A program made the translations under genes and the position numbers. Under the pieces are notes generated by a model, which saw only the letters and a list, made by a program, of their open reading frames with translations, was not told the DNA's origin and ran no database searches. Below are positions 1 to 64,000 of a stretch of DNA of 64,000 nucleotides, one piece after another. The first letter of the stretch is position 1, and the number at the start of each line of letters is the position of its first letter. Source of the DNA: Sinohyriopsis cumingii (Eukaryota > Mollusca > Bivalvia > Unionida > Unionidae); contig CM068841.1 in assembly GCA_028554795.2 (NCBI GenBank), forward strand, positions 27,459,721 to 27,523,720. Reading direction: 5' to 3'.

Positions 1-401
1 GAAGTCTGATACATTTGTTTCAGACTTCTTAACTCCACTAAAATGTCTAACAGTACCGTGAGCGTTTGATTTTCACACCCTTATTTCTTTGCTACTGCTA
101 CTTCTTCTTCTTGTTTTTTTTTCTTACCTCTTCTTCTTGCTGCTGTTGCTGTAGGAGAAAAGCTTGTTCCGCTTCCTTTTGCTGTTGTATAAATTTCTCC
201 AATTCTTCTTTCTGCCTCTGTCTAAAATTCTCCACGTGCGGTAATGAAGGAGAAGGTGGCGATAGTTCCAAGAACAAATTCTTGCGAGGTAAGAAAATCC
301 AGAAAATCCCAATTCACCTCTTCTGAAAGTAAGTCCGAGTTCCCTTGGGTGGTCTCCACTGCTGGTGCACCCCAATTGATCGTTTTCTGAGTTTCCGTCA
401 T
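1..401 (-). pseudogene. Gln-rich accessory protein of copy A, frameshifted and cut by window edge
   Basis: Homologue of the gene at 45709-46266. The ATG is at 401 on the minus strand and begins MTETQKT as in copy C. The frame matches to about 290, where a frameshift near the SQEFV segment puts the reading into a wrong frame. The homologous Gln/Glu-rich coiled-coil part resumes in another frame towards base 1. Function unknown. A TATA-like CTATATAG lies upstream (about 450) and CCAAT boxes fill the space to the divergent gene. Confidence 0.75.
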
Positions 402-610
402 GTTGAATAACTGTCGCATAGATTGACTGCACACAGGCGCTAGCGAATCTATATAGACCACGTGACGTCACAGACCGCTCTCTTCCGATTGGATGCGGGC
501 TGACTGAATTTTGTAACGCGTGTTTGGATTGGTCAATGAACTCAATCCTTCCTCTACCTATAAATAAGCGCAGTTCACTGCATTGATTCACCTGTTCTCG
601 GCGCCTCAAG
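402..610. promoter_or_regulatory. Divergent promoter of copy A accessory genes
   Basis: The 209-bp gap between the minus-strand Gln-rich gene and the plus-strand small basic gene holds TATA-like boxes for both directions (CTATATAG near 450 for minus, CTATAAATAAG near 558 for plus). It also holds several CCAAT-type boxes (ATTGG) and a CGCG site. The layout matches 45490-45708 of copy C. Confidence 0.6.
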
Positions 611-841
611 ATGTGGACCACAGTCGAATCATCAACCCTTGTTTCTTCGATGATGTTCAGGACGGACATACTAATGTATGTCCGATCCAAGTGGACAGTT
701 GTCGACAGGTCAGACAGCAGTCTGTGGATACGTAGAATCTATGTAGAACGTCAAGGATGCCTCCAGAGGACTCTGATTTATGGCCGTGCAGTAAGACGCA
801 GCTTGAGGACAAGAAGATGCCACAGATGCCCTTTATGTTAA
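611..841 (+). CDS. Small basic accessory protein (76 aa), copy A
   Basis: Intact 76-residue ORF, ATG at 611, about 45 bases downstream of a TATA box. It closely resembles the 75-residue products at 45262-45489 and 21158-21385. The C-terminus is Arg-rich and ends in a Cys cluster (CHRCPLC). No known domain recognised. It is the outermost left gene of the element and is followed at 865 by a histone-type stem-loop instead of a poly(A) signal. It stays open in all three copies although its neighbours have decayed, which argues that it is a real gene. Confidence 0.75.
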   Translation: MWTTVESSTLVSSMMFRTDILMYVRSKWTVVDRSDSSLWIRRIYVERQGCLQRTLIYGRAVRRSLRTRRCHRCPLC

Positions 842-859
842 GGGCATATTAACATAAAT

Positions 860-1263
860 CCAAAGGCCCTTTTCAGGCCACTCCAATCTCTCGAAAAGAG
901 ATATACTTTCAATTGCCTACCCTATTTTTTATTTTTATTTTTTTTATTTTTTTTTAAAAAAAAATCCCTTGTTAATTTCCCCTTGTCCCTATACAGGCCC
1001 ACGATTTATTCCCATTGTCCCTATACAGGCCCACAATTTATTCCCATGTTAATTCCCCTTGTCGCTATACAGGCCCACAATTTATCCCCATGTTAATTCC
1101 CCTTGTAGCTATACAGGCCCACAATTTATTCCCATGTTAATTCCCCTTGTCGCTATACAGCCCACGATTTTTCTCCATGTTAATTTTCCATTGTCGCTAT
1201 ACAGGCCCAAGGGGTATTTTAATGCTAATTCCCATTGTCGCCAAATCGCCCCACTTAACTACT
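860..1263. repeat. Terminal inverted repeat of copy A
   Basis: About 0.4 kb. The outer part is a run of degenerate units of about 45-50 bp, each with a CCATTGTCGCTA-like core and TACAGGCCCA. The inner edge carries the histone-type hairpin, as in copies B and C. The ORF-like reading through the units is a product of the repeat, not a gene. Confidence 0.8.
865..902 (+). terminator. Histone-type 3' end signal (stem-loop plus purine element), copy A
   Basis: A 15-nt hairpin at 865-879 (GGCCCTTTTCAGGCC, one G short of the 16-nt form) is followed by ACTCC and then a purine-rich CTCTCGAAAAGAGAT at 888-902. It starts 24 bases after the stop of the small basic gene. The missing G shortens the 3' arm. 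Confidence 0.75.
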
Positions 1264-1890
1264 GTTGTGTATTTAAGTCGTGATGCTATGTTCCTACGGC
1301 AAGGTCGTTTGGTATTCCCCGAACCATTGGAATGCCCACCAATCCATGCTTTGTTTACCATGTTATGTATATTTAATTTATATTATATGTTGGGTTTTGT
1401 CCATGGTTATATGCTATGTATATTTGATTTGTTTTGTGTAAGTGACCTTTGTCCATGAGGGTAGCAGTTGTGCCTACCTGGCTATAGTCTTTTTATATAA
1501 ACAAATTATTACATAGCTAATTCTTGTATATAATCATTATTATTTGGAGGGAAACACGTTGACATATGTTGGGTTCAAAGTCTAGTTTTATTCTTCATAA
1601 ATTAAGAATGTTCTAAAAGCAAGTTGTCTGCGAATCTAAGGAGAAAATGACTCTCATCCTGGTTCTGTAAATGTGCATTAAATTTTTGTATAAATGTTGT
1701 TTACTTCAGTATTACTCGGTCCATATCTTAACATCAGTCTTAGATTAATCAATTTAAATTGTGTTTTTGTTATATGTGAAAGGATTTTTTAAATTATTTG
1801 TTATAATTACAAAGTATTCAGTAATAAGTTTGGACTAAATCATTGTTTTGGCATTATTGTTAATTATATTTAAGGACATTTGGGATTATA
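1264..1890. other. AT-rich spacer between two Polinton ends
   Basis: 627 bp between the outer ends of copies A and D. AT-rich, no convincing ORF, repeat or RNA gene seen. Probably host DNA. Confidence 0.5.
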
Positions 1891-2441
1891 AGTAGTGTAG
1901 TGGGATACTTTACAGACAATTGGTAAATACATTACCGACCCCCCCCCCCCTTGGGAAAGTTTAGGGACACGACTTTTTAGATCACCCTGGGAACATTTAC
2001 GGAAAATAGGAATTGAGCATGGGGAATACTGGGAGTGTATACGGACAAGGGAAAGTTGGGTTGTTGTTTAGGGATAAAAGGATGGAATAGGTGAGGTGAC
2101 GTCACGGTACTAGACATTGGCAACAACGTGGCAAGGAGATGACCTCAATCGGGCCAAACAGCAAACAGTGACGGGGGTAGCGGTAAGTTCATCTAGTTCA
2201 GCGGGTAGCGGGTGACGGATAAATTCAGCTAGTTCAGCGGGTGGCGAGTAAATTCATCTAGTTCATAAACTATACCAATAAAACAACGCTTGGCGTGGGT
2301 GGGACTGACGATATATAGATATAGACATAGACATATAAAACGTATGCAACATCTAATATATAAAATCGACTAAAACGATTTTTAGGCAAGAAAGCAAACT
2401 TTTCGAGGCAATGGAGTGGCCCTGAAAAGGACTTTTGGGTT
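1891..2441. repeat. Terminal inverted repeat of copy D
   Basis: Matches copy B ends, including the inner GGTGACGTCACGG block at about 2094 and the ACCTCAATCGGG block at about 2142 that recur at 20935-20990. Contains a poly-C tract at about 1940. The inner edge holds the hairpin at 2418-2433. Confidence 0.7.
2398..2433 (-). terminator. Histone-type 3' end signal, copy D
   Basis: On the minus strand AGTCCTTTTCAGGGCC (2433-2418) is followed by ACTCC and then CTCGAAAAG (2407-2399). It follows the accessory gene at 2610-2819. Two stem pairs are weakened, but the loop and downstream purine element remain. Confidence 0.65.
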
Positions 2442-2609
2442 TCTTCTCATTTCTTCTTTTCCTCCACCAACTTCTTATTTACTGTCCTACATTCTTCTTC
2501 TTCTGTTTCTTCTCCTCTTTCTCCTTCTCCTCCTCCTCGCTTTTCCTCTTATCATTCTCCTCTTCTTTTTCTTTTTTTTTTGTTCCAGGCTCTCATCTTC
2601 TTCTTTTTC

Positions 2610-2819
2610 CTATTCATCCGCCTTCTCCTCCTTTTTCTGTTTCAATAACTCTCGTAATCTTTCATTCGTCTTTCTCAAATTGTTGATTTCCATCTTCACT
2701 CGATGTGGGCTATAAGAATAGAGATCACCATTTAGTTTGACGAGCATCTCCTCCACTATACCCATATCGTCTACTGCTTCCCGCAACGTCTTCATTTTGT
2801 CGATTGTGTTACAATCCAT
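2610..2819 (-). CDS. Right-arm coiled-coil accessory protein, copy D (69 aa)
   Basis: Homologue of the gene at 61886-62389. The ATG at 2819 is chosen because the preceding AAGAAG and the following DKM motif align with the copy C start. A longer reading to 2900 exists, but it enters the LINE-insertion boundary at 2854. It keeps the conserved LYSYSPHR-MEINNLRK core and a short charged tail, and stops earlier than copy C. The LINE separates it from its promoter at 8761-8815, so expression is doubtful. Function unknown. Confidence 0.6.
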   Translation of the reverse strand: MDCNTIDKMKTLREAVDDMGIVEEMLVKLNGDLYSYSPHRVKMEINNLRKTNERLRELLKQKKEEKADE

Positions 2820-2845
2820 CTTCTTTTTGGTCATTCCGTAGAATG

Positions 2846-2854
2846 GCGCGAATG
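2846..2854. repeat. Left target-site duplication of LINE insertion
   Basis: GCGCGAATG here and at 8752-8760. Removing one copy and everything between restores the promoter-to-gene junction seen in copies B and C. Confidence 0.75.
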
Positions 2855-2861
2855 TTGTTGT

Positions 2862-4168
2862 TGTTAGTTCGATTATAGTGGTTTTCGTTCTTTTGAACAT
2901 GTACCACTTGTTTATTCACGCACTGCGTGCTTTTTAATTACTCCTGGGGGAAGGAAAAGGAGCCTCATCCCCCAGGCTTTTATGTACTCAATGAGTACTT
3001 TTTAATTTAGCCACTCAGGTGTAGGACTAACTAGTCCTTAACAACCTGACTGAAAGGCTAATAAACATAAGTGGGAATAGTCACACCACACACTCGTGTT
3101 TCTTAGTTGGATTGAAATGCCCCAGGTGTCAAACCAAGCAGTTTGTGACTCCCGCTACGATTGGTCAGCAGCGATGACGTCACATTAGGACACCTGGTCT
3201 TGTGGCAGGTGGAAATCGTTCCACATACTGCCACGTGTACGTTGTCCGAGCGTGGTAAATGAGGAAAGGTACTCGGAAAGCCAGCCATGGATGTCATGTA
3301 CTCCCCCAGAACTCCAGCCCATACTTATTCCAAATCATATCCAGTTTTACTAATGGACAAAATATACCAATAATGTGTTAGCCACCTCTGAAATTAATCA
3401 AATCATAAGAGTTATAAATTGTGAATAAAATTTTCCGAACAAGTTTGAATTTAGTGTACACAGTGTACATACTTACTGAAATTAAAAACCAATCGGTTAA
3501 GTCTAAACGACTTATAGCAATTGAGTAACGCATGGTAAAAGAGTAAGTGTGAGAATTTAAACGGCGGTACCAAAACAGATCAATTCAGATGTAAGACTAG
3601 TTGATTTAGGAGGGACACCAAGCCAAAATGGGTCCCTTTTAGATATTTACAGGCAATTTTAGTAGCCCTAAGAAGGGCTTTTCGATTTTAGGCAAACGTT
3701 CCCCGTCTGTCCTCTGCTTCCCTGCATAGTTGGGCTGTTTGCTTTCTTCGTTAGTTTCACCTGGAAAGGCATAACCATGAAGTTTAGCGAGGTATTTAGC
3801 CGTCTCAGTCAGTTGGCGTAAGGAGAACTGAGTAAGCTTCATAATAGAGCGCCAATTTATGTATTGGATTGCATTGACAAAGTGGCCCGTTTTTTTTTAT
3901 ATCATCAATTGCCTTTCCCAGTCCCATATTCCGGTAGACAGAGCCTTCCTTTTTTCCACTCTGTTTAGGTGGTGCAGGTTCATCAGCTTCATCGCCGCTG
4001 GATGATGATACTTCCAGGGCCGCTGCCAGTGTGGAAGTTTCAAATTCTTCAGGGTCGTCTGCCAACATTGCCTGGATTTGGCTGAGTATGTTAGTAGAAA
4101 TAGCTGTGGAAGCTTGATTTAAAAGTTCAGCCAGATGTTGTTAAGAGACAAGGAGACGGTTAGGAGTA
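2862..4168. other. Unassigned stretch inside the insert
   Basis: 1.3 kb between the CAA tail and the poly-T run. It has two overlapping minus-strand ORFs: 4068-3805, acidic with a Ser-rich stretch, and 3842-3639, containing AKYLAKLHGYAFPG. They look like one frameshifted gene, which I do not recognise. The rest (2930-3600) holds only short palindromes such as CTCCTGGGGG/CCCCCAGG near 2940-2980. It could be LINE 3' UTR or a nested unknown element. Confidence 0.4.
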
Positions 4169-4340
4169 TTTTTTTTTTCTTTTTTTTTTTTTCTTCATGA
4201 ATTCCTTATTTATTTTGATTCCTTATCTTATTGGTTTGGAATGAAAACTTGTTTTATGGTTGTTTGTATGTTATTATGGAGTCCTGTTTTAATTAATTCC
4301 TATTTTCCTATTTTAATTTTTTGTGGCCTTAATTGGTTTT

Positions 4341-4530
4341 TATTATTCGGGCTATGAACGGCTGTGTCAGTTTTTGAACCTACGAGACCTAGCAGGCCGT
4401 CATAATTCCCAAACAGTGATTTTGTAATATTCGTCCTTAACTGGTTTTTATTATTCGGGCTATGAACGGCTGTGTCAGTCTGTGAACCCACGAGACCGAG
4501 CCGGCCGTCATAATTCCCAAACAGTGATTT
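4341..4530. repeat. Two 108-bp direct repeats in LINE 3' region
   Basis: Units begin TATTATTCGGGCTATGAACG at 4341 and again at 4449 and run through CCAAACAGTGATTT. They sit just after the ORF2 stop, in the LINE 3' untranslated region. Confidence 0.75.
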
Positions 4531-4555
4531 GTAATATTTTTAACTGGTCTTTGAT

Positions 4556-5764
4556 TTACTTTCTTAGATTTTTTTTGATTAGATTGGATTCGTGTATAAA
4601 TCTTATGATATTTTTGAATGTTAGATTAATATTGGGGTTTGTGTTCATCAAGAATTCTGGGCATGTTGCAGGGGATCCAATATTATGCTGTTTAACTTTA
4701 AACTTAGCCCTTTCTTTTTCAAGTGTATGGCAGTTGTTAAAAATATGCTCTATGTCTTCTGGGACCCGGCAGTGGTAGCAGTTAGGGTTATGTGGTTGTG
4801 GTCCTATGTACTGTCCGAAGCTTTTAGCCAGCTTGGTTTTGCCCGTGAGTATTCTATTTATGAATTTTTGTTCACTGCCTTTTGTTTTGGGTGGTTTCCT
4901 ATTTCTACATACTTCTTTAATGATGGTTTTTAGTTTCCTGCCTTGAGTGCCTGTGTTCCATATTTCCTGCCATTTATTATCAATGAGGGTTTTAGATATG
5001 CTATTGAGTTCGCATATGCTATAATCTAGGTTGATGTGAGTGGTTTCGTTTAGTTTTTGTTTAGCTGTTATATCTACCATATCGTTACCTGGTATGTTAA
5101 TATGGGATGGTATCCACATAAATTCTACTTGTAAGTTATTATTGTTCAGTATTTTTAACAATAAATTGGTTTGCCTAAGATAGTTTTCTCTTGATTTGGT
5201 GTTGTTATTAAGTATTGAGTTTATGACGCTTAGAGAGTCACTTATTATTACCGCTTGGGGTATTTTGTTCTCTTTGATCCATTTGAGTGCTTCAAGTATG
5301 GCCCAGAATTCAGCTGTGTATATGGAGCAGAGGTTAGGTAGTCTTCGTCCTACTTTAATGTTGAGTTCGGGGATTACGTAAGCTGCTGCTGTTCTGGGTG
5401 CTTCTGTAATTTTGGATCCATCAGTGTAAATCTTAATATAGTTGCAATATTTTGAGTTGATTTCTTCTGTACAGATTGTGTTTAGTTTGAGTTCCTGTTC
5501 GTTTTTATTGCCATATTTCGTAATTAGGGTGTTAACTGAGGGGTTGATATTGTCTATAGGAAGTTGTTCAACTAATTGATGGACTAATTTCCCTGCTGGT
5601 ATGTTTTGTGATAATTTAGTTCTAAAAGGTATGTTGCATTTATTTATAGCTAGCCGGGTGGGGTGTGTGTCGGGGTGTGTTGTTAGTCTGGCTGCATATC
5701 TGAGGGTGAGTTCTTGTCTTCTAAGGTGGAGCGGCAGTTCTCCAGTTAAGATTTGAAGTTCCAC
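4556..5764 (-). pseudogene. LINE ORF2 C-terminal part: RNase H and CCHC end
   Basis: A 402-codon open stretch. The RNase H domain is clear: IKIYTDGSK (first Asp), YTAEFWAILEALKWI (Glu), IISDSLSV (Asp) and WIPSHINIPGND (His/Asp). It ends in a CYHC-x8-H-x4-C zinc motif typical of I/Jockey-group LINEs. It would continue the reverse transcriptase at 6203-7087, but 5765-6202 has stops and frameshifts, so ORF2 is not functional as it stands. Confidence 0.85.
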
Positions 5765-6202
5765 TAGTGATGTGGATGGTAGTGCTCCAGTGCAAATAAT
5801 TAGGACCTTTCTTTGTATGCTATCTAGTTTCTTGAGGTTATTTAGGGGTGCCGAGTTGTAAATTTGGCATCCGTAATCTAGTTTAGATCTAATTAACGAT
5901 TTATATAATGCTAGTAAGGTTTCTTGATTGGATCCCCAGGTGGTTCCTTTAAGGGTTGTAAGGAGGTTAAGGTCTTAATTGCACCTTTTGACTAGTTCGT
6001 TTATGTGGTGTCCCCAATTTAGCTTGGAGTCATAATGCATTCCTAAAAATCGTGCTACTTTTACGAATTTAATTTCTTGATTTTCGATGGTGAGTTTTGG
6101 AAACTGATTTTGTAATTTACGTTTGGTGGTGAATAATACTGCTATGGTTTTTTCATGGGATAATTTGAAACCCCATTTATCAGCCCATTTCCCTATTTTG
6201 TT

Positions 6203-7087
6203 TTAACTTGTTTGAATATCGCTGAATACTTTGTGGTTGGAGGGGTTTCCTGCTCTCCATAATCCACTATCATCAGCAAATTGTAAGAGTTCAATTAGTT
6301 TTGATGTTAAGTTTGTGTCCAAGTCATTAATCATGATGTTGAAAATGGTTGGGCTGAGTACGCTCCCTTGTGGTGTACCGTTTTCAACTCTGATTGATAT
6401 TTTACGGTCAGCGAGGAAGTTTTCAATGAATTTAAACATTCGACCTGTGATGGCGTAGTGGTTGAGTTTGGCTAATAAGCCTTTAGTCCAAACAAGGTCG
6501 AATGCCTTTTCGAGGTCAGTAAATACTGCAATTAAATTCCTATCAGCTTTGCGTTTGGAGTTGAACGCTAATTTGATTGCGGTTTCCAATCGTATTAGTT
6601 GATCCGTGGTGGATCTTTTGTTTCTAAATCCGCATTGACTATCGGAGATTAAATTATTGCTCTCTAGGTGGTGTTTGAGTCGGTTGGTGACTATGGTTTC
6701 CATGATCTTACAAATGTTGTTTGTTAGGGAAATGGGTCTGTAGGAGGTAATATCGTTAGGGTCTTTTCCTTGCTTGGGTATTGGAATTACTATTGCGTGT
6801 TTCCATTTATCGGGTAGTTTGCCTGAGGTCCATATTTGGTTTAGTAATTTAATAAGTGTTTGTTTAATGTTATTTGGGATATTTTTGTATATTGTGTATC
6901 CTATTTGATCTTCCCCTGGGCTAGTTTCGTTTTTGGTTTTTAATGCTAGGTCCCATTCGTAAGTTGTAATGTCTTTCTTTAGGTTGGAGACTTTGGGACC
7001 GAGGTCTTTAAAGAGATTACTATGGGTTCTTTCTACTTTGTCCCTGTGTAATTGAAATGCTTGGGTGTGGTTGGTGTTGCTACTCAT
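6203..7087 (-). pseudogene. LINE ORF2 reverse transcriptase
   Basis: 295 open codons with ordered LINE reverse transcriptase blocks: PGEDQIGYTIYKN, SYRPISLTNNICKIME, SQCGFRNKRSTTDQL, FTDLEKAFD (first catalytic Asp), NGTPQGSVLSP and FADDSGLW (catalytic DD, with Phe in place of Tyr). The catalytic residues are kept, but the frame is cut off from both the endonuclease upstream and RNase H downstream. Confidence 0.88.
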
Positions 7088-7393
7088 ATCTGAGAAATGC
7101 TGAGCTAGTCGGTCAGCTTTTTCTTTATTAGTAATGGCACCAGCTATTTTTGGGGTGGTGTTAGTTGTCTTTCCTCTAATTGATCTAATCTTATCCCAGA
7201 CTTGTTTGGTACTAGTTGTGATATTGATACTCGTGCAGTAATTATGCCAAATTGATTCCTTTGCCTGTTTAATTATGTTTTTAAGGTTTTTCTCCTTTTG
7301 TTTATATATAGTGAAATCAATAGAGTTTTTAGTGCGTTTGAATTTATTGAGGGCTTTTTTCTTATCAGTGATGGCTTGTTTGCATTCATCATT

Positions 7394-8345
7394 CTACCAT
7401 GGGATTGCTTGTTTATTTGGGTTACCACTAGTTTTGGGTATGTTAGTGGTGGCTGCCTTTAGTATGGTATCAATCAGGTCTTCGTAATATTTATTAATAT
7501 TATCATTTTCTATGTTTTTGGTGTCTATTTTGCTTAGTGTTTCATTAAATGTGGTCCAATCTGCTTTTGAATATATCCATCTAGGGGTTCTTTTTAGCGA
7601 GTTGTATTGGACCGTCATCTGCAGGGTGACTATTACTGGAAAGTGGTCACTGCCCAAGGGGTCAGTTTGATCCACTCTCCAGTCCGCCACCTGGGTTATT
7701 GATGGCGAGCAAATGGTGAGGTCGATGGCGGACATGAGACCGTTTTCTGGGTTAAGGCGTGTTTTTGTACCGTCATTTAAAATGGCTAAGTTAGATTCTG
7801 CGGCCCATTCTTCAATCAATTTGCCTCTTTTGTCCGTCACACCGCCCCCCCCCCCCCCAGCTCGTTATGGGCATTGAAATCTCCACAGATGACGATCTGA
7901 TCTACTCGTTTGTGATCATTCATTTGTTTGTAAGTAATTAAGTTAGCTGTGCCTGATGTTCCCCCTGGGTCATAAATATTGAATATTTGTATTTGACCCT
8001 TGCCTGTATGAATTATGAGGGACTGAATTTTGAATGCTTCGTTGCTACCTGGGGTTGGTGTTATGGTTATTGTTGTTACATTCGGGATGTTATCTGCTAT
8101 ATAGATGGCTAAACCCCCACCTCCTTGTCCCGTGGTTCGATTTTTGAAGTGACCTGGGGCGCATCCTGGGAGTTTGGGTATTTGTTTGGTTCTACTTGTT
8201 TTTTTTTGTTTCTTGAATGCATATAATATCTGGTTTGTGTTCTAAGCTTTGTAATTTGGCTTTGAGTTCACTGATATTACTTATTAACCCTCTAGCATTC
8301 CATTGCCATATTATAATGTTCCTGTTTGTTGTATAATCCATTATT
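7394..8345 (-). pseudogene. LINE ORF2 apurinic-type endonuclease, broken
   Basis: The downstream piece (7840-7394) has SAIDLTICSP and GSDHFPV, the C-terminal motifs of LINE endonucleases. The upstream piece has IICIQETK on the minus strand near 8240-8220. A poly-C tract (about 7844-7857; poly-G on the coding strand) lies exactly where the GDFNAHN segment meets TDKRGK and breaks the frame. Confidence 0.75.
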
Positions 8346-8380
8346 GGGGTGGTCATGTATTGATTGTTTTGTGTTGAGGG

Positions 8381-8704
8381 TTATGATGTTAACTTCAGCT
8401 TTGATTCGATTTTGCTTATTATGCTTATTATCCGTGTTATTTTATCCACGATGGAGTGGTGGTTGTTGATAAGTTCGGCTTTGATCTCTATGAGTAACTT
8501 TTCTATTGTCGGGTTTGACAGTGATTTGTTTTTGGTGTTAGTGTTATCTGATTCTTCGGGGTGGAGTTGTGAGTCTTTGTGGGATTTGATTAAGAATGTA
8601 TCTTGTTTATTTAATCTTGTTTGATCTTGTTTGACCTTGTTTGACCTTAGTTGATTGGGTGTTTGGGCTGTGGTTGCTTCAGTTGCTGGTTTGTTTGGGG
8701 TCAT
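8381..8704 (-). pseudogene. C-terminal remnant of LINE ORF1
   Basis: A 107-codon Gln/Asn/Thr-rich stretch ending in an amphipathic helix (IEKLLIEIKAELINN). By position it matches the end of ORF1 of the second LINE (near 19672-19200). No zinc knuckles remain, consistent with 5' truncation at about 8751. Confidence 0.5.
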
Positions 8705-8751
8705 GATGTGGTGATTTTTATTACTGGGGGTTAGTTTTTTCGCCGCATGAT

Positions 8752-8760
8752 GCGCGAATG
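8752..8760. repeat. Right target-site duplication of LINE insertion
   Basis: Second copy of GCGCGAATG; partner at 2846-2854. Confidence 0.75.
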
Positions 8761-8815
8761 ATGAACGTCCCCTTTATATTTGTCAAGCACGGACGTGAAT
8801 GAAAACATCCCTTAC
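8761..8815 (-). promoter_or_regulatory. Right-arm promoter module of copy D
   Basis: On the minus strand GGATGTTTTCATTCACGTCC (8810-8791) is followed by GTGCTTGACAAATATAAAGG, the module found at 36401-36440 and, in variants, at four sites in copy C. The ATATAAAG box is the probable TATA element. Its gene (2610-2819) is now 5.9 kb away because of the LINE. Confidence 0.75.
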
Positions 8816-9660
8816 CATAACTTCACATATTATCTACTATGCACGCAGAAGAGAAGGGTAAAAAACCCAACATCAACTATCAAAACTCAATATTTACTAT
8901 CCACGCAGAAAGGAAGGGTTTAAAAAACATATATACTATCCAAAACTTCGATATCTAATATCCACACACGAAAGGAGAAAAAAATATATATATCTACTAT
9001 CCACACAAACGTACGCGAACGCATGCAAACCCAAAATATACTATCAAAAACCCCAATATCTACTATCCACACACGGGAAAGAGAACAAAAAACTCCACAA
9101 TATTTACCATCCACACACGAAAAGGAACACAAAAAACACCACAAAACAAACATCAAAATCTACTATCCACACACGGGAAGAGGAGAAAAGGAAAAACAAT
9201 ATACTATCCACACACGGGAAGCAGCAAAAAAAATAAAATAAATAAATTTAAAACACAAAAAATAAAAAAATAAAAAAAAATGTCCACATACGTGAAGGAG
9301 CAAAAAAAAAAAATTACTATCCACACAGGGCAAGAGGACCCCCCCCCCCCAATATACTATCTAAACACGGGAAGGAGCAAAAAAAATAAAAATAAAAATA
9401 AAAAAAAATTCTACTAACCACACACGGGAAGAGGAGAAAAAACAAACCACAAATATACTATCCACACACGGAAGAGGAAAAAAAACATATATACTATCCA
9501 CACAAACGGACGCGAACCAACACACACACATACACACACACACATACACACACACATACACACACAGTATCTACTATCAACACAAAAGGGGAAGAAAATA
9601 ACCCCAATATCTACTATCAACACAGAAGGGAAGGGCAAAAAAACACATTATATACTATCC
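8816..9660 (-). repeat. Degenerate GGATAGTA repeat field, copy D
   Basis: At least 14 spaced copies of an ACTATCCACAC-(A/G)CG-GGAA motif (minus strand: GTGTGGATAGTA), 40-90 bp apart, with A-rich spacers, a poly-C tract at 9340-9349 and a CACACA tract at 9519-9564. The same motif fills the right-arm spacers of copies B and C in the opposite orientation. No credible coding. Confidence 0.75.
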
Positions 9661-11219
9661 ACATAGTGTAGGGACAAGGTCTTTTTTTGTTAAGATAAAA
9701 CACACACACATATATACGTATGCACGCACGCACACAAGTGTTAATGCAATTGGTGACATTAAGTCTGGGGACTAGTGTTTTGAGAGATGGGCAGACATAA
9801 ATAGCATTATATTCGAGAGAGAAAGAAAGAATCGTAAAGAAAAAACCCAGGAAAGAAGCACACCATTTTTGGTTCTGTTATTTTTGCGGTATTATAGGAC
9901 GTATAATTAAGAAAACCACATAGTCTATATGAAATATGTTCTTTGTTTTCATTCATTCATCAATTTCATAAAAAGGTAGTGTAATATCTATTGACGACTG
10001 ACTGCTTAACATTTGCGTAGCATATCCCAAATTTAAGAGATGTCCTGTGTTTCACAGCACACGTTACAAATAATGTTGCAAAGTTTTCACAAATCTAAGG
10101 GCAAAAAAAAAAAAAAAAAAAAAAAAAATAAGCAGCACCAAAAACGCGCCTTGTTCTATCGACAGTCTAAACTAAGAGAACATGGGTCGAACATTGTTAC
10201 ATTTTTTCCGAACGTGTGTTTTGGTTTTGAGTTAACCATAGGCAAGGTTTATACAGTGCAACGTCACTCGCGTCTTTCTTAAAAAAGTTGTGCGTTTGTT
10301 TTCTTTCTGAAAAACGGTAAATCTGTTTCTAGAAATTTTTTCCCTTACACATTGCAGTGCCAAAATAAGGATAAAGCTGATACCTGAATTGTACGAGCTC
10401 GTCAATTCAAAATTTTATTTCATCCAACGGTTTACTGATTTACAATTTGTAAGGGTGTAAGTTTTTGAAAAAAATACATGACAAACAGAACAGTTCACAT
10501 AATTATGGTAATTACTGATCACAATTTTGGAGAGGTATCTTCAAATGGAACGAATACCATTAGGATTTCAATCAAACTTATTACGACGGAGAAAGAGAGA
10601 GACTATATTATTCCTACTTTTGAAAAGTATCACGACACTTACGTTTGTTGTATACGGTATATTTTCCCTAAGAAAGTTTCAAGGAAACATACATTCCACG
10701 TAGAAAATCAAATACATAGGAAAAATCTACCATTGTAAAGTATCGTCAGAGTGAACTGATGACGAATGCAACTAAAACGTTCTCACAGAATAGAACAATT
10801 AAACATTCCTTGATGTATTTTGCAATAAGATTGACACAGTTCCCATGGATCGCCCATGGTACGATTGTTCGTGCTTTAGTTTATTTTTAAAAAAAAAATT
10901 GTGTAAATCGCCTAGCAGCGAGACCCAGAAAAACATGGCATACCTCGTCACTGTGTGAAGAGCTATTGAAGTCAATTCGAAGCGGACGCGGAAATGAAAA
11001 TAATTCTAGCCAATGAAATGGCTTACAACGAGTGATGCATTGTTTTGTTCTAAGGCAGTGTGGCCAAATAATGCATACGCTATTGCGTTGTTACCACTGC
11101 AGTGGAAACAGACTGGAATGTGAACTTAAATCCCTCTGTTATGTATTGTACCATTTCTTCTTACCACATCAACTAATGAATGGTCACATTACTGGTTCGC
11201 GTCTTGAAACTGACTGTAT
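9661..11219. other. No recognised gene; A-tract
   Basis: AT-rich sequence with a pure A run at 10106-10128 and a CA/TA tract near 9701-9740. A plus-strand ORF at 10478-10735 has no recognisable domain and may or may not belong to the degraded gene that follows. Confidence 0.4.
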
Positions 11220-12204
11220 TTGAAACCTATTGCTTGGTTTGAAGAGACTAGTAAAAAAGGATTTTATGTGTCAAGCAGTGTATTCACGTTGGATAAGTGG
11301 TTGGATCCCACTCTACATGCTGACTATAACTTTACTATTACTCTAGTGGTTAAAAATCAAGGTGATGGATTGTTATCTCGAGTGAAATTGGGTTATACGA
11401 AAGAGTTTGCAGATACTTTGAAAGCTAATACAGATTATGGTGCTACATGAATTGCTGATACTGCTGCATTTTCTACTATCAGTATGTTTCAAGTTTATCC
11501 TCGTCTGAAGTTTGTAAAAGGACAAAAGATTCGTCACACAGAGAAAGAAGCTGCACAATGGTATCCTCTAGGAAAGGTAAACAGACCTAATCCGTGTTAT
11601 GCTAACACAGACAGTTCAAAGATAGTGTGGATGATTTCTACAAGACAGCTGTTTCCGGTTATTTTAGTACAACATGAATGGATTTGATGCCATTTATTGG
11701 TGTGTTAGAAACCAATGGAGCTAAATAAATTTATGATTTGGGACGTTATCGTCATTTGCCGATTTACACCAAAGGCTATCCTTATGTCGAAAAAGATGGT
11801 CCTATTGATATTACCGTCCAGTCTGAGATTAAATATTTTTTACAAGATTGATTTTCGGAAACGTAAAGTTGGAACTTATCCATTCAATGTTCTTGACAAT
11901 CCACCCGTCGGACTGGAAAACATCCTGCCCATGGGCTAGAATTGATAAGTTTGGTTACAGTTTTGTTTCACCCCGCCAAGATAACTACCCGCTGAATGTG
12001 TATAAGTTAGGCGGGTATCGTGGTGGTCAGGAATACAACATTCATGAAGATCATTTCTTAGCTCAAACTCAACCTAATGAAGATAGTGATTATATGGTAG
12101 TGAGTAATCCAGACAGAACTCCACAAAAAAGAAGACCTTACAGAGACAAATATTCTGATCAAGAAGACGAAGTGAGTTCCAGTAAAAGACATGTGAATAG
12201 ATGA
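11220..12204 (+). pseudogene. Unrecognised, possibly capsid-like protein, broken
   Basis: A once-continuous reading spread over several frames (about 11228-11450, 11450-11687, 11715-11850, 11848-12204) with stops between. It is rich in aromatic, Tyr and Asp residues with beta-like blocks (GFYVSSSVF, DKWLDPTLHADYNFT, IDKFGYSFVSPRQDNYP) and a basic charged tail (RTPQKRRPYRDKY). The block around DKWLD recurs in the next entry, so part is duplicated. No family could be named. A small-virus structural protein is only a guess. Confidence 0.35.
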
Positions 12205-12386
12205 TCCATTATAAATCACGTGATGAACTTTTTTTTCTGGTTATATTTCAATTATGAATTTCTACAAAATACCGGTGTTTTTTATATCTGAGGAATAATC
12301 CTGAGCCTTCACGCGGTAAGGAAGCTGTTTCATTGTTTAAGAAGAATCATTATGGATATGCTACAGAAGTTTTATATTTATAGCCA

Positions 12387-12960
12387 GTGGCTTGGACTTA
12401 TGATAGTGTTGGAAATGGTTATCGTTTGAGCAGTAGTTATTTCTATTGGGATAAATGGTTGGATACTGCTATTCATGCTCACTATAATTTTACACTGAGA
12501 TTGGCTACGCATGTGCCTAAGGATCCGAGTACACAGTCTAGAATTCAAACACCTTGGCCGGCAAAACACCTTGGCTGGCACGATTTAGTGATAATTCTTA
12601 TTTCAGTGCTGGAACTGTTGGTCCACCTTATCATACCATTTTTGAAGCTCAGTGTCTGTAGTTCGGCGTGCTGGAGCTGATGGAGGTGGAATCGGAACTT
12701 CAACTAGAAAGTTTATCGGCTGTGATGCTTATGTCAAGTACCCTGAAGAAAGACATGGACCTATGCCTTATTTGTGATTTTGAATTTCGTTTTATCCTGA
12801 TGTTGGACCTGTTCAATTTGCATTGACTCAATTACAGACTGGTTTTGGTAATTTGCTAACACGTGCTGTTGCAGTGGAAAGAGAGAAAATTTCAAAGAAC
12901 GAAGTGACGGTGAAGACATCGAGAGTAGCTGTTGAAAAATAGGATCGAAAGAAAAGAAGA
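12387..12960 (+). pseudogene. Second, related unrecognised ORF (partial duplicate)
   Basis: Reads GYRLSSSYFYWDKWLD and HAHYNFTLRL, clearly related to the block at 11245-11340, then frameshifts near 12550. A later piece reads GCDAYVKYPEERHGPMPY, PDVGPVQFALTQLQTGFGN and KNEVTVKTSRVAVEK. It ends in a Lys/Arg-rich stretch at about 12945-12975. Function unknown. Confidence 0.35.
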
Positions 12961-13130
12961 AAGAAGAAGTAGTAGATCGAAAGACAGCCCGTCTGCGGGA
13001 AAGTTTCCAACGACTGCTAAATACAGACGAGGAATTAACTGTAACAACGACAAGAAAGTTGAAAGTTTAAAGTTTATTACAAGTGTTTATTCAAACAAAT
13101 TAAAATCTAAATCATCAAACTTGATTGTCA

Positions 13131-13879
13131 TTATTTCACATCTTGCTTCCGGTTCTTTGCATTCTCCCCCCCCCCAGTATCTGTTAATATTTCATCTAAA
13201 TTTTCCTTGTGCATTACATATCGTTGACAATTCTTGCCACTATTACAAGGGCCATCAAATCCACAAAGATTACATTTTCCGCTACGGTGGAATTTACATA
13301 CTCGCATGCTCCAAATACCACATGATGGACGTAAAGTTTCCTCCGAAGAGCTATTACATTCACACCAGTCTGTGAAACCATATTTTTCACATAACGTTGA
13401 TACTTCACTATTAGTGCTAATTTCAATGAAAATTGGTTCCGGAAGTTGCTCTTCTATTGGCATATCCACGACATTCAATAAAGTTGTCAATGGAGTCGGA
13501 GCTGGCATGTCTAAATTACGAATGATTAGACTCTGCAATTTTTTTGGTAGTGTTGGAATCATTTCGGGACTTGCAATTTCTTCTGCGATTTCATCCCGGA
13601 TTATTCCTTCTATTTCATCATCACTTGACCATTCATCATAATCTGAGTCTGGTAAGGGTGTTAAGTCAGAATCTCTTAGCAATAAAGCTTATTTAGTTCG
13701 CTGTAGATTAGGTCCTCGAAGTTTCCTGATGATGCTTCCGCCATGATTTTGGGAATGTTTTCCTCTGCCAATAGTTCATGAATTACAGTGAAACAGCCTT
13801 TCATCCACATTGGATTGGCCAGCTTGTTTGGATTTCCCATCAGGAAGTGGCATAATTTTCCCGCCTTGCGCATGCTCAC
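13131..13879 (-). pseudogene. Unrecognised Cys-rich protein, two-part ORF on opposite strand
   Basis: Minus-strand ORFs 13879-13676 and 13682-13131 overlap by seven bases and look like one gene broken by a frameshift. The N-terminal part is mixed. The middle is very acidic (DSDYDEWSSDDEIEG). The C-terminal part has a dense Cys/His cluster (WCEC, C-x5-RVCKFHRSGKCNLCGFDGPC). It converges on the ORFs at 11220-12960. No family is recognised. Confidence 0.4.
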
Positions 13880-14049
13880 TTACATTTCCGGTTTGCTGTT
13901 TTGGCTCAGACGTATAAAGTTTCTATCTTAGCAAAAAAGCGTGTAAAGAGGATTAGAAGGGATGGCGGTTGGGACTACAATCTATATTTTATAACTTTGA
14001 CGTGTTGCGTGTGGCGTTTATAATTACACTGACATTGGAATCTTTTAAT

Positions 14050-14250
14050 CTTATCGATAAGTTGCATCGTTGAACTTTATGCTGAACTGGTATACCAGTG
14101 TTTGTAAGTAAAAAAATAGAAGTGTACCTATCAACACTTCGTTTCTCTGGCTTGTCAGATAGTGTATGTTTGTAGATGAAAAAGTCAGCATACGTGTTTC
14201 TTTTAGGTCCGCGCGTTCCATGTGATAGATAGTAATGTGGGTCTTGCACT
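14050..14250 (+). other. Scrap of Polinton right-arm spacer and promoter (F)
   Basis: Contains the ACACTTCGTTT block and the GTTTCTTTTAGGTCCGCGCG box. Both occur, in order, at 35150-35275 of copy B, and the box again at 60418-60437 of copy C. No terminal repeat is attached. Confidence 0.55.
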
Positions 14251-14429
14251 ACAAAAGAATACCAAGTTTGTCAATCAATCAGTTAAAGAATTTAAGTCGC
14301 CTATTCAACTAGTGCTTTCGCGACTGGTTAAGTCTCGAAGGTCGAGATTTCAATTGGTCGGTACTGTAGAAATGGAGCCACTACAGTCCCGCTTTTATGT
14401 GCGAATGTCGCACTTTTTAATTCATGAAC

Positions 14430-14582
14430 ATGTCCGGCCGAGGAAAGGAGGCAAGGGGCCCGCGAGACGCGAAACGCCACAGAAAAGCTGTACGGCTAGA
14501 AACGGCAAAGCGCGTAAAATCAAAGTCCAGTTGTACTAGTGAACAGAAATCTAATCCAATGGTGTGCAAGCCACTCGTATAA
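14430..14582 (+). pseudogene. Histone H4 N-tail-like short ORF (50 aa)
   Basis: From the ATG at 14430 the product begins MSGRGKEARGPRDAKRHRK. Histone H4 has MSGRGK at its start and AKRHRK two residues further on than here. The DNA around both blocks looks like an H4 gene with small indels, the first right after the sixth codon. After AKRHRK the match is lost, so there is no histone fold and no H4 function. It lies just downstream of a Polinton promoter scrap. It could be a decayed host H4 fragment or a captured piece. No histone hairpin is seen after it. Confidence 0.5.
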
Positions 14583-15549
14583 TTTTCCTAATCCTTTGAG
14601 TTGTGTAATGTCATTACCATTTTTAATTAAAGTTGGAATTTGGTGTACATGGTATTCTTGTGATTTTTCGAAATGTTGTCAATCAGCTGGTGTCAGGCAC
14701 ACTATACATGTTTGGATCACGCTGTGTTTACTTTCGGTTTTCAATTGTGACGGTGGTATACAAAGGATCGAGTTAGGGTTATGGGGTTAGAGTTTTTATC
14801 GAAAGAGGTCTTCAAGAACCAAAGGAAGAACCTCGTATAAATTGGCAATTGGAAAGTCGATGTCCGTTTTCTTCTTTACTCCTTCTTCATTCTGTTACCC
14901 TCTTTTTTTATTCTTCTTGCTGTTGTAGTGTTTGGCTGCTTTGCTAGAGTTTGCTGTTCTGCTTCGACTCGACTTCCATAGCCTTAGATATTGATGCTTG
15001 CGACTGGTATTTTTGTCGCCATGATTCTTTATTTAATAGCTATTTTGAATTTGGAAGGTATATTTTGCTCCTTTTGGTTGTATCAATTAGTATGTTTGGT
15101 CTGAGTATCAGTGTTGGATTTACATGTCTTGTTAATAATTGGGGATTGTGTTGTTGTTGTTTACTTAGTTCCGCCTTGTGTGGGGGGACTGATTACTGGG
15201 TTTAGGTCACCTTATATTCTTAAGATGGTTGGGGCCTAATAATTTCTTGTGTTTATTTATATCTTACCACTCTTTTTGTCGTGTGTATCTGGGCCTGATG
15301 GAGGGGGTTTGCCACCTTTATAATATGTATACATTGTTATGGGAATATATTTGTTGTTTTTCTCAGACCATGATGGTTAGTATTGTGTTAGCTGCATGCC
15401 TACATGCGACCCCCACCCCACAACAACAACAACCATGGGCTTGCGCTTCAGCTAGCAGTGTTACCGTACTGCTTTAGCCCTTCTATTAATTGTTATTATA
15501 ATTACTTGTGGTTGTGTTTATATGTTGCCATGTTTGTTAATTGTTCAAG
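14583..15549. other. Probable LINE 3' region or host DNA, no gene
   Basis: T-rich on the plus strand with only short readings. It includes an ACAACAACAACAACC tract at about 15421-15434. It may hold the 3' untranslated region of the LINE to its right, but no tail or duplication could be fixed. Confidence 0.35.
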
Positions 15550-18500
15550 CTACCTCATCATGTTCATGTATGTTGTTTCGATGTTTTTGTTGCGTACCTT
15601 GTCCAAAATTTCAGGGTATGTTGTAGGGGAATTAATTTTCTTTTGGTAATCTTGGAAACCGACTCGTTGATTATGGTATCTAGGACAGGTGTTGAATGCG
15701 TGGTCCAGTGTTTCTGCAGCAGGGAAATGTGGACAGTTAGTAGTTTGGTTCAATTCTTTCCTGAGATGTTTCCCGAAGCTGTTTCGGAGTAACTTTTTAC
15801 CTGTTTTGATCCTATTGATAATTCAGATTTTAGGTGTCTTGAATACCATTGTGGCCTCTTTTTGCAGTTGGTATAAATGTATGCATTTGTTGGTGTTGTC
15901 CCAGAGCTACTGCCATTTCTTGTTCATTTTGCTTCTTATCTGGCTATATATCCCATACGCACTGTAATTAAGTGTTTCTGTTGCATTGTTCAGGAGATTG
16001 TATTTCACCCTTCGGTCAGCTTTATCGTTGCCAATCAAATTGATGTGAGAAGGTACCCATAGAAATTCGATGGTTTGTTTTTTATCTTCGATCTTCCTGG
16101 TAGATAAAATAGTGTCTTCTAGCATATTTGCTCTACTTTTTGACATGCGAGTCTCTAAGGATTTGAGTACGCTTAGAGAGTATGTTATGATGACGTACTG
16201 GCTGTGGTTTTGGGTCTTAATCCATTTGAGGGCTTCATTTATTGCCCAGAATTCTGCTGTGTAGATGGAGCAGCCATCCGGGAATCTTGCACCAAATTCA
16301 ACTTGTTGTTGCGGCACCACTATTTTAGCAGCAATTGTGCTTAGTTCTTTAGATTTAGATCCGTCTGTGTAGATTCTTAGAAATTCAGAGCAAGTTTCTG
16401 CAATGATTTTCTGGATTTCTGTTAGTATTTTTGGTGGATTTTATAGTTTGGATCCTAAGTTCTGGGCAGACAGGTTTATTTTGGACGTGCAGTTTTGCCA
16501 AGGGGTAGGATCTATTTGATTTTTTATTCTTCTGCTTGAATTACGGATATTTTAATTTCATCACAGAGTGTGTGTATTTTTCTTACCTGCTGGGTGGTTT
16601 AGAGCTCGTTTTTGCCTGAACGGAATGTTTCACTTTTAATCATCATTTTGGTTGGGTTGGTGTCTTGATGTATTGAGTTTCTGGTAGCATATCTCAATAT
16701 ATGCTCTTTTCCTCTGAGGTGCATCGTTGGATCTCCAGTCAATATTTGTAGCTACTCGAGTGAGATGTTAGGTAGAATGCCCATACATAGTCTAAGTGCT
16801 TTATATTGTATGATGTCCAGTTTCTTCAGCAGGTCCTTGTTTGCTGAGGCATACACTTGGCAACCTTAGTCCAGTTTAGCCCTGATTAATGATTTGTAGA
16901 GCATGAGCATATTTGTTAGGTCAGCTCCCCACGTTGTCCCCTTGTTATTTTTAGGAGGTTGATGTCTTGTTGGCATTTTGTTTATTAGGGTCGTAATGTG
17001 TGTTTTCCAATTGAGTGTTTCCCAAAAGTATATTTCTTTTACGAATGGGATTGGTGTTTTTGGATGTAGAGTTTTGCTTGATTTTGTTTTGGCTGTTCGA
17101 TTGCCTACCTTTTGTATTCCACTATCATCAGCTAATTGGGACAGTTCGATTAGTTATTTGATAATATTGCTGCAGAGGTTGTTGATCATGAGTTTGAACT
17201 GTGTTGGACTTCTTACGCTTCCCTGGGGAGTTCCGTTGTCCAGAGTGTAAGTCGCGGAGAGAGCATCGCCTACTTCGGTTTTGATTTGCCTCCCCGTTAG
17301 GAAGTTTGAGATCCAACGGTGCATTCTTCCTGTTATGCCGATTTGATTGAGTTTGGAGATGATGCCTTTTGTCCAGACCATATCAAACGCTTTTTCGAGG
17401 TCTAGGAATACCGCATTAAATGCCAATCTTTTTTCCGTTTGGCATTGAAAAGTTTAATGCTGGCTTCTAGTCGAATTAGCTGATTAATGGTGGAGCGTTT
17501 GGTTCTAAATCCACTTTGAGGTTCAGTAAATATGTAGTTCTAGGTGGTGCCTTAGCCTATTGTTGATCATTGTTTCCATGACTTTGCAGATGGTGTTGGT
17601 CAAGGAGATGGGTCTATATGATGTGATGTTTTGGGGTCTTTTCCTGGTTTAGGTAGGGCTATGACCACTGCTTATTTCCATAATGTGGGTATGTTTCCAG
17701 TGTGCCATATTAGGTTTATCGCGTCAAGTATGATTCTTTGCATATTTATCGGGAGATGATTATAGATTCGTAGCCGAGGTTGTCTTCACTTTTTTTGTGT
17801 TAAGTAGTGCTTTTTTTCCCATTCATTGAGGTTGAATGGGTCATTTTGTTGTGAGTCATTGTTGGTTTTGTCCGTGAATATGCGAGGGAATTCTTCTTTG
17901 AGTGCCCGTCTTTGCTCCATAATTTTGTGGGTATGATTGTTATTACTACTGGAATTAGCAAAATGTCGTGCCAGCTGTTCTGCATTGTTCTGGTTGGTGT
18001 CGGTTCCTGATATTTTTGGTGATGTTGCTGGGACCTTCCCTTTCATGGCTTTGACTTTTGCCCGGACTTCTTTAGAGTTGGTATGATGGTTGAGTGTGGA
18101 GCAGAATGCTCGCCATGAAGTAGTTTTTGCTTCTTTTATTACTGTTCTTGTGTTGTTTTCTTTTTGCTTAAATATTATAAAGTCCGAAGTTAGTTTTGTG
18201 TGTTCAAAACAGTTGAGGGCTTTCTTTTTTTTCCTTGATGACTATGTGGCAATTTTCTGTCCACCATTGTATACTTTTGTTGTTGGATTTCCCGCTTGTT
18301 TTAGGTATGCTGTTTTGTGCCACTTCCTTTATACCCTGGGTTATGTTGTGATAGTATTGATTTGCATCGTTACTTTGAAGTTCTTCTAGTTGTATCTTGC
18401 TCAAGGCTTGTTGGAAGAGGTCCCAATTGGCTTGCTTTGTTTTCCATTTTTGTATGGTTACTTGTTGCGTTTTTGGACGTTGTATGTATATTGTTGTACG

Positions 18501-19170
18501 TAGCGGGAAGTGGTCACTGCCAAGTGAGCTTTGTTGTAGCATTTACCAGTCCATGATAAATGCAAGGTTTGGTGTTGCGAGTGTTAAATCAATAGGTGCC
18601 AGTTTTCCGTGGATGTGATATATTCTGGTGGGTGTGCCGGTATTTAATATTACAAGTTGATTCTCTCTGGCGTAATTTTAGATGCTTTTCCCTCTTGTGT
18701 CTATATGGTCACCACCCCATTCAGTGTGGTGTGCATTAAAATCCCCAAAAATTATGATATTTATACCGTTACCTTTGAATAGATCTGAGTAAGTTTGGGT
18801 GGGCTTTGTATTATTTCCTCCAGGGTCATATATATTATAAATATGTAAGTTTTTTGTCCCAGTTTAATATTGATTGTTTTGATATTCAATTAGGTTTCCA
18901 TTTAAATTAATGTTAGTGTCTATCTCTACTGCATCTGTAATATCGTTGTGAACATATATGGCAAGTCCTCCTCCTTTTTTTCCATTACTCATGTGTTTAA
19001 GAAACTTTGTGTCAAAATCATTTGTTTTGGGGATAGTCTTACCTTTTTCATTTTAGAGTGTTTCTTGTAAGCGTAGGATTTTCGGTTTGCTGGTGGCTAT
19101 GTTAATGGATGATATTAGTTCTCCATAGTTTGGAATTAAGCCTCTGCAGTTCCATTGTCATATGATGAGT
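15550..19170 (-). pseudogene. ORF2 of the second LINE, many frameshifts
   Basis: Pieces in order: endonuclease end with LGSDHFPL (18542-18204); start of the reverse transcriptase region (18046-17786); FLDLEKAFD and NGTPQGSV (17426-17154); RNase H with SIYTAEFWAINEALKWI and FLWVPSHINLIGNDKAD (16320-15907); C-terminal CPHF-x10-H-x4-C (15753-15550). The RNase H third Asp motif reads ITYSLSV, so that Asp is lost. The FADD box is not readable in an open frame. Not functional. Confidence 0.8.
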
Positions 19171-19715
19171 TTGTCTGCATACTCCTTTTAGGTATGTGTA
19201 TCCATTGTTCCATGTTGTTATTTATTTGTTTAGTATGCTTTTTAACAAGATACAGGGAAGTTTGGAGGTTTAATTTCTCCTTGGGCAATATTTTTTCTAG
19301 TAGTTGTAGGATTAAGATGATGAAGTCTTGCTTTTTAATTTGATTGTGATGCGTGTTCTGTTGTATACCCTCCCGCAGCTCAGTGAAATATTGGGTTATT
19401 AAGGCGGGATCGATATAGTCCTATGTTGTGGTATTTACCTCTTTTCCCTCTTCTCCAGCACTAGGGGCGGTATTTTCCTTGTTTATGTGTTGACTACGTG
19501 CTGGTTCTTGTATATTTTCTTTGGGTGTAGTATCTGTTTCTTGTGTATTGTCTAATGTATGTGTGTCATTCCACTTGGTTGTGGGTGATTGAGGTCGACT
19601 GTGCGTAGCGCGTGATCCATGAGAGGTAGTTGCTGTTGTTGGTATAGGGTTCCCTTCGCTTGTTTGTGTCACTGCTTGTGTTGGGTTGTTGTTCTTGCTC
19701 AGTATTTTGTTTTGG

Positions 19716-20636
19716 TTATAGGAGATTTGCGTCTTGCATGATTTGTATGATTTTTATCTCCTGTGTTCTGTAGGGGCACTCCCTAGAATATGGTGTGTGT
19801 TTTCCTCTGCAGTTAGCACATTTATACGAATTTGCCGCACATTGTCCTTTGTGATTTCCTCCGCATTTGTTGCATCTTGTGTGATATCGGCATCGGGAAG
19901 TGAAGTGTCCCCATCGTTGGCAATTATTGCAGTAACGAGGCTTGGTAATGTATTTTTGTAGTGTTATGGGTTTACCATATCGACCAAGCCTGATACGTTT
20001 TAGGGGAGGTTCTGCAAATTCAAGCAGTACTGTAGAGGTTTCTGCTCCTTGATGATTTCTTAGTTTCATAATTCGTCTATATGGAATATGGTGGTATGTT
20101 AGATCATATTCTATTTCCGATGTTGTCTTCCATAGGTGGTGACCTGTAAGATTTACGATAGCTTTGAATCTACAGCATGGGGTTTCTTTCCTTTCATTGG
20201 TCTTGGTTGGTTTATTTGGGCCCCTGTCTTTCGCCTCTTTTCCACGATTGGGCGTTGTTGTTTTGTTAGTGCTGATAGTGTTCGTTGCTTTATGTCTGTT
20301 GATGGTAACAGGGATGCCAGCTATGTTTGATATTTCCAGATATTTGGCGAGCTGCCGTGCAGAGTTACACCAGATAATTATATAGTTGGCCTCTGGTGGA
20401 ATAATTTGGAAGGTGCTGCTGTGGTGTTGTGTTAATATTACTGCTAAACTCTTACTACTTGTTCGTAGAAATCTTTCATTGGTGCTACTGACATATATTG
20501 CTAGCTCTGGTGGGTGATAGTGGTATTTCGCGGGTTTAGATTTTTGCTTATGTTGGTATTCTCCATATGTTGTGTTGTTATTTCCCTTTGATCTTAGGCG
20601 GCTGGTGTTGTTGTTATTCTTGTTTCTTGTATCCAT
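19716..20636 (-). CDS. LINE ORF1 gag-like protein with three CCHC knuckles
   Basis: An intact 306-residue reading with ATG at 20636. Basic N-terminus, RRM-like middle (NLTGHHLWKTTSEIEYDL, TVLLEFAEPPLKRIRL), then three zinc knuckles near residues 235-290: CNNCQRWGHFTSRC, CNKCGGNHKGQC and CANCRGKHTPYSREC. This is the standard nucleic-acid chaperone layout of I/Jockey-group LINEs. Translation stops at 19716; a continuing Thr/Ser-rich frame at 19672-19421 suggests the original protein was longer. It is the best preserved part of this LINE. Confidence 0.8.
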   Translation of the reverse strand: MDTRNKNNNNTSRLRSKGNNNTTYGEYQHKQKSKPAKYHYHPPELAIYVSSTNERFLRTSSKSLAVILTQHHSSTFQIIPPEANYIIIWCNSARQLAKYLEISNIAGIPVTINRHKATNTISTNKTTTPNRGKEAKDRGPNKPTKTNERKETPCCRFKAIVNLTGHHLWKTTSEIEYDLTYHHIPYRRIMKLRNHQGAETSTVLLEFAEPPLKRIRLGRYGKPITLQKYITKPRYCNNCQRWGHFTSRCRYHTRCNKCGGNHKGQCAANSYKCANCRGKHTPYSRECPYRTQEIKIIQIMQDANLL

Positions 20637-20761
20637 GTTGGTTTTATTGTTGTCCTGTTGTTTTTTGAACGGTTGTTGTTTCTCATCTGTTTCATGTGTG
20701 TTGTTAGCTGTGATTATCTTTTTTATCTGTTGAGTTTCTTTGATTGGTTTTATCTAAGAAG

Positions 20762-20767
20762 TCTAAT
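20762..20767. repeat. Left target-site duplication of copy B (TCTAAT)
   Basis: TCTAAT just before the element, repeated at 37206-37211. Six bases is the Polinton norm. Confidence 0.75.
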
Positions 20768-21138
20768 AGTAGTATAGTGGGGCGATATAGCGTCAATGGG
20801 AAAATACATTACATACCCCCACCCCCACCCCGGGCCTGTATAGCGTCAATGGGGAAAATACATTTCAGACCCTCCCCCTTGGGCCTGTATAGCGTCAAGA
20901 TGTGTAGTGACAATGGGAAAATATATTATAGGTAAGGTGACGTCACAGGACTGAAGATTGGTAACAATGTAGCAAGGCGCTTACCTCAATCGGGAATAAA
21001 GAGTGGGACTTGGATTTATATAACACAGACAATAGACAACATACAACAGATAAACACTTATGCAAAACACTAAAAAATATTGAGGCAAGAAAGCTACTCT
21101 TTTCAAGACATATGAGAGGCCTAGAAAAGGGCCTTTGG
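20768..21138. repeat. Left terminal inverted repeat of copy B
   Basis: Matches 36886-37205 in inverse orientation. Contains repeated GTATAGCGTCAATGGG units at 20784-20910, a GGTGACGTCAC block at 20936 and, at its inner edge, a decayed histone-type hairpin. Confidence 0.85.
21090..21133 (-). terminator. Decayed histone-type 3' end, copy B left gene
   Basis: Minus strand GGCCCTTTTCTAGGCC (21133-21118) followed by TCTCATATG and TTGAAAAGAG. An inserted T disturbs the loop; the outer stem and purine element remain. It follows the ORF at 21158-21385. Confidence 0.6.
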
Positions 21139-21157
21139 GTTATTTAACATTGTTCCG

Positions 21158-21385
21158 TTAACATAGAGGACATTGCATAGGTCTTCTTTTCCTTCTTCTT
21201 CTGACTTCTGGTCCGTAGAGAAGGACTCTCTTCAAACAGCCTTGTCTTTCCACATAAATTCTTCTTTTCCAAACACTCGTATCGGTGATCCTGATAATTG
21301 TCCAAGATAATTTCACATACATGGGTAAGTCCGTACGGAACAGCATTGACGATACAAGAATAGATGATTGTACGTTGGTAAACAT
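21158..21385 (-). CDS. Small basic accessory protein (75 aa), copy B
   Basis: Intact ORF, ATG at 21385, the same length as the copy C product at 45262-45489. Conserved blocks: SSILVSSMLFRTDLPMYV, RIYVERQGCLKRVLLYGP, then an Arg-rich tail ending QCPLC. The N-terminal third is the most diverged. TATAAATA for the minus strand lies at about 21431-21438. Unlike most copy B genes it has no stop. Function unknown. Confidence 0.7.
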   Translation of the reverse strand: MFTNVQSSILVSSMLFRTDLPMYVKLSWTIIRITDTSVWKRRIYVERQGCLKRVLLYGPEVRRRRKRRPMQCPLC

Positions 21386-21626
21386 CTTTTGACGAGAACA
21401 GGTGAAGGGAATGCAGTGAATTGTGGTTATTTATAGGGGAAGGGCTGATCGAAACGGATTGAGTTTATTCACCAAACCAAACGCGCGTTACAAAATTCAG
21501 TCACAACACGAAACCAGTCTTCCAGTCCGAAGAGAGCAACCTGTGAGCTCACATTCCCTATATAGACGCATTAGCGTCTGTGCGCAGTCAACATAGTTTT
21601 CAATCACGACTGAACCTAAGAAGACG

Positions 21627-21997
21627 ATGAATTGGGGTACACCGGCCAAGGAGACGGGAAGCAAGGGAACAGCAGTGGCTACGAAAGTAATACAGACCTA
21701 CTTCCAGAAGTGGTTGATTTTAATTGGGATTTAGCGGATTTTGTTTCTTCGCAAGAATTTGTTCCGATGCCAGTACCTTCGCCACCTTCTCCTTCTTTAC
21801 CAGACGTGGAGAATTTTAAACAGAGACAGAAAAAAGAATTGGATTATTTTTATAACAGTAGAAGGAATCAGAACAAGCTATTTTCTTTCAACAGCGACAG
21901 CGAGAAGAAGAAGAAGCACGAAGGAAACGACAGGAAGAAGCAGAAGAGAAGAAACAAAGCATATGAAAGAAGAAGAACAGTGAAAGCTGCACGGTAA
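21627..21997 (+). pseudogene. Gln/Lys-rich accessory gene of copy B, frameshifted
   Basis: Homologue of 45709-46266. The ATG at 21627 reads only a few matching residues before the frame changes. The matching reading (NTDLLPEVVDFNWDLADFVSSQEFVP, in short) lies in the frame open from 21632 to 21997 and ends early. Downstream homology (LRSLKQMYQTSL, then GLGRGKGLRQLK-like) continues to about 22230 in other frames. CCTATATAGACG at about 21557 is the likely TATA box. Confidence 0.7.
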
Positions 21998-22266
21998 CGG
22001 TACTTTTAGACATTTTAGCAGAGTTAAGGAGTCTGAAACAAATGTATCAGACTTCTTTATTACGACCCAAGAGAAAAAGACCTTCCCGAGCTATTCAACC
22101 CTGTTCTGTTACTACGCATGCGATACTAACCCTAGTGATTTCTACCAAATTATCATAAACAAGAGCCAGTCCAGAAATAGGTCTTGGCCGTGGCAAAGGC
22201 TTAAGGCAGTTAAAGATGATTACGACCCGGTCCTGAGTTTATTTCTTAAACAAACAAATACCCAAC

Positions 22267-22304
22267 GGTCCTTTTCAGGGCCACCCACTTCTTTCGAAAA
22301 GAGA
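22267..22304 (+). terminator. Histone-type 3' end, copy B Gln-rich gene
   Basis: GGTCCTTTTCAGGGCC at 22267-22282, followed by ACCCA, then TTTCGAAAAGAGAT. One G-U pair replaces G-C in the stem. Same position relative to its gene as 46288 in copy C. Confidence 0.8.
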
Positions 22305-22547
22305 TAGTATTTCAATTGCCAAAATCAATTAAAACTCAAAACCCTTTTTTATCCCATAATTTATGTGTGTGAGTGTTGGTCCATATTCTAAAAATCAAAA
22401 CCAAGAGACACTTAATTTTTCTGCTTTGTCTATTCTGGTACAAATTTTACAATCCAATTCACAACACAACACTTTAAAAAAAGATCGTTTGTTTTCTGAT
22501 TTCTTTACTTTCACATGTTTTTTCTCCTCTTCGTCTTCACTTTCTCC

Positions 22548-22955
22548 TCATCGTCTTTTCTTCTCATTATTCTCTTTCTGCATGTGAATGGGTTCTTCCT
22601 GTGGGGATTGTCCCTCCTCTTCTCCCTGTTCTGAACCGCTGTCTTGTTCTTGCTCCTGTTGTTTCTTAAGGCATTCTGAAGACCGATGTCCTTTTTCATG
22701 ACAATGATAACAGGTATCTTGACTTTTGTCTCTTCTAGCACCAGTTTTGCTTTTTTGACGGTCTGGACACTCCGAAGGCCAATGTCCTTTCTTCTTACAG
22801 ATATAGCAAGTATCTTGAATTTTATCTCGAAAGGAGGGTTTGTTTGAAGACAATTTACTTATGACACCTCGCAAAGCACTGATCAAAAGTTCGAACTGTG
22901 AAATAAATATTGGAAGGGAAGTCACACACCCTTTATGTATACGCTGGTCTGACAT
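22548..22955 (-). CDS. CCHC zinc-knuckle protein, copy B (135 aa)
   Basis: Open reading from an ATG at 22955. Two knuckles: CYICKKKGHWPSEC and CYHCHEKGHRSSEC, then an acidic Gln/Glu tail. It converges with the Gln-rich gene. The TATA-like GTATACATAAAG lies inside the first codons, so translation may begin further in than 22955. The partner in copy C is at 46557-46988. Probably binds single-stranded nucleic acid, as cellular and gag-like CCHC proteins do. Confidence 0.6.
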   Translation of the reverse strand: MSDQRIHKGCVTSLPIFISQFELLISALRGVISKLSSNKPSFRDKIQDTCYICKKKGHWPSECPDRQKSKTGARRDKSQDTCYHCHEKGHRSSECLKKQQEQEQDSGSEQGEEEGQSPQEEPIHMQKENNEKKRR

Positions 22956-23098
22956 TTATATAAAGTGACCAATAGCGTTTTAAATCTTGTCATTTGACTT
23001 TTTGCAGTCAAGCTGAAACGATCGCATAAATTAGTGAAGAAAGGGAAGAACGTAAGAGGCAGAAACGTGATTTATCGCCTCGTACAGTAGCTGAAGTC

Positions 23099-26000
23099 TT
23101 GGCACAAATTCATGCCAGTGATTTTGAAGATGACATGAGTAAGCCAGAATCCAAGCCCAGAAAATCTACACCCAGCCAATGTTCATACCCATTAGGAAAC
23201 CCTGAAAAGTATTACAACATTCGAGTGACAGAAAAGCGCTCCTCTAGAAAATCTAGAACTACGGCTTACACCTACACGGTGATGTTTAAAGATTTCAAGT
23301 CTAACGTACCATTGGCGAAAACAGAGGGTTTCATCACAGAGGTGTGGGATTCTTTGTTAACCACTCTGGAACGCCAATGTCAAGCCAAAGAAGACGATCG
23401 TTTGAGACTTTCCATTCATCACGACAGTCTGAAATCCCCTGTTTGGATCCAATTTAGCAGCCCAGCAGAAGTTATACCGTCCAAAGTCATCGACAAGATT
23501 CAACACGCTCAACAATTCAACGACAGGTTTCACATCACCGATGGAAAAACCACACTGTTTATGACCCACATCTCTCCCCCCAAGGGGACCGGATGCAAAA
23601 AGGTGTTATTGGTGGATAACATTAGTAGCACTAAAAAGAGCCTCATCCAAATTACCAACCCTCAAAACCAGATATGTTTAGCCCGTGCCATCGTAGTGGG
23701 ACGAACGTATGCCAACAGGAGCGACACGGTAGAGTGGAAAAGATCTGGAAAACTATTCAACGATCGGACCGAGCAAAACAAAGAAATGAAGCAGAACTTA
23801 TGTTACAACAAACAGGGCTATCCAAAGACAAACCCTGTGGTGTTCCTGAAACGCAAAAATTGCAAGACGTCATGACTCTACGCTACACCTTGAACGTACA
23901 CCCGCAAGAAGTGCGCGGACCTCTATTGTTTCGGGGGAAATATTTCAAAGACGGAAAATATATTGACGTCTATCATCGTTGAGCATTTTGATACCATTAC
24001 CAGTATCAACGGATTCCTGGGATACAGTTATTACTGTGAGAAATGTGACTATGGCTATACCAATCGAGAGCAACACAAGGATTGTTGATCGAAATGCTCA
24101 GGATGTTTGGCCTCTCAACCCTATCTGGGCTAAGGACAACCACAAGTGCATTGCCCTGCTTGTCAACGCATTTTTGTCAGTCCAACCTGTTACCAGCAAC
24201 ATCTGAAGACACAATGTTCACAGCAGATAAGTACTTCACAACTGCTGCCATTGTGCCAAGGCACACGTATCTTCAGGAAAGAAACGATGTTTCATTTGTT
24301 AAGAAATCGTGGACTTGGAACACCAATGCTACATTAAAAAATACCAACCACATCTAAAGAAGAAGATGACCAGAAGAAAGGCATTTTCATCTTTTCGATT
24401 TCGAATCCATGCAAGGGACTGGCATTCACATTCATAATTTCTGCGTGGCTCATCAGCGTTCGAAAAGTGCATCCAAGAACCTATCTTTTGTCATTGCCCT
24501 CACCGCAGCAATATTCCTGGAGTACGTGAAAAAATCTTTCGGGGACTGAACACGCTAGCCGAGTTTGAACAGTTGATCTTAGAGCCCATCGACGAGAATT
24601 GGAGCCAAGAGGACATCAAACGATACGGATATTGTCATCGCCATGCCACAGTAATGTCTCACAATTTCTCGGCTTACGATGAACAGTTTCTAGTGAGATA
24701 CTATACGGAACAAGGCACCGAACGTCTTAAATTGACTTTGAAAGGATATAAAATATTTTACGTGCAAGTGGGACAAGTACAGTTTAAAGATTGGATGAGT
24801 TTTTGTTTTTGGCCATGCCTTTGAGTTGAATGCCTAAAACGTTTGGAATGACAGAAATGACCAAAGGCTACTTTGCACACTTTTTCAATACCGAATCCAA
24901 TCAAGACGCCGTTCTACCCCATTTGCCCGAGGTTCACGACTACGACCCCGACAACATGCGTACCGAACAACAATAAGCTTTCTATGCTTAGTACCAGGCT
25001 CACGCTTTGAACCCCTTCGACTTCCAGGAAGAAATGTTAAGGTACTGTCGTTCCGATGTGGACATCTTACGACGTTGTTGTGGAAAATTTCGAGAACTGT
25101 TCATAGAACACGGAGGTGGGTTCGATCCTTTGAAAGAACCCTGCACCATTGCCACAGCATGCTATTTAGTGTTCCGCCAATGATTCATGCCAGAAAACAC
25201 CCTGGCTGTCATTAGTCCTCAAACGACCAACTTTGTCAAACGCCAATACTCGGTCAAATCCCTAAGCTGGCTACATTACTTGTGCGACAAGGAATACAAA
25301 TGGATTCAGCACCGCTCGCAACGGAGGAGGCGAAAAGACCATCGGAACGTATTCCGTGGATGGTTGGGATTTAGAAAACCCCAAAATCGTGTACGGGTTT
25401 AACGCATCCTTATTTCACGGATTTCCCCTCTGCTACCCTGAACGTAACACTAAAAATCAGTTTTTACAACGAACCATGGAAGACTTATACGTGATCACTT
25501 GTCACAAGCGTTTGAAGTTTGAACAGCAAGCATACCAAATGGTGGAAATGTGGGAACACCGTTTGAAAACCGACCCCGAGTTTAAATGAATCGTGGACAG
25601 TTACAAGTTGATGGACCTACTAAACCTGAGGGATAATTTGTACGGCGGGCGAACGAATGTCACTTGTTTGCTGTACCAAGTCGGCGAGGATAATGGAGAA
25701 GAAATCAAATACTTGGACGTGTGTTCGCTGTATCCTTACGTGTGCAAATATTGTCACTTTCCTGCAGGGCAGCCGCAATTGCTGACGGAACACTTAGACT
25801 TGGACAACATTCGACAATACAAAGGCTTGATGAAGTGAAATGTCTTGCCTCCCACCGACTTTAACCATTCCATGTTACCTCACCATTGCCAAGGAAAACT
25901 GGTGTTTCCCTTGTGTCGTACTTGTGCCGAAACGTGTAACCAAGATCAGCCTTGTCAACACACTCAAGAAGAACGCGCCTTGACGTGAACGTGGGTCGGC

Positions 26001-26976
26001 GTGGAATTATTTAAAGCTCTGGACATGGAATACAAACTGTTAGAAGTGTAAGAAAATTACCACTTTCCCAAGACACCAAAATACCACAAGGGCGACAGAC
26101 TACGTGGATGCCTTTATGAAACTAAAACAAGAAGGTAGCAGCTATCCTTCCTGGTGCCACACTCCTGAAGATTAAAAGACATTCAAAGAGCAGGAAGGCA
26201 CCACTTTAGACCACATCGAGAAATACGAAGGCAGGCAATCGTTGCCAAAGTGATGTCAAATTACTTGTGGGGCAAAATGGAACAACGACCGCGTTTACCC
26301 AAGACACAGTAATTGACAGAACCTTCCCGGTACTTTCAGATGATTCACGACAAAACCAAATAAATGAAACATCTAGACATCGTTCGGGAGGATATGATCT
26401 TAGTCAATTACGATGAAAATCTAGACTTCGTAGAAGCCGACGAATTTGGAAATATCATCATTGCGGCTTACGTGACATCCCATGCTCGCTTAAAATTGTA
26501 CGAAGCTTTAGAACTGTTAGGTGATCGCGTCCTGTACTTTGACACGGACATTTACATCTACATTGATAACCCGGGTCAGCGTCACCCTGACATCGCAGGA
26601 GACCGTTTAGGAGCCTTGACAGACGAACACCCCACGAGAAGATTTTAAGTTTTGCTAGTGGCGGTCCAAACATTGCGGATACGAATACCGGGACAAACAA
26701 GAAGAAGAGCATACGGAGTGTAAAGTGAAAGGATTGACTGTCAATTGTCGCACCAGTCGAGTGGTAAACTTTGGGGTATTTAAATACGCCTTGCAGTCTG
26801 GAGAAGATGGAAACTTTAAAGTGAGCACCCACGAACCGAACAAGATTGTACGTTTACCAACTCACCAAATCGTTAGTCGACCCTTAGTAAAGCTGGGTCA
26901 AATCGTGTACCAGAAGCGAGTGCAGATTCCCAATCACTTCATAAAAAATGGTTCCAAGAGGATGACTTCGCCATAG
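23099..26976 (+). pseudogene. Family B DNA polymerase of copy B, many stops
   Basis: Aligns along its length with the copy C polymerase (47250-51197). Open pieces include 23099-23875, 25593-25838 and 26364-26648. Polymerase motif A (DVCSLYPYV) survives near 25720. In motif C the Ser of DTDS is replaced, giving DTDIY near 26540. Stops fall throughout and short deletions are present, e.g. around 26095. Not functional. Confidence 0.85.
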
Positions 26977-26999
26977 CAATAATCGAGTGAGAGATCCAA

Positions 27000-27336
27000 T
27001 GAGAACTCCAAGTTCAAACCCTACCATTTTCTGGTCTTCTTGCCTGACTATTGTGATTGTGTCCGTCGATTCAAGACGTTTCAAAAATGGCATACGGATA
27101 GAGAAGGATTACTTACCTCGAATGTATTAGCTAGAACAAGATTTGTCTACTTGGTACCTGAGACTGGATTGGGATACGAAGTACAGTGTTTCAGTTGTGG
27201 CCTGAAGTTACGCATGGGGCAACATATCTATAAAGATTCAGCTATTCTGGAACATACTCGATGGTCTCCGCGCTGTCCTTACCTTTCTATGGCATTCCAC
27301 CTATCACACTGCGTTACATTTATGACGGTACCTTAG
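27000..27336 (+). pseudogene. BIR-domain (IAP-like) gene fragment 1, copy B
   Basis: A single BIR domain is readable: an RRFKTFQKW start, then YEVQCFSCGLKL and EHTRWSPRCPYL, giving the zinc pattern C-x2-C ... H ... C of baculovirus IAP repeats. These proteins block apoptosis by binding caspases or their activators. No RING is seen after it. It follows the polymerase and is absent from copy C. The start of the gene is unclear, and the frame exits BIR sequence after about 27290. Confidence 0.75.
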
Positions 27337-27496
27337 AGAAGGTAGTACCGTTGTCCAGGAAGAAAAAAAGGAAGACTTCCGAAACTAGACATAAAAAGGA
27401 ACGGTGTACAAGCTCGAGACTTCATTACGGCTAGTATAAAAAGGGACAAAGTCCAAGACCGATAGTTCATTGCCACTACCAAGACCAAGCGAGGAA

Positions 27497-28100
27497 GATG
27501 AATCCTTTTAAACAGACATCATTTAATTTCGGTTATTCTCACGTGGAGTCCGATGCTGTATCTTGCGATGAGAGCAATACAGTAAAGCATCATGGGAACT
27601 GAGTTATCACTACTACTACCACTACACCTACCATGGAAAGTGATGCATTGTGTCAAACCTGATGGTCGCGAAAGCGATGTCACTCGTTATCGTGGACTCG
27701 TTACTGGTTTTCATTGTCCATGTCAACGTTCACGTGAGGCCATGCGTCTACCACCCTATTCATGTCATCCACCAATGAGCAAACTCCTGTCGATATCACA
27801 CTGCCCTCATCGAAACGAACCTGTGAAAGATGAATATTCGTTCCCTGTGCTTTTACCTGAATACTGCGACTTTGAAAATCGTTTTCAATCCTTCCAAGGA
27901 AAATGGCCTAAATATCTGGGAGGACCTACCCCTGAAGAATTAGACTGAGCCGGATTTTTCTACTTGGGCGAAGGGGATAAAGTCAAGTGCTTCAGTTGTG
28001 GTGTGTCACTGGTGTACAGTGGGAACAGCAATATTCGGTATACCTGGAACATGCTCGATGGTCTCCGTATTGTCACTACCTACATTTACTGGAACCAAGT
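27497..28100 (+). pseudogene. BIR-domain (IAP-like) gene fragment 2, copy B
   Basis: Starts with an ATG at 27497 whose first codons (MNPFK) match the remnant at 51231 in copy C. After frameshifts the BIR reading appears: PEYCDFENRFQSFQGKWP, then a stop at 27946, then GFFYLGEGDKVKCFSCGVSL. The zinc-binding end (WNMLDG) is degraded. A TATA-like GTATAAAAAGG lies at about 27434. A second BIR in the same block suggests one two-BIR gene or two tandem genes. Confidence 0.7.
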
Positions 28101-28199
28101 TATTGAAGTGACATACCATGTCGTTTAATAAACCAGATTAGCTAGAGTCAAACGTTACACCGCCAAACCCAGTATTTAAACCCCATTTCAAAATAATAG

Positions 28200-29011
28200 T
28201 CAAGTATTACCAAACGATCTGCAAGAGACGATCTACAAGGAAGGTTGGCAGGAACCTGCCAGAGCAAAATCTCAATGGGTGACTGTATAACTTTTGTGCC
28301 GAGAAATTCACAAGAGGAAAGTGAAAAAAGTCAACAAACGGATCAGAGTTTTCTTGGTCAAGTGTGCGTTCACCCTATTTTTTTCCTTTAGACCGTTTAT
28401 TTTATTGACATTCTTGATCGTTACCCTGAATGTCAGTCGCCAGAAATTACTATGTTCATTACTTTCGTTCTTGGAGAAGATTTTAAACAGGATAATACTG
28501 TATGACATGATCATAGATACTGTATAAGAGAACATTCGTGGTCTGCCTATGGAGTTGAGAGAACGCATTTACCGAGAGTTGGTCAAAATACAAATGAAAC
28601 GCAAACTCAAAATCATTTCTCGATTTTTAAATTATGCTCTTTTCCAGAGTATAAGAAGGCTGATTATGGGAGGACACTACTTCAGTTACAAATATAATCG
28701 AGGCTATTGGCCATGACCCAGTGATTCCAAAGGAGGACATGATCATGGATACTTTACAAGAGAACATTCGGGGCTTGCCTGTAGAGTTGAGAGAACGCAT
28801 TTACCGAGAGATGGTCAAAATACAAGTAAAACGTAAAGAACAATTGCATCCGTTATGTCACCGATGTTTAAACCACTGGTACATGAATGCTATAAGAGGA
28901 CTGATTCATTTGAAAACCTTCCAGTGGTCAGACCTTGTTCAGCTGTTCGTGGACGAGAAGGATCGGTATGTTAATGACTTTTTTTACTACGAGTTACACA
29001 TACTGCAATGA
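28200..29011 (+). pseudogene. Tandem LPxELRExIY-repeat gene, F-box-like, copy B
   Basis: Three related segments: LPNDLQETIYKE (about 28207), LPMELRERIYRELV (about 28540) and LPVELRERIYREMV (28757). The last lies in an open 28721-29011 frame, with an ATG at 28739, that also has LCHRCLNHWY. The LP-x-E-L-R pattern resembles the start of F-box and related motifs, which recruit targets to SCF ubiquitin ligases, but it is too short to be sure. Absent from copy C. Confidence 0.45.
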
Positions 29012-29279
29012 ATTCCAGAAGAAGAGTTGGAGGATCACCAAAATCTTTTACACAACATAAACTTAGTTGAAGAGGAAGCTTCTGAACAAACTGTGATGTG
29101 TATGTTAGTGACTGAACCATTTAGATTCGCTACTGGGGTACGATTATCTCAGTGCTGAAAGTACATTTATTACTTCCGAAAAAAAGGGTATAAAAACAGG
29201 CGACGACGCGACGACCTATCACTCGTGATACAACCTATTCCGTGAAAGAAAATCAATGACACTATTCAAACAGCGGAAG

Positions 29280-29948
29280 TTTGCCAACACTTATTACGAG
29301 AACTGTGTCCATTCAATTGGGGATTTCGTTTACCAGTCGATTCCTTGTGGACTCAATACGATTACTACATGTCATAAAAATAAAACATGAAATTGGTTCC
29401 TTTAAATGTCCACGAGAAACTCATTTTGCTCAAGTCCTGGCCTTTACATCTGGATACATTTGGACCATATCCGGGAAAAAAGATTCGTCAGCTTTTAGGT
29501 ACCAAAGATGTGTGTGTAGCTTGTGACTTACAACCTCACTGGACAGATGTACGTAACTGGAGAAATACGGGTTTTGAGGCTTGGACCCAGGAAGTGGCCT
29601 ATTATGCTCAACAATTGTGATCCTCCATTCAAACTTTCAAGGAAAAAAGTCACTTTTAAACCTGTGTTAGTGACAGTGCCGGAAGAATCCATCACCGAGG
29701 ACAGCCACTCCCTTCAGGACAGGACTATCATAGACATTCCTGAAAGACCATTTAGGGAGGACACTTGTGTGACATTACCTCATGTAGAGACTGTAAGAAC
29801 ATTACACACTGTCCCTAGGACATCTTGCTTACCAAAAACATGTACAGAGACTTGTTCATATTCCTCTTTGATCATTTTGATGTATTTATATTTGTGGAAC
29901 AAAAACATTTCGTTTTTATGTATTTTTGTCTTTCTTGTTTATTTTTAA
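29280..29948 (+). pseudogene. Accessory membrane-anchored protein, possibly ending a BIR gene, copy B
   Basis: Two open pieces. The first (29387-29620) has VCVACDLQPHW, weakly like the zinc knuckle of a BIR domain. The second (29523-29948) has the PVLVTVPEES and RPFREDTCVTLP blocks shared with 51300-51420 of copy C, and ends in a hydrophobic C-terminal segment (SFLCIFVFLVYF), a likely membrane anchor. AATAAA at about 29954 gives a normal poly(A) end. Confidence 0.5.
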
Positions 29949-30030
29949 AAAATCAATAAACGAGTCCTGAAAAAAGTATAAAAACTCTTGCCTTGTCTGT
30001 CTTCGTGTCAAAAGTGACATTCCTTGTACT

Positions 30031-30746
30031 ATTGCTACCTCTGCTGTCTCTGCTCCCTATTCCTCCAGTTTCTTTTCAAAGTCATCGAAGAACACTTAGA
30101 TCGTGCTAGTAGTTGGGATGCCTTGTATCTTCGCCATCCCTTTAACATGTTAATTGCTGGGCCTAGCGGCTCAGGCAAGACTGAATTTGTGAAACATTTG
30201 ATCGAACATAAGCATCATTTGATCGATCGTGCACCTCAACGAATCGTGTAGTGTTACAAAGAGTCAAGATAAAGGCAAGGCAATTCCATCGTGTTTGTGG
30301 AAGGCATTCCTAGCGAAGACCACGGAATGGTGTCTGACCCCAGTCAAACACATCTGGTCATATTCGACGACATGTTAAGAGAAGACGAATAAGAAATTAA
30401 ACTCTGGTTTACTCGCAAAGGGCATCAACGTAATGCCAGTGTCATTTACATTACTCAAAATCTGTTTCAACAAAGTATAGCCCATCGCACCATCAGTATC
30501 AGTGCTCATTACGTGGTCTTTTTGAAAAGCCCTAGAGATAAATTGCAAGTGCAAGTCTTAGCCGAATAGTTAGGAACGCCTTCGCTAACTCAGGCGTAAG
30601 ACGATGCCACTCAAATCCCACATGCCTATCTACTCGTCGATTTGAAACCCACCACTCCCGATTATTTGCGATTTCGTACCCATCTGTTTCACCACTGGTG
30701 TCAAGACAGAGTACCTGTCCTGTACCCGTCACCGTCGTCGAATTAA
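30031..30746 (+). pseudogene. Packaging ATPase of copy B
   Basis: Aligns with 51663-52391. The start codon has become ATT. Walker A GPSGSGKTEF and the IFDDML Walker B are still readable, but stops fall at about 30249, 30389 and later. A TATA-like GTATAAAAAC lies about 50 bases upstream, as in copy C. Confidence 0.85.
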
Positions 30747-30777
30747 CCACTTGGGGTCTGTCTCACACAGAGTCAAC

Positions 30778-31710
30778 ATGACGTCCCTTCAGTCTCATCT
30801 TCCCGTCAAATTGATTCCTGCCTTGTATGGTATCGGTCGCGAAAATAATCCACAAATACGTGCTCGTGTCTTAGAATCCGGTCTCTAATAAGTCTTATGG
30901 TGGTTTATAGTGATAGCACGTTAATTACTGAAAGACATCATTCAGATTCCTCATCAAACCAAACACTTTTTTGACAGAAACAAAGTAGCCTTGATGCAAC
31001 TGGCCGATCCCCACATCGATACTCAAACCAAAAAGCAACTCATTTTGCAACGTGGAGGGAGTTGTTCTCTAGGAGGTGTCATCATTGGCTCCCTCTTAAA
31101 ATGGGATCTAATGCCCCCAAAATTCTCCCCAAGAAAAAAGCCACTTCCAAAAAAGCCAAACGAAGCCCAAAGAAGAAAAAGAACAACGGTGTCAAGACCA
31201 GGTCACAAACCCAGAAAAAGGAAAGTCCCCAGAAAAAGAAAATGAAAAGTCCTCAGAAACAGAAAAGCCCACAGAAAACTTCTACCCACAAGAGAGACAC
31301 TTCGACCAGGAGGCAACCTTACATTCGCATACCACGAACTGCAACAACGTTGACTGCGTCTACGGTAGCCTCAGATTTTTCCACTTCTCCGTTGTTGGTG
31401 ATGCCTGCCAAACTCAATTTGACACCCGTTCTTCCTCATTTGATGAAACAATAGAAACCCACGTCTCCAAGAACGTCTCCTCCAGCGAAGACACTCTCCT
31501 CTTCTTTAGCTGCAGTAGCAGCTGCTCACAAAGTACCTGCTCCAGAAATCAAAGTCCAAGAGAGATCGGGCATGATACATAGGTTACTGGATTTGTCCAA
31601 AACAAGAACTGTCCCGATTTAGTCCGTTGCGAAATCCCCTACAACGCGTGATGCCTGTCATCAAGTTGATACAACGTAAAGACAATCAGTGGCGACGCGT
31701 TCCAGTATAA
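30778..31710 (+). pseudogene. Basic SPKKK-type protein of copy B
   Basis: Homologue of 52458-53405, starting MTSLQSHLPVKLI as in copy C, with stops at about 30887 and 30907 and frameshifts from about 31110. The Lys/Pro-rich repeats (SPQKKK type) are visible at 31150-31280. Confidence 0.8.
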
Positions 31711-31766
31711 AAAAGCCTGAGACAAAGTAAGGGTATCAGTGTTTTTGTGCTCCTGAAGAACCAACG

Positions 31767-32156
31767 ATGTCACCCTCTGGAAAACATCCTTCTTCTAAAC
31801 CCAAACGAAAGAAAAGGAAAGGACTGCTTCATCATTATTCAAACATGGGGACATGTTGTCCGCCCTGTCGAAAGTTTCTCCACCATGCGAAAAAAACTTA
31901 TTCAAAAGATTTCATCGACGTCGTGTGCGAATGTTGTTTGAACGTCTTGAAAAGCATAGTATCTCTGTCTACACACCAGAAACAATGCTTAGCCAAACAT
32001 CGTCACTTTCTTCGCCAAATGGTTCAAAAGAAAATACCCATTCGTCAAAAGAAGAAGATGTTTTTACAACGTGGAGGAATTTTACCTCTGTTGTTAGGGG
32101 TCTTGTTGAACGGAGTATTTGGACCCATGCTGGGAGGACTCGTGGGAGCAACATGA
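31767..32156 (+). CDS. Conserved Polinton small protein with QRGG motif (129 aa), copy B
   Basis: Intact ORF from ATG at 31767. Basic N-terminus (KPKRKKRKG), a CxxC-type pair (CECCLNVL), a KHQKQCLAKH-like helix, then IPIRQKKKMFLQRGGILPLLL, in parts, and a Gly-rich hydrophobic end. The QRGG-plus-hydrophobic module recurs in Polinton and adintovirus small structural proteins. It is one of few intact copy B genes. Its single frame shows that the copy C version (53464-53848) is frameshifted. Confidence 0.65.
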   Translation: MSPSGKHPSSKPKRKKRKGLLHHYSNMGTCCPPCRKFLHHAKKTYSKDFIDVVCECCLNVLKSIVSLSTHQKQCLAKHRHFLRQMVQKKIPIRQKKKMFLQRGGILPLLLGVLLNGVFGPMLGGLVGAT

Positions 32157-32208
32157 AAAGGACCTCTGGGATCCAAACATCTCAGATGTGACCCTTGAAA
32201 TCGAACAG

Positions 32209-32575
32209 AAGGACGAAAATTAGCCTTAGTGCCTTACACACAACGGATGGAATACCCCCATTTGCCTCCCAATCTAAAATTTGACCGAGATTTCCCATTT
32301 ACAACACGAATTTCAGTCATTGACGAATCGCCACTATTTGTCTGAAACAGAAAAATCGCAAAAGTACGGTCAACTCTTGCAACGACTACAACTCTTTCAC
32401 CATAAAGCTTTAGACGAAACACCTCTACCCACTCTGAAAGATTTTAAGGCCTTGATGAAAAATCCATCACCCACACCACCACACCACCCGCAGTGGGCAT
32501 GAGAGACACATCCCCTCTAAAGGAAGAAGAGGTAATAGAAGTCTTTCAAACACCGTAAACAGCAACCAGTGACCC
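32209..32575 (+). pseudogene. Remnant of coiled-coil unknown gene, copy B
   Basis: Matches the first half of 53898-54533 (SETEKSQKYGQLLQRLQLFHHKAL, in short) but has lost the ATG and the second half. After about 32490 it runs into a deletion that also removed the whole integrase and membrane-protein genes. The sequence at 32575 joins directly to the 5' leader of the minor capsid gene. Confidence 0.75.
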
Positions 32576-32599
32576 CTCGGACAGCAGAACTCTGGAATT

Positions 32600-32945
32600 A
32601 TGGACAACCATAACCAATTTTACTTCACGTTGCCTAGTGACAATTCCATGGACATGTTTCCCAATAACACTTTTTGTTGTTACACGGCCAAATTACCTCA
32701 GGCCATCCAATTAGATCATGAAGCCCATTGGGAAGTGGCTTTGGTGGAAATAATTAACTCGACACAAGTTCTCAATATCCTTCCAAATCAATTTTTTTAC
32801 GGTCGAAGTTCATGACGAGCAAATGCAAAAGTACTTGAATACCCATGTAGATTATATAATGAAAACACATAATGTACAAACTAAAAAATGGACATATCAC
32901 TTGATAATTCCCCATGGCTATTATTTTAGCGGTCAACATTTGGTG
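32600..32945 (+). pseudogene. Minor capsid protein fragment, copy B
   Basis: ATG at 32600. The first 70 codons match 56092-56300 (FYFTLPSDNSMDMFPNNTFC). It is then disrupted, and ends at 32945 at the site matching copy C base 56447, where a deletion of about 2 kb begins. Confidence 0.8.
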
Positions 32946-33213
32946 AAGCCACCCGACAGTTAGGGTCCAACACCAGTCACGGCATTTTGTACGACGATTA
33001 TGCAGGAAGTTATGCTTTGTGTGCTTTTCATTTCACTCCAGACCAAGGCAGCGAAGAGGGACATTTCCACCCTATAAAACCCGGCCAGATTCGTGTGGAA
33101 CTTCAGTTTGCAAATCCACTACACCCAGATAACACATTGAATGTGATCCTGTATGCCTAATTCGATAATACGATATAAATCAACAGTTTGAGAGAAGTCA
33201 TTCTAGACTATTA
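32946..33213 (+). pseudogene. C-terminal remnant of major capsid gene, copy B
   Basis: The junction with the minor capsid is abrupt. Sequence from here matches copy C 58493-58754 (NTSHGI, FTPDQGSEEGHFHPIKPGQIRVELQF in parts). The stop-to-ATG spacing to the next gene is the same as in copy C. Confidence 0.8.
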
Positions 33214-33219
33214 GAAGCG

Positions 33220-33730
33220 ATGGAAGACTGTTATCACTCTTTGAATAGCGAAGAATCAATGGACATGGAATGGAAGGAGACCGAGGAAGTAGAACCCCAA
33301 GACAAAGACGAAAAGGGCATAGTCATGAAATCTAGATGTCCAGAACATGAACAACATTTAGTCCTGTTTTGCCAAACATTTGGCAGAAGAAAAAAAAGGA
33401 ATTAATCAGGAAAGATTGCTAATGATGCCAAAACGATCATTCCAGTAAAATTCAACACGACAAATGTTTGATGATGAGTGAAGAAAAATAATTGAACGAG
33501 TGTATGGACGAAGCTTGGAGTCTCAACTGGGAAGAAACCGTGCTCCATCAGTAGTATAAAGACTTGCGTGAACATTCCTTTCCTCCATTGATGACTCTAG
33601 AGATCCATCGCATCGAAGCTCTCTTGGCTCAAAGTGCAGAGACAAAACGAAGAAACGGTTACTTGTCAGACATTTTCAAACAAAAGTTCAGGATTGAATT
33701 GATTACTTATCATTACCTGGGAAGAAAAAC
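33220..33730 (+). pseudogene. Homologue of the 58760 gene, copy B
   Basis: Starts MEDCYHSLNSEE at 33220. The frame closes at 33405, and the later parts (EFYDEAWSL-like, then WYKDL-like) continue with stops to about 33715, where the protease reading begins. Confidence 0.7.
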
Positions 33731-33739
33731 AAGACAAAA

Positions 33740-34225
33740 ATGGATACCTGGGAACTTTATTACATTTCGAACCATAGTTCATACACTGCTTCTTGTAATC
33801 CTGTTGTGTGTGCTAAAGATGAACTGCCTCATCGCAAACCTCAAGACCATCAAGCTTATGTCATCAACACGGATGATAATCATCTCCCAGGAACCCACTG
33901 GGTAGCCGTCTACTTTCCCCGTGATGGCTGTGTGGAGTATTTTGATTCATATGGACTACTCCCTTTGGAAGACGATATCATTGACTTTAAGAGAAGAAAT
34001 GCTCCTACGACACGATTCAATAATGTGAAATTACAAAATACAGATTGCATGGCGTGTGAACAATAGTGTGTGTATTTTCTTCATCAGCGCAGTCTTGGAT
34101 ATTCTTTCGAACATTTAGTGACTTATTTTGATCGTCACTCCTCTAGAAATGATGAGAAAGTAGATCGATGGTTTTGTGACTATTATGGTCATCATTTATT
34201 TTTAGCTAGGAAACGTAGATGTAGA
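33740..34225 (+). pseudogene. Adenain-like cysteine protease, copy B only
   Basis: Reads HWVAVYFPRDG (catalytic His), then EYFDSYG (acidic residue), then LQNTDCMACEQ followed by a stop, then CVYFLHQ. The family normally has Gln, then a Cys-Gly-x-Tyr-Cys segment. Here Gln and Cys are present, but Gly became Glu and the Tyr position is a stop codon. In adenoviruses and Polintons this protease matures capsid proteins. The 3' end (HLVTYFDRHSSRNDEKV) is kept in copy C, fused to another gene. ATG at 33740. Confidence 0.8.
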
Positions 34226-34377
34226 TCAATGGCCCAATGATTTCCAACAATGGAAGTCGAATTTCAGTTCACAACGTTGTTAATCTTGTCCAAAATAGAT
34301 GGTTATCTGAAACAATGAATGTTGTTTATTGAATTGGTAATTTAAAAATTTGTTAATTATTAGTTGTTACTTATTTC

Positions 34378-34384
34378 AATAAAA
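34378..34384 (+). terminator. Poly(A) signal of copy B late block
   Basis: CAATAAAAATG, at the place equal to 59459 in copy C. Confidence 0.6.
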
Positions 34385-34590
34385 ATGTTGTTTTGAAAAA
34401 GAGACGTATGTCGTTTGTTTGCCATTTGTATCGTAAACCATGCTCTTTGACTTCTCTCTATCCCTCAAATCAAACTATTTTAGCGTTCCGACTCTAAACA
34501 GTGTAGGGACGTTTTCTAATGCGTCGGCGCTTGAACCATATAAAGCGGGGTAGTCTCCAGTCTGACCATCCATTGTTGACTCATCCTCCT

Positions 34591-34767
34591 ATGAAGATGT
34601 GCTCAAGACTAGCCAAGTTGAACGAAGTTTACGTAAATTTCCATCGTATCAGGCCAAACCTGATACCAAAGCACGAAGAGATAGAGAATGTCAGAATGTT
34701 GAAAGTAACTGAAGACCTGATAGAAGAGCTCTTCAGAGACGAACTCAAGAAGGAGAAAGAAGAATAA
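34591..34767 (+). pseudogene. Right-arm accessory protein 1, copy B, shortened
   Basis: ATG at 34591; matches 59683 onward (KLAKLNEVYVNFHRIR, then EIENVRMLKVTEDLIEELF). It stops at 34767 just before a GA tract, whereas copy C runs on through a Gln tract. Homology past the tract (GFVDCR, EFSSSFRRSRP-like) continues in the other frame to about 34998, so the tail is lost. Confidence 0.65.
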
Positions 34768-34793
34768 ACGGACAAGTACAGACTTCAGAAGCA

Positions 34794-34798
<5 letters not shown>

Positions 34799-34855
<57 letters not shown>
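34799..34855. repeat. (GA)n microsatellite
   Basis: About 28 GA units at the place of the CAG/CAA (poly-Gln) tract of copy C. Confidence 0.95.
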
Positions 34856-34856
<1 letters not shown>

Positions 34857-35031
34857 AGCAGCAGCAACAGCAGGAACCAGACAAAGGTTTTGTCGACTGC
34901 CGTGTAGACACAAAAGAGTTCTCATCCTCTTTCCGAAGAAGCAGACCCTCTCCTGTGGGAAAGCCTGCTACCAGACGGGGACGCAGTCTTAAACGATAAA
35001 AGATTTTCATCTCTCCTCTACCACAAAAAAC

Positions 35032-35069
35032 AGCCCTTTCAGGGCTACCCAATACTCTAGAAAAGAGAT
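35032..35069 (+). terminator. Histone-type 3' end, copy B right arm 1
   Basis: AGCCCTTTCAGGGCT (35032-35046), one T short in the loop, then ACCCA and CTCTAGAAAAGAGAT. Equivalent to 60092 in copy C. Confidence 0.75.
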
Positions 35070-35327
35070 GCTAATTCAATTGCCAATGGTACGTTAGTCA
35101 GTTAGAAAAACAGAAGTGCGTCTATAAGCACATTATTTCTTTTATCTTTGTTAGAAGTGCGTCTATAAACACTTCGTTTGTCTGACTTTGTTCGAAGTAT
35201 GACTAAAAGCATTTCGTTTTCAGTAATTAATGTCTGTAAAGAAAAAGTGAGTGAGTGTTTCTTTTAAGTCCGCGTGATCCATATTTATTGGGGTAATGAT
35301 ATGGGCAATGTAAGTTTTGGTAACGGG

Positions 35328-35375
35328 ATGTTTTCCTTCACGTCCGTGCTTGACAGATATAAAGGGAACGCTCGT
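35328..35375 (+). promoter_or_regulatory. Right-arm promoter module, copy B (middle gene)
   Basis: GGATGTTTTCCTTCACGTCC, then GTGCTTGACAGATATAAAGG with a TATA-type ATATAAAG. Upstream at 35257-35276 is the box GTTTCTTTTAAGTCCGCGTG. It is followed by the accessory gene at about 35400. Confidence 0.75.
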
Positions 35376-35468
35376 CAGCCTGGCTACCCACCGTTGATTC
35401 ATCACTATTGAAGAAGGAGCAGCAGACTCGAACAGCTCATCGAACTCCAGATTCACCTGGAATATGCC

Positions 35469-35904
35469 ATGCGGTTTCTGGACGAGCTGACCATGGAAGC
35501 CTTAGAAGAGAGAAAAAGAATAGAAAAAGAAGAAGAGGAGTTGAAAAAGAAAGTAGAAGGGGAAACGAAAAGGCCGATCTTACCTCACCCGATCATGAGG
35601 CAGACAGGTGAAACCAAGCCTATGGTGAGGAAGCCTCCACAGGCAGCACCAGCACCAGCAGGACAGCCACAAGAGCCACAACAACCACTAACAGCAGTAC
35701 CCCAACCTGGACCAGTACCACAGACACTAGCAGTACCACAAATCCGTAATCCACGGGTGTGGCATAGAAGACAAGAACACTTCAGAATCCCACAAACGGA
35801 AGAGCAAGAGCAAGACTGAACTGGGAGCAATATTGGAGCAGGAGATGTGTTTGTGGTGCAAGGCCTGGGAGATGCCGACATTAGTCAAGTGATTTTGGAG
35901 TTTT
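35469..35904 (+). pseudogene. Right-arm accessory protein 2, copy B
   Basis: Homologue of 60573-60950 with a frameshift before 35469. ORF 35469-35819 has a Lys/Glu-rich start, a Pro/Gln/Ala-rich middle and FRIPQTEEQEQD, then a TGA. The same frame goes on to GDVFVVQGLGDADISQ and a TAA just before the hairpin. That C-terminal block recurs in the other copies, so the TGA at 35817 is a likely disabling stop. Confidence 0.65.
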
Positions 35905-35912
35905 AAAAAAAC

Positions 35913-35948
35913 AGCCCTTCTCATGGCTACCCGGATGCTCTAGATAAG
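35913..35948 (+). terminator. Decayed histone-type 3' end, copy B right arm 2
   Basis: AGCCCTTCTCATGGCT (35913-35928), then ACCCGG and CTCTAGATAAGAGAC. Two stem and loop changes compared with the copy C form. Confidence 0.65.
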
Positions 35949-35959
35949 AGACTTTTGAA

Positions 35960-36400
35960 GTTGCCAATTTGTGTTAATGTGGAGTAGTGTGGATGGTATA
36001 TTAGGATTTGTTTTTGCTCCTTTCCGTGTGTAAATAGTATGGTTGGGATTAGTTTTTCCTCCTTCTCTTGTGTGGATAGTATATTGGTGATTACGTTTTG
36101 CTCCTTTCCGTGTGTGAATAGTAAATATTTAGGTTATTGATAGTATAATTTGGGTTTGATTTTCTCCTCACCTCTGTGTGGATAGTATATTATTGGTTGG
36201 TTTTTACTCCTTCGCGTGTGTGGATAGTATATTTTGCTTATGTTTTTTGCTTCTTCGCGTGTGTGGATAGTATATTTGTGTTTGGATTTTGCTCCTCACC
36301 TCTGTGTTAATAGTATGTTGTGGTTATTGATAATATATTTTGGGTTTTATTTTCTCCTTCTCGGGTGTGGATAGTAGATAATATGTAAAGTGAGTGTATG
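35960..36400 (+). repeat. GGATAGTA repeat field, copy B
   Basis: At least eight spaced units of CGTGTGTGGATAGTATATT with TTTGCTCCTT between them, period irregular at 40-60 bp. Non-coding, between two accessory cassettes. Confidence 0.8.
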
Positions 36401-36440
36401 GATGTTTTCCTTCACGTCCGTGCTTGACAAATATAAAGTC
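36401..36440 (+). promoter_or_regulatory. Right-arm promoter module, copy B (last gene)
   Basis: GGATGTTTTCCTTCACGTCC then GTGCTTGACAAATATAAAG, nearly identical to the copy D module at 8761-8815. Confidence 0.8.
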
Positions 36441-36485
36441 AAAGCGTTCGTCGTTCCCGCCATTCTATACAGAATAAAAAAGGAG

Positions 36486-36823
36486 ATGGCTTCAAACCAC
36501 CTTAACAAATGAAGAAGTTACAAGACGTGCTCAACAATTTGGGGATGATAGAGCAGATGATAGTAAAACTTGACGAGGATCACTATTCGTATAACCCCCA
36601 TAGAATTAAGATGGAATTAAATAATTTAAGAAAATTAAAGGAAATGATAAGAAAACTCCTTAAAGAAGAAAAGGAGAAGAAGGAGAATGAAGAGGAAAGA
36701 ATAAGGATGAGTGAGTGGAATGAAAAGATAGAAAATGAAGAAGAAAATGAGAAGAGGAAGAAAGAGGAGAAGGAGAGAAAGGAGGAGGAAATAAATGAGA
36801 AAAAGAAGATGAAAAAAGTGTAG
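36486..36823 (+). pseudogene. Right-arm accessory protein 3, copy B
   Basis: The ATG at 36486 (MASNHLNK) corresponds to the copy C start but meets a TGA after eight codons because one base is missing. An internal ATG at 36509 opens the right frame to 36823: MKKLQDVLNNLGMIEQ, then a Glu/Lys-rich coiled coil. It may still be made from the internal start. The tail is shorter than in copy C. Confidence 0.6.
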
Positions 36824-36885
36824 GAGAGAAAAAAAAAAGACAAAAAGAAGCTGTTGGAAGAGAAGAAGAATTTAGAACAAGACAA

Positions 36886-37205
36886 CCAAAAGCCATTTTC
36901 AGGGCCACTCATATGTCTCGAAAAGAGTAGCTTTTTGCCTCAACATGTTTATTTTAGTGTGTTGCATAATTGTTTGTCTGTTGTATGTAGTCTATTGTCT
37001 GTGTTATATAAATCGAAGTCCCACTCTGCATTCCCGATTGAGGCCAGCCCCTTGCTACATTGTTACCAATCTTCAGTCCTGTGACGTCATCTTACCTGTA
37101 ATGTATTTTCCCATTGTCGCTACACATATTAACGCTATACAGGCCCAAGGGTTGCGGTCTGTAATGTATTTTCCCATTGGCGCTATATCGCCCCACTATA
37201 CTACG
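36886..37205. repeat. Right terminal inverted repeat of copy B
   Basis: Inverse of 20768-21138. Ends CGCCCCACTATACTACG. Confidence 0.85.
36891..36931 (+). terminator. Histone-type 3' end, copy B right arm 3
   Basis: AGCCATTTTCAGGGCC (36891-36906), ACTCA, then GTCTCGAAAAGAGTAG. One stem mismatch (A opposite G). Confidence 0.7.
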
Positions 37206-37211
37206 TCTAAT
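37206..37211. repeat. Right target-site duplication of copy B (TCTAAT)
   Basis: Pairs with 20762-20767. Confidence 0.75.
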
Positions 37212-37338
37212 TATGTCATGGTTTTAGTAGGAATGCGAGGAGAAACTAGAAAAGACATTAACATCAATTTATGGTAATAGGGTTATGATTGTGTATGAGG
37301 TTGCGAACTGACCATACTAGCTTAGTTGAGTGAATTAC

Positions 37339-37339
37339 G

Positions 37340-37376
<37 letters not shown>
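37339..37376. repeat. (TG)n microsatellite
   Basis: About 18 TG units; a shorter run follows near 37395. Confidence 0.9.
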
Positions 37377-37378
<2 letters not shown>

Positions 37379-37499
37379 ATTAGATACGGAATTCTGTGTG
37401 TGTGTCCTATTAGATACGGATCGTCATGCCAGGTAAAGGATTAGCGTTGTAATAAATATTGTTTTTGTTACGTTTTGAACGGCACTTTAAGGAGTGAGT

Positions 37500-37835
37500 G
37501 TTTGTAATCACACTACTCCACACTCACTCAAATTGGCAACTTGAATAGTCTCTTTTCTAGAGTATTGGGGTAGCCCTGAGAAGGGCTGTTTCTTTTAAAC
37601 TCCAGTTGCACCTGGTTAATGGTGACGTCTCCCAGGCCCGGCACCACACACAACGCATTCTCCAGTCATTATCCCAATAGACTGGTGCTGCGGAGTTTAC
37701 GTAGGCAGTTTGTGTAGCCTCATCATTCCAAGCTTCAGTTTGTGGAACCCTGAAGACTTCCCTCTGTCTTCTCCTCCGCCAGACACGGGAATGATGTTGT
37801 TGTTGTTGTTCACGTGGTTGCACTCGCAACACCTA
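37500..37835 (-). mobile_element. Polinton fragment E: end of right-arm accessory gene 2
   Basis: The minus-strand reading (37832-37557, no ATG) matches the C-terminal part of the 60573 gene family (FRVPQTEAWNDEATQ). It is followed on the same strand by the hairpin AGCCCTTCTCAGGGCT (37587-37572) and the purine element TCTAGAAAAGAGAC (37562-37549). Both flanks are lost. It lies just outside copy B in the opposite orientation. Confidence 0.75.
37549..37587 (-). terminator. Histone-type 3' end in fragment E
   Basis: Stem intact (AGCCCT/AGGGCT), loop TCTC, followed by ACCCC and the CTCTAGAAAAGAGA downstream element. It shows the signal also in a copy outside the two dated elements. Confidence 0.75.
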
Positions 37836-39197
37836 CATTTTTGGCCGTATCATGCAGAGGAAATGGGAGCTATATGCATATCCCAATGGTAAACCGAGGC
37901 AGCCGACTAGGGCTGACCTGGGCTGGTCTAGCAGGTAAAATATAGTCGACAACGTGCTAAAAGTGGCTCTAAAAGAAAACTAAACTCATTATTACAAAGT
38001 TTAATGTTTGCCACATTCAAACGATTAATATACAAGAAGAAAGACGACAATATATCCTTCGGAAAATCAAAACAGGTTATATGGTATGCTTTCTGGCGCT
38101 TTTCCAAAAAGGTTCCAAAAATGCATTGGGTTACCTGGAAGTTGACGTCTACTTCTGTTAAACAAATGCCTTTATTAACTGTCCATTGTAATATTTTCCA
38201 TTTATTTTCATAACTTTGGAGAAAATGAAACGTGTGCTATTTTATTTTTTCACATATTGGGTTTTCAAGAAGCATAACTGAATATAAAACGTTTAAATAT
38301 TTTGTTATACTTTATTTGTAAGCAGCAATAATCTATGTATAATAGTATTCGTTATGCCATCTACGTATACTTGTATTTGTTATGCCATCTACGTATAATT
38401 GTATTCGTTATGCCATCTACGTATACTTGTATTTGTTATGCCATCCAATTATATGATTTGCAAGCAGCAATAATCTATGTATAATAGTATTCGTTATGCC
38501 ATCTACGTATACTTGTATTTGTTATGCAATCCAATTATATGATTTGCAAGCAGCAATAATCAACGTATAATTGTATTTCTTATGCCATCCATTATATGAC
38601 TGGTAAACAGCAATAATCTACTAAGAAAGTGCAGTTCTATTTAGATAAGCGTAGCAGAAAAGTGATGCACATGCGGTAGAAAGTACAGTTCTATTTAGAT
38701 AAGCGTAGTAGAAAAGTGATGCACATGCGACAGCAACAAAATGCTAGTGCCATGTAGACCGTCGCGAATTCTTAGATCTTAGATGTCTTGCTCCACGATG
38801 TTATTTTGATGACATGATGGCTGATGCAAAATTTCCTTGGAGAAAGCTTACACTTACACATATTTGTTTAAATTATTTTTTTTTAAAAAGAGAGTACATT
38901 TATGTTCTACTTATAAAGTAAATTTAGTCTGACACACAGGCGAAAATTCCTGACCAGGTATTGTTGTTCCAGTGATGATGATATAAAGTTGATGATATAA
39001 AGTGTGTGTGTGTGTGGGGGGGGTCACCTTTGCCTAGCTAACTTTGAAATTGTGCAAAATAAATGGTCTTGATTTGACTAATTGACCATGCCAATAAATA
39101 TATTATTGGTATAGATGGGATTATGCTAAATATGAAGAAATTTGTAAACAACCATAATTTGTAAACAACCATGTGTTATTTCTTTTCAAAGCTCACT

Positions 39198-39291
<94 letters not shown>

Positions 39292-39303
39292 TTATTTATT
39301 TTT
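37836..39303. other. Host spacer with minisatellites, no gene
   Basis: 38290-38600: about four to five units of a 50-60-bp repeat with GTATTCGTTATGCCATCTAC. 38630-38730: two copies of a 56-bp unit with GTTCTATTTAGATAAGCG. 39200-39290: a long TA microsatellite just beyond the stop of the host gene. No convincing ORF. Confidence 0.7.
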
Positions 39304-41164
39304 TTATCCATGCAATTTAAACACACGACATGTACTTGAAGAACAATGGGTCCCAGCTACAACGAACTGTGTTTTACTCCAGTGAAAGCATACAATTTGA
39401 GGCTCTTTCGGCAATCCTGCACTTAGAACTTGTAGAACTTCCCCGTGTTTCGTCACTATGTGAAGACTGTTGTTTTGACTTCCTAGTATATATATGGTTT
39501 CATTCTCGCCAATATCAAGTCCACGCGGTATGATTAATTGCTCGTGTTGATACTTAAAGATGAACTTTCCATTTATCTCATAACAGTACACAGTGTTGGC
39601 TTGCGAACTAGACAAGTACACTCGAGTCCTGCTTGCATTGACTGCTATGTAATTAGCCATACCTTCGCCCTGCAGCATATGACGTATTACCTGCTTCATC
39701 CCATCGCAAGTCATAAAACACAAGCAGTGCTTCTTTTCAAGTCGATCATATCCAGATATTATCAGATGCTGTACGTCCATGGAGGCGATTCCCCAGCAAT
39801 CAATGTTACACAAGACTGTCATGTCATGTTCTATTTTAGATCCCATGGACAGAAATATGATCTCTTTACTTCTTGGAATCGACACTGCTACCTGCCTGCC
39901 TTTTACATGACACACATCCCAGGGTTCGGTTGGAAGACTGCTTTCGGACAGGTACTTAAAGGAAGAATCATAAAAGAGGCACCGATTGTTCCTGCAGTCA
40001 ATGAGAACCAGATCACCATTCGGCAGAAATGTTCCTCCAGTGATCCACTGTTCTTTTTTGCCGCCCGTGAGACTTTGTGAGTCAATGCTTTTTACCATTT
40101 CCACTTTGCATTCTTTTTTGCTCCCCACTCGAGTTAAAGAGGCTAGTAACATTTCTCTCGTAAACTGTGTATGCAAATGAGACCTGACGGACTGAGAATC
40201 GTGGCTGTTTTGGAAACAGACGTTGCAGTACAACTTATTGCAAAATACGCAATAATTTTCAGCTTCTCTATATATACATTTTGTCTTGCAGATTTCACAC
40301 ATCAGGTCCACTTTGATAATCCTTTCATCCAGGAAGTCGTTAATTGTTGGAAACAGGTCAACCCAGTCTTTTACTGGCTTTCCTGATAAAAGTTAGAGGA
40401 AAAGGGTTAGAAACTGTGTTGCAAGCTACTACATGCACCGTCTATACTTGTGAATAAGTCGGATATTACAGCAAACATCATAGACCTATAACAGTCATGC
40501 GTCGGCAGATAAGGGACTATGTTATTTTTTCATATGGTTAATCCAAGTAAACTGCATTAGAAGAGATGGGGTCATTTGGACGATCATTAAAACGGTTCAT
40601 CTTATCAAATGAGTTAAGATAGATTGGAGAGCATTCCTGGACGCAAGCAAATGGTATATCACCAAAAAAGGAACTGTACCATTATATAGACGAAAAATGT
40701 TAAGATTGTTTAAAATTCTTTGTTAGAAATACAAAATTAAGACTATAAAATAGAACAAAAAATGTATGAAAATACATTTCTTTTCTTTTTAACCAGGATT
40801 TACATCTTTGCATGTGAGTGGTTTGATTCAGGTCTTGATCAGTTGTTGTTGTTCTAGGGTTTAACGCCATTTTTCAGCACAAGATAGGCTATACATGGCG
40901 GCCAGTATAAATGGTGGAGGAAGAACCCTGGAAAACCCAGGGAAGAACCACCGACCCACGAGAAGCTACTGGCAGGCTTTCCCACGTACCCACGCTAGCC
41001 GAGCCTTGGACTCGAACCCACGTAGACAGAGGTGAGATGGCAGTGATCCGGAACGTTGAGCGCTTTAGATCACTCGGCCACTCGGGGCCCCCAAGTCTTG
41101 GTCAGAACAGACTTATTTTTGTCAGACCGTTTAAAGCGGAGCCCAGCTTAAAACTTCGCTTAAG

Positions 41165-41246
<82 letters not shown>

Positions 41247-41406
41247 TGATCTGGTGGCGACAATACCGAAAGTTTTTGTCTTATTCATGCAGTCAGATAG
41301 TCAGTCTGTCACGAACAACTTTGGTTCACAGCAAACCCTCTTTTTATGAATCTATATGTTTGTCTACTTGTCTACCTGTCTGTTTGTGTATGAATGAATA
41401 GATGGA

Positions 41407-41441
<35 letters not shown>

Positions 41442-42052
41442 GTGTGTAAGATCACACTCACAGTCTACACATCTGGCTAATTGTCTTTATGCTGTGCATG
41501 CATAAGAAAATATATCACCTTTCATAACCTCCATGCTTGATTGTCCATCTATCTGTCCGCATGTATGTATATATTCTTGCTATTCAGTCAGTTTGCACTT
41601 CGGTAAATATGTATGCATGCATGTGCATCCTTTTTTTCATATAATAATCATACTAATTTTGAATATAATTTATTTGAAAATGAGACCTAATTAAATGGAC
41701 ATTTAGCACAACCATGGGGCATTGGAATAGTGACATCATATATCTAATTTTATTGTTAATGTACATGTAGATCAGGTAGGTAAATAAACGAAGAAAAATG
41801 GAAGGGAGATTGGAAAGTACATGTAATGGCGTAAGTAAGTAGGTAGATATATAAAGTATTTCCGGTTTAATATGCTGCGAAAATATGTAAGATAAAGGGT
41901 TAAAATACTTCCGCACTTCAAAATATTCATGAGTCGTTCGTATTACACTCAATTTTTTTTATCGCTTTCTCTATTTAGTAAATAACAATAGTAAATTCTT
42001 TTTATTAAGTTCAGTCATATTTAATCCTACGACAAACAACACGATCTGTAAA

Positions 42053-42088
<36 letters not shown>

Positions 42089-42425
42089 GGTAGTGGTGGT
42101 GCGTGTTACCTTTTAGAGGTGGGTATGTTATTATTCTGCAAATTGGACACTCAAAACCATCATTTTTCTGCCTGTTTGGCATATCCCTTATGATATGAGC
42201 TGCAAGACACTGATTGCAGATCGTATCCCTACAAGGCAGCTTCAGCAAAATCTGATATTCCTTCCCACATAATGGACACAGGAGTGGTTCTTTGTCCTTC
42301 GTGCCAGTTGTTTCCAAAGCATCCACTACAAAGTCCGAGCTCAGCTCACAATTTTCGTCATCAACAAAGTCAGAACTAAACTGAACCGAGAGAACAGATC
42401 CTGAGAATGTTTTTGAATGAGCCAT
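39304..42425 (-). CDS. TRIM-like RING/B-box/beta-propeller protein, two exons
   Basis: Host gene. Exon 1, 42425-42110, encodes a C3HC4 RING (CPLCGKEYQILLKLPC, CNQC, CPICRII), the ubiquitin-ligase domain. The donor is AAAG|GTAACA. The intron runs 42109-40383. The acceptor is TTTTATCAG|GA. Exon 2, 40382-39304, continues in phase with PVKDWVDLFPTINDF, then a B-box-like zinc domain (CEICKTKC, CVFCNKLYCNVC, H-x-H) and about 270 residues of propeller-type blades (GTFLPNGDLVLIDCRNN, ITKHGEVLQVL). 464 residues in all. No coiled coil is seen between B-box and propeller, unlike most TRIM proteins. Such genes are greatly expanded in bivalves. No stops or frameshifts. Confidence 0.85.
40842..41090 (-). 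mobile_element. tRNA-derived SINE, copy 1, in the host gene intron
   Basis: Minus strand: tRNA-like head with A box TGGCCGAGTGATC (41080-41068) and B box GGTTCGAGTCC (41018-41008), then a body with GGGTTTTCCAGGGTTCTTCC and a tail of CAACAACAACT. Two further copies lie at 43215 and 44225. Confidence 0.85.
41167..41246. repeat. (AT)n microsatellite in intron
   Basis: About 39 AT units, right beside SINE copy 1. A (TG)n tract with CGCG interruption is at 41408-41447 and a TTA tract at 42055-42089, close to the splice donor. Confidence 0.9.
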
Positions 42426-42876
42426 GATCTTGCTTAGAAAGCTAATATCTGCACTTTAGTGTAAGAAAAAACAATGCCAAGAGTGGTAAGCTCTTCCGTA
42501 TCTAAAAACGATTCAAAACCCAACAAGGAAGAAGAAAACCGTATGCATATCTTGAAACGTCAATACTCATTTTCAGCCAATGACAGTTAATGTAAACAAA
42601 CGCCGCTGCAATAGAATACCGTCCCTTGACAAATACATATTATAGGCTTGCTGTGTTCCAATTCACCTGATATGAATTCTACTTTGAAATTTAAACTTAT
42701 CATTTAGTGTCATCTCAGTCTTCGCCAAAGTGTATAACTTCAAATAGGTGTAATGTACAACTCAATAAAAATCTCAGGTAATATAACTTTATTGCAGTAG
42801 AATTTGGTTGATTTCCAAGCCACCTTCGATAACATCAACCTTGAACGCTTTTTATTTCGTTCAGTTGCTACGGTTT

Positions 42877-42909
<33 letters not shown>

Positions 42910-43214
42910 AATAATGGGTACTACTAGAAATAAACAATTGTGCAAAGAATCATGAAATTCTTCCAGTTCATTGTTGTTTGGTGGGTTCAGTCCGGCATAA
43001 AGATGGTTAGTAGGTGCTATTTTAATATTCGCACATGGAATGCTGCAAGTATTATGTCAAATGCCTTTTATCTTAGTTACTATCAGCTCAATGAATAGAT
43101 ACATGCGGCATTTCTAAATGTTGGCTATTTTAAGAACAACTACTGTTCTTGAACTGTATAGATACTAACTATAAACCTACTGTCACTGCTGACTAGGATA
43201 CGTAGAAAAGGGAT

Positions 43215-43430
43215 GTGTTGTTGTTGTAGGGTTTAACTCCATTTTTCAGCACAGGATAGGCTATATATGACGGCCAGTATAAATGGTGGAGGAAGAACCC
43301 GGGAAAACCCCGGAAAGAACCACCGACCCACGAGAAGCTACTGGCAAACTTTCTCACATAACCACATTAGCCGAATCCGAGACTCGAACCCACGCAGGCA
43401 GAAGTGAGATGGCAGTGATCCGTAACGGTG
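43215..43430 (-). mobile_element. tRNA-derived SINE, copy 2, 5'-truncated
   Basis: Same family as copy 1. The B box (GGGTTCGAGTC) is present, but the head with the A box is missing beyond 43430. Confidence 0.8.
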
Positions 43431-44224
43431 GATAAAGGGTGTGTGGCTATTGTAAGTCATATCAGGTACAATAATGATATCGCTCTTTCAGAGATTGATT
43501 ATAATCGCATTGTTGATACTAGATTAAGACTAGATTGGGGATGGGTATTGGTGGTGGTGGTGGGGTCATTTTTTTTCCATTCAAGTTTAAACGCCTGGCC
43601 TGATAAAATCAGGGGAATAGAAAGCTTTTTAAAAAACTTATATCATTAAAAAAAATTCCATATATTCTTATAATGTTACTTCTCATCCGCTTCAACCATT
43701 GATCAGGGGATGTAATTTGTGTAAGCTAATCTATAACCACGATTTATTTCCCTCCCTCTCTTCTTCTAAAATTTTTTTTTGTTGAGGGGAGGGTAATTCT
43801 AAAATTAATTTTAAATTTTAAAAGAATTGTATAAAGCGTCACAATCCGTGTACGTAACATCGTTAAGTAATGAGATATTCAAATGTATCAATCTTTTTAA
43901 AGTCACATTAAAAAACAAAATAGGTCATCTTCCTACCGGAGTCTCGTGTAGAAATGCACACACAGCTATAACAAACGAATAATCAGAGGAAATGATGGAG
44001 TAAATACTTGACTGAACTGTAGTATAAGATAAGAATCACAAACAGTAGAAAAATAAGTTTTGACGATTCATTTAACTTTCGCCTGCAAAAATTAAAGGTA
44101 CAAATAGTAGAGAGAAATGTACAAACAGTACATAGAAATGGCGGTTACTGGCAATGTGCAACTTAGCTATGCCATGTTTACAGAACTGTGGATGGCGAGC
44201 ATGTGCGGGATATAAGTTACTCTA

Positions 44225-44476
44225 GTTGTTGTTGTTGTTCTAGGGTTTAACGCCATTTTTCAGCACAAGGTAGGCCTTACATAGCGGCCAGTATAACTGG
44301 TGGAGGAAGAACCCTGGAAAACCCATGGAAGAACCACCGACCCACGAGAAGCTACTGGCAGGCTTTCCCGCATACCTACGTTACCCGAGCCTTGGACTCG
44401 AACCCACGCAGACAGAGCTGAGATGGCAGTGATCCGGAACGGAGAGCGCTTTGGATCACTCGGCCACTCGGGGCCC
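44225..44476 (-). mobile_element. tRNA-derived SINE, copy 3
   Basis: Full-length, about 252 bp, very similar to copy 1 across head, body and CAA tail. Confidence 0.85.
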
Positions 44477-44733
44477 AGTTTAATCTAGAAGCCAAAGGTT
44501 TCTACTCTCATAAAGTGTTACTCTCAATGACATTTGCATAAAGTGTTACTCTAAATGACATTTGCTCTTTAAAGCTGGAGTACCCCCATTATCAAAGTAG
44601 CATGCAGTCTCTCAGTAAAATATATTTAGCTAATTTTAAATGGTTAAAACTGACGTTGAGTATAAAGTGCTCAGGTCAGGAATTTCTTTCGTGATGGAGA
44701 CAACGGTAGATTTTATTCCAGAAATATTCTTTC

Positions 44734-44739
44734 AGTGGC
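44734..44739. repeat. Left target-site duplication of copy C (AGTGGC)
   Basis: Exact match to 62819-62824. Confidence 0.9.
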
Positions 44740-45242
44740 AGTAGTATAAGGGGTGAGATTAGCGACAATGGGAATTAGCATTAAAAACACCCCCTGGGTA
44801 AGATTAGCGACAATGGAAATTTAACATTAACCACCCTGGGTAAGATTAGCGACAATGGAAATTTAACATGGGCAGAAAACCCTGGGTAAGATTAGCGACA
44901 ATGGAATTTAACATTGGAGAAAGGAAAAAAAAGGAAATATTGAGATTAGCGACAAAGGCATTCGAACAATGGAAAAAAATATCGATTCTAGGGACAAAGG
45001 CAATTGAACATGGGGAATAGAGTTTGGGTCTGTCTAGGGACAAGGGGAATTGAACATGGGAATAGAGTTTGGGTTTGTCTAGGGACAAAGGGGAATTGAA
45101 CATGTTAGAAAAAAAACTACTTTAGAGACAAGGGAAATTGAACATGGGATTTTTTTTTTAAAAACAATTTTTATAAAGGGGTAGGCAATCGAAAGGCTAT
45201 CTCTTTTCGAGAAATGTGGGTGGCCCTGAAAAGGGCCTTTGG
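44740..45242. repeat. Left terminal inverted repeat of copy C
   Basis: 503 bp matching 62291-62818 in inverse. The outer 250 bp are degenerate units of about 40 bp with the core ATTAGCGACAATGG. Then come units with CTAGGGACAAGGGGAATTGA. The inner edge is the histone-type hairpin. Confidence 0.95.
45199..45237 (-). terminator. Histone-type 3' end of left small gene, copy C
   Basis: Perfect 16-nt GGCCCTTTTCAGGGCC (45237-45222), followed by ACCCA and TCTCGAAAAGAGAT (45212-45199). It starts 24 bases after the stop at 45262. No AATAAA was seen between stop and hairpin. Confidence 0.88.
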
Positions 45243-45261
45243 ATTTATGTTAATATTAATA

Positions 45262-45489
45262 TTAACATAGACGGCATCTGTCACATCTTCTTCTTAAACT
45301 CCTTCTAACTGCAGGTCCATACACAAGTACCCTCTTGAGGCATCCTTGTCTTTCTATGTAAACTCTTCTCATCCATAGACTAGTATCTGTCCTATCAACA
45401 ACAGTCCACTTGGACCGGACATACATGAGCATGTCCGTCCTAAACATCATTGAAGACACAAGGGTGGATGATTCAACTGTGGTCCACAT
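45262..45489 (-). CDS. Small basic accessory protein (75 aa), copy C
   Basis: Leftmost gene, transcribed outwards toward the terminus. ATG at 45489; TATAAATAA at 45541-45533. Residues 1-25 are Ser/Thr/Met-rich, the middle (SKWTVVDRTDTSLWMRRVYI) looks like a small beta domain, and the end is Arg-rich with CDRCRLC. Isoelectrically very basic. Retained as an open frame in copies A, B and C. No family recognised. The basic Arg/Cys tail suggests nucleic-acid binding, but this is inference. Confidence 0.75.
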   Translation of the reverse strand: MWTTVESSTLVSSMMFRTDMLMYVRSKWTVVDRTDTSLWMRRVYIERQGCLKRVLVYGPAVRRSLRRRCDRCRLC

Positions 45490-45708
45490 CGTGAGGCGAC
45501 GAGAACAGGTGAATCAATGCAGTGAACTGCGCTTATTTATAGGTAGAGGAAGGATTGAAACGGATTGAGTTCATTCACCAATCCGAACACGCGTTACAAA
45601 ATTCAATCAGTCCGCATCCAATCCGAAGAGAGCAGTCTGTGACGTCATGTGGTCTATATAGATTCGCTAGCGCCTGTGTGCTGTCAATCTATGCGACAGT
45701 GATTCAAC
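45490..45708. promoter_or_regulatory. Divergent promoter with CCAAT boxes
   Basis: Serves the small basic gene (TATA at 45533-45541) and the Gln-rich gene (CTATATAG at about 45653). Several CCAAT-type boxes (CCAATCCGAA at about 45578 and 45619) and CGCG between them. The same plan is kept in copy A. Confidence 0.65.
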
Positions 45709-46266
45709 ATGACGGAAACTCAGAAAACGATCCATTGGGGTGCACCAGCAGTGGAGACCGCCCAAGGGAACCCGGACTTACTTTCAGAAGAGGTACATTG
45801 GGATTTTGTGGATTTTCTTACCTCGCAAGAATTTGTTCCGGAACCTTCGTCTCATTCTTCATTACCGCAAGTGGAGAATTTTAGACAGAGACAGAAAGAA
45901 GAATTGGAGAAATTTATGCAACGACAAAAGGAAGCGGAACAAGCTTTTCTCCTACAGCAACAGCAACAGCAACAAGAAGAGGTAAGAAAAAAACAAGAAG
46001 AAGAAGAAGTAGCAGCAAAGAAACAAGAGGGTGAAAATCAAACGGCTACGGTACTGTTGGACATTTTAGCGGAGTTAAGAAGTCTGAAACAAATGTATCA
46101 GACTTCTTTATCACGACCGAAGAGAATACGACCTTCCCGAGCTAAACACGCCAACCCTGTGACTAAGCCTATCGTACCACCCTTAGTGATTTCAACCCAA
46201 TCATCATCATCAGAAGTAGGCTTCGGCCGTGGCAAAGGCTTAAGACAGTTAAAGTTGATTGCTTAA
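45709..46266 (+). CDS. Gln-rich coiled-coil accessory protein (185 aa), copy C
   Basis: ATG at 45709 after a TATA box. Acidic N-terminus (residues 1-50) with HWDFVDFLTSQEFVPEP, a Gln/Glu/Lys coiled coil at about 58-110 with a Q(n) run, a short hydrophobic helix (LLDILAELRSLKQMY) at about 120-135 and a basic Ser/Arg/Pro tail ending GRGKGLRQLKLIA. The acidic-to-coil-to-basic plan might suit a regulatory or assembly adaptor; no family is recognised. It is followed by a histone-type hairpin 22 bases after the stop. Confidence 0.7.
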   Translation: MTETQKTIHWGAPAVETAQGNPDLLSEEVHWDFVDFLTSQEFVPEPSSHSSLPQVENFRQRQKEELEKFMQRQKEAEQAFLLQQQQQQQEEVRKKQEEEEVAAKKQEGENQTATVLLDILAELRSLKQMYQTSLSRPKRIRPSRAKHANPVTKPIVPPLVISTQSSSSEVGFGRGKGLRQLKLIA

Positions 46267-46287
46267 ACTCACCCCTACACCAAAAAA

Positions 46288-46328
46288 GACCCTTTTCAGG
46301 GCCACCCACTTCTCTCGAAAAGAGATAG
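46288..46328 (+). terminator. Histone-type 3' end of Gln-rich gene, copy C
   Basis: GACCCTTTTCAGGGCC (46288-46303), preceded by CCAAAAAA, followed by ACCCA and CTCTCGAAAAGAGATAG. One A-C mismatch in the second pair, where copy B has G. Confidence 0.85.
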
Positions 46329-46556
46329 CCTTTCAATTTGCCAATAACTCAAAAATCAACAACAAAAAAAAAACATTTTACCCTTATAGTACATGTCTGT
46401 GTATGAGTGCGTGAGTGTAGCTTCTTATTTTAAAATCAAAACTCAAAGACACTTACCTTATATAATTAATGTATTCTTTTCTCCATAGTTACAATCCAAT
46501 TCACAATTCACAACAGAACACTTTATAAATTACATTCACTTCTTCTGTTTCTTTTT

Positions 46557-46988
46557 TTACTCTCTCTTTTTTTTCAATTTCTTCACCGTCACAGTCTTTT
46601 CCTCCTCTTCCTCCTCACTTTCTTCCCTTCTTCTTTTCTTCACCTGGCTGCTTTCTTCCTCTGAAGAATCTCTCTCTTCTTCTGAAGAATCCCTCTTTTC
46701 TTCCGACTCCTCTTGTTTCTTTTTTGGGCAATCTGGAGACCAATGTCCTTTTTCTTGACAATAATAACAGGTATCTTGACTTTTGTCTTTTCTAGCCCCT
46801 GTTTTTGTTCTTTTTTGACGGTCTGGGCACTCTGAAGACCAATGCCCTTTCTTCTGACAGATATAGCAAGTATCTTGACTTTTATCTCGAAAGGAAGGAG
46901 AGTAGTCCGTCGGCTGGTCTGAAGAGAATTTTCTAATGACCCCTCGCAAAGCTCTGATGAAACGTTCCATCGGGGTAGTCTCTTCCAT
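46557..46988 (-). CDS. CCHC zinc-knuckle protein (143 aa), copy C
   Basis: Convergent with the Gln-rich gene and divergent from the polymerase. The ATG at 46988 is preferred: the open frame reaches 47036, but only through a GTG, and the TATA box TATATAAAAAGG sits at 47053-47042. Two knuckles, CYICQKKGHWSSEC (about residues 39-52) and CYYCQEKGHWSPDC (about 71-84). Then an acidic Ser/Glu repeat (EEKRDSSEEERDSSEEE) and a Lys-rich end. It resembles the knuckles of CNBP and retroviral nucleocapsid. Likely a single-strand DNA or RNA binder, perhaps in replication or packaging. Confidence 0.75.
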   Translation of the reverse strand: MEETTPMERFIRALRGVIRKFSSDQPTDYSPSFRDKSQDTCYICQKKGHWSSECPDRQKRTKTGARKDKSQDTCYYCQEKGHWSPDCPKKKQEESEEKRDSSEEERDSSEEESSQVKKRRREESEEEEEEKTVTVKKLKKKRE

Positions 46989-47249
46989 CGTTGTGCTCGG
47001 TTTGAGAGTGAAATGAATAGTAAAAGGACAAGACACACACCCTTTTTATATACGCTGGTTTGCCATGACTATAAATTAGTCTATGGTGTTTAAACTTGAG
47101 TCATTTGACGTTTTGCACTCAAGATGAAACGATCCTATTAATTCGAGAAGAAAGAAGAAGAAGAAAGTAAGAGGCAGAAACGTGATCTATCGCCTCGTAC
47201 CAGAGCTGAAATCTTGGCACAAATTCATGCCAGTGATTTTGAAGAGGAC

Positions 47250-50200
47250 ATGAGTGAACCAGAATCCGAACCCTCTAAACAAAGTTCACCACTCTTAGTC
47301 AACCATGAAAAGTACTATTCCATTCGAGAGACGGAAAAGCGCTCCTCTAGAAAATTTAGAACCACGGCTTACACCTACACAGTGAAGTTTAAAGATTTCA
47401 AGTCCGACGTACCATTGGAGAAAGCAGAAGGGTTTATCACCGAGATGTGGGATTCTTTGCTCACCGCACTCAAGCGACAATGTCAACCCAAAGAAGACGA
47501 TCGCTTGACACTATCCATAGATCACGACAACTTGAAATCCCCTGTTTGGATCGAGTTTAGCAGACCCGCAGAACTAACCCCTTCCAAAGTCATGGACAAG
47601 ATTCAACACGTAAAACAATCTAATGACCAGTTTGACATCACCAATGGTAAAGCCACACTGAAAATGGCCCACGTCTCTCCTCCTCAAGGGACCGGACAAC
47701 GCAATAAGGTGTTATTGGTGAACGACCTTCGCAACACCAAAAAGAGTCTCGTCCAAATTCACAATTCTCAAGACCAGATGTGTTTAGCCCGAGCCATCGT
47801 GGTGGGACGAACCTATGCCAACAAGAACGACACGGTAGAATGGAAAAGAGCCTGGAAAACTATTCAACGATCCGACCGAGCCAAACAACGAAACGAAGCA
47901 GAACTCCTGTTGCAACAAGCCGGGCTGTCCAAAGACACACCCTGTGGCATTCCTGAGATGCAGAAATTGCAAGATGTCCTAGCTCCACTCTACACCTTGA
48001 AAGTGCACCCTCAAGAAATGCGCGGACCTCTGTTGTTTCGAGGGAAAGACTTTAAGGACGGAAAATACATTCATGTCTATTATCACGATGACCATTTCGA
48101 TACCATTACCACTATCACTGGATTCCTGGGATACAGTTATTACTGTGAGAAATGTGACTATGGCTATAACAATCGAGAGCAACACAAACATTGCGGATGG
48201 AAATGCCCAGGATGTTTGGCCTCTTCACCCTGTCTGAGCGAAGGACAAGAAAGAGTACAATGTCCTGCTTGTCTGCGCACGTTTGTCAGCCCTGCCTGTT
48301 ACCAACAACATCTGAAGACGCAAGGTTCACAGCAGAACTGTGCTTGTCAACTGCTGAGATTGTGCCCTACGTGTCGAAAAGGCCTACGTACCAATAATAC
48401 CAAGGCACACGTATGTTCAGGAAAGAAAAAATGTCACATTTGTCACCACATCGTGGACTTGGAACACCAATGCTACGTGGAAAAATACCAACCCCCACCA
48501 CAGAAAGAGGACGGTCACAAGAAGAAAGGCAATTTCATCTTTTTCGATTTCGAATGCATGCAAGAGACTGGCATTCACATTCCTAATTTCTGCGTGGCTC
48601 ATCGAGCGTGCGAGAAGTACATTCAAGAACCTATCTTCAGTCATTGCCCTCACTGCAGCAAGATTCCCGGAGGGCGTGAAAAAATCTTTCGAGGACCGAA
48701 CACGTTAGCCGATTTTGCCCAATGGGTCTTAGATCCCATCGACAAGACGTGGAGCCAAGAGGACATCGAACGTTACGGAGATTGTCATCGTCATGCCACG
48801 GTGATGGCTCACAATTTCTCCGGATACGATGGACAGTTTCTTTTGAGGTACTATACAGAACATGGCACCGAACGTCCTAAAGTCACTTTGAACGGAGCCA
48901 AAATCATTTTCATGCAAGTGGGACAAGAGCAGTTTAAAGATTCGATGAGTTACTTGGCCATGCCTTTGAGTCGAATGCCTAAAACGTTTGGAATGACAGA
49001 AATGGCTAAAGGTTATTTTCCTCACTTTTTCAATACGGAAGCCAATCAACACGCCGTTCTACCCCATTTGCCTGAGGCTCACTATTACGACCCCGACAAC
49101 ATGCGTACCGAACAACGAGAAGCTTTCTACGCTTGGTACCAGACTCACGCCTCCGACCCTTTCGACTTTCAGGAAGAAATGCTAAAGTATTGTCGTTCTG
49201 ACGTGGACATTTTACGGCGTTGCTGTGGAAAGTTTCGAGAACTGTTCATGGAACACGGAGGGGTCGATCCTTTGAAAGAAGCTTGCACCATTGCCAAAGC
49301 GTGTTCCTTAGTGTATCGACAACGATTCATGCCTGAAAACACCGTGGCTGTCATCAGTCCTCAAACGACCCACTATGTCAAACGTCAATACTCGGTCAAA
49401 GCCCTACGTTGGTTACATTACTTGTGCGACAAGGAAGACAAATGGATTCAGCATGCCCGCAACGGAGGAGGCGAAAAGACCATCGGAACGTATTCGGTCG
49501 ATGGGTGGGACTTAGAAAACCCCAAGATCGTGTACGAGTTTAACGGTTGCTTATTTCACGGATGTCCCGTCTGTTACCCAGATCGTAGCACTAAAAATCA
49601 GTTTTTACAACGAACCATGGAAGACTTGTACGAGGACACTTGTCAGCGACGCCTAAAGTTAGAACAGCAAGGATACCAAGTGGTGGAAATGTGGGAACAC
49701 GAGTACGATCACCGTATGAAAACCGATCCCGAGTTTAAACGTGCCGTGGAAAGTTACAAGCTGATGGACCCCCTAAACCCGAGGGATAGTTTGTACGGAG
49801 GAAGGACCAATGCCACCTGTTTGCTGTATCAAGCCGACGAAGAGAAAGGAGAAGCAATCAAATACTTGGACGTGTGTTCGCTGTATCCTTACGTGTGCAA
49901 ATATTGTCCCTTTCCTGCAGGGCACCCAGAATTGTTCACGGAACACATCGACCTGAAAAACATTCGACAATACGAAGGCTTGATCAAGTGTAAAGTTTTG
50001 CCTCCCACGAACCTATACCATCCCGTCTTACCTCACCATTGTCAAGGCAAACTGATGTTTCCATTGTGCCGTACTTGTGCCGAAACGTGCAACCAAGACC
50101 AACCTTGTCAGCACACCCAGGAAGAACGTGCCTTGACGGGAACCTGGATCAGCGTAGAATTGTTCAAAGCTCTGGACATGGGATACCAACTGTTAGAAGT

Positions 50201-51197
50201 GTACGAAATTTGCCACTTTCCCAAGACACAACAATACCACAAGGGTGACCTCAGTCAGAAAGGCATTTTCGCCGACTACGTGGATGCCTTTTTAAAACTG
50301 AAGCAAGAAGCCAGCGGCTATCCGTCCTGGTGTCACACTTCCGAAGACGAAAAGACATTCAAAGAGAAATACTATGAACAAGAAGGCATCTCTTTAGACC
50401 ATATCGAGAAAAACGAAGGCAGGCGGTCGTTTGCCAAAGTGATGTTAAATTGCTTGTGGGGTAAAATGGCACAACGACCGTGTTTACCCAAGACGGAATA
50501 TTTGACAGAACCTTCCCGCTACTTTCAGATGATTCACGACAAAACCAAATACATGAAACACGTGGACGTCGTTCGCGAGGATTTGATCTTGGTCAATTAC
50601 GAAGAAGATCTGGACTTTGTACAAGACGACCCCTTTGGAAATGTCATCATTGCGGCTTACGTGACAGCTCATGCTCGCTTAAAATTGTACCAAGCTTTAG
50701 AACTGTTAGGGGAACGTGTCCTGTACTTTGACACGGACAGTTGCATTTACATCCATCACCCGAGTCAACAGCACCCTGACATCGAAGGAGACCGTTTAGG
50801 AGCCTGGACAGACGAACATCCCGACGACAAGATTCTAAGTTTCGTCAGTGGTGGTCCCAAAAATTACGGCTACGAATACCGGGACCCACAAGGAGAATTA
50901 CACACGACGTGTAAAGTGAAAGGATTGACTCTGAATTATCGTACCAGTCGTGTGGTGAACTTTGGGGTATTGAAAGAAGCCTTGCAATCGGGAGAGGATG
51001 CAAACTTTAAAGTGACCACCTATCAACCAAACAAAATTGTACGTTTACCCACTCACCACATCGTCAGTCGGCCCTTGGAAAAAGTCTATCAAATCGTGTA
51101 CCAGAAGCGAGTGCGACTTCCCAATCATTTCACCTTACCGTATGGACACGTCGGTATTGGTCTGTATATAAAAAGAAACCCTAGGCAAGATCGATAG
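47250..51197 (+). CDS. polB: Protein-primed family B DNA polymerase, copy C
   Basis: Replicates the element from its protein-bound ends, as in Polintons and adenoviruses. From the ATG at 47250 (1315 residues): N-terminal region with several Cys/His pairs (YYCEKCDYGY, CPACLRTFVSPACYQQHL, CPTCRKG, CHICHHIVDLEHQC); exonuclease motifs FDFE at about 433, AHNFSGYDGQF at about 525 and YCRSDVD at about 651; polymerase A DVCSLYPYV (Asp 874), B KVMLNCLWGK at about 1065, C FDTDS (1161). All catalytic residues are present. The frame is open upstream to a TAA at about 47140, preceded by an ATG (47124) with only five codons, so the true start is uncertain. The last 20 codons look like run-on into the next promoter. 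Confidence 0.95.
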   Translation: MSEPESEPSKQSSPLLVNHEKYYSIRETEKRSSRKFRTTAYTYTVKFKDFKSDVPLEKAEGFITEMWDSLLTALKRQCQPKEDDRLTLSIDHDNLKSPVWIEFSRPAELTPSKVMDKIQHVKQSNDQFDITNGKATLKMAHVSPPQGTGQRNKVLLVNDLRNTKKSLVQIHNSQDQMCLARAIVVGRTYANKNDTVEWKRAWKTIQRSDRAKQRNEAELLLQQAGLSKDTPCGIPEMQKLQDVLAPLYTLKVHPQEMRGPLLFRGKDFKDGKYIHVYYHDDHFDTITTITGFLGYSYYCEKCDYGYNNREQHKHCGWKCPGCLASSPCLSEGQERVQCPACLRTFVSPACYQQHLKTQGSQQNCACQLLRLCPTCRKGLRTNNTKAHVCSGKKKCHICHHIVDLEHQCYVEKYQPPPQKEDGHKKKGNFIFFDFECMQETGIHIPNFCVAHRACEKYIQEPIFSHCPHCSKIPGGREKIFRGPNTLADFAQWVLDPIDKTWSQEDIERYGDCHRHATVMAHNFSGYDGQFLLRYYTEHGTERPKVTLNGAKIIFMQVGQEQFKDSMSYLAMPLSRMPKTFGMTEMAKGYFPHFFNTEANQHAVLPHLPEAHYYDPDNMRTEQREAFYAWYQTHASDPFDFQEEMLKYCRSDVDILRRCCGKFRELFMEHGGVDPLKEACTIAKACSLVYRQRFMPENTVAVISPQTTHYVKRQYSVKALRWLHYLCDKEDKWIQHARNGGGEKTIGTYSVDGWDLENPKIVYEFNGCLFHGCPVCYPDRSTKNQFLQRTMEDLYEDTCQRRLKLEQQGYQVVEMWEHEYDHRMKTDPEFKRAVESYKLMDPLNPRDSLYGGRTNATCLLYQADEEKGEAIKYLDVCSLYPYVCKYCPFPAGHPELFTEHIDLKNIRQYEGLIKCKVLPPTNLYHPVLPHHCQGKLMFPLCRTCAETCNQDQPCQHTQEERALTGTWISVELFKALDMGYQLLEVYEICHFPKTQQYHKGDLSQKGIFADYVDAFLKLKQEASGYPSWCHTSEDEKTFKEKYYEQEGISLDHIEKNEGRRSFAKVMLNCLWGKMAQRPCLPKTEYLTEPSRYFQMIHDKTKYMKHVDVVREDLILVNYEEDLDFVQDDPFGNVIIAAYVTAHARLKLYQALELLGERVLYFDTDSCIYIHHPSQQHPDIEGDRLGAWTDEHPDDKILSFVSGGPKNYGYEYRDPQGELHTTCKVKGLTLNYRTSRVVNFGVLKEALQSGEDANFKVTTYQPNKIVRLPTHHIVSRPLEKVYQIVYQKRVRLPNHFTLPYGHVGIGLYIKRNPRQDR

Positions 51198-51230
51198 TTC
51201 ATTGTGACTACCAAGACCGAGCGAACAAGA

Positions 51231-51578
51231 TGAATACTTTCAGAGAAACACAAAACAAGTTTAGACAGGCACAATTCAAGTGTGGGGCTTCTGAAGTGGA
51301 ATGCGATTGTGAACCTTGCGACTTTTCAACCTGTGTTAGTGACGGTGCCAGAAGAACCCGTCACCCAGGACGGGACTGTCGTGGACAGGCCTGAAAGACC
51401 CTTTCGGTCGGACACTTGTGTGACCTTACCCCCTACTATAGAACTGGTTAGAACATTACCCAAAACATGTTGTACAGACATTTGTGTTTATTCCACGTTA
51501 ATGGTTATCATGTGCCTTTTATCCTTATACTTAAGCCTTTGGCTTTTATGTATTTTTGTCTTTCGTATTCATGTTTGA
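51231..51578 (+). pseudogene. Collapsed accessory gene (BIR cassette deletion scar), copy C
   Basis: The ATG at 51231 (MNTFRETQNK) matches the start of the BIR gene of copy B at 27497. A different frame (51282-51578) matches the tail at 29655-29948 with PVLVTVPEEP, RPFRSDTCVTLP and a C-terminal hydrophobic anchor (LSLYLSLWLLCIFVFRI). The two parts are out of frame and the BIR domains between them are gone. TATA-like TGTATATAAAAAG at about 51163 and AATAAA at 51586 remain. Confidence 0.7.
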
Positions 51579-51585
51579 AACATTC

Positions 51586-51591
51586 AATAAA
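51586..51591 (+). terminator. Poly(A) signal AATAAA
   Basis: CATTCAATAAACG just after the collapsed accessory gene and before the TATA of the ATPase. It shows that core-region genes use ordinary polyadenylation. Confidence 0.7.
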
Positions 51592-51662
51592 CGTGTTCTG
51601 AAAAAAAGTATATAAACTCTTGTCTTGTTTGTTTTCGTGTCACAAGTGACATTTCTCACACT

Positions 51663-52391
51663 ATGGCTACCTCTGCTGTCTCTGCTCCCTCTTCCTCTAC
51701 TGTCAAAGTCATCGACGAACACTTAGATCGTGCCAGTTGGGAGGCTTTGTATCTTCGCCATCCCTCTAACATGCTCATTGCTGGACCTAGCGGTTCAGGC
51801 AAAACCGAATTCGTCAAACGTTTGATCGAACATAAACATCATTTGATCGATCGGCCACCTCAACGGATCGTGTGGTGTTACAAAGAGTGGCAATCGGCGT
51901 ACAGCCTCTTCCGAGAAAGTCAAGGCGATTCCATCGTGTTTGTGGAAGGCATTCCTAAAGAAGACGACGGCATCGTCTCTGACTCCCGTCTAACCCATTT
52001 GGTCATTTTTGACGACATGTTAGGAGAAGACGAAGAAGAAATTAAACTGTGGTTCACGCGCAAAGGGCATCACCGTAATGCCAGTGTCGTTTACATCACC
52101 CAAAATTTGTTTCAGCAAAGTAAAGCCCATCGCACCATCAGTCTCAATGCGCATTACGTGGTCTTGTTTAAAAGCCCTCGAGATAAATCGCAAGTGCAAG
52201 TCTTAGCCAAACAGTTAGGAACGCCTTGGCTGACTCAGGCGTACGACGATGCCACTCAAACTCCACACGCCTATTTACTCGTCGATTTGAAACCTACGAC
52301 CCCCGAGGATTTGCGATTTCGTACCCACTTGTTTCACCACTGGTGCCAAGACGGAGGGCCTGTCCTGTACACGTCTCCGTCCTCGACTTAA
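51663..52391 (+). CDS. DNA-packaging ATPase (FtsK/HerA type, A32-like)
   Basis: 242 residues, ATG at 51663, about 50 bases after GTATATAAAC. Walker A GPSGSGKTEF at residues 41-50, Walker B HLVIFDDML at about 117, and a VVYITQN sensor-like segment at about 150. The length is normal for Polinton ATPases. Role: drives genome packaging into capsids. Followed by TCTATAAAAACC, the promoter of the next gene. Confidence 0.92.
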   Translation: MATSAVSAPSSSTVKVIDEHLDRASWEALYLRHPSNMLIAGPSGSGKTEFVKRLIEHKHHLIDRPPQRIVWCYKEWQSAYSLFRESQGDSIVFVEGIPKEDDGIVSDSRLTHLVIFDDMLGEDEEEIKLWFTRKGHHRNASVVYITQNLFQQSKAHRTISLNAHYVVLFKSPRDKSQVQVLAKQLGTPWLTQAYDDATQTPHAYLLVDLKPTTPEDLRFRTHLFHHWCQDGGPVLYTSPSST

Positions 52392-52457
52392 TTTCATTCC
52401 ACAGAAAAAATCTATAAAAACCTCAGACCCTTTTCGTCTGTATCACACAGCGTCAAC

Positions 52458-53405
52458 ATGACGTCCCTTCAGTCGCATCTTCCCGTCAAATTGATTCGTG
52501 CCTTGTATGGCATCAGTCGAGAAAAAAATCCACAAATACGGGCTCGTGTCTTAGAAGCTAGTCTCAAAGAAGTCTTACGATGGTTCACGGTGACGGCACG
52601 TCAATTACTACAAGGAATCATTCAGATTCCTCATCAAACCAAACGCTTTTTCGATCGAAACAAAGTCGCTTTGGTCCAACTGGCCGATCCCCGCATCGAC
52701 ACTCAAACCAAAAAACAAATCATTTTGAAACCTGGAGGGAGCGGTACTCTAGGAGGGGTCATCATTCGCTCTCTCTTAAGATGGGATCCTAATGCCCCCA
52801 AACTTCTCCCCAAGAAAAAGGTCCAACGAAGCCCCAAGAAGAAGAAAAAGACCAGGTCCGCAAGAAGAACTTCTCCAGTGGCGGGACCCTCCTCTGACCA
52901 GACACCACCCCAGAAAAAGAAAAGAAGCCCCCAGAAAAAGAAACAGAGAAAAAGTCCCCAGAAAAAGAAAAGTCCACAGAAGAAAACTAGTCGCAAGAGA
53001 GGCACTTCGGCCAGGACGCAACTTTACACTCGCAAACCACGACCTGCCACGGCGGTGACCGCATCTCCGGCAGCCTCACGTTCATCCACTTCTCCGTTGA
53101 TGACACCAAGAACTGAAGAGTACTTGGAGACGTTGATCACACCAAGAACTTCTCCGTTGATGACCCCAAAAATTACTTCCCCAGTGGTAGGACCCTCCAA
53201 TTTAGTGGCAGTGGCTGCTGCTCACAAAGTACCTTCTCCCAAAATCAAAGTCCAAGAAAGATCGGGCATGTTACAAAGTTTAATGGATTTGTCCAAGCAA
53301 GAACTGGCTCGATTTAGTCCGTTACGTACCCCTGCACGACGTGTCATGCCTGTCCTCAAATTGATACGACGTAAAGACAATCAGTGGCGACGCGTTCCAG
53401 TATAA
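52458..53405 (+). CDS. Basic protein with H1-like SPKKK repeats (315 aa)
   Basis: ATG at 52458. Residues 1-70 are helical (LPVKLIRALYGIS, LQGIIQIPHQTKRFF). At about 84-110 comes TKKQIILKPGGSGTLGGVII, similar to the QRGG-hydrophobic motif of the next gene. Then Lys-rich repeats (SPKKKKK, SPQKKK several times, residues 125-180), a Ser/Thr/Pro stretch, and a C-terminal LIRRKDNQWRRVPV. SPKK motifs are DNA minor-groove contacts in histone H1-type tails, so a DNA-condensing or core protein is plausible. Found in Polintons but not named by me. Confidence 0.7.
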   Translation: MTSLQSHLPVKLIRALYGISREKNPQIRARVLEASLKEVLRWFTVTARQLLQGIIQIPHQTKRFFDRNKVALVQLADPRIDTQTKKQIILKPGGSGTLGGVIIRSLLRWDPNAPKLLPKKKVQRSPKKKKKTRSARRTSPVAGPSSDQTPPQKKKRSPQKKKQRKSPQKKKSPQKKTSRKRGTSARTQLYTRKPRPATAVTASPAASRSSTSPLMTPRTEEYLETLITPRTSPLMTPKITSPVVGPSNLVAVAAAHKVPSPKIKVQERSGMLQSLMDLSKQELARFSPLRTPARRVMPVLKLIRRKDNQWRRVPV

Positions 53406-53463
53406 AAAAGGTGTGTGACCAAGTAGGGTATCAGTGTTTTTTGGTGCTCCTGTAGACTCAAAG

Positions 53464-53848
53464 ATGTCACCCTCCAGAAAACCCCAAGGAAAGAAAAGAA
53501 AAGGACTACCACCACGTTTAATCAAACATGGGGACATGTTATCTGTCCTGTCCAAAGTTTCTCCACCTCTACGAAAAAAAACTCATTCAATCGGCCTCCA
53601 AAGAGGTCATCGATACCGTGTGCGAATGTTGTTTGAACGTCTTGAAAGGCACGATCCCTTTGTCCAAACACCAGAAACAATGCTTAAGCAAACATCGTCA
53701 CGTTCTTCGCCAAATGGTTCAAAAGAAAATTCCGATTCGTCAAAAAAAGATGTTGGTCCAACGTGGAGGCATTTTACCTCTCTTGTTATGCCCCTTACTG
53801 AAAGGAGTCTTGGGAACCATGTTGGGAGGACTGGTGGGAGCAAGATAA
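53464..53848 (+). pseudogene. Conserved QRGG small protein, frameshifted N-terminus, copy C
   Basis: ATG at 53464 opens MSPSRKPQGKKRKG as in copy B (31767) but then runs in a different frame (to 53916). The conserved body is in the frame starting at the ATG 53528: CECCLNVLKGTIPLSKHQKQCL, in parts, then RQKKMLVQRGGILPLLLCPLLKG, in parts, ending at 53848. Starting at 53528 would give 106 residues that lack only the basic leader, so the gene may still work. TATA-like AGTATAAAAAAGG at about 53399. Confidence 0.6.
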
Positions 53849-53897
53849 AAAGGCCCTCGGAAGTCCCAAGATTTCAAGATCGACCCCTGACAACCCC

Positions 53898-54533
53898 ATG
53901 GAAGGACGAAAACTAGCTTTAGTGCCTTACAAACGATGGATGGAATACCATCGGTGGCAAGAACAACGCACCCCGCATTTACCTCCCAATCCCCATTTGA
54001 GTGAGATGTCCCAGTTACAACACGAATTGCAGTCCTTGATGGATCGCCAAGATTTGTCCGAAACAGAAAAATCGCAAAAGTACGGTCAACTCTTGCAACG
54101 ACTGCAACTCTTTCACCAGAAAGCTTTAGACGAAACAGCTCTACCCACTCTAAAAGATTTTAAGACCTTGATGAAAAGTCCAGCACCATCACCAGTACCA
54201 GTACCAGTAGCACCACTACCAGTGACCAAGACAGAAAAAGGAGAAGAAGAAGAAGGGTTTCAAACTCCACCAGATAAAGTGCGCAAGTTAACAACACCAC
54301 CTACCTCCAGAATTGGATGGATTAAAAAGATGATGGCCACCCCTTCTTCATCACAAGAGAAAAAGAAAGTGAAGACAGAAGTGAAGACAGAAGTGAAACA
54401 AGAACCGATATCCCCCGCTCAGACATCCTCCTCTTCAACACCTATTGCCGGTCGCACACGCATAGCATTGCAATCCAAGAAAATACCCCAAGAGAAAAAG
54501 AGTAGCATCCTCCAAGAGTGGGTGTCTTATTAA
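53898..54533 (+). CDS. Coiled-coil conserved Polinton protein (211 aa)
   Basis: ATG at 53898. N-terminal MEGRKLALVPYKRWMEY, a helical segment LSETEKSQKYGQLLQRLQLF (residues about 52-72), a Pro/Val/Thr-rich linker and a Lys/Glu/Ser tail with repeated KKVKTEVKTEVKQE. The SETEKxxxYxxLLQR block is one I associate with Polinton structural genes, but I cannot name the role. The stop at 54533 leaves 20 bases before the integrase ATG, so the two may share a transcript. Confidence 0.65.
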   Translation: MEGRKLALVPYKRWMEYHRWQEQRTPHLPPNPHLSEMSQLQHELQSLMDRQDLSETEKSQKYGQLLQRLQLFHQKALDETALPTLKDFKTLMKSPAPSPVPVPVAPLPVTKTEKGEEEEGFQTPPDKVRKLTTPPTSRIGWIKKMMATPSSSQEKKKVKTEVKTEVKQEPISPAQTSSSSTPIAGRTRIALQSKKIPQEKKSSILQEWVSY

Positions 54534-54553
54534 CACACCAACCAACACAAAAA

Positions 54554-55663
54554 ATGGAAAAAGTCTTAGCCAGCATTTACTACGATCCCTCCCATCCTGC
54601 AGGTTACGCAGGAGTTCAAAAATTGTATCGTGCTGCCAAAACTCGATTGAAAAGTCTCCGTTTACCTCAAGTGCAACGATGGTTACAAGAACAAGCTACC
54701 TACACTTTACACAAACCCATTCGACGCAAGTTTGCCAGAAGTCGCACCCGAGTGGAAGGCATCGATCATCAATGGCAAGCCGATTTAGCCGATGTCTCTC
54801 ATTTGGCCAGCTACAATCGTGGCTACAAATATTTGTTTTGTGTCATCGACGTCTTTTCCAAATTTGCCTGGGTCGTGCCCTTGACTTCCAAATCGAGCAG
54901 CGGGTTAGTGCGAGCCCTGCAACGAGTGTTGAAACAAAGTGGCCGTCACCCTCTTCGATGGCAAACGGACAAAGGCACCGAATTTCTGAACCAAGCTTTC
55001 CAAAAAGAATTAAAGAAACGTGACATTCATTTTTTTACCACCGAGAATCCCGAAACCAAAGCCAGCATCGTGGAACGTTTTCAACGCACTTTGAAAGAAC
55101 GCATGTGGAAATATTTTACGCATCACCACACTCTGAAGTACATCGACATCTTACCGCACCTGGTGCAAGCGTACAACCAATCTTACCATCGAAGCATCGG
55201 ACGTGCCCCGCAAGACGTGACTCCCGAGAACGAAGTGTTGGTGTTTGAGCGCCTGTTTGGTACGTCCCCGACGAGGGCTGTCCCCAAGAAAAGTGGAGAG
55301 TTGGCCGTAGGAGATTGGGTGCGCATTGGCAAAATCAAACGCACTTTCGACAAAGGTTACTTACCTAACTGGACGACCGAATTGTTTCGCGTCACTGGAC
55401 GAGTGCATGGCCGTCATCCTGCCGTCTATAAATTGGAAGACATGAACGGAGAAGTGCTCAAAGGAACGTTTTATTTGCCCGAGTTACAACGTGTGACCAA
55501 AAAAGAAGACGACGTGTACGACATCGAAAGCATTCTCGAACGCAGAACCGGTAAAGTGGGCAAACGACGTGTCAAAGAAGTCAAAGTACGTTGGAAAGGA
55601 TATCCACCCAGTTTTGATTCTTGGATCGACGCTTCGCAAGTCAGCGACTATAAAAAGAAGTGA
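54554..55663 (+). CDS. int: DDE integrase with chromodomain (369 aa)
   Basis: Retrovirus-like integrase that inserts the element into host DNA. ATG at 54554 (the frame opens earlier, but only via GTG at 54518). Catalytic triad: Asp77 in WQADLADV, Asp139 in WQTDKGTEF, Glu174 in SIVERF, with 34 residues between the last two. The N-terminal zinc-binding segment is not obvious. After the core, a chromodomain at about 318-366: YDIESILERRTGK, VRWKGYPPSFDSWI. Such domains read histone methylation and steer insertion. Whole gene absent from copy B. Confidence 0.95.
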   Translation: MEKVLASIYYDPSHPAGYAGVQKLYRAAKTRLKSLRLPQVQRWLQEQATYTLHKPIRRKFARSRTRVEGIDHQWQADLADVSHLASYNRGYKYLFCVIDVFSKFAWVVPLTSKSSSGLVRALQRVLKQSGRHPLRWQTDKGTEFLNQAFQKELKKRDIHFFTTENPETKASIVERFQRTLKERMWKYFTHHHTLKYIDILPHLVQAYNQSYHRSIGRAPQDVTPENEVLVFERLFGTSPTRAVPKKSGELAVGDWVRIGKIKRTFDKGYLPNWTTELFRVTGRVHGRHPAVYKLEDMNGEVLKGTFYLPELQRVTKKEDDVYDIESILERRTGKVGKRRVKEVKVRWKGYPPSFDSWIDASQVSDYKKK

Positions 55664-55668
55664 CCATC

Positions 55669-56061
55669 ATGCCCTTTCACACAGACGCAGCTACGTCGAC
55701 CACTCCTCCTTCACCTAGTTCTTCTGTGCAAGATTTACAAAAAGAACCCTTGTGAGTGTGGTGTGGAGAACGTGTGCCTAAAACGCAAATCGTCTTTTTC
55801 TGCCAAATCTTCGTGGTGTATTGTGTCATCGGGGCAGCCATCGCCAATTTGAGTTTGCAACAAGGAGACAAACAATTGTGGACCATTTTATTGAGCAGTT
55901 GCATCGGTTACCTGCTTCCCTATCCCTCCCTGAAATTCTCCTCGAACGGGAACCACGGGAACCTTTGTGTCCAGTGCCAGTGCCAGTGCCAGTCACCACT
56001 CCAACAACAATCACAACCAGAACCTCATTTTGGGCGGAGACACGCCTCTGACGTCCAGTAA
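55669..56061 (+). pseudogene. Two-helix membrane protein interrupted by one TGA
   Basis: ATG at 55669, five bases after the integrase stop. The first 28 codons are Ser/Thr/Pro-rich, then a TGA at 55753-55755, then the same frame continues: cytosolic WCGERVPKTQ, a long hydrophobic helix (IVFFCQIFVVYCVIGAAIA), a short loop and a second helix (LWTILLSSCIGYLLP), then a Cys/Gln and Ser/Thr tail to 56061. The stop may be a single mutation or read through. Small membrane proteins occur in adintovirus genomes; function unknown. Confidence 0.6.
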
Positions 56062-56091
56062 CCCCTCAGACTGCCACAGAACTCTGGAATT

Positions 56092-57006
56092 ATGAGTCAA
56101 CAAAACCAATTTTACTTGACCTTACCCAGTGACAGTTCCATGGAGGTGTTCCCCAACAACACGTTGTGCTGTTACACGGCCAAATTACCTCAAACCATCC
56201 AGTTAGATCACGAAGCCCATTGGGAAGTGGCTTTGGTACAAATGATTCATCCTACACAAATCCAAAACATCACCGAAAAGCAAAACACTTTTGAGGTTGA
56301 AATCCTGAACCAACAATTACAAGAAGTCATGAATGACATCGGGTTTTCAGGGGACACAAGACCATCCAACAATTCACCCTTCAATATCTACACCTTGAAA
56401 ATTCCGGCAGGGTTTTATTTTAGTGGTCAACATTTGGTGGACACCATTACTTCCAGGTTCGAGTTAGCCTTTGGCAAAGCCCTGAACAGAGTCAAAAAAA
56501 GTGTCACCCTGGAGTACCATAAAGTGGCTCGTCGCTTACTGATGAAATTTCGGGATACCCAAACGTTGTCCATCAGTTTTAATCGTGACTTGTTTGATAT
56601 TTTAGGTGGAGACACAAAAATAGCTCCAAATTTTAAACCGAAGATCAACAGCAATACGGAATTTTACAAGTTTTTTCGATTCCCTGTAGAACTGAACCAA
56701 GGACTGAATTTGATGTTCGTGTACTCCGATGTGGTGGAGTATAGCGTGGTGGGACACACCTCTGTGCCGTTACTGCGTGTCATTCCTTTCAAAGTGGATA
56801 ATACCACAACCAGTGACCAGGAAGGTGGAAACACTTACCACGTCCACCGGGAATTTGTACATCCTCATTATTTGCCTGTCAGCAAGTCGTATTTGGACAC
56901 GGTCAACATTGCTATAAAAGGAGATTTGGGACAAAATATTCCATTCACCAAAGGAAAAGTCACGGTGAAACTCCATTTTCGAAAACGGTTCTCTCACGAC
57001 TCGTAA
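56092..57006 (+). CDS. Minor capsid (penton-like) protein (304 aa)
   Basis: ATG at 56092. The FYLTLPSDSSMEVFPNNT start and the HEAHWEVALVQMIHP segment are hallmarks of the Polinton minor capsid, predicted as a single jelly roll at capsid vertices. The rest is beta-rich (GFYFSGQHLVDTI, RVIPFKVDN) and it ends VKLHFRKRFSHDS. Immediately precedes the core-like protein (three bases apart). Truncated in copy B. Confidence 0.88.
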   Translation: MSQQNQFYLTLPSDSSMEVFPNNTLCCYTAKLPQTIQLDHEAHWEVALVQMIHPTQIQNITEKQNTFEVEILNQQLQEVMNDIGFSGDTRPSNNSPFNIYTLKIPAGFYFSGQHLVDTITSRFELAFGKALNRVKKSVTLEYHKVARRLLMKFRDTQTLSISFNRDLFDILGGDTKIAPNFKPKINSNTEFYKFFRFPVELNQGLNLMFVYSDVVEYSVVGHTSVPLLRVIPFKVDNTTTSDQEGGNTYHVHREFVHPHYLPVSKSYLDTVNIAIKGDLGQNIPFTKGKVTVKLHFRKRFSHDS

Positions 57007-57009
57007 GTC

Positions 57010-57426
57010 ATGTATCCAGTGTATCGAGGGGTTGCTCGACAGCGAGGACACGGTTTAGGAGATATGTTAAAATCGGCCTTTCGTTCGGTGGCCCCAGTGT
57101 TGAAACCGATGGTGACACGCGGATTGCACGCCTTGAAAGATGCGGCACTGACGCAAGGCAAAGAATTTCTCCAAAATGTCATCATCGACAAACAAAACCC
57201 TAAAGAAGCCTTTATGAGGGCAGGCAAAAATGTCTTGCTGCAAACAGGCAAAGACCTTTTGGGCCGACGCGAAACACCTATAAATGCCCTGCACGCTACC
57301 GAGTCAGGCATTCAGCAAGGACAAGGCAGAAAGAGACGACGAAGAAAACACCCTTTCACCAGACTTCAAGCTAGAAAGGCAAAGAAAAGAAGAACCGTTC
57401 CAGACTTAGACGTTTTCGATTATTGA
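57010..57426 (+). CDS. Small basic core-like protein (138 aa)
   Basis: ATG at 57010. Begins MYPVYRGVARQRGHGLGDML, then an amphipathic, Ala/Leu-rich helix region and a strongly basic tail GRKRRRRKHPFTRLQARKAKKRR. Resembles adenovirus pX/VI-type core or minor proteins in size, charge and place between minor and major capsid genes. DNA condensation or capsid lining is inferred. Its last codon lies 18 bases before the major capsid ATG. Confidence 0.7.
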   Translation: MYPVYRGVARQRGHGLGDMLKSAFRSVAPVLKPMVTRGLHALKDAALTQGKEFLQNVIIDKQNPKEAFMRAGKNVLLQTGKDLLGRRETPINALHATESGIQQGQGRKRRRRKHPFTRLQARKAKKRRTVPDLDVFDY

Positions 57427-57443
57427 GACACAGCAACAAAAAA

Positions 57444-58754
57444 ATGATGCACCGAGAGTCTTGCGCCTGTTCCAAGACGGAACTGGATCTGTTTGCCATG
57501 CCACCCACCATGATGACCATGCAAGAATCCCAATGGGTGGAATTTCATCCCGTCTCCTCATTGACCGATTCCGCTCCCATCGAGTTTGAAATCAAAGGAC
57601 AGCCCGAAGATTACATCGATTTGAATAGCAGTTACTTGTACTTGAAAGTCAAAGTTCAAGATAAGGATGGAAATGCTATAGACACTGAGCCAGTAGCTCC
57701 CGTCAACAATTTCATGCATTCCTTGTTTAGCGGAGTGGACTTGTACTTGAATAACAAACTAGTCAGTAGCAGCATGGATACTTACCCTTATCGAGCGTAC
57801 CTGGAAAATCTCTTGACGTACGGAATAGACGTCAAGAACACTCATCTCAATGCCTGTGTGGTATGGGAAGCTGACGATGCAGGAGAATTTGAAACATTCA
57901 AAACTGATACAGCCAAAGACCACAATGCGGGATTTGTAGAACGAAGAGACAGAATCAAAGACGGACACAGTTTAGAACTGATGGATCGTTTGCATTTGGA
58001 CATGTGGTTGCAAGAAAAATATTTGCTGAACGGGGTGGATGTCCGCCTGAGACTGAATCGGAGCAGTGCCGCTTTCCATTTAATAGCTGATAGTGACGAT
58101 AATTACAAAACCAAAATCCAAGAAGCCAGACTCTACGTACGCCGTGTGGAAGTGTTACCTAAAGTGGGAAACGACATCAGTCAGACGTTGAGCAGAACGA
58201 CCGCCAAGTATCCGATCCGACGCGTAGAAGTGAAAACCTTCACCATTCCTAGGGGACAGCGATCCATGATTGAAGATCATCTGTTCCAAGGACAGTTACC
58301 CAAACGTTTGATTGTTGGTATGGTCGAGAATACAGCCTTCAACGGAGCTATCGCTAAAAATCCTTTCTACTTTCAACACTTTGACGTGTCCAAGATCGAA
58401 GTCAGTCGCGATGGCAAGACCTTGTGTACCCGACCTTTCGAACCTAACTTTGACAAGAAGAATTACTTGAGGTCGTACCTGTCGCTGTACGAAGCCACGG
58501 GACAGTTAGGAACCAACACCAGTCACGGCATTACGTACGAGGATTATGCAAGAGGCTACGCTTTGTGGGCTTTCGATTTCACTCCAGACCAAGGCAGCGA
58601 CGAGGGACATTTCCACCCTATAAAATCTGGCCAGATTCGTGTGGAACTTCAGTTTGCAAAGCCACTGGACGAGACAGTGAACGTCATCCTGTATGCAGAA
58701 TTCGATAATACCATAGAAATCAACAGTTTGAGAGAAGTCATTCTAGATTACTAG
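57444..58754 (+). CDS. Major capsid protein (436 aa), Polinton type
   Basis: ATG at 57444 (a second at 57447; upstream TTG frame ignored). Conserved N-terminal signature: TELDLFAMPPT, WVEFHPVSSLTDSAPIEFEI, EDYIDLNSSYLYLKVKVQ, then NNFMHSLFSGVDLYLNNKLV and YPYRAYLENLLTYG. C-terminal half with FDFTPDQGSDEGHFHPI and a hydrophobic IEFNNTIEI-type end (FDNTIEINSLREVIL). The family (including C. elegans F54H12.2-like proteins) is predicted to be a double jelly-roll capsomer. No stops or frameshifts. Confidence 0.93.
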   Translation: MMHRESCACSKTELDLFAMPPTMMTMQESQWVEFHPVSSLTDSAPIEFEIKGQPEDYIDLNSSYLYLKVKVQDKDGNAIDTEPVAPVNNFMHSLFSGVDLYLNNKLVSSSMDTYPYRAYLENLLTYGIDVKNTHLNACVVWEADDAGEFETFKTDTAKDHNAGFVERRDRIKDGHSLELMDRLHLDMWLQEKYLLNGVDVRLRLNRSSAAFHLIADSDDNYKTKIQEARLYVRRVEVLPKVGNDISQTLSRTTAKYPIRRVEVKTFTIPRGQRSMIEDHLFQGQLPKRLIVGMVENTAFNGAIAKNPFYFQHFDVSKIEVSRDGKTLCTRPFEPNFDKKNYLRSYLSLYEATGQLGTNTSHGITYEDYARGYALWAFDFTPDQGSDEGHFHPIKSGQIRVELQFAKPLDETVNVILYAEFDNTIEINSLREVILDY

Positions 58755-58759
58755 AAGCT

Positions 58760-59242
58760 ATGGAAGACTGTTATCCCTCTTTACCTAGTGGAGAAGCTTT
58801 GAAGATGGAATGTGAGGAGACCGTGGAAGGAGAATCCCAACACAAAGACGAAAAGGACATCGTGATCAAGTCGAGATGGCCAGAACAAGAACAGCAATTG
58901 GTCTCCTACTATGCTACATACCTGGCAGACACAATTACGACATCGATGAAGCATGATTACTATGGATGTCAAAACATCAGTCAAGAAGAAAAATTCAACG
59001 AATATCTGGACGAAGCTTGGAGTCTGTTTAAAAAAGACGTGTTACGTTGGTGGTATAAAGACTTTCGTGAACATTTCTGTCCTCCATTAACGACTCGAGA
59101 CATCCATTACATCAAAACCCTCTTTGACAAATTCAAAGAGAAAGTCGAGATCGAAATTGATCACTTATTATCAGCAAAAGAACATTTAGTGACTTATTTT
59201 GATCGTGATTTTTCTAGAAACGATGAGAAAGTAAATCGTTGA
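58760..59242 (+). CDS. Accessory gene fused to the protease tail by deletion (160 aa)
   Basis: ATG at 58760, five bases after the major capsid stop. The first 130 residues (MEDCYPSLPSGEALKMECEE, helical EEKFNEYLDEAWSLFKKDV) correspond to the gene at 33220 in copy B. From about 59180 (HLVTYFDRDFSRNDEKV) it matches the 3' end of the protease of copy B. The catalytic protease sequence is absent, so this ORF is a deletion product. Its own role is unknown. Confidence 0.75.
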   Translation: MEDCYPSLPSGEALKMECEETVEGESQHKDEKDIVIKSRWPEQEQQLVSYYATYLADTITTSMKHDYYGCQNISQEEKFNEYLDEAWSLFKKDVLRWWYKDFREHFCPPLTTRDIHYIKTLFDKFKEKVEIEIDHLLSAKEHLVTYFDRDFSRNDEKVNR

Positions 59243-59245
59243 TTT

Positions 59246-59593
59246 TGTGACTAGTATGCTTATTTTGTTGTCTTAAGCTAGGAAACGTAGTGTCCATCCA
59301 TGACTCAATGACTTGCAACAGTGGAAATCACAATTTCATTCACAACGTTGCCAACCCTGTTTACAGTAGAGTGTAAATTGAAAAAAATGTTTGATGTTAT
59401 ATTGTTGGATTATTGTTAAAAAATGTTAGAGTTGTTGGTTAGTGTTAAGTGATTTTTGAATAAAAAATGATGTGTTTTGAAAAAAATGCCTTTGTGATTT
59501 GTTTGGCTATAAGAATGTTTGATTCATGCTCTTTGACTTCTTACTATCCCTCTCATGACACTCATTGAACATTGCGGCTCGAAAACCGTGGAG
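59246..59593. other. Post-capsid spacer with poly(A) signal
   Basis: Non-coding remains of the protease tail (59243-59350) and AATAAA at 59459-59464, which ends the central gene block. AT-rich otherwise. Confidence 0.6.
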
Positions 59594-59640
59594 GGATGTT
59601 TTCCTTCACGTCCGCGCTTTGACTTTAAGAACCGGGTTGT
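59594..59640 (+). promoter_or_regulatory. Right-arm promoter module 1, copy C
   Basis: GGATGTTTTCCTTCACGTCC at 59594-59613 then GCGCTTTGACTTTAAG with a weak TATA-like CTTTAAG. It precedes the accessory gene at 59683. Confidence 0.7.
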
Positions 59641-59682
59641 TTCCACTCTAACCATCCATTGTCGACTCATCCTCCTACGAAG

Positions 59683-60048
59683 ATGTGCTCCAAACTAGCT
59701 AAGCTAAACGAAGCCTACGTGAATTTGCATAGGGTCAGACACAGTCTGATACCGAAGCCAGAAGAGATAGAGAATGTGAGAATGCTAAAAGTCACTGAAG
59801 ACTTGATAGAAGAACTCTTCAGAGAAGAAGTGAACAGGGAGAAAGAAGAATGGACAGAGAAGTACAGACTTCAGAGACAGCAGCAGCAACAACAACAACA
59901 GCAGCAGCAACAGCAGCAGGAACCTGAACCTGAGAGAGGCTTTGTCGATTGTCGTATCGACACCAAAGAGTTCTTCTTCTCTTTCCGAAGAAGCAGACCT
60001 ATCGCCAGAAAGTCTATCCTCAGAGGACATCGCATTCTTAGAAACTAA
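59683..60048 (+). CDS. Right-arm accessory protein 1 (121 aa), Gln tract
   Basis: ATG at 59683 (the frame is also open to a TTG at 59659). Helical N-terminus MCSKLAKLNEAYVNLHRV and EIENVRMLKVTEDLIEELF, a charged coiled coil, a run of 15 Gln from CAG/CAA codons (59878-59922), then GFVDCRIDTKEFFFSFRRSRP and a basic end. Probably paralogous to the next two genes (K-L/M-x-K-L start and a leucine heptad). Histone-type hairpin 44 bases after the stop. Confidence 0.65.
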   Translation: MCSKLAKLNEAYVNLHRVRHSLIPKPEEIENVRMLKVTEDLIEELFREEVNREKEEWTEKYRLQRQQQQQQQQQQQQQQEPEPERGFVDCRIDTKEFFFSFRRSRPIARKSILRGHRILRN

Positions 60049-60091
60049 AAGATTGCCATAGCAAACAAAAAAAAAAAAAAAAAAGAAAATC

Positions 60092-60131
60092 AGCCCTTTT
60101 CAGGGCTACCCCAATACTCTAGAAAAGAAAT
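60092..60131 (+). terminator. Histone-type 3' end, copy C right arm 1
   Basis: AGCCCTTTTCAGGGCT (60092-60107), ACCCC, then CTCTAGAAAAGAAAT. The outer pair A-T replaces the G-C of the left-arm hairpins, on both sides of the stem. Confidence 0.88.
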
Positions 60132-60485
60132 AACAATCAATTTGCCAATGTGTGTAGGTAGAGTAGTGTTAATATAAACACTAACTCTTTTTTATAGTGT
60201 GAGGGTATGTGTTTGTGTGTTTGTGTTTGTAACATCTCACGTACGTTGGTGTGGATAGTAGATTAAGATCATGTTTTTTGGCTGTTTGAGGTGTGGGGAG
60301 AGTAGATTTGGGGGGGGGGTTTTGATTGGATTGCTTTGCGTATGTGAATAGTATATTGGAGTGATTAATGAAAAAAAATTTTAGAATAGGAATGGGTAGT
60401 ATAAAAAAGTGAGTGAGTGTTTCTTTTAGGTCCGCGCGTTGTTTTTTGGTCATGATCTAGGTAAGATCAATTTTGTTTTTTAGGG
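60132..60485 (+). repeat. GGATAGTA repeat spacer, copy C, first field
   Basis: Spaced GTGTGGATAGTAGATT-like units, a G tract at 60311-60319, and the TTTCTTTTAGGTCCGCGCG box at 60419-60437. Non-coding. Confidence 0.7.
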
Positions 60486-60530
60486 GGATGTTTTCCTTCA
60501 CGTCCGCAGTTTTAGTATAAATTGAAACTC
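60486..60530 (+). promoter_or_regulatory. Right-arm promoter module 2, copy C
   Basis: GGATGTTTTCCTTCACGTCC, then GCAGTTTTAGTATAAATTG with the TATA box GTATAAAT. Confidence 0.75.
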
Positions 60531-60572
60531 GTTCGGCAGTCCAGCTACCCTTGTTGATTGATCAACACCAGA

Positions 60573-60950
60573 ATGAACACGAGACTGGCGAAACTGTTGG
60601 AACTTCATGTGCATCTGGAATATGCCAGGAGCCTGTTGAACGAACTGGCCGCGGAGGCCATTGTGGAAGAAGGAAGGATGAGAGAGGAGGAGGAAAGAAG
60701 AAATAAAGAAGAGGAGGAGAGAAGATACAAAGAAGAGGAGGAAAGAAGATACAAAGAAGAGGAGGAGAGAAGATACAAAGAAGAGGAGGAGGAAAAGGAG
60801 AAAAGAAGAAGAAATTTCAGAATCCCAGAAACCGAAAATTGGGATTCTGAAGCCACATATCCTGCCTCTGCTCTCTCCCCCAAAAAAGTAAAAAGCAACT
60901 GGGGAACAAGATGTGTATGTGGCGCCAGGCCTGGAAGGTGCCACCATTAA
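60573..60950 (+). CDS. Right-arm accessory protein 2 (125 aa), Glu/Arg/Lys repeats, tail frameshifted
   Basis: ATG at 60573. N-terminal MNTRLAKLLELHVHLEYARS helix, then several tandem units of EEERRYKE (about residues 38-75), a coiled coil with high charge, and FRIPETENWDSEAT. The last part CVCGARPGRCHH is out of frame compared with copies B and E, which carry a conserved VxGLGDxxI(N/S)QV block there. In copy C that block lies in the other frame directly before the hairpin, so one base was probably lost or gained near 60890. Confidence 0.6.
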   Translation: MNTRLAKLLELHVHLEYARSLLNELAAEAIVEEGRMREEEERRNKEEEERRYKEEEERRYKEEEERRYKEEEEEKEKRRRNFRIPETENWDSEATYPASALSPKKVKSNWGTRCVCGARPGRCHH

Positions 60951-60979
60951 CCAGGTGTCCATGAAGTTCAAAAAAAACC

Positions 60980-61018
60980 AGCCCTTTTCAGGGCTACCCA
61001 ATACTCTAGAAAAGAAAT
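60980..61018 (+). terminator. Histone-type 3' end, copy C right arm 2
   Basis: AGCCCTTTTCAGGGCT (60980-60995), ACCCA, then CTCTAGAAAAGAAAT. Nearly the same as the signal at 60092. Confidence 0.88.
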
Positions 61019-61034
61019 AACCATCAATTTGCCA

Positions 61035-61082
<48 letters not shown>
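61035..61082. repeat. (GT)n microsatellite
   Basis: About 24 GT units after the hairpin. Confidence 0.95.
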
Positions 61083-61084
<2 letters not shown>

Positions 61085-61139
61085 GTAGAGTAGTGTGAAT
61101 ATAAACACTAACTCTTTTTTTATAGTGCGAGTGTATGTG

Positions 61140-61680
61140 TTTGTGTGTTTGTGTTTGTAACTGCTCACGTAAGTTTGTGTGAATGGTAGATTATGGGTTT
61201 CTTTATTGTTTCTTAGCGTATGTGAAGAGTATAGTTTGGGTTTTGTAACCGCTCACGTACGATTGTGTGGATAGTAGATTATGGATTTTGTTTATTGTTT
61301 CTTAGCGTATGTGGAGAGTATAGTTTGGGTTTTGTAACCGCTCACGTACGATTGTGTGGATAGTAGATTATGGATTTTGTTTATTGTTTCTTAGCGTATG
61401 TGGAGAGTATAGTTTGGGTTTTGTAACCGCTCACGTACGATTGTGTGGATAGTAGATTATGGATTTTGTTTATTGTTTCTTAGCGTATGTGGAGAGTATA
61501 GTTTGGGTTTTGTAACCGCTCACGTACGATTGTGTGGATAGTAGATTATGGATTTTGTTTATTGTTTCTTAGCGTATGTGGAGAGTATAGTTTGGGTTTT
61601 GTAACCGCTCACGTACGATTGTGTGGATAGTAGATTATGGATTTTGTTTTAATGATTTGCGTGTGTAAATAGTAGATTTG
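61140..61680 (+). repeat. 89-bp tandem repeat array
   Basis: Five nearly identical units starting GTTTGGGTTTTGTAACCGCT at 61234, 61323, 61412, 61501 and 61590, exactly 89 bp apart. Each contains GCTCACGTACGATTGTGTGG, then ATAGTAGATT. Flanked by diverged units. An amplified form of the GGATAGTA spacer motif. Non-coding. Confidence 0.92.
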
Positions 61681-61742
61681 GGGTTTGTTTATTGTTGCTT
61701 CACTTATGTGGATAGTATATTATATGAAATGAGAAAAGTAGG

Positions 61743-61766
61743 GGATGTTTTCCTTCACGTTCGCGC
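61743..61766 (+). promoter_or_regulatory. Right-arm promoter module 3a, copy C
   Basis: GGATGTTTTCCTTCACGTTC, then GCGCG. No TATA box follows at the usual distance. Confidence 0.6.
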
Positions 61767-61809
61767 GTTGTTTGGTCATGATCTAGGTAAGATCAATTTT
61801 ATGTCTTGG

Positions 61810-61850
61810 GGATGTTTTCCTTCACGTCCGCGCTTTTCGTATAAGAACCC
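61810..61850 (+). promoter_or_regulatory. Right-arm promoter module 3b, copy C
   Basis: GGATGTTTTCCTTCACGTCC, then GCGCTTTTCGTATAAGAA with TATA-like GTATAAG. Drives the gene at 61886. Duplicated with 3a. Confidence 0.75.
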
Positions 61851-61885
61851 ACAGTATTCGTCGTTCAAACCATTCTACAAAGAAG

Positions 61886-62389
61886 ATGACTTCGAACCAC
61901 CTTGACAAAATGCAAAAATTACAAGACGTTTTAGACAATTTAGGAATAATGGAGCAGGTGTTAGTGAGACTCAATGATGACCACTATTCCTATAGTCCCC
62001 ATCGACTAGAGATGGAAATTAATAACTTAAGAAACGTAAAGGACATAATAAGTGGTGTCATGAAAGAGATAAAGGAGGAGAAGGAGGATGAAGAGGAAAG
62101 GATAAGAATACGAAAATGGAATGAAAAAATTGAAAAAGAAGAAGAAAATGAGAAGAGGAAGAAAGAAGAGGAGGAAGAGAAGAAGAAAGAAGAGGATAAA
62201 AAAAAAGAAGAAAAAGAGTGTAGGAGAGAAAATAAGAAGTTGGTGGAGAAAAAGAAGAAATTAGAAGCAGAAGAAGAAGAAGAAGAAAAACCAAAGGCCC
62301 TTTTCAGGGCCACCCATATTTCTCGAAAAGAGAATGACTTTTCAATTGCCTACCCCTTTTTTAAATTTAAATTTAAATTTAAATTTTAA
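61886..62389 (+). CDS. Right-arm accessory protein 3, coiled coil, no stop before hairpin
   Basis: ATG at 61886. MTSNHLDKMQKLQDVLDNLG, then DDHYSYSPHRLEMEINNLRN (conserved with copies B and D), then a very long Glu/Lys coiled coil. The frame does not stop before the hairpin at 62296. It runs through the stem-loop to 62389 in copy C, so about 30 codons are encoded beyond the hairpin. The equivalents in B and D stop earlier. Function unknown. Confidence 0.65.
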   Translation: MTSNHLDKMQKLQDVLDNLGIMEQVLVRLNDDHYSYSPHRLEMEINNLRNVKDIISGVMKEIKEEKEDEEERIRIRKWNEKIEKEEENEKRKKEEEEEKKKEEDKKKEEKECRRENKKLVEKKKKLEAEEEEEEKPKALFRATHISRKENDFSIAYPFFKFKFKFKF

Positions 62390-62818
62390 AAAAAAATTTT
62401 AAAAAAAAATCCCATGATCAATTCCCCTTGTCCCTAAAGTAGTTTTTTTCTAACATGTTCAATTCCCCTTTGTCCCTAGACAAACCCAAACTCTATTCCC
62501 ATGTTCAATTCCCCTTGTCCCTAGACAGACCCAAACTCTATTCCCCATGTTCAATTGCCTTTGTCCCTAGAATCGATATTTTTTTCCATTGTTCGAATGC
62601 CTTTGTCGCTAATCTCAATATTTCCTTTTTTTTCCTTTCTCCAATGTTAAATTCCATTGTCGCTAATCTTACCCAGGGTTTTTTGCCCATGTTAAATTTC
62701 CATTGTCGCTAATCTTACCCAGGGTGGTTAATGTTAAATTTCCATTGTCGCTAATCTTACCCAGGGGGTGTTTTTAATGCTAATTCCCATTGTCGCTAAT
62801 CTCACCCCTTATACTACT
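62291..62818. repeat. Right terminal inverted repeat of copy C
   Basis: 528 bp, inverse of 44740-45242, slightly longer because of an AAATTT repeat at 62364-62400. Confidence 0.95.
62296..62333 (+). terminator. Histone-type 3' end, copy C right arm 3
   Basis: Perfect GGCCCTTTTCAGGGCC (62296-62311), preceded by ACCAAA, followed by ACCCA and TTTCTCGAAAAGAGA. It lies in the right inverted repeat and mirrors 45222-45237. Confidence 0.88.
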
Positions 62819-62824
62819 AGTGGC
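62819..62824. repeat. Right target-site duplication of copy C (AGTGGC)
   Basis: Pairs with 44734-44739. Confidence 0.9.
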
Positions 62825-62944
62825 TTTCAATGCATTATAAACTAGTTCAATGTGTACGAGACTTGCGTAGCTCTAAGGATTAGGAACATTAATCTCTCGA
62901 CTAAAACTGGAAGTGTAAAGTTCTTATTTCGTTTCAATTAAAGT

Positions 62945-62945
<1 letters not shown>

Positions 62946-62991
<46 letters not shown>
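62946..62991. repeat. (CA)n microsatellite
   Basis: About 23 CA units in the host flank. Confidence 0.95.
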
Positions 62992-62992
<1 letters not shown>

Positions 62993-63065
62993 CTTGCGTT
63001 TCCAAAGAAGTGTAGAATATACACGATGCGCTCTCCTATGCGTCATAAGAGGCAACTAATGGAGG

Positions 63066-63295
63066 CAGGAGCGGCAGTGACTCAGAGGCTAAAGTGAAAG
63101 ACTCGTGACCGAAAGGATATGGGTTCAAATCCTATCATCGAATCAATCCTGGTCGGCTACAATTGTGTCATTTGGCAAGGCACTTTACTTCAGTTGCCTC
63201 GGCATTGAATGACCTAACTGTATTGCCTTGCAGCAAAACACCAAAACAAGCTAAATCGAGATGATGTCTTTACGTAAAGCCCTTGCACAACAATG
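63066..63295 (+). mobile_element. tRNA-derived SINE of a second family
   Basis: tRNA-like head with A-box-like GTGACTCAGAGGCTAAAG (63077-63094) and B box GGGTTCAAATCC (63121-63132), followed by TGTGTCATTTGGCAAGGCAC, a body block common to SINEs of marine animals. Not the family seen at 40842-44476. The 3' limit is approximate. Confidence 0.7.
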
Positions 63296-64000
63296 ATACA
63301 AAGTTAGTTTAAAATTTCAAATCAAGGCATAGCGTTAGTAGATTATAATCGTACTCTTTCTTTTTATTTCTCTTCCCCCTCCCACCAAGAACCCTCAAAC
63401 AACCAATCATGAAATCCTGAGGTATTTCATATTTTGTTTTTCTAACATAGCTGTAGTAACATCACCATAAGTGGAGTAGCCGAGTGTGAGTGTACAAACG
63501 AATTACGCAAATAGGTTACTATAATTTTAAAAACTTTTGGAAATACGTATATTGGTTTGGTTTACATGACTAAAAGAAAACTTCCTGAACGATGCTTTGA
63601 TATTTATTAGAAACATCGAGTTTTACAGATTTTAGGAGGAAAAAGTCGTATATTTCTTATCTACTTATATTTTTGAGGCAGATTACAACTGCCTCATTTT
63701 TGTTCAAGATCTGGTAGAAACTAAATATTTAACAGACTTTTGAAATTAATATTTAAGTTAACATGTGACGTGAACAAGAAAACTATTCAACAAATATTAC
63801 TAGAAAACTTACCGTGCTACTTGTTAAGATGATGGGCCGGTTAGCTATGTGAACATATATGTGTTGATGGAGAGGGCTGGGTGAACTACATACATTTTCT
63901 CATGGAACAACAAATAACTGTAGAAAACGTACTGGTAACATTGACTGAAACCCGTAAAAGAATGACTAAATACGTTTTGGGGCAGAGGCTGATCCTTCTG
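63296..64000. other. Host flank, no gene seen
   Basis: AT-rich, no convincing ORF or repeat to the end of the window. Confidence 0.5.

Follow-up and report, generated by a model that had tools for sequence, protein, structure and literature searches.

The analysed stretch of DNA, here called the window (64 kb), contains an intact-looking Polinton, e3, together with an older copy, e2, and shorter Polinton fragments (Table 1). The terminal inverted repeats of e3 are 376 nt long and 100% identical, and the element is flanked by a 6-bp target duplication (AGTGGC, 44734-44739 and 62819-62824). Pfam searches identified a type B polymerase, an FtsK/A32-type ATPase and an rve integrase with a chromo domain. 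The capsid protein had 697 homologues and received no Pfam label, MCP being the name assigned in this analysis. Polymerase, integrase, packaging ATPase, capsid protein, inverted repeats and target duplication are the features by which Polintons/Mavericks are recognized, and e3 shares them, including the type B class of the polymerase, the capsid homologues, the 6-bp duplication and the long repeats, with Polintons/Mavericks and adintoviruses. As for an adenovirus-type protease, a protease-like segment was seen by eye in e2; it had no Pfam match and no counterpart in e3. Pieces of e2 aligned to e3 were 69-84% identical, and the two copies have a common layout of five hairpin sites.

Table 1 Polinton copies, accessory genes, hairpin modules and AATAAA signals in the window
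Feature	Position	Strand	Details
Polinton e3, intact-looking	44740..62818		18,079 bp, bounded by terminal repeats 44740-45115 and 62443-62818
Older copy e2	21083..36927		Five sites as in e3: 21133(-), 22267(+), 35032(+), 35913(+), 36891(+)
Fragments e1	1..2826		1-1263 and 2399-2826; sites 865(+), 2433(-); from R1 and blastn
Polinton fragment	37489..37652	-	Site 37587(-); from R1 and blastn
75-aa Arg-rich gene	45262..45489	-	Hairpin 1 starts 24 nt past the stop; TATAAATA 52 nt before ATG
185-aa gene	45709..46266	+	Divergent partner of 75-aa gene; hairpin 2 starts 21 nt past the stop
121-aa gene	59683..60048	+	Hairpin 3 starts 43 nt past the stop; GTTTTCCTTCACGTCCGC, the upstream motif, at 59598-59615
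125-aa gene	60573..60950	+	Hairpin 4 starts 29 nt past the stop; upstream motif at 60490-60507
Right-end accessory ORF	61886..62389	+	Open through hairpin 5; upstream motif at 61814-61831, and at 61747-61764 (one mismatch)
Hairpin 1	45222..45237	-	GGCCCTTTTCAGGGCC; purine core 45201-45208; TTGCC 45184-45188; RF00032 42.5 bits, E 3.2e-9; R1 67.3 bits
Hairpin 2	46288..46303	+	GACCCTTTTCAGGGCC, one A.C mismatch; purine core 46317-46324; TTGCC 46338-46342; RF00032 28.1 bits, E 7e-4; R1 66.7 bits, E 2.4e-15
Hairpin 3	60092..60107	+	AGCCCTTTTCAGGGCT; purine core 60122-60129; TTGCC 60142-60146; RF00032 E 1.1e-3; R1 61.1 bits
Hairpin 4	60980..60995	+	AGCCCTTTTCAGGGCT; purine core 61009-61016; TTGCC 61029-61033; RF00032 E 1.7e-4; R1 64.0 bits
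Hairpin 5	62296..62311	+	GGCCCTTTTCAGGGCC; purine core 62325-62332; TTGCC 62346-62350; RF00032 40.8 bits, E 1.4e-8; R1 67.6 bits
AATAAA	51586..51591	+	389 nt past stop of DNA polymerase gene
AATAAA	59459..59464	+	After last core gene

Five accessory genes of e3 are associated with a hairpin. TATA was found at four of the five, and the three right-hand genes have a common upstream motif. The 75-aa protein has a single database homologue (P0141, 81% identity over 79%), and comparison of its gene in e3 with the e1 copy gives 26 synonymous and 17 nonsynonymous differences. The 185-aa protein, with 20 homologues at E ≤ 10, is predicted to have a long helix and a basic C-terminal part (model helix 53-134, mean pLDDT 68, low confidence). 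A gapped alignment of its gene between e3 and e2 gave 22 synonymous and 89 nonsynonymous differences, and the e2 copy therefore looks decayed and gives no support for constraint. The frame through the right-end hairpin is likewise open in e2, and e1 has a stop before the hairpin; a histone-type cut at hairpin 5 would thus leave the message of the e3 ORF without a stop. No histone family was found among the Pfam matches of the five hairpin-gene products, which places the histone-type 3' end on non-histone genes. Searches of PHROGs with six proteins (these five and the capsid protein) gave weak matches, the best of which (E 1.9e-4) involved a glutamine-rich stretch of the 121-aa protein. No LxCxE motif was found in seven proteins of e3, namely the five encoded by hairpin-bearing genes and two more. 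A further accessory gene, encoding a zinc knuckle (46988-46557), showed no histone-type signal in the search with the covariance model R1 described below.

The initial annotation of this DNA had described 13 hairpins with UUUC-type loops, all of which were located in the window. Minus-strand sites are named by either end (21118/21133, 2418/2433, 37572/37587, 45222/45237). Each hairpin had been placed on the coding strand close to an accessory ORF. This holds for four of the five e3 sites, which lie 21-43 nt past the stop of an accessory gene, and fails for 62296, which lies inside its ORF. These stop-to-hairpin distances cover e3; for the older copies they extend to the ORFs ending at 35819 and 36823, before the sites at 35913 and 36891. 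If the sites are treated as independent, which the five are not, the probability that at least four of the five e3 hairpins lie by chance no more than 50 nt from some ORF of ≥75 aa is ~9e-6, a cut-off that was chosen once the genes were known. Hairpins 45237 and 62296 form an inverted pair in subterminal repeats just inside the terminal repeats, and the regions of 60092 and 60980 resemble a tandem duplication, so that e3 offers about three independent contexts.

At gathering thresholds, Rfam returned two matches in the window, 45242-45197(-) and 62291-62336(+), both to Histone3 (RF00032). The gathering cut-off of 34 bits was thus exceeded at two of the 13 sites, with the other 11 below this curated value. 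A relaxed search (E ≤ 10) matched RF00032 at 10 of the 13 (21118, 35913 and 36891 were missed), including all five e3 sites at E ≤ 1.1e-3. A lack of Histone3 matches had been named in advance as evidence against the histone reading, and the result was the opposite. R1, a covariance model built from 11 sites with 865 and 35032 held out, recovered all 13 at E ≤ 2.5e-11 (E 2.5e-11 and 6.8e-13 for the two held-out sites, respectively), and its next-best match across 84 kb had an E value of 0.35. Furthermore, a hand-made score for hairpin, ACC and purine element reached at best 12.0 in 20 Markov-simulated windows. Five real sites scored 13.5 and two further ones 11.5 and 9.5; the remaining six fell outside the best 30 because their hairpins are shortened or mismatched. 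Nor were hairpins equally common elsewhere, another finding that would have spoken against the annotation: 12 of the 13 lie within segments aligning to e3, and the thirteenth (35913) sits between two such segments. The sole other Histone3 match (3684-3640, minus strand, 27 bits) was rejected, as it has no purine element, an R1 E value of 0.35 and a position outside the aligned Polinton segments, near a LINE-like ORF.

Each module begins with a 6-bp stem and a 4-nt UUUC-type loop, perfect at four of the five e3 sites; the mismatched hairpin 2 folds with four strong pairs. An ACCCA-like sequence had been reported usually to follow the hairpin. Exact ACCCA is present at 6 of the 13 sites (4/5 in e3); ACCC is present at all five e3 sites. 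Exact CCAAA precedes the hairpin at 6 of 13 sites (2/5 in e3). The purine core, GAAAAG or GATAAG, starts 28-30 nt from the first hairpin base at all 13 sites, and AG-class cores in e3 read GAAAAGAA, not GAAAAGAG. A third block, TTGCC, lies 15-21 nt past the purine core, again at 13/13 sites, and hairpin, purine element and TTGCC make up one block of ~55 nt. In 12 pairwise comparisons, identity was 0.88-1.00 in the hairpin and 0.69-1.00 in the purine stretch, and in the downstream flank (60-200) it was 0.47-0.61 in nine comparisons and 0.71, 0.80 and 0.90 in three. Over 14 rows (the 13 sites and the rejected 3684 match), 86.7% of cells were paired, a percentage reached by 69 of 500 shuffles. 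Covariation was weak, with too few independent rows: one pair varied on both sides (G-C in 6 and A-U in 5 of the 14 rows, with the rejected match among these five), and the covariation score was reached by 45 of 500 shuffles. Pairing with vertebrate U7 was equalled by 4.0-11.8% of shuffles over the five e3 sites.

The module also appears in a database sequence. The protein P0131, of the 185-aa family, translates through the hairpin, purine element and TTGCC. Over 29 residues, its read-through part shares 62% identity with the corresponding e2 frame (E 1e-7), which places the module in a further copy of the element. Three forms of exact hairpin pattern each gave 0 matches in viral_contigs. Searches of the same collection with the capsid protein, a capsid alignment and the polymerase found no relative, and the absence of hairpins there is therefore uninformative on Polintons. 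The capsid alignment did find two relatives in genome_contigs, L001 and L002, partial contigs filed as bacterial MAGs whose MCPs are 44-45% identical. Unlike e3, whose accessory genes have histone-type 3' ends, these two partial relatives showed no histone-type signal.

Replication-dependent histone mRNAs of metazoans end in a hairpin, ACCCA and a purine-rich element paired by U7 snRNA; they are bound by SLBP and carry no poly(A). The e3 3' ends resemble them (RF00032) in the UUUC-type hairpin, the ACCC, the offset of the purine core, the lack of an adjacent AATAAA and, at four of five genes, the short 3' UTR. They differ in belonging to non-histone genes of a mobile element and in the extra TTGCC, and their processing is predicted. 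The observed signal, its strand, its place after four of the five e3 accessory ORFs and its presence in e2 and the database copy support the SLBP/U7 reading of the initial annotation, and we consider it highly probable that the hairpins and purine elements are genuine histone-type 3' signals on Polinton accessory genes. We infer the SLBP/U7 action itself, and the tie to S phase, as follows. Host Pol II would transcribe the accessory genes, host SLBP would bind the hairpin, and host U7 snRNP would pair with the purine element ~13 nt further on (the 5' end of U7 against GAAAAGAGATA). The message would be cut ~5 nt past the hairpin, with no poly(A) added, and expression of the accessory genes would then fall mainly in S phase, the time at which a DNA-replicating Polinton would gain most. 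Histone 3' machinery is expected in the host, probably a mollusc, since histone mRNAs of the bivalve Lucina pectinata carry the palindrome (PMC6210712). In Lucina, according to the same paper, purine-rich elements accompany only a subset of histone genes and lie at atypical distances from them.

AATAAA and ATTAAA were absent around the five e3 hairpins, from ~60 nt upstream of each hairpin start to 300 nt downstream of it. They were likewise absent within 300 nt of the stop in nine of ten core ORFs and in the zinc-knuckle gene, so their absence does not exclude poly(A). TATAAA, known both as an infrequent poly(A) variant and as a TATA box, is found 63-236 nt downstream of the hairpin start in four of the five e3 cases. 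SLBP might thus bind the hairpins of messages that are polyadenylated, with the hairpin acting in stability, export or translation, and the AG-class purine core, GAAAAGAA in place of GAAAAGAG, would also fit. However, the fixed offset of the purine core at all 13 sites would be superfluous for such a hairpin-only role, which we regard as improbable. Across e3, AATAAA occurs three times on the plus strand (60 simulations: mean 9.9, sd 3.2, minimum 3) and ten times on the minus strand (simulated mean 6.4), a plus-strand depletion that is suggestive at most. By eye, an AATAAA also follows the capsid/protease block of the relative L001. Building on the SLBP/U7 reading, e3 could have two classes of 3' end, with polyadenylated core genes and with terminal accessory genes that have compact promoters and would be poly(A)-minus and SLBP/U7-processed, which would align the expression of regulatory genes with the S phase of the host and its DNA synthesis. 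We see this scheme as evenly poised between right and wrong; a clean two-class split is unsupported because most core genes also have no nearby AATAAA.

Still less probable is that the blocks are DNA-level signals for subterminal replication, packaging or recombination that merely resemble histone ends. The inverted pair next to the terminal repeats and the invariant TTGCC would suit such signals, whereas three e3 sites lie in the interior of the element, hairpin, ACCC and purine core follow the gene strand in their asymmetric order at 5/5 sites, and the Histone3 match is specific. Equally slight is the prospect that a host histone 3' end was picked up, copied and is now functionless, as the travelling ~55-nt block and the two duplicate site pairs might suggest, for in most comparisons the block has diverged less than the flank downstream of it, and in e2, e3 and the P0131 copy alike the genes that precede it are related.

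Loop 27 of potato spindle tuber viroid has the loop sequence and the modelled 3D form of the histone stem-loop in an infectious RNA; unlike the e3 hairpins, it is without the extended stem that SLBP needs, occurs in plants, which have no known SLBP, and serves trafficking and replication rather than 3' processing, with no purine element in the passages considered (PMC6827988). Some DNA viruses, e.g., Medusavirus, encode histones (PMC11500106), and e3 is similarly a virus-like DNA element with a histone link, although what it shares is the RNA 3' signal and not the protein. The initial annotation knew of no earlier description in Polintons, which stands for the matches listed in the open PMC literature: none of them described Polintons or other DNA viruses with 3' ends of histone type (subscription papers were outside the scope).

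In animals, histone-type 3' processing is regarded as essentially private to histone genes. If the SLBP/U7 reading is true, the pathway would be open to borrowing by a mobile element or virus for non-histone genes, and the Polinton genes would provide a naturally occurring set of SLBP/U7 substrates other than histones. Such transcripts would escape poly(A)-selected RNA-seq, and the accessory genes could look silent. These genes would also offer a direct route to asking whether Polintons replicate with the S phase of their host.

The initial annotation had listed thirteen histone-type hairpins and called for a search with the Rfam Histone3 model (RF00032). All thirteen are present in the sequence, and RF00032 accounts for both of the two matches at curated thresholds in the 64 kb (see table). 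At E values up to 10, RF00032 reached 10 of the 13 sites and one unlisted place, a Histone3-like hairpin at 3684-3640(-), which was rejected as a further site because the purine element is absent; a LINE-like ORF (4556-5119 and on), which splits Polinton fragments, lies nearby. A covariance model built from 11 sites, with two held out, was searched against the window and two partial Polinton relatives, L001 and L002. It recovered all 13 sites at E<=2.5e-11, including both held-out ones, and gave no non-site match better than E 0.35 in these sequences. By a hand-made score, 7 of the 13 sites stood clear of background, and the remaining six, with shortened or mismatched hairpins, fell outside the best 30.

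Features of the Polinton e3, its hairpin genes and its 3' end signals
Feature	Position	Strand	Details
Polinton e3	44740-62818		18,079 bp
ORF, 75 aa		same as hairpin	stop to hairpin 24 nt
ORF, 185 aa		same as hairpin	stop to hairpin 21 nt
ORF, 121 aa		same as hairpin	stop to hairpin 43 nt
ORF, 125 aa		same as hairpin	stop to hairpin 29 nt
AATAAA	51586	+	behind polymerase gene
AATAAA	59459	+	behind last core gene
AATAAA	60702	+	within coding region
RF00032 Histone3 match	45242-45197	-	42.5 bits, E 3.2e-9, curated threshold
RF00032 Histone3 match	62291-62336	+	40.8 bits, E 1.4e-8, curated threshold

The purine-rich sequence said to follow the hairpins was found at every site, with a GAAAAG or GATAAG core starting 28-30 nt downstream of where the hairpin begins (13/13). 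A third block, TTGCC, whose chance in a random 25-mer is 0.02, lies 15-21 nt beyond the purine core, again at 13/13 sites (e.g., 46338-46342). Exact CCAAA and exact ACCCA flanks were each found at 6 of 13 hairpins. Across 12 pairwise comparisons, identity was 0.88-1.00 in the 16-nt hairpin and 0.69-1.00 in the purine stretch; in the flank 60-200 nt downstream, nine comparisons gave 0.47-0.61 and the other three gave 0.71, 0.80, and 0.90. One of these three is between the terminal-repeat duplicates and another between the tandem duplicates. Hairpins with a G-C or an A-U outer pair formed two classes (6 and 5 of 14 rows, the five A-U rows including the rejected 3684 match). Covariation support for the hairpin is weak, since shuffles reached the score 45 times in 500.

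As proposed, the sites belong to Polintons: aligned Polinton segments contain 12 of the 13, and the thirteenth, 35913, sits between two of them. The inverted terminal repeats of e3 (376 nt, 100% identical) and the AGTGGC duplicated at both flanks indicate a recent insertion. Its products by Pfam are a type B polymerase, an FtsK/A32-like ATPase, and an rve integrase with a chromo domain. A putative major capsid protein (our label) has 697 homologues, and the named animals among the 120 listed are oysters and one periwinkle, which makes a molluscan host probable. Five hairpins occur in e3, at 45237(-), 46288, 60092, 60980, and 62296(+). The same five are found in e2, a broken and older copy (about 21.1-36.9 kb) whose aligned pieces are 69-84% identical to e3, and the remaining three sites lie within further Polinton fragments. 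A segment of e2 (33625-34109) looked protease-like by eye and had no Pfam match; it has no counterpart in e3 (59124-59180 compared with 33625-34109), and e3, despite its perfect terminal repeats, may need other copies to supply it.

The claimed position of the hairpins at gene ends held for four of the five in e3 (see table) and failed for 62296, which lies inside ORF 61886-62389. The chance of at least four of five hairpins being so placed is about 9e-6, if the five were independent; because terminal-repeat and tandem duplicates are among the sites, e3 holds about three independent contexts rather than five. The ORF enclosing 62296 is the main anatomical result against SLBP/U7 processing. In e2, too, a frame is open through the hairpin; in the fragments of a further copy, e1, the stop precedes the hairpin. 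The zinc knuckle accessory gene of e3 (46988-46557) has no hairpin signal by the covariance model.

The 75-aa and 185-aa genes are divergently oriented. Synonymous and nonsynonymous differences number 26 and 17 in the 75-aa frame (e3 versus e1), and 22 and 89 in the 185-aa gene (e3 versus e2), whose e2 copy looks decayed. The 75-aa gene has one database homologue (81% identity) and the 185-aa family has 20; the 185-aa protein is predicted with modest confidence to form a long helix. The 75-aa homologue and one 185-aa homologue come from contigs of equal length (1455 nt) and the same sources. If they share a single contig, as is probable, the divergent pair would be conserved. P0131 (jgi and ena, 1150-nt contig), one of the 20 homologues of the 185-aa protein, has no stop at the usual place and reads on as QWPISGPPTSLEKRYYVNCQFQ. 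This extension matches (62% identity, 29 residues, E 1e-7) the e2 frame that passes through the hairpin and the ACCCA region and then reads the purine element as EKR and TTGCC as NC. A further copy of the element, known from its protein reading alone, thus appears to retain the module in the same position.

Upstream, a TATA-like sequence lies 46-57 nt before the ATG in four of the five hairpin genes. The motif GTTTTCCTTCACGTCCGC precedes the three right-hand e3 genes (59598, 60490, and 61814, 0 mismatches each), with an additional e3 copy at 61747 and e2 copies at 35330 and 36404; with 8806(-) this makes seven places at 0-2 mismatches, and TATAAA or TATAAG lies downstream of the motif at 5 of the 7. 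In the divergent promoter that separates the 75-aa and 185-aa genes (45490-45710), several CCAAT-like sequences, TGACGTCA, and a pair of TATA boxes were seen by eye, a layout that resembles divergent histone gene pairs. The right-end accessory gene is preceded by an 89-bp tandem repeat (61109-61738).

The plus strand of e3 has three AATAAA sites. Counted from the first hairpin base, the stretch between about -60 and +300 nt contains neither AATAAA nor ATTAAA at any of the five sites, and it contains TATAAA at four of them. This absence does not mark the hairpin genes as a separate class, since 9 of 10 core ORFs likewise have no AATAAA or ATTAAA within 300 nt past the stop; our guess is that the core genes use the two distal AATAAA sites in common. 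In the annelid-associated L001, AATAAA was seen by eye behind the capsid/protease block. No Histone3 match was found in L001, most of whose accessory regions are off the contig, or in L002, whose contig extends 5.5 kb beyond the capsid gene, so the histone-type signal may be a trait of one lineage. Both relatives, with their Polinton capsid genes, were assigned to bacterial MAGs (endosymbiont of Escarpia laminata; Breoghania sp.) and are probably animal DNA inside bacterial bins.

Histone mRNAs of the bivalve Lucina pectinata bear the palindrome, with purine-rich elements reported near only some of them and at unusual distances (PMC6210712). Pairing of the purine element with a vertebrate U7 sequence was not clearly above shuffles; the relevant partner is the host U7. 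Among the listed matches of searches of open PMC papers, none describes histone-type 3' ends for Polintons or for any other DNA virus. A plant viroid is reported to have a loop similar to that of the histone stem-loop, but to lack the stem required by SLBP (PMC6827988). Histone-type 3' end signals are well known as such; what is new, within the reach of our searches, is their use by a virus-like element on genes other than histones. Most likely, the accessory messages would be processed by host SLBP and U7 snRNP in the manner of histone messages, and a link of these genes to S phase would be the consequence drawn from histone biology.
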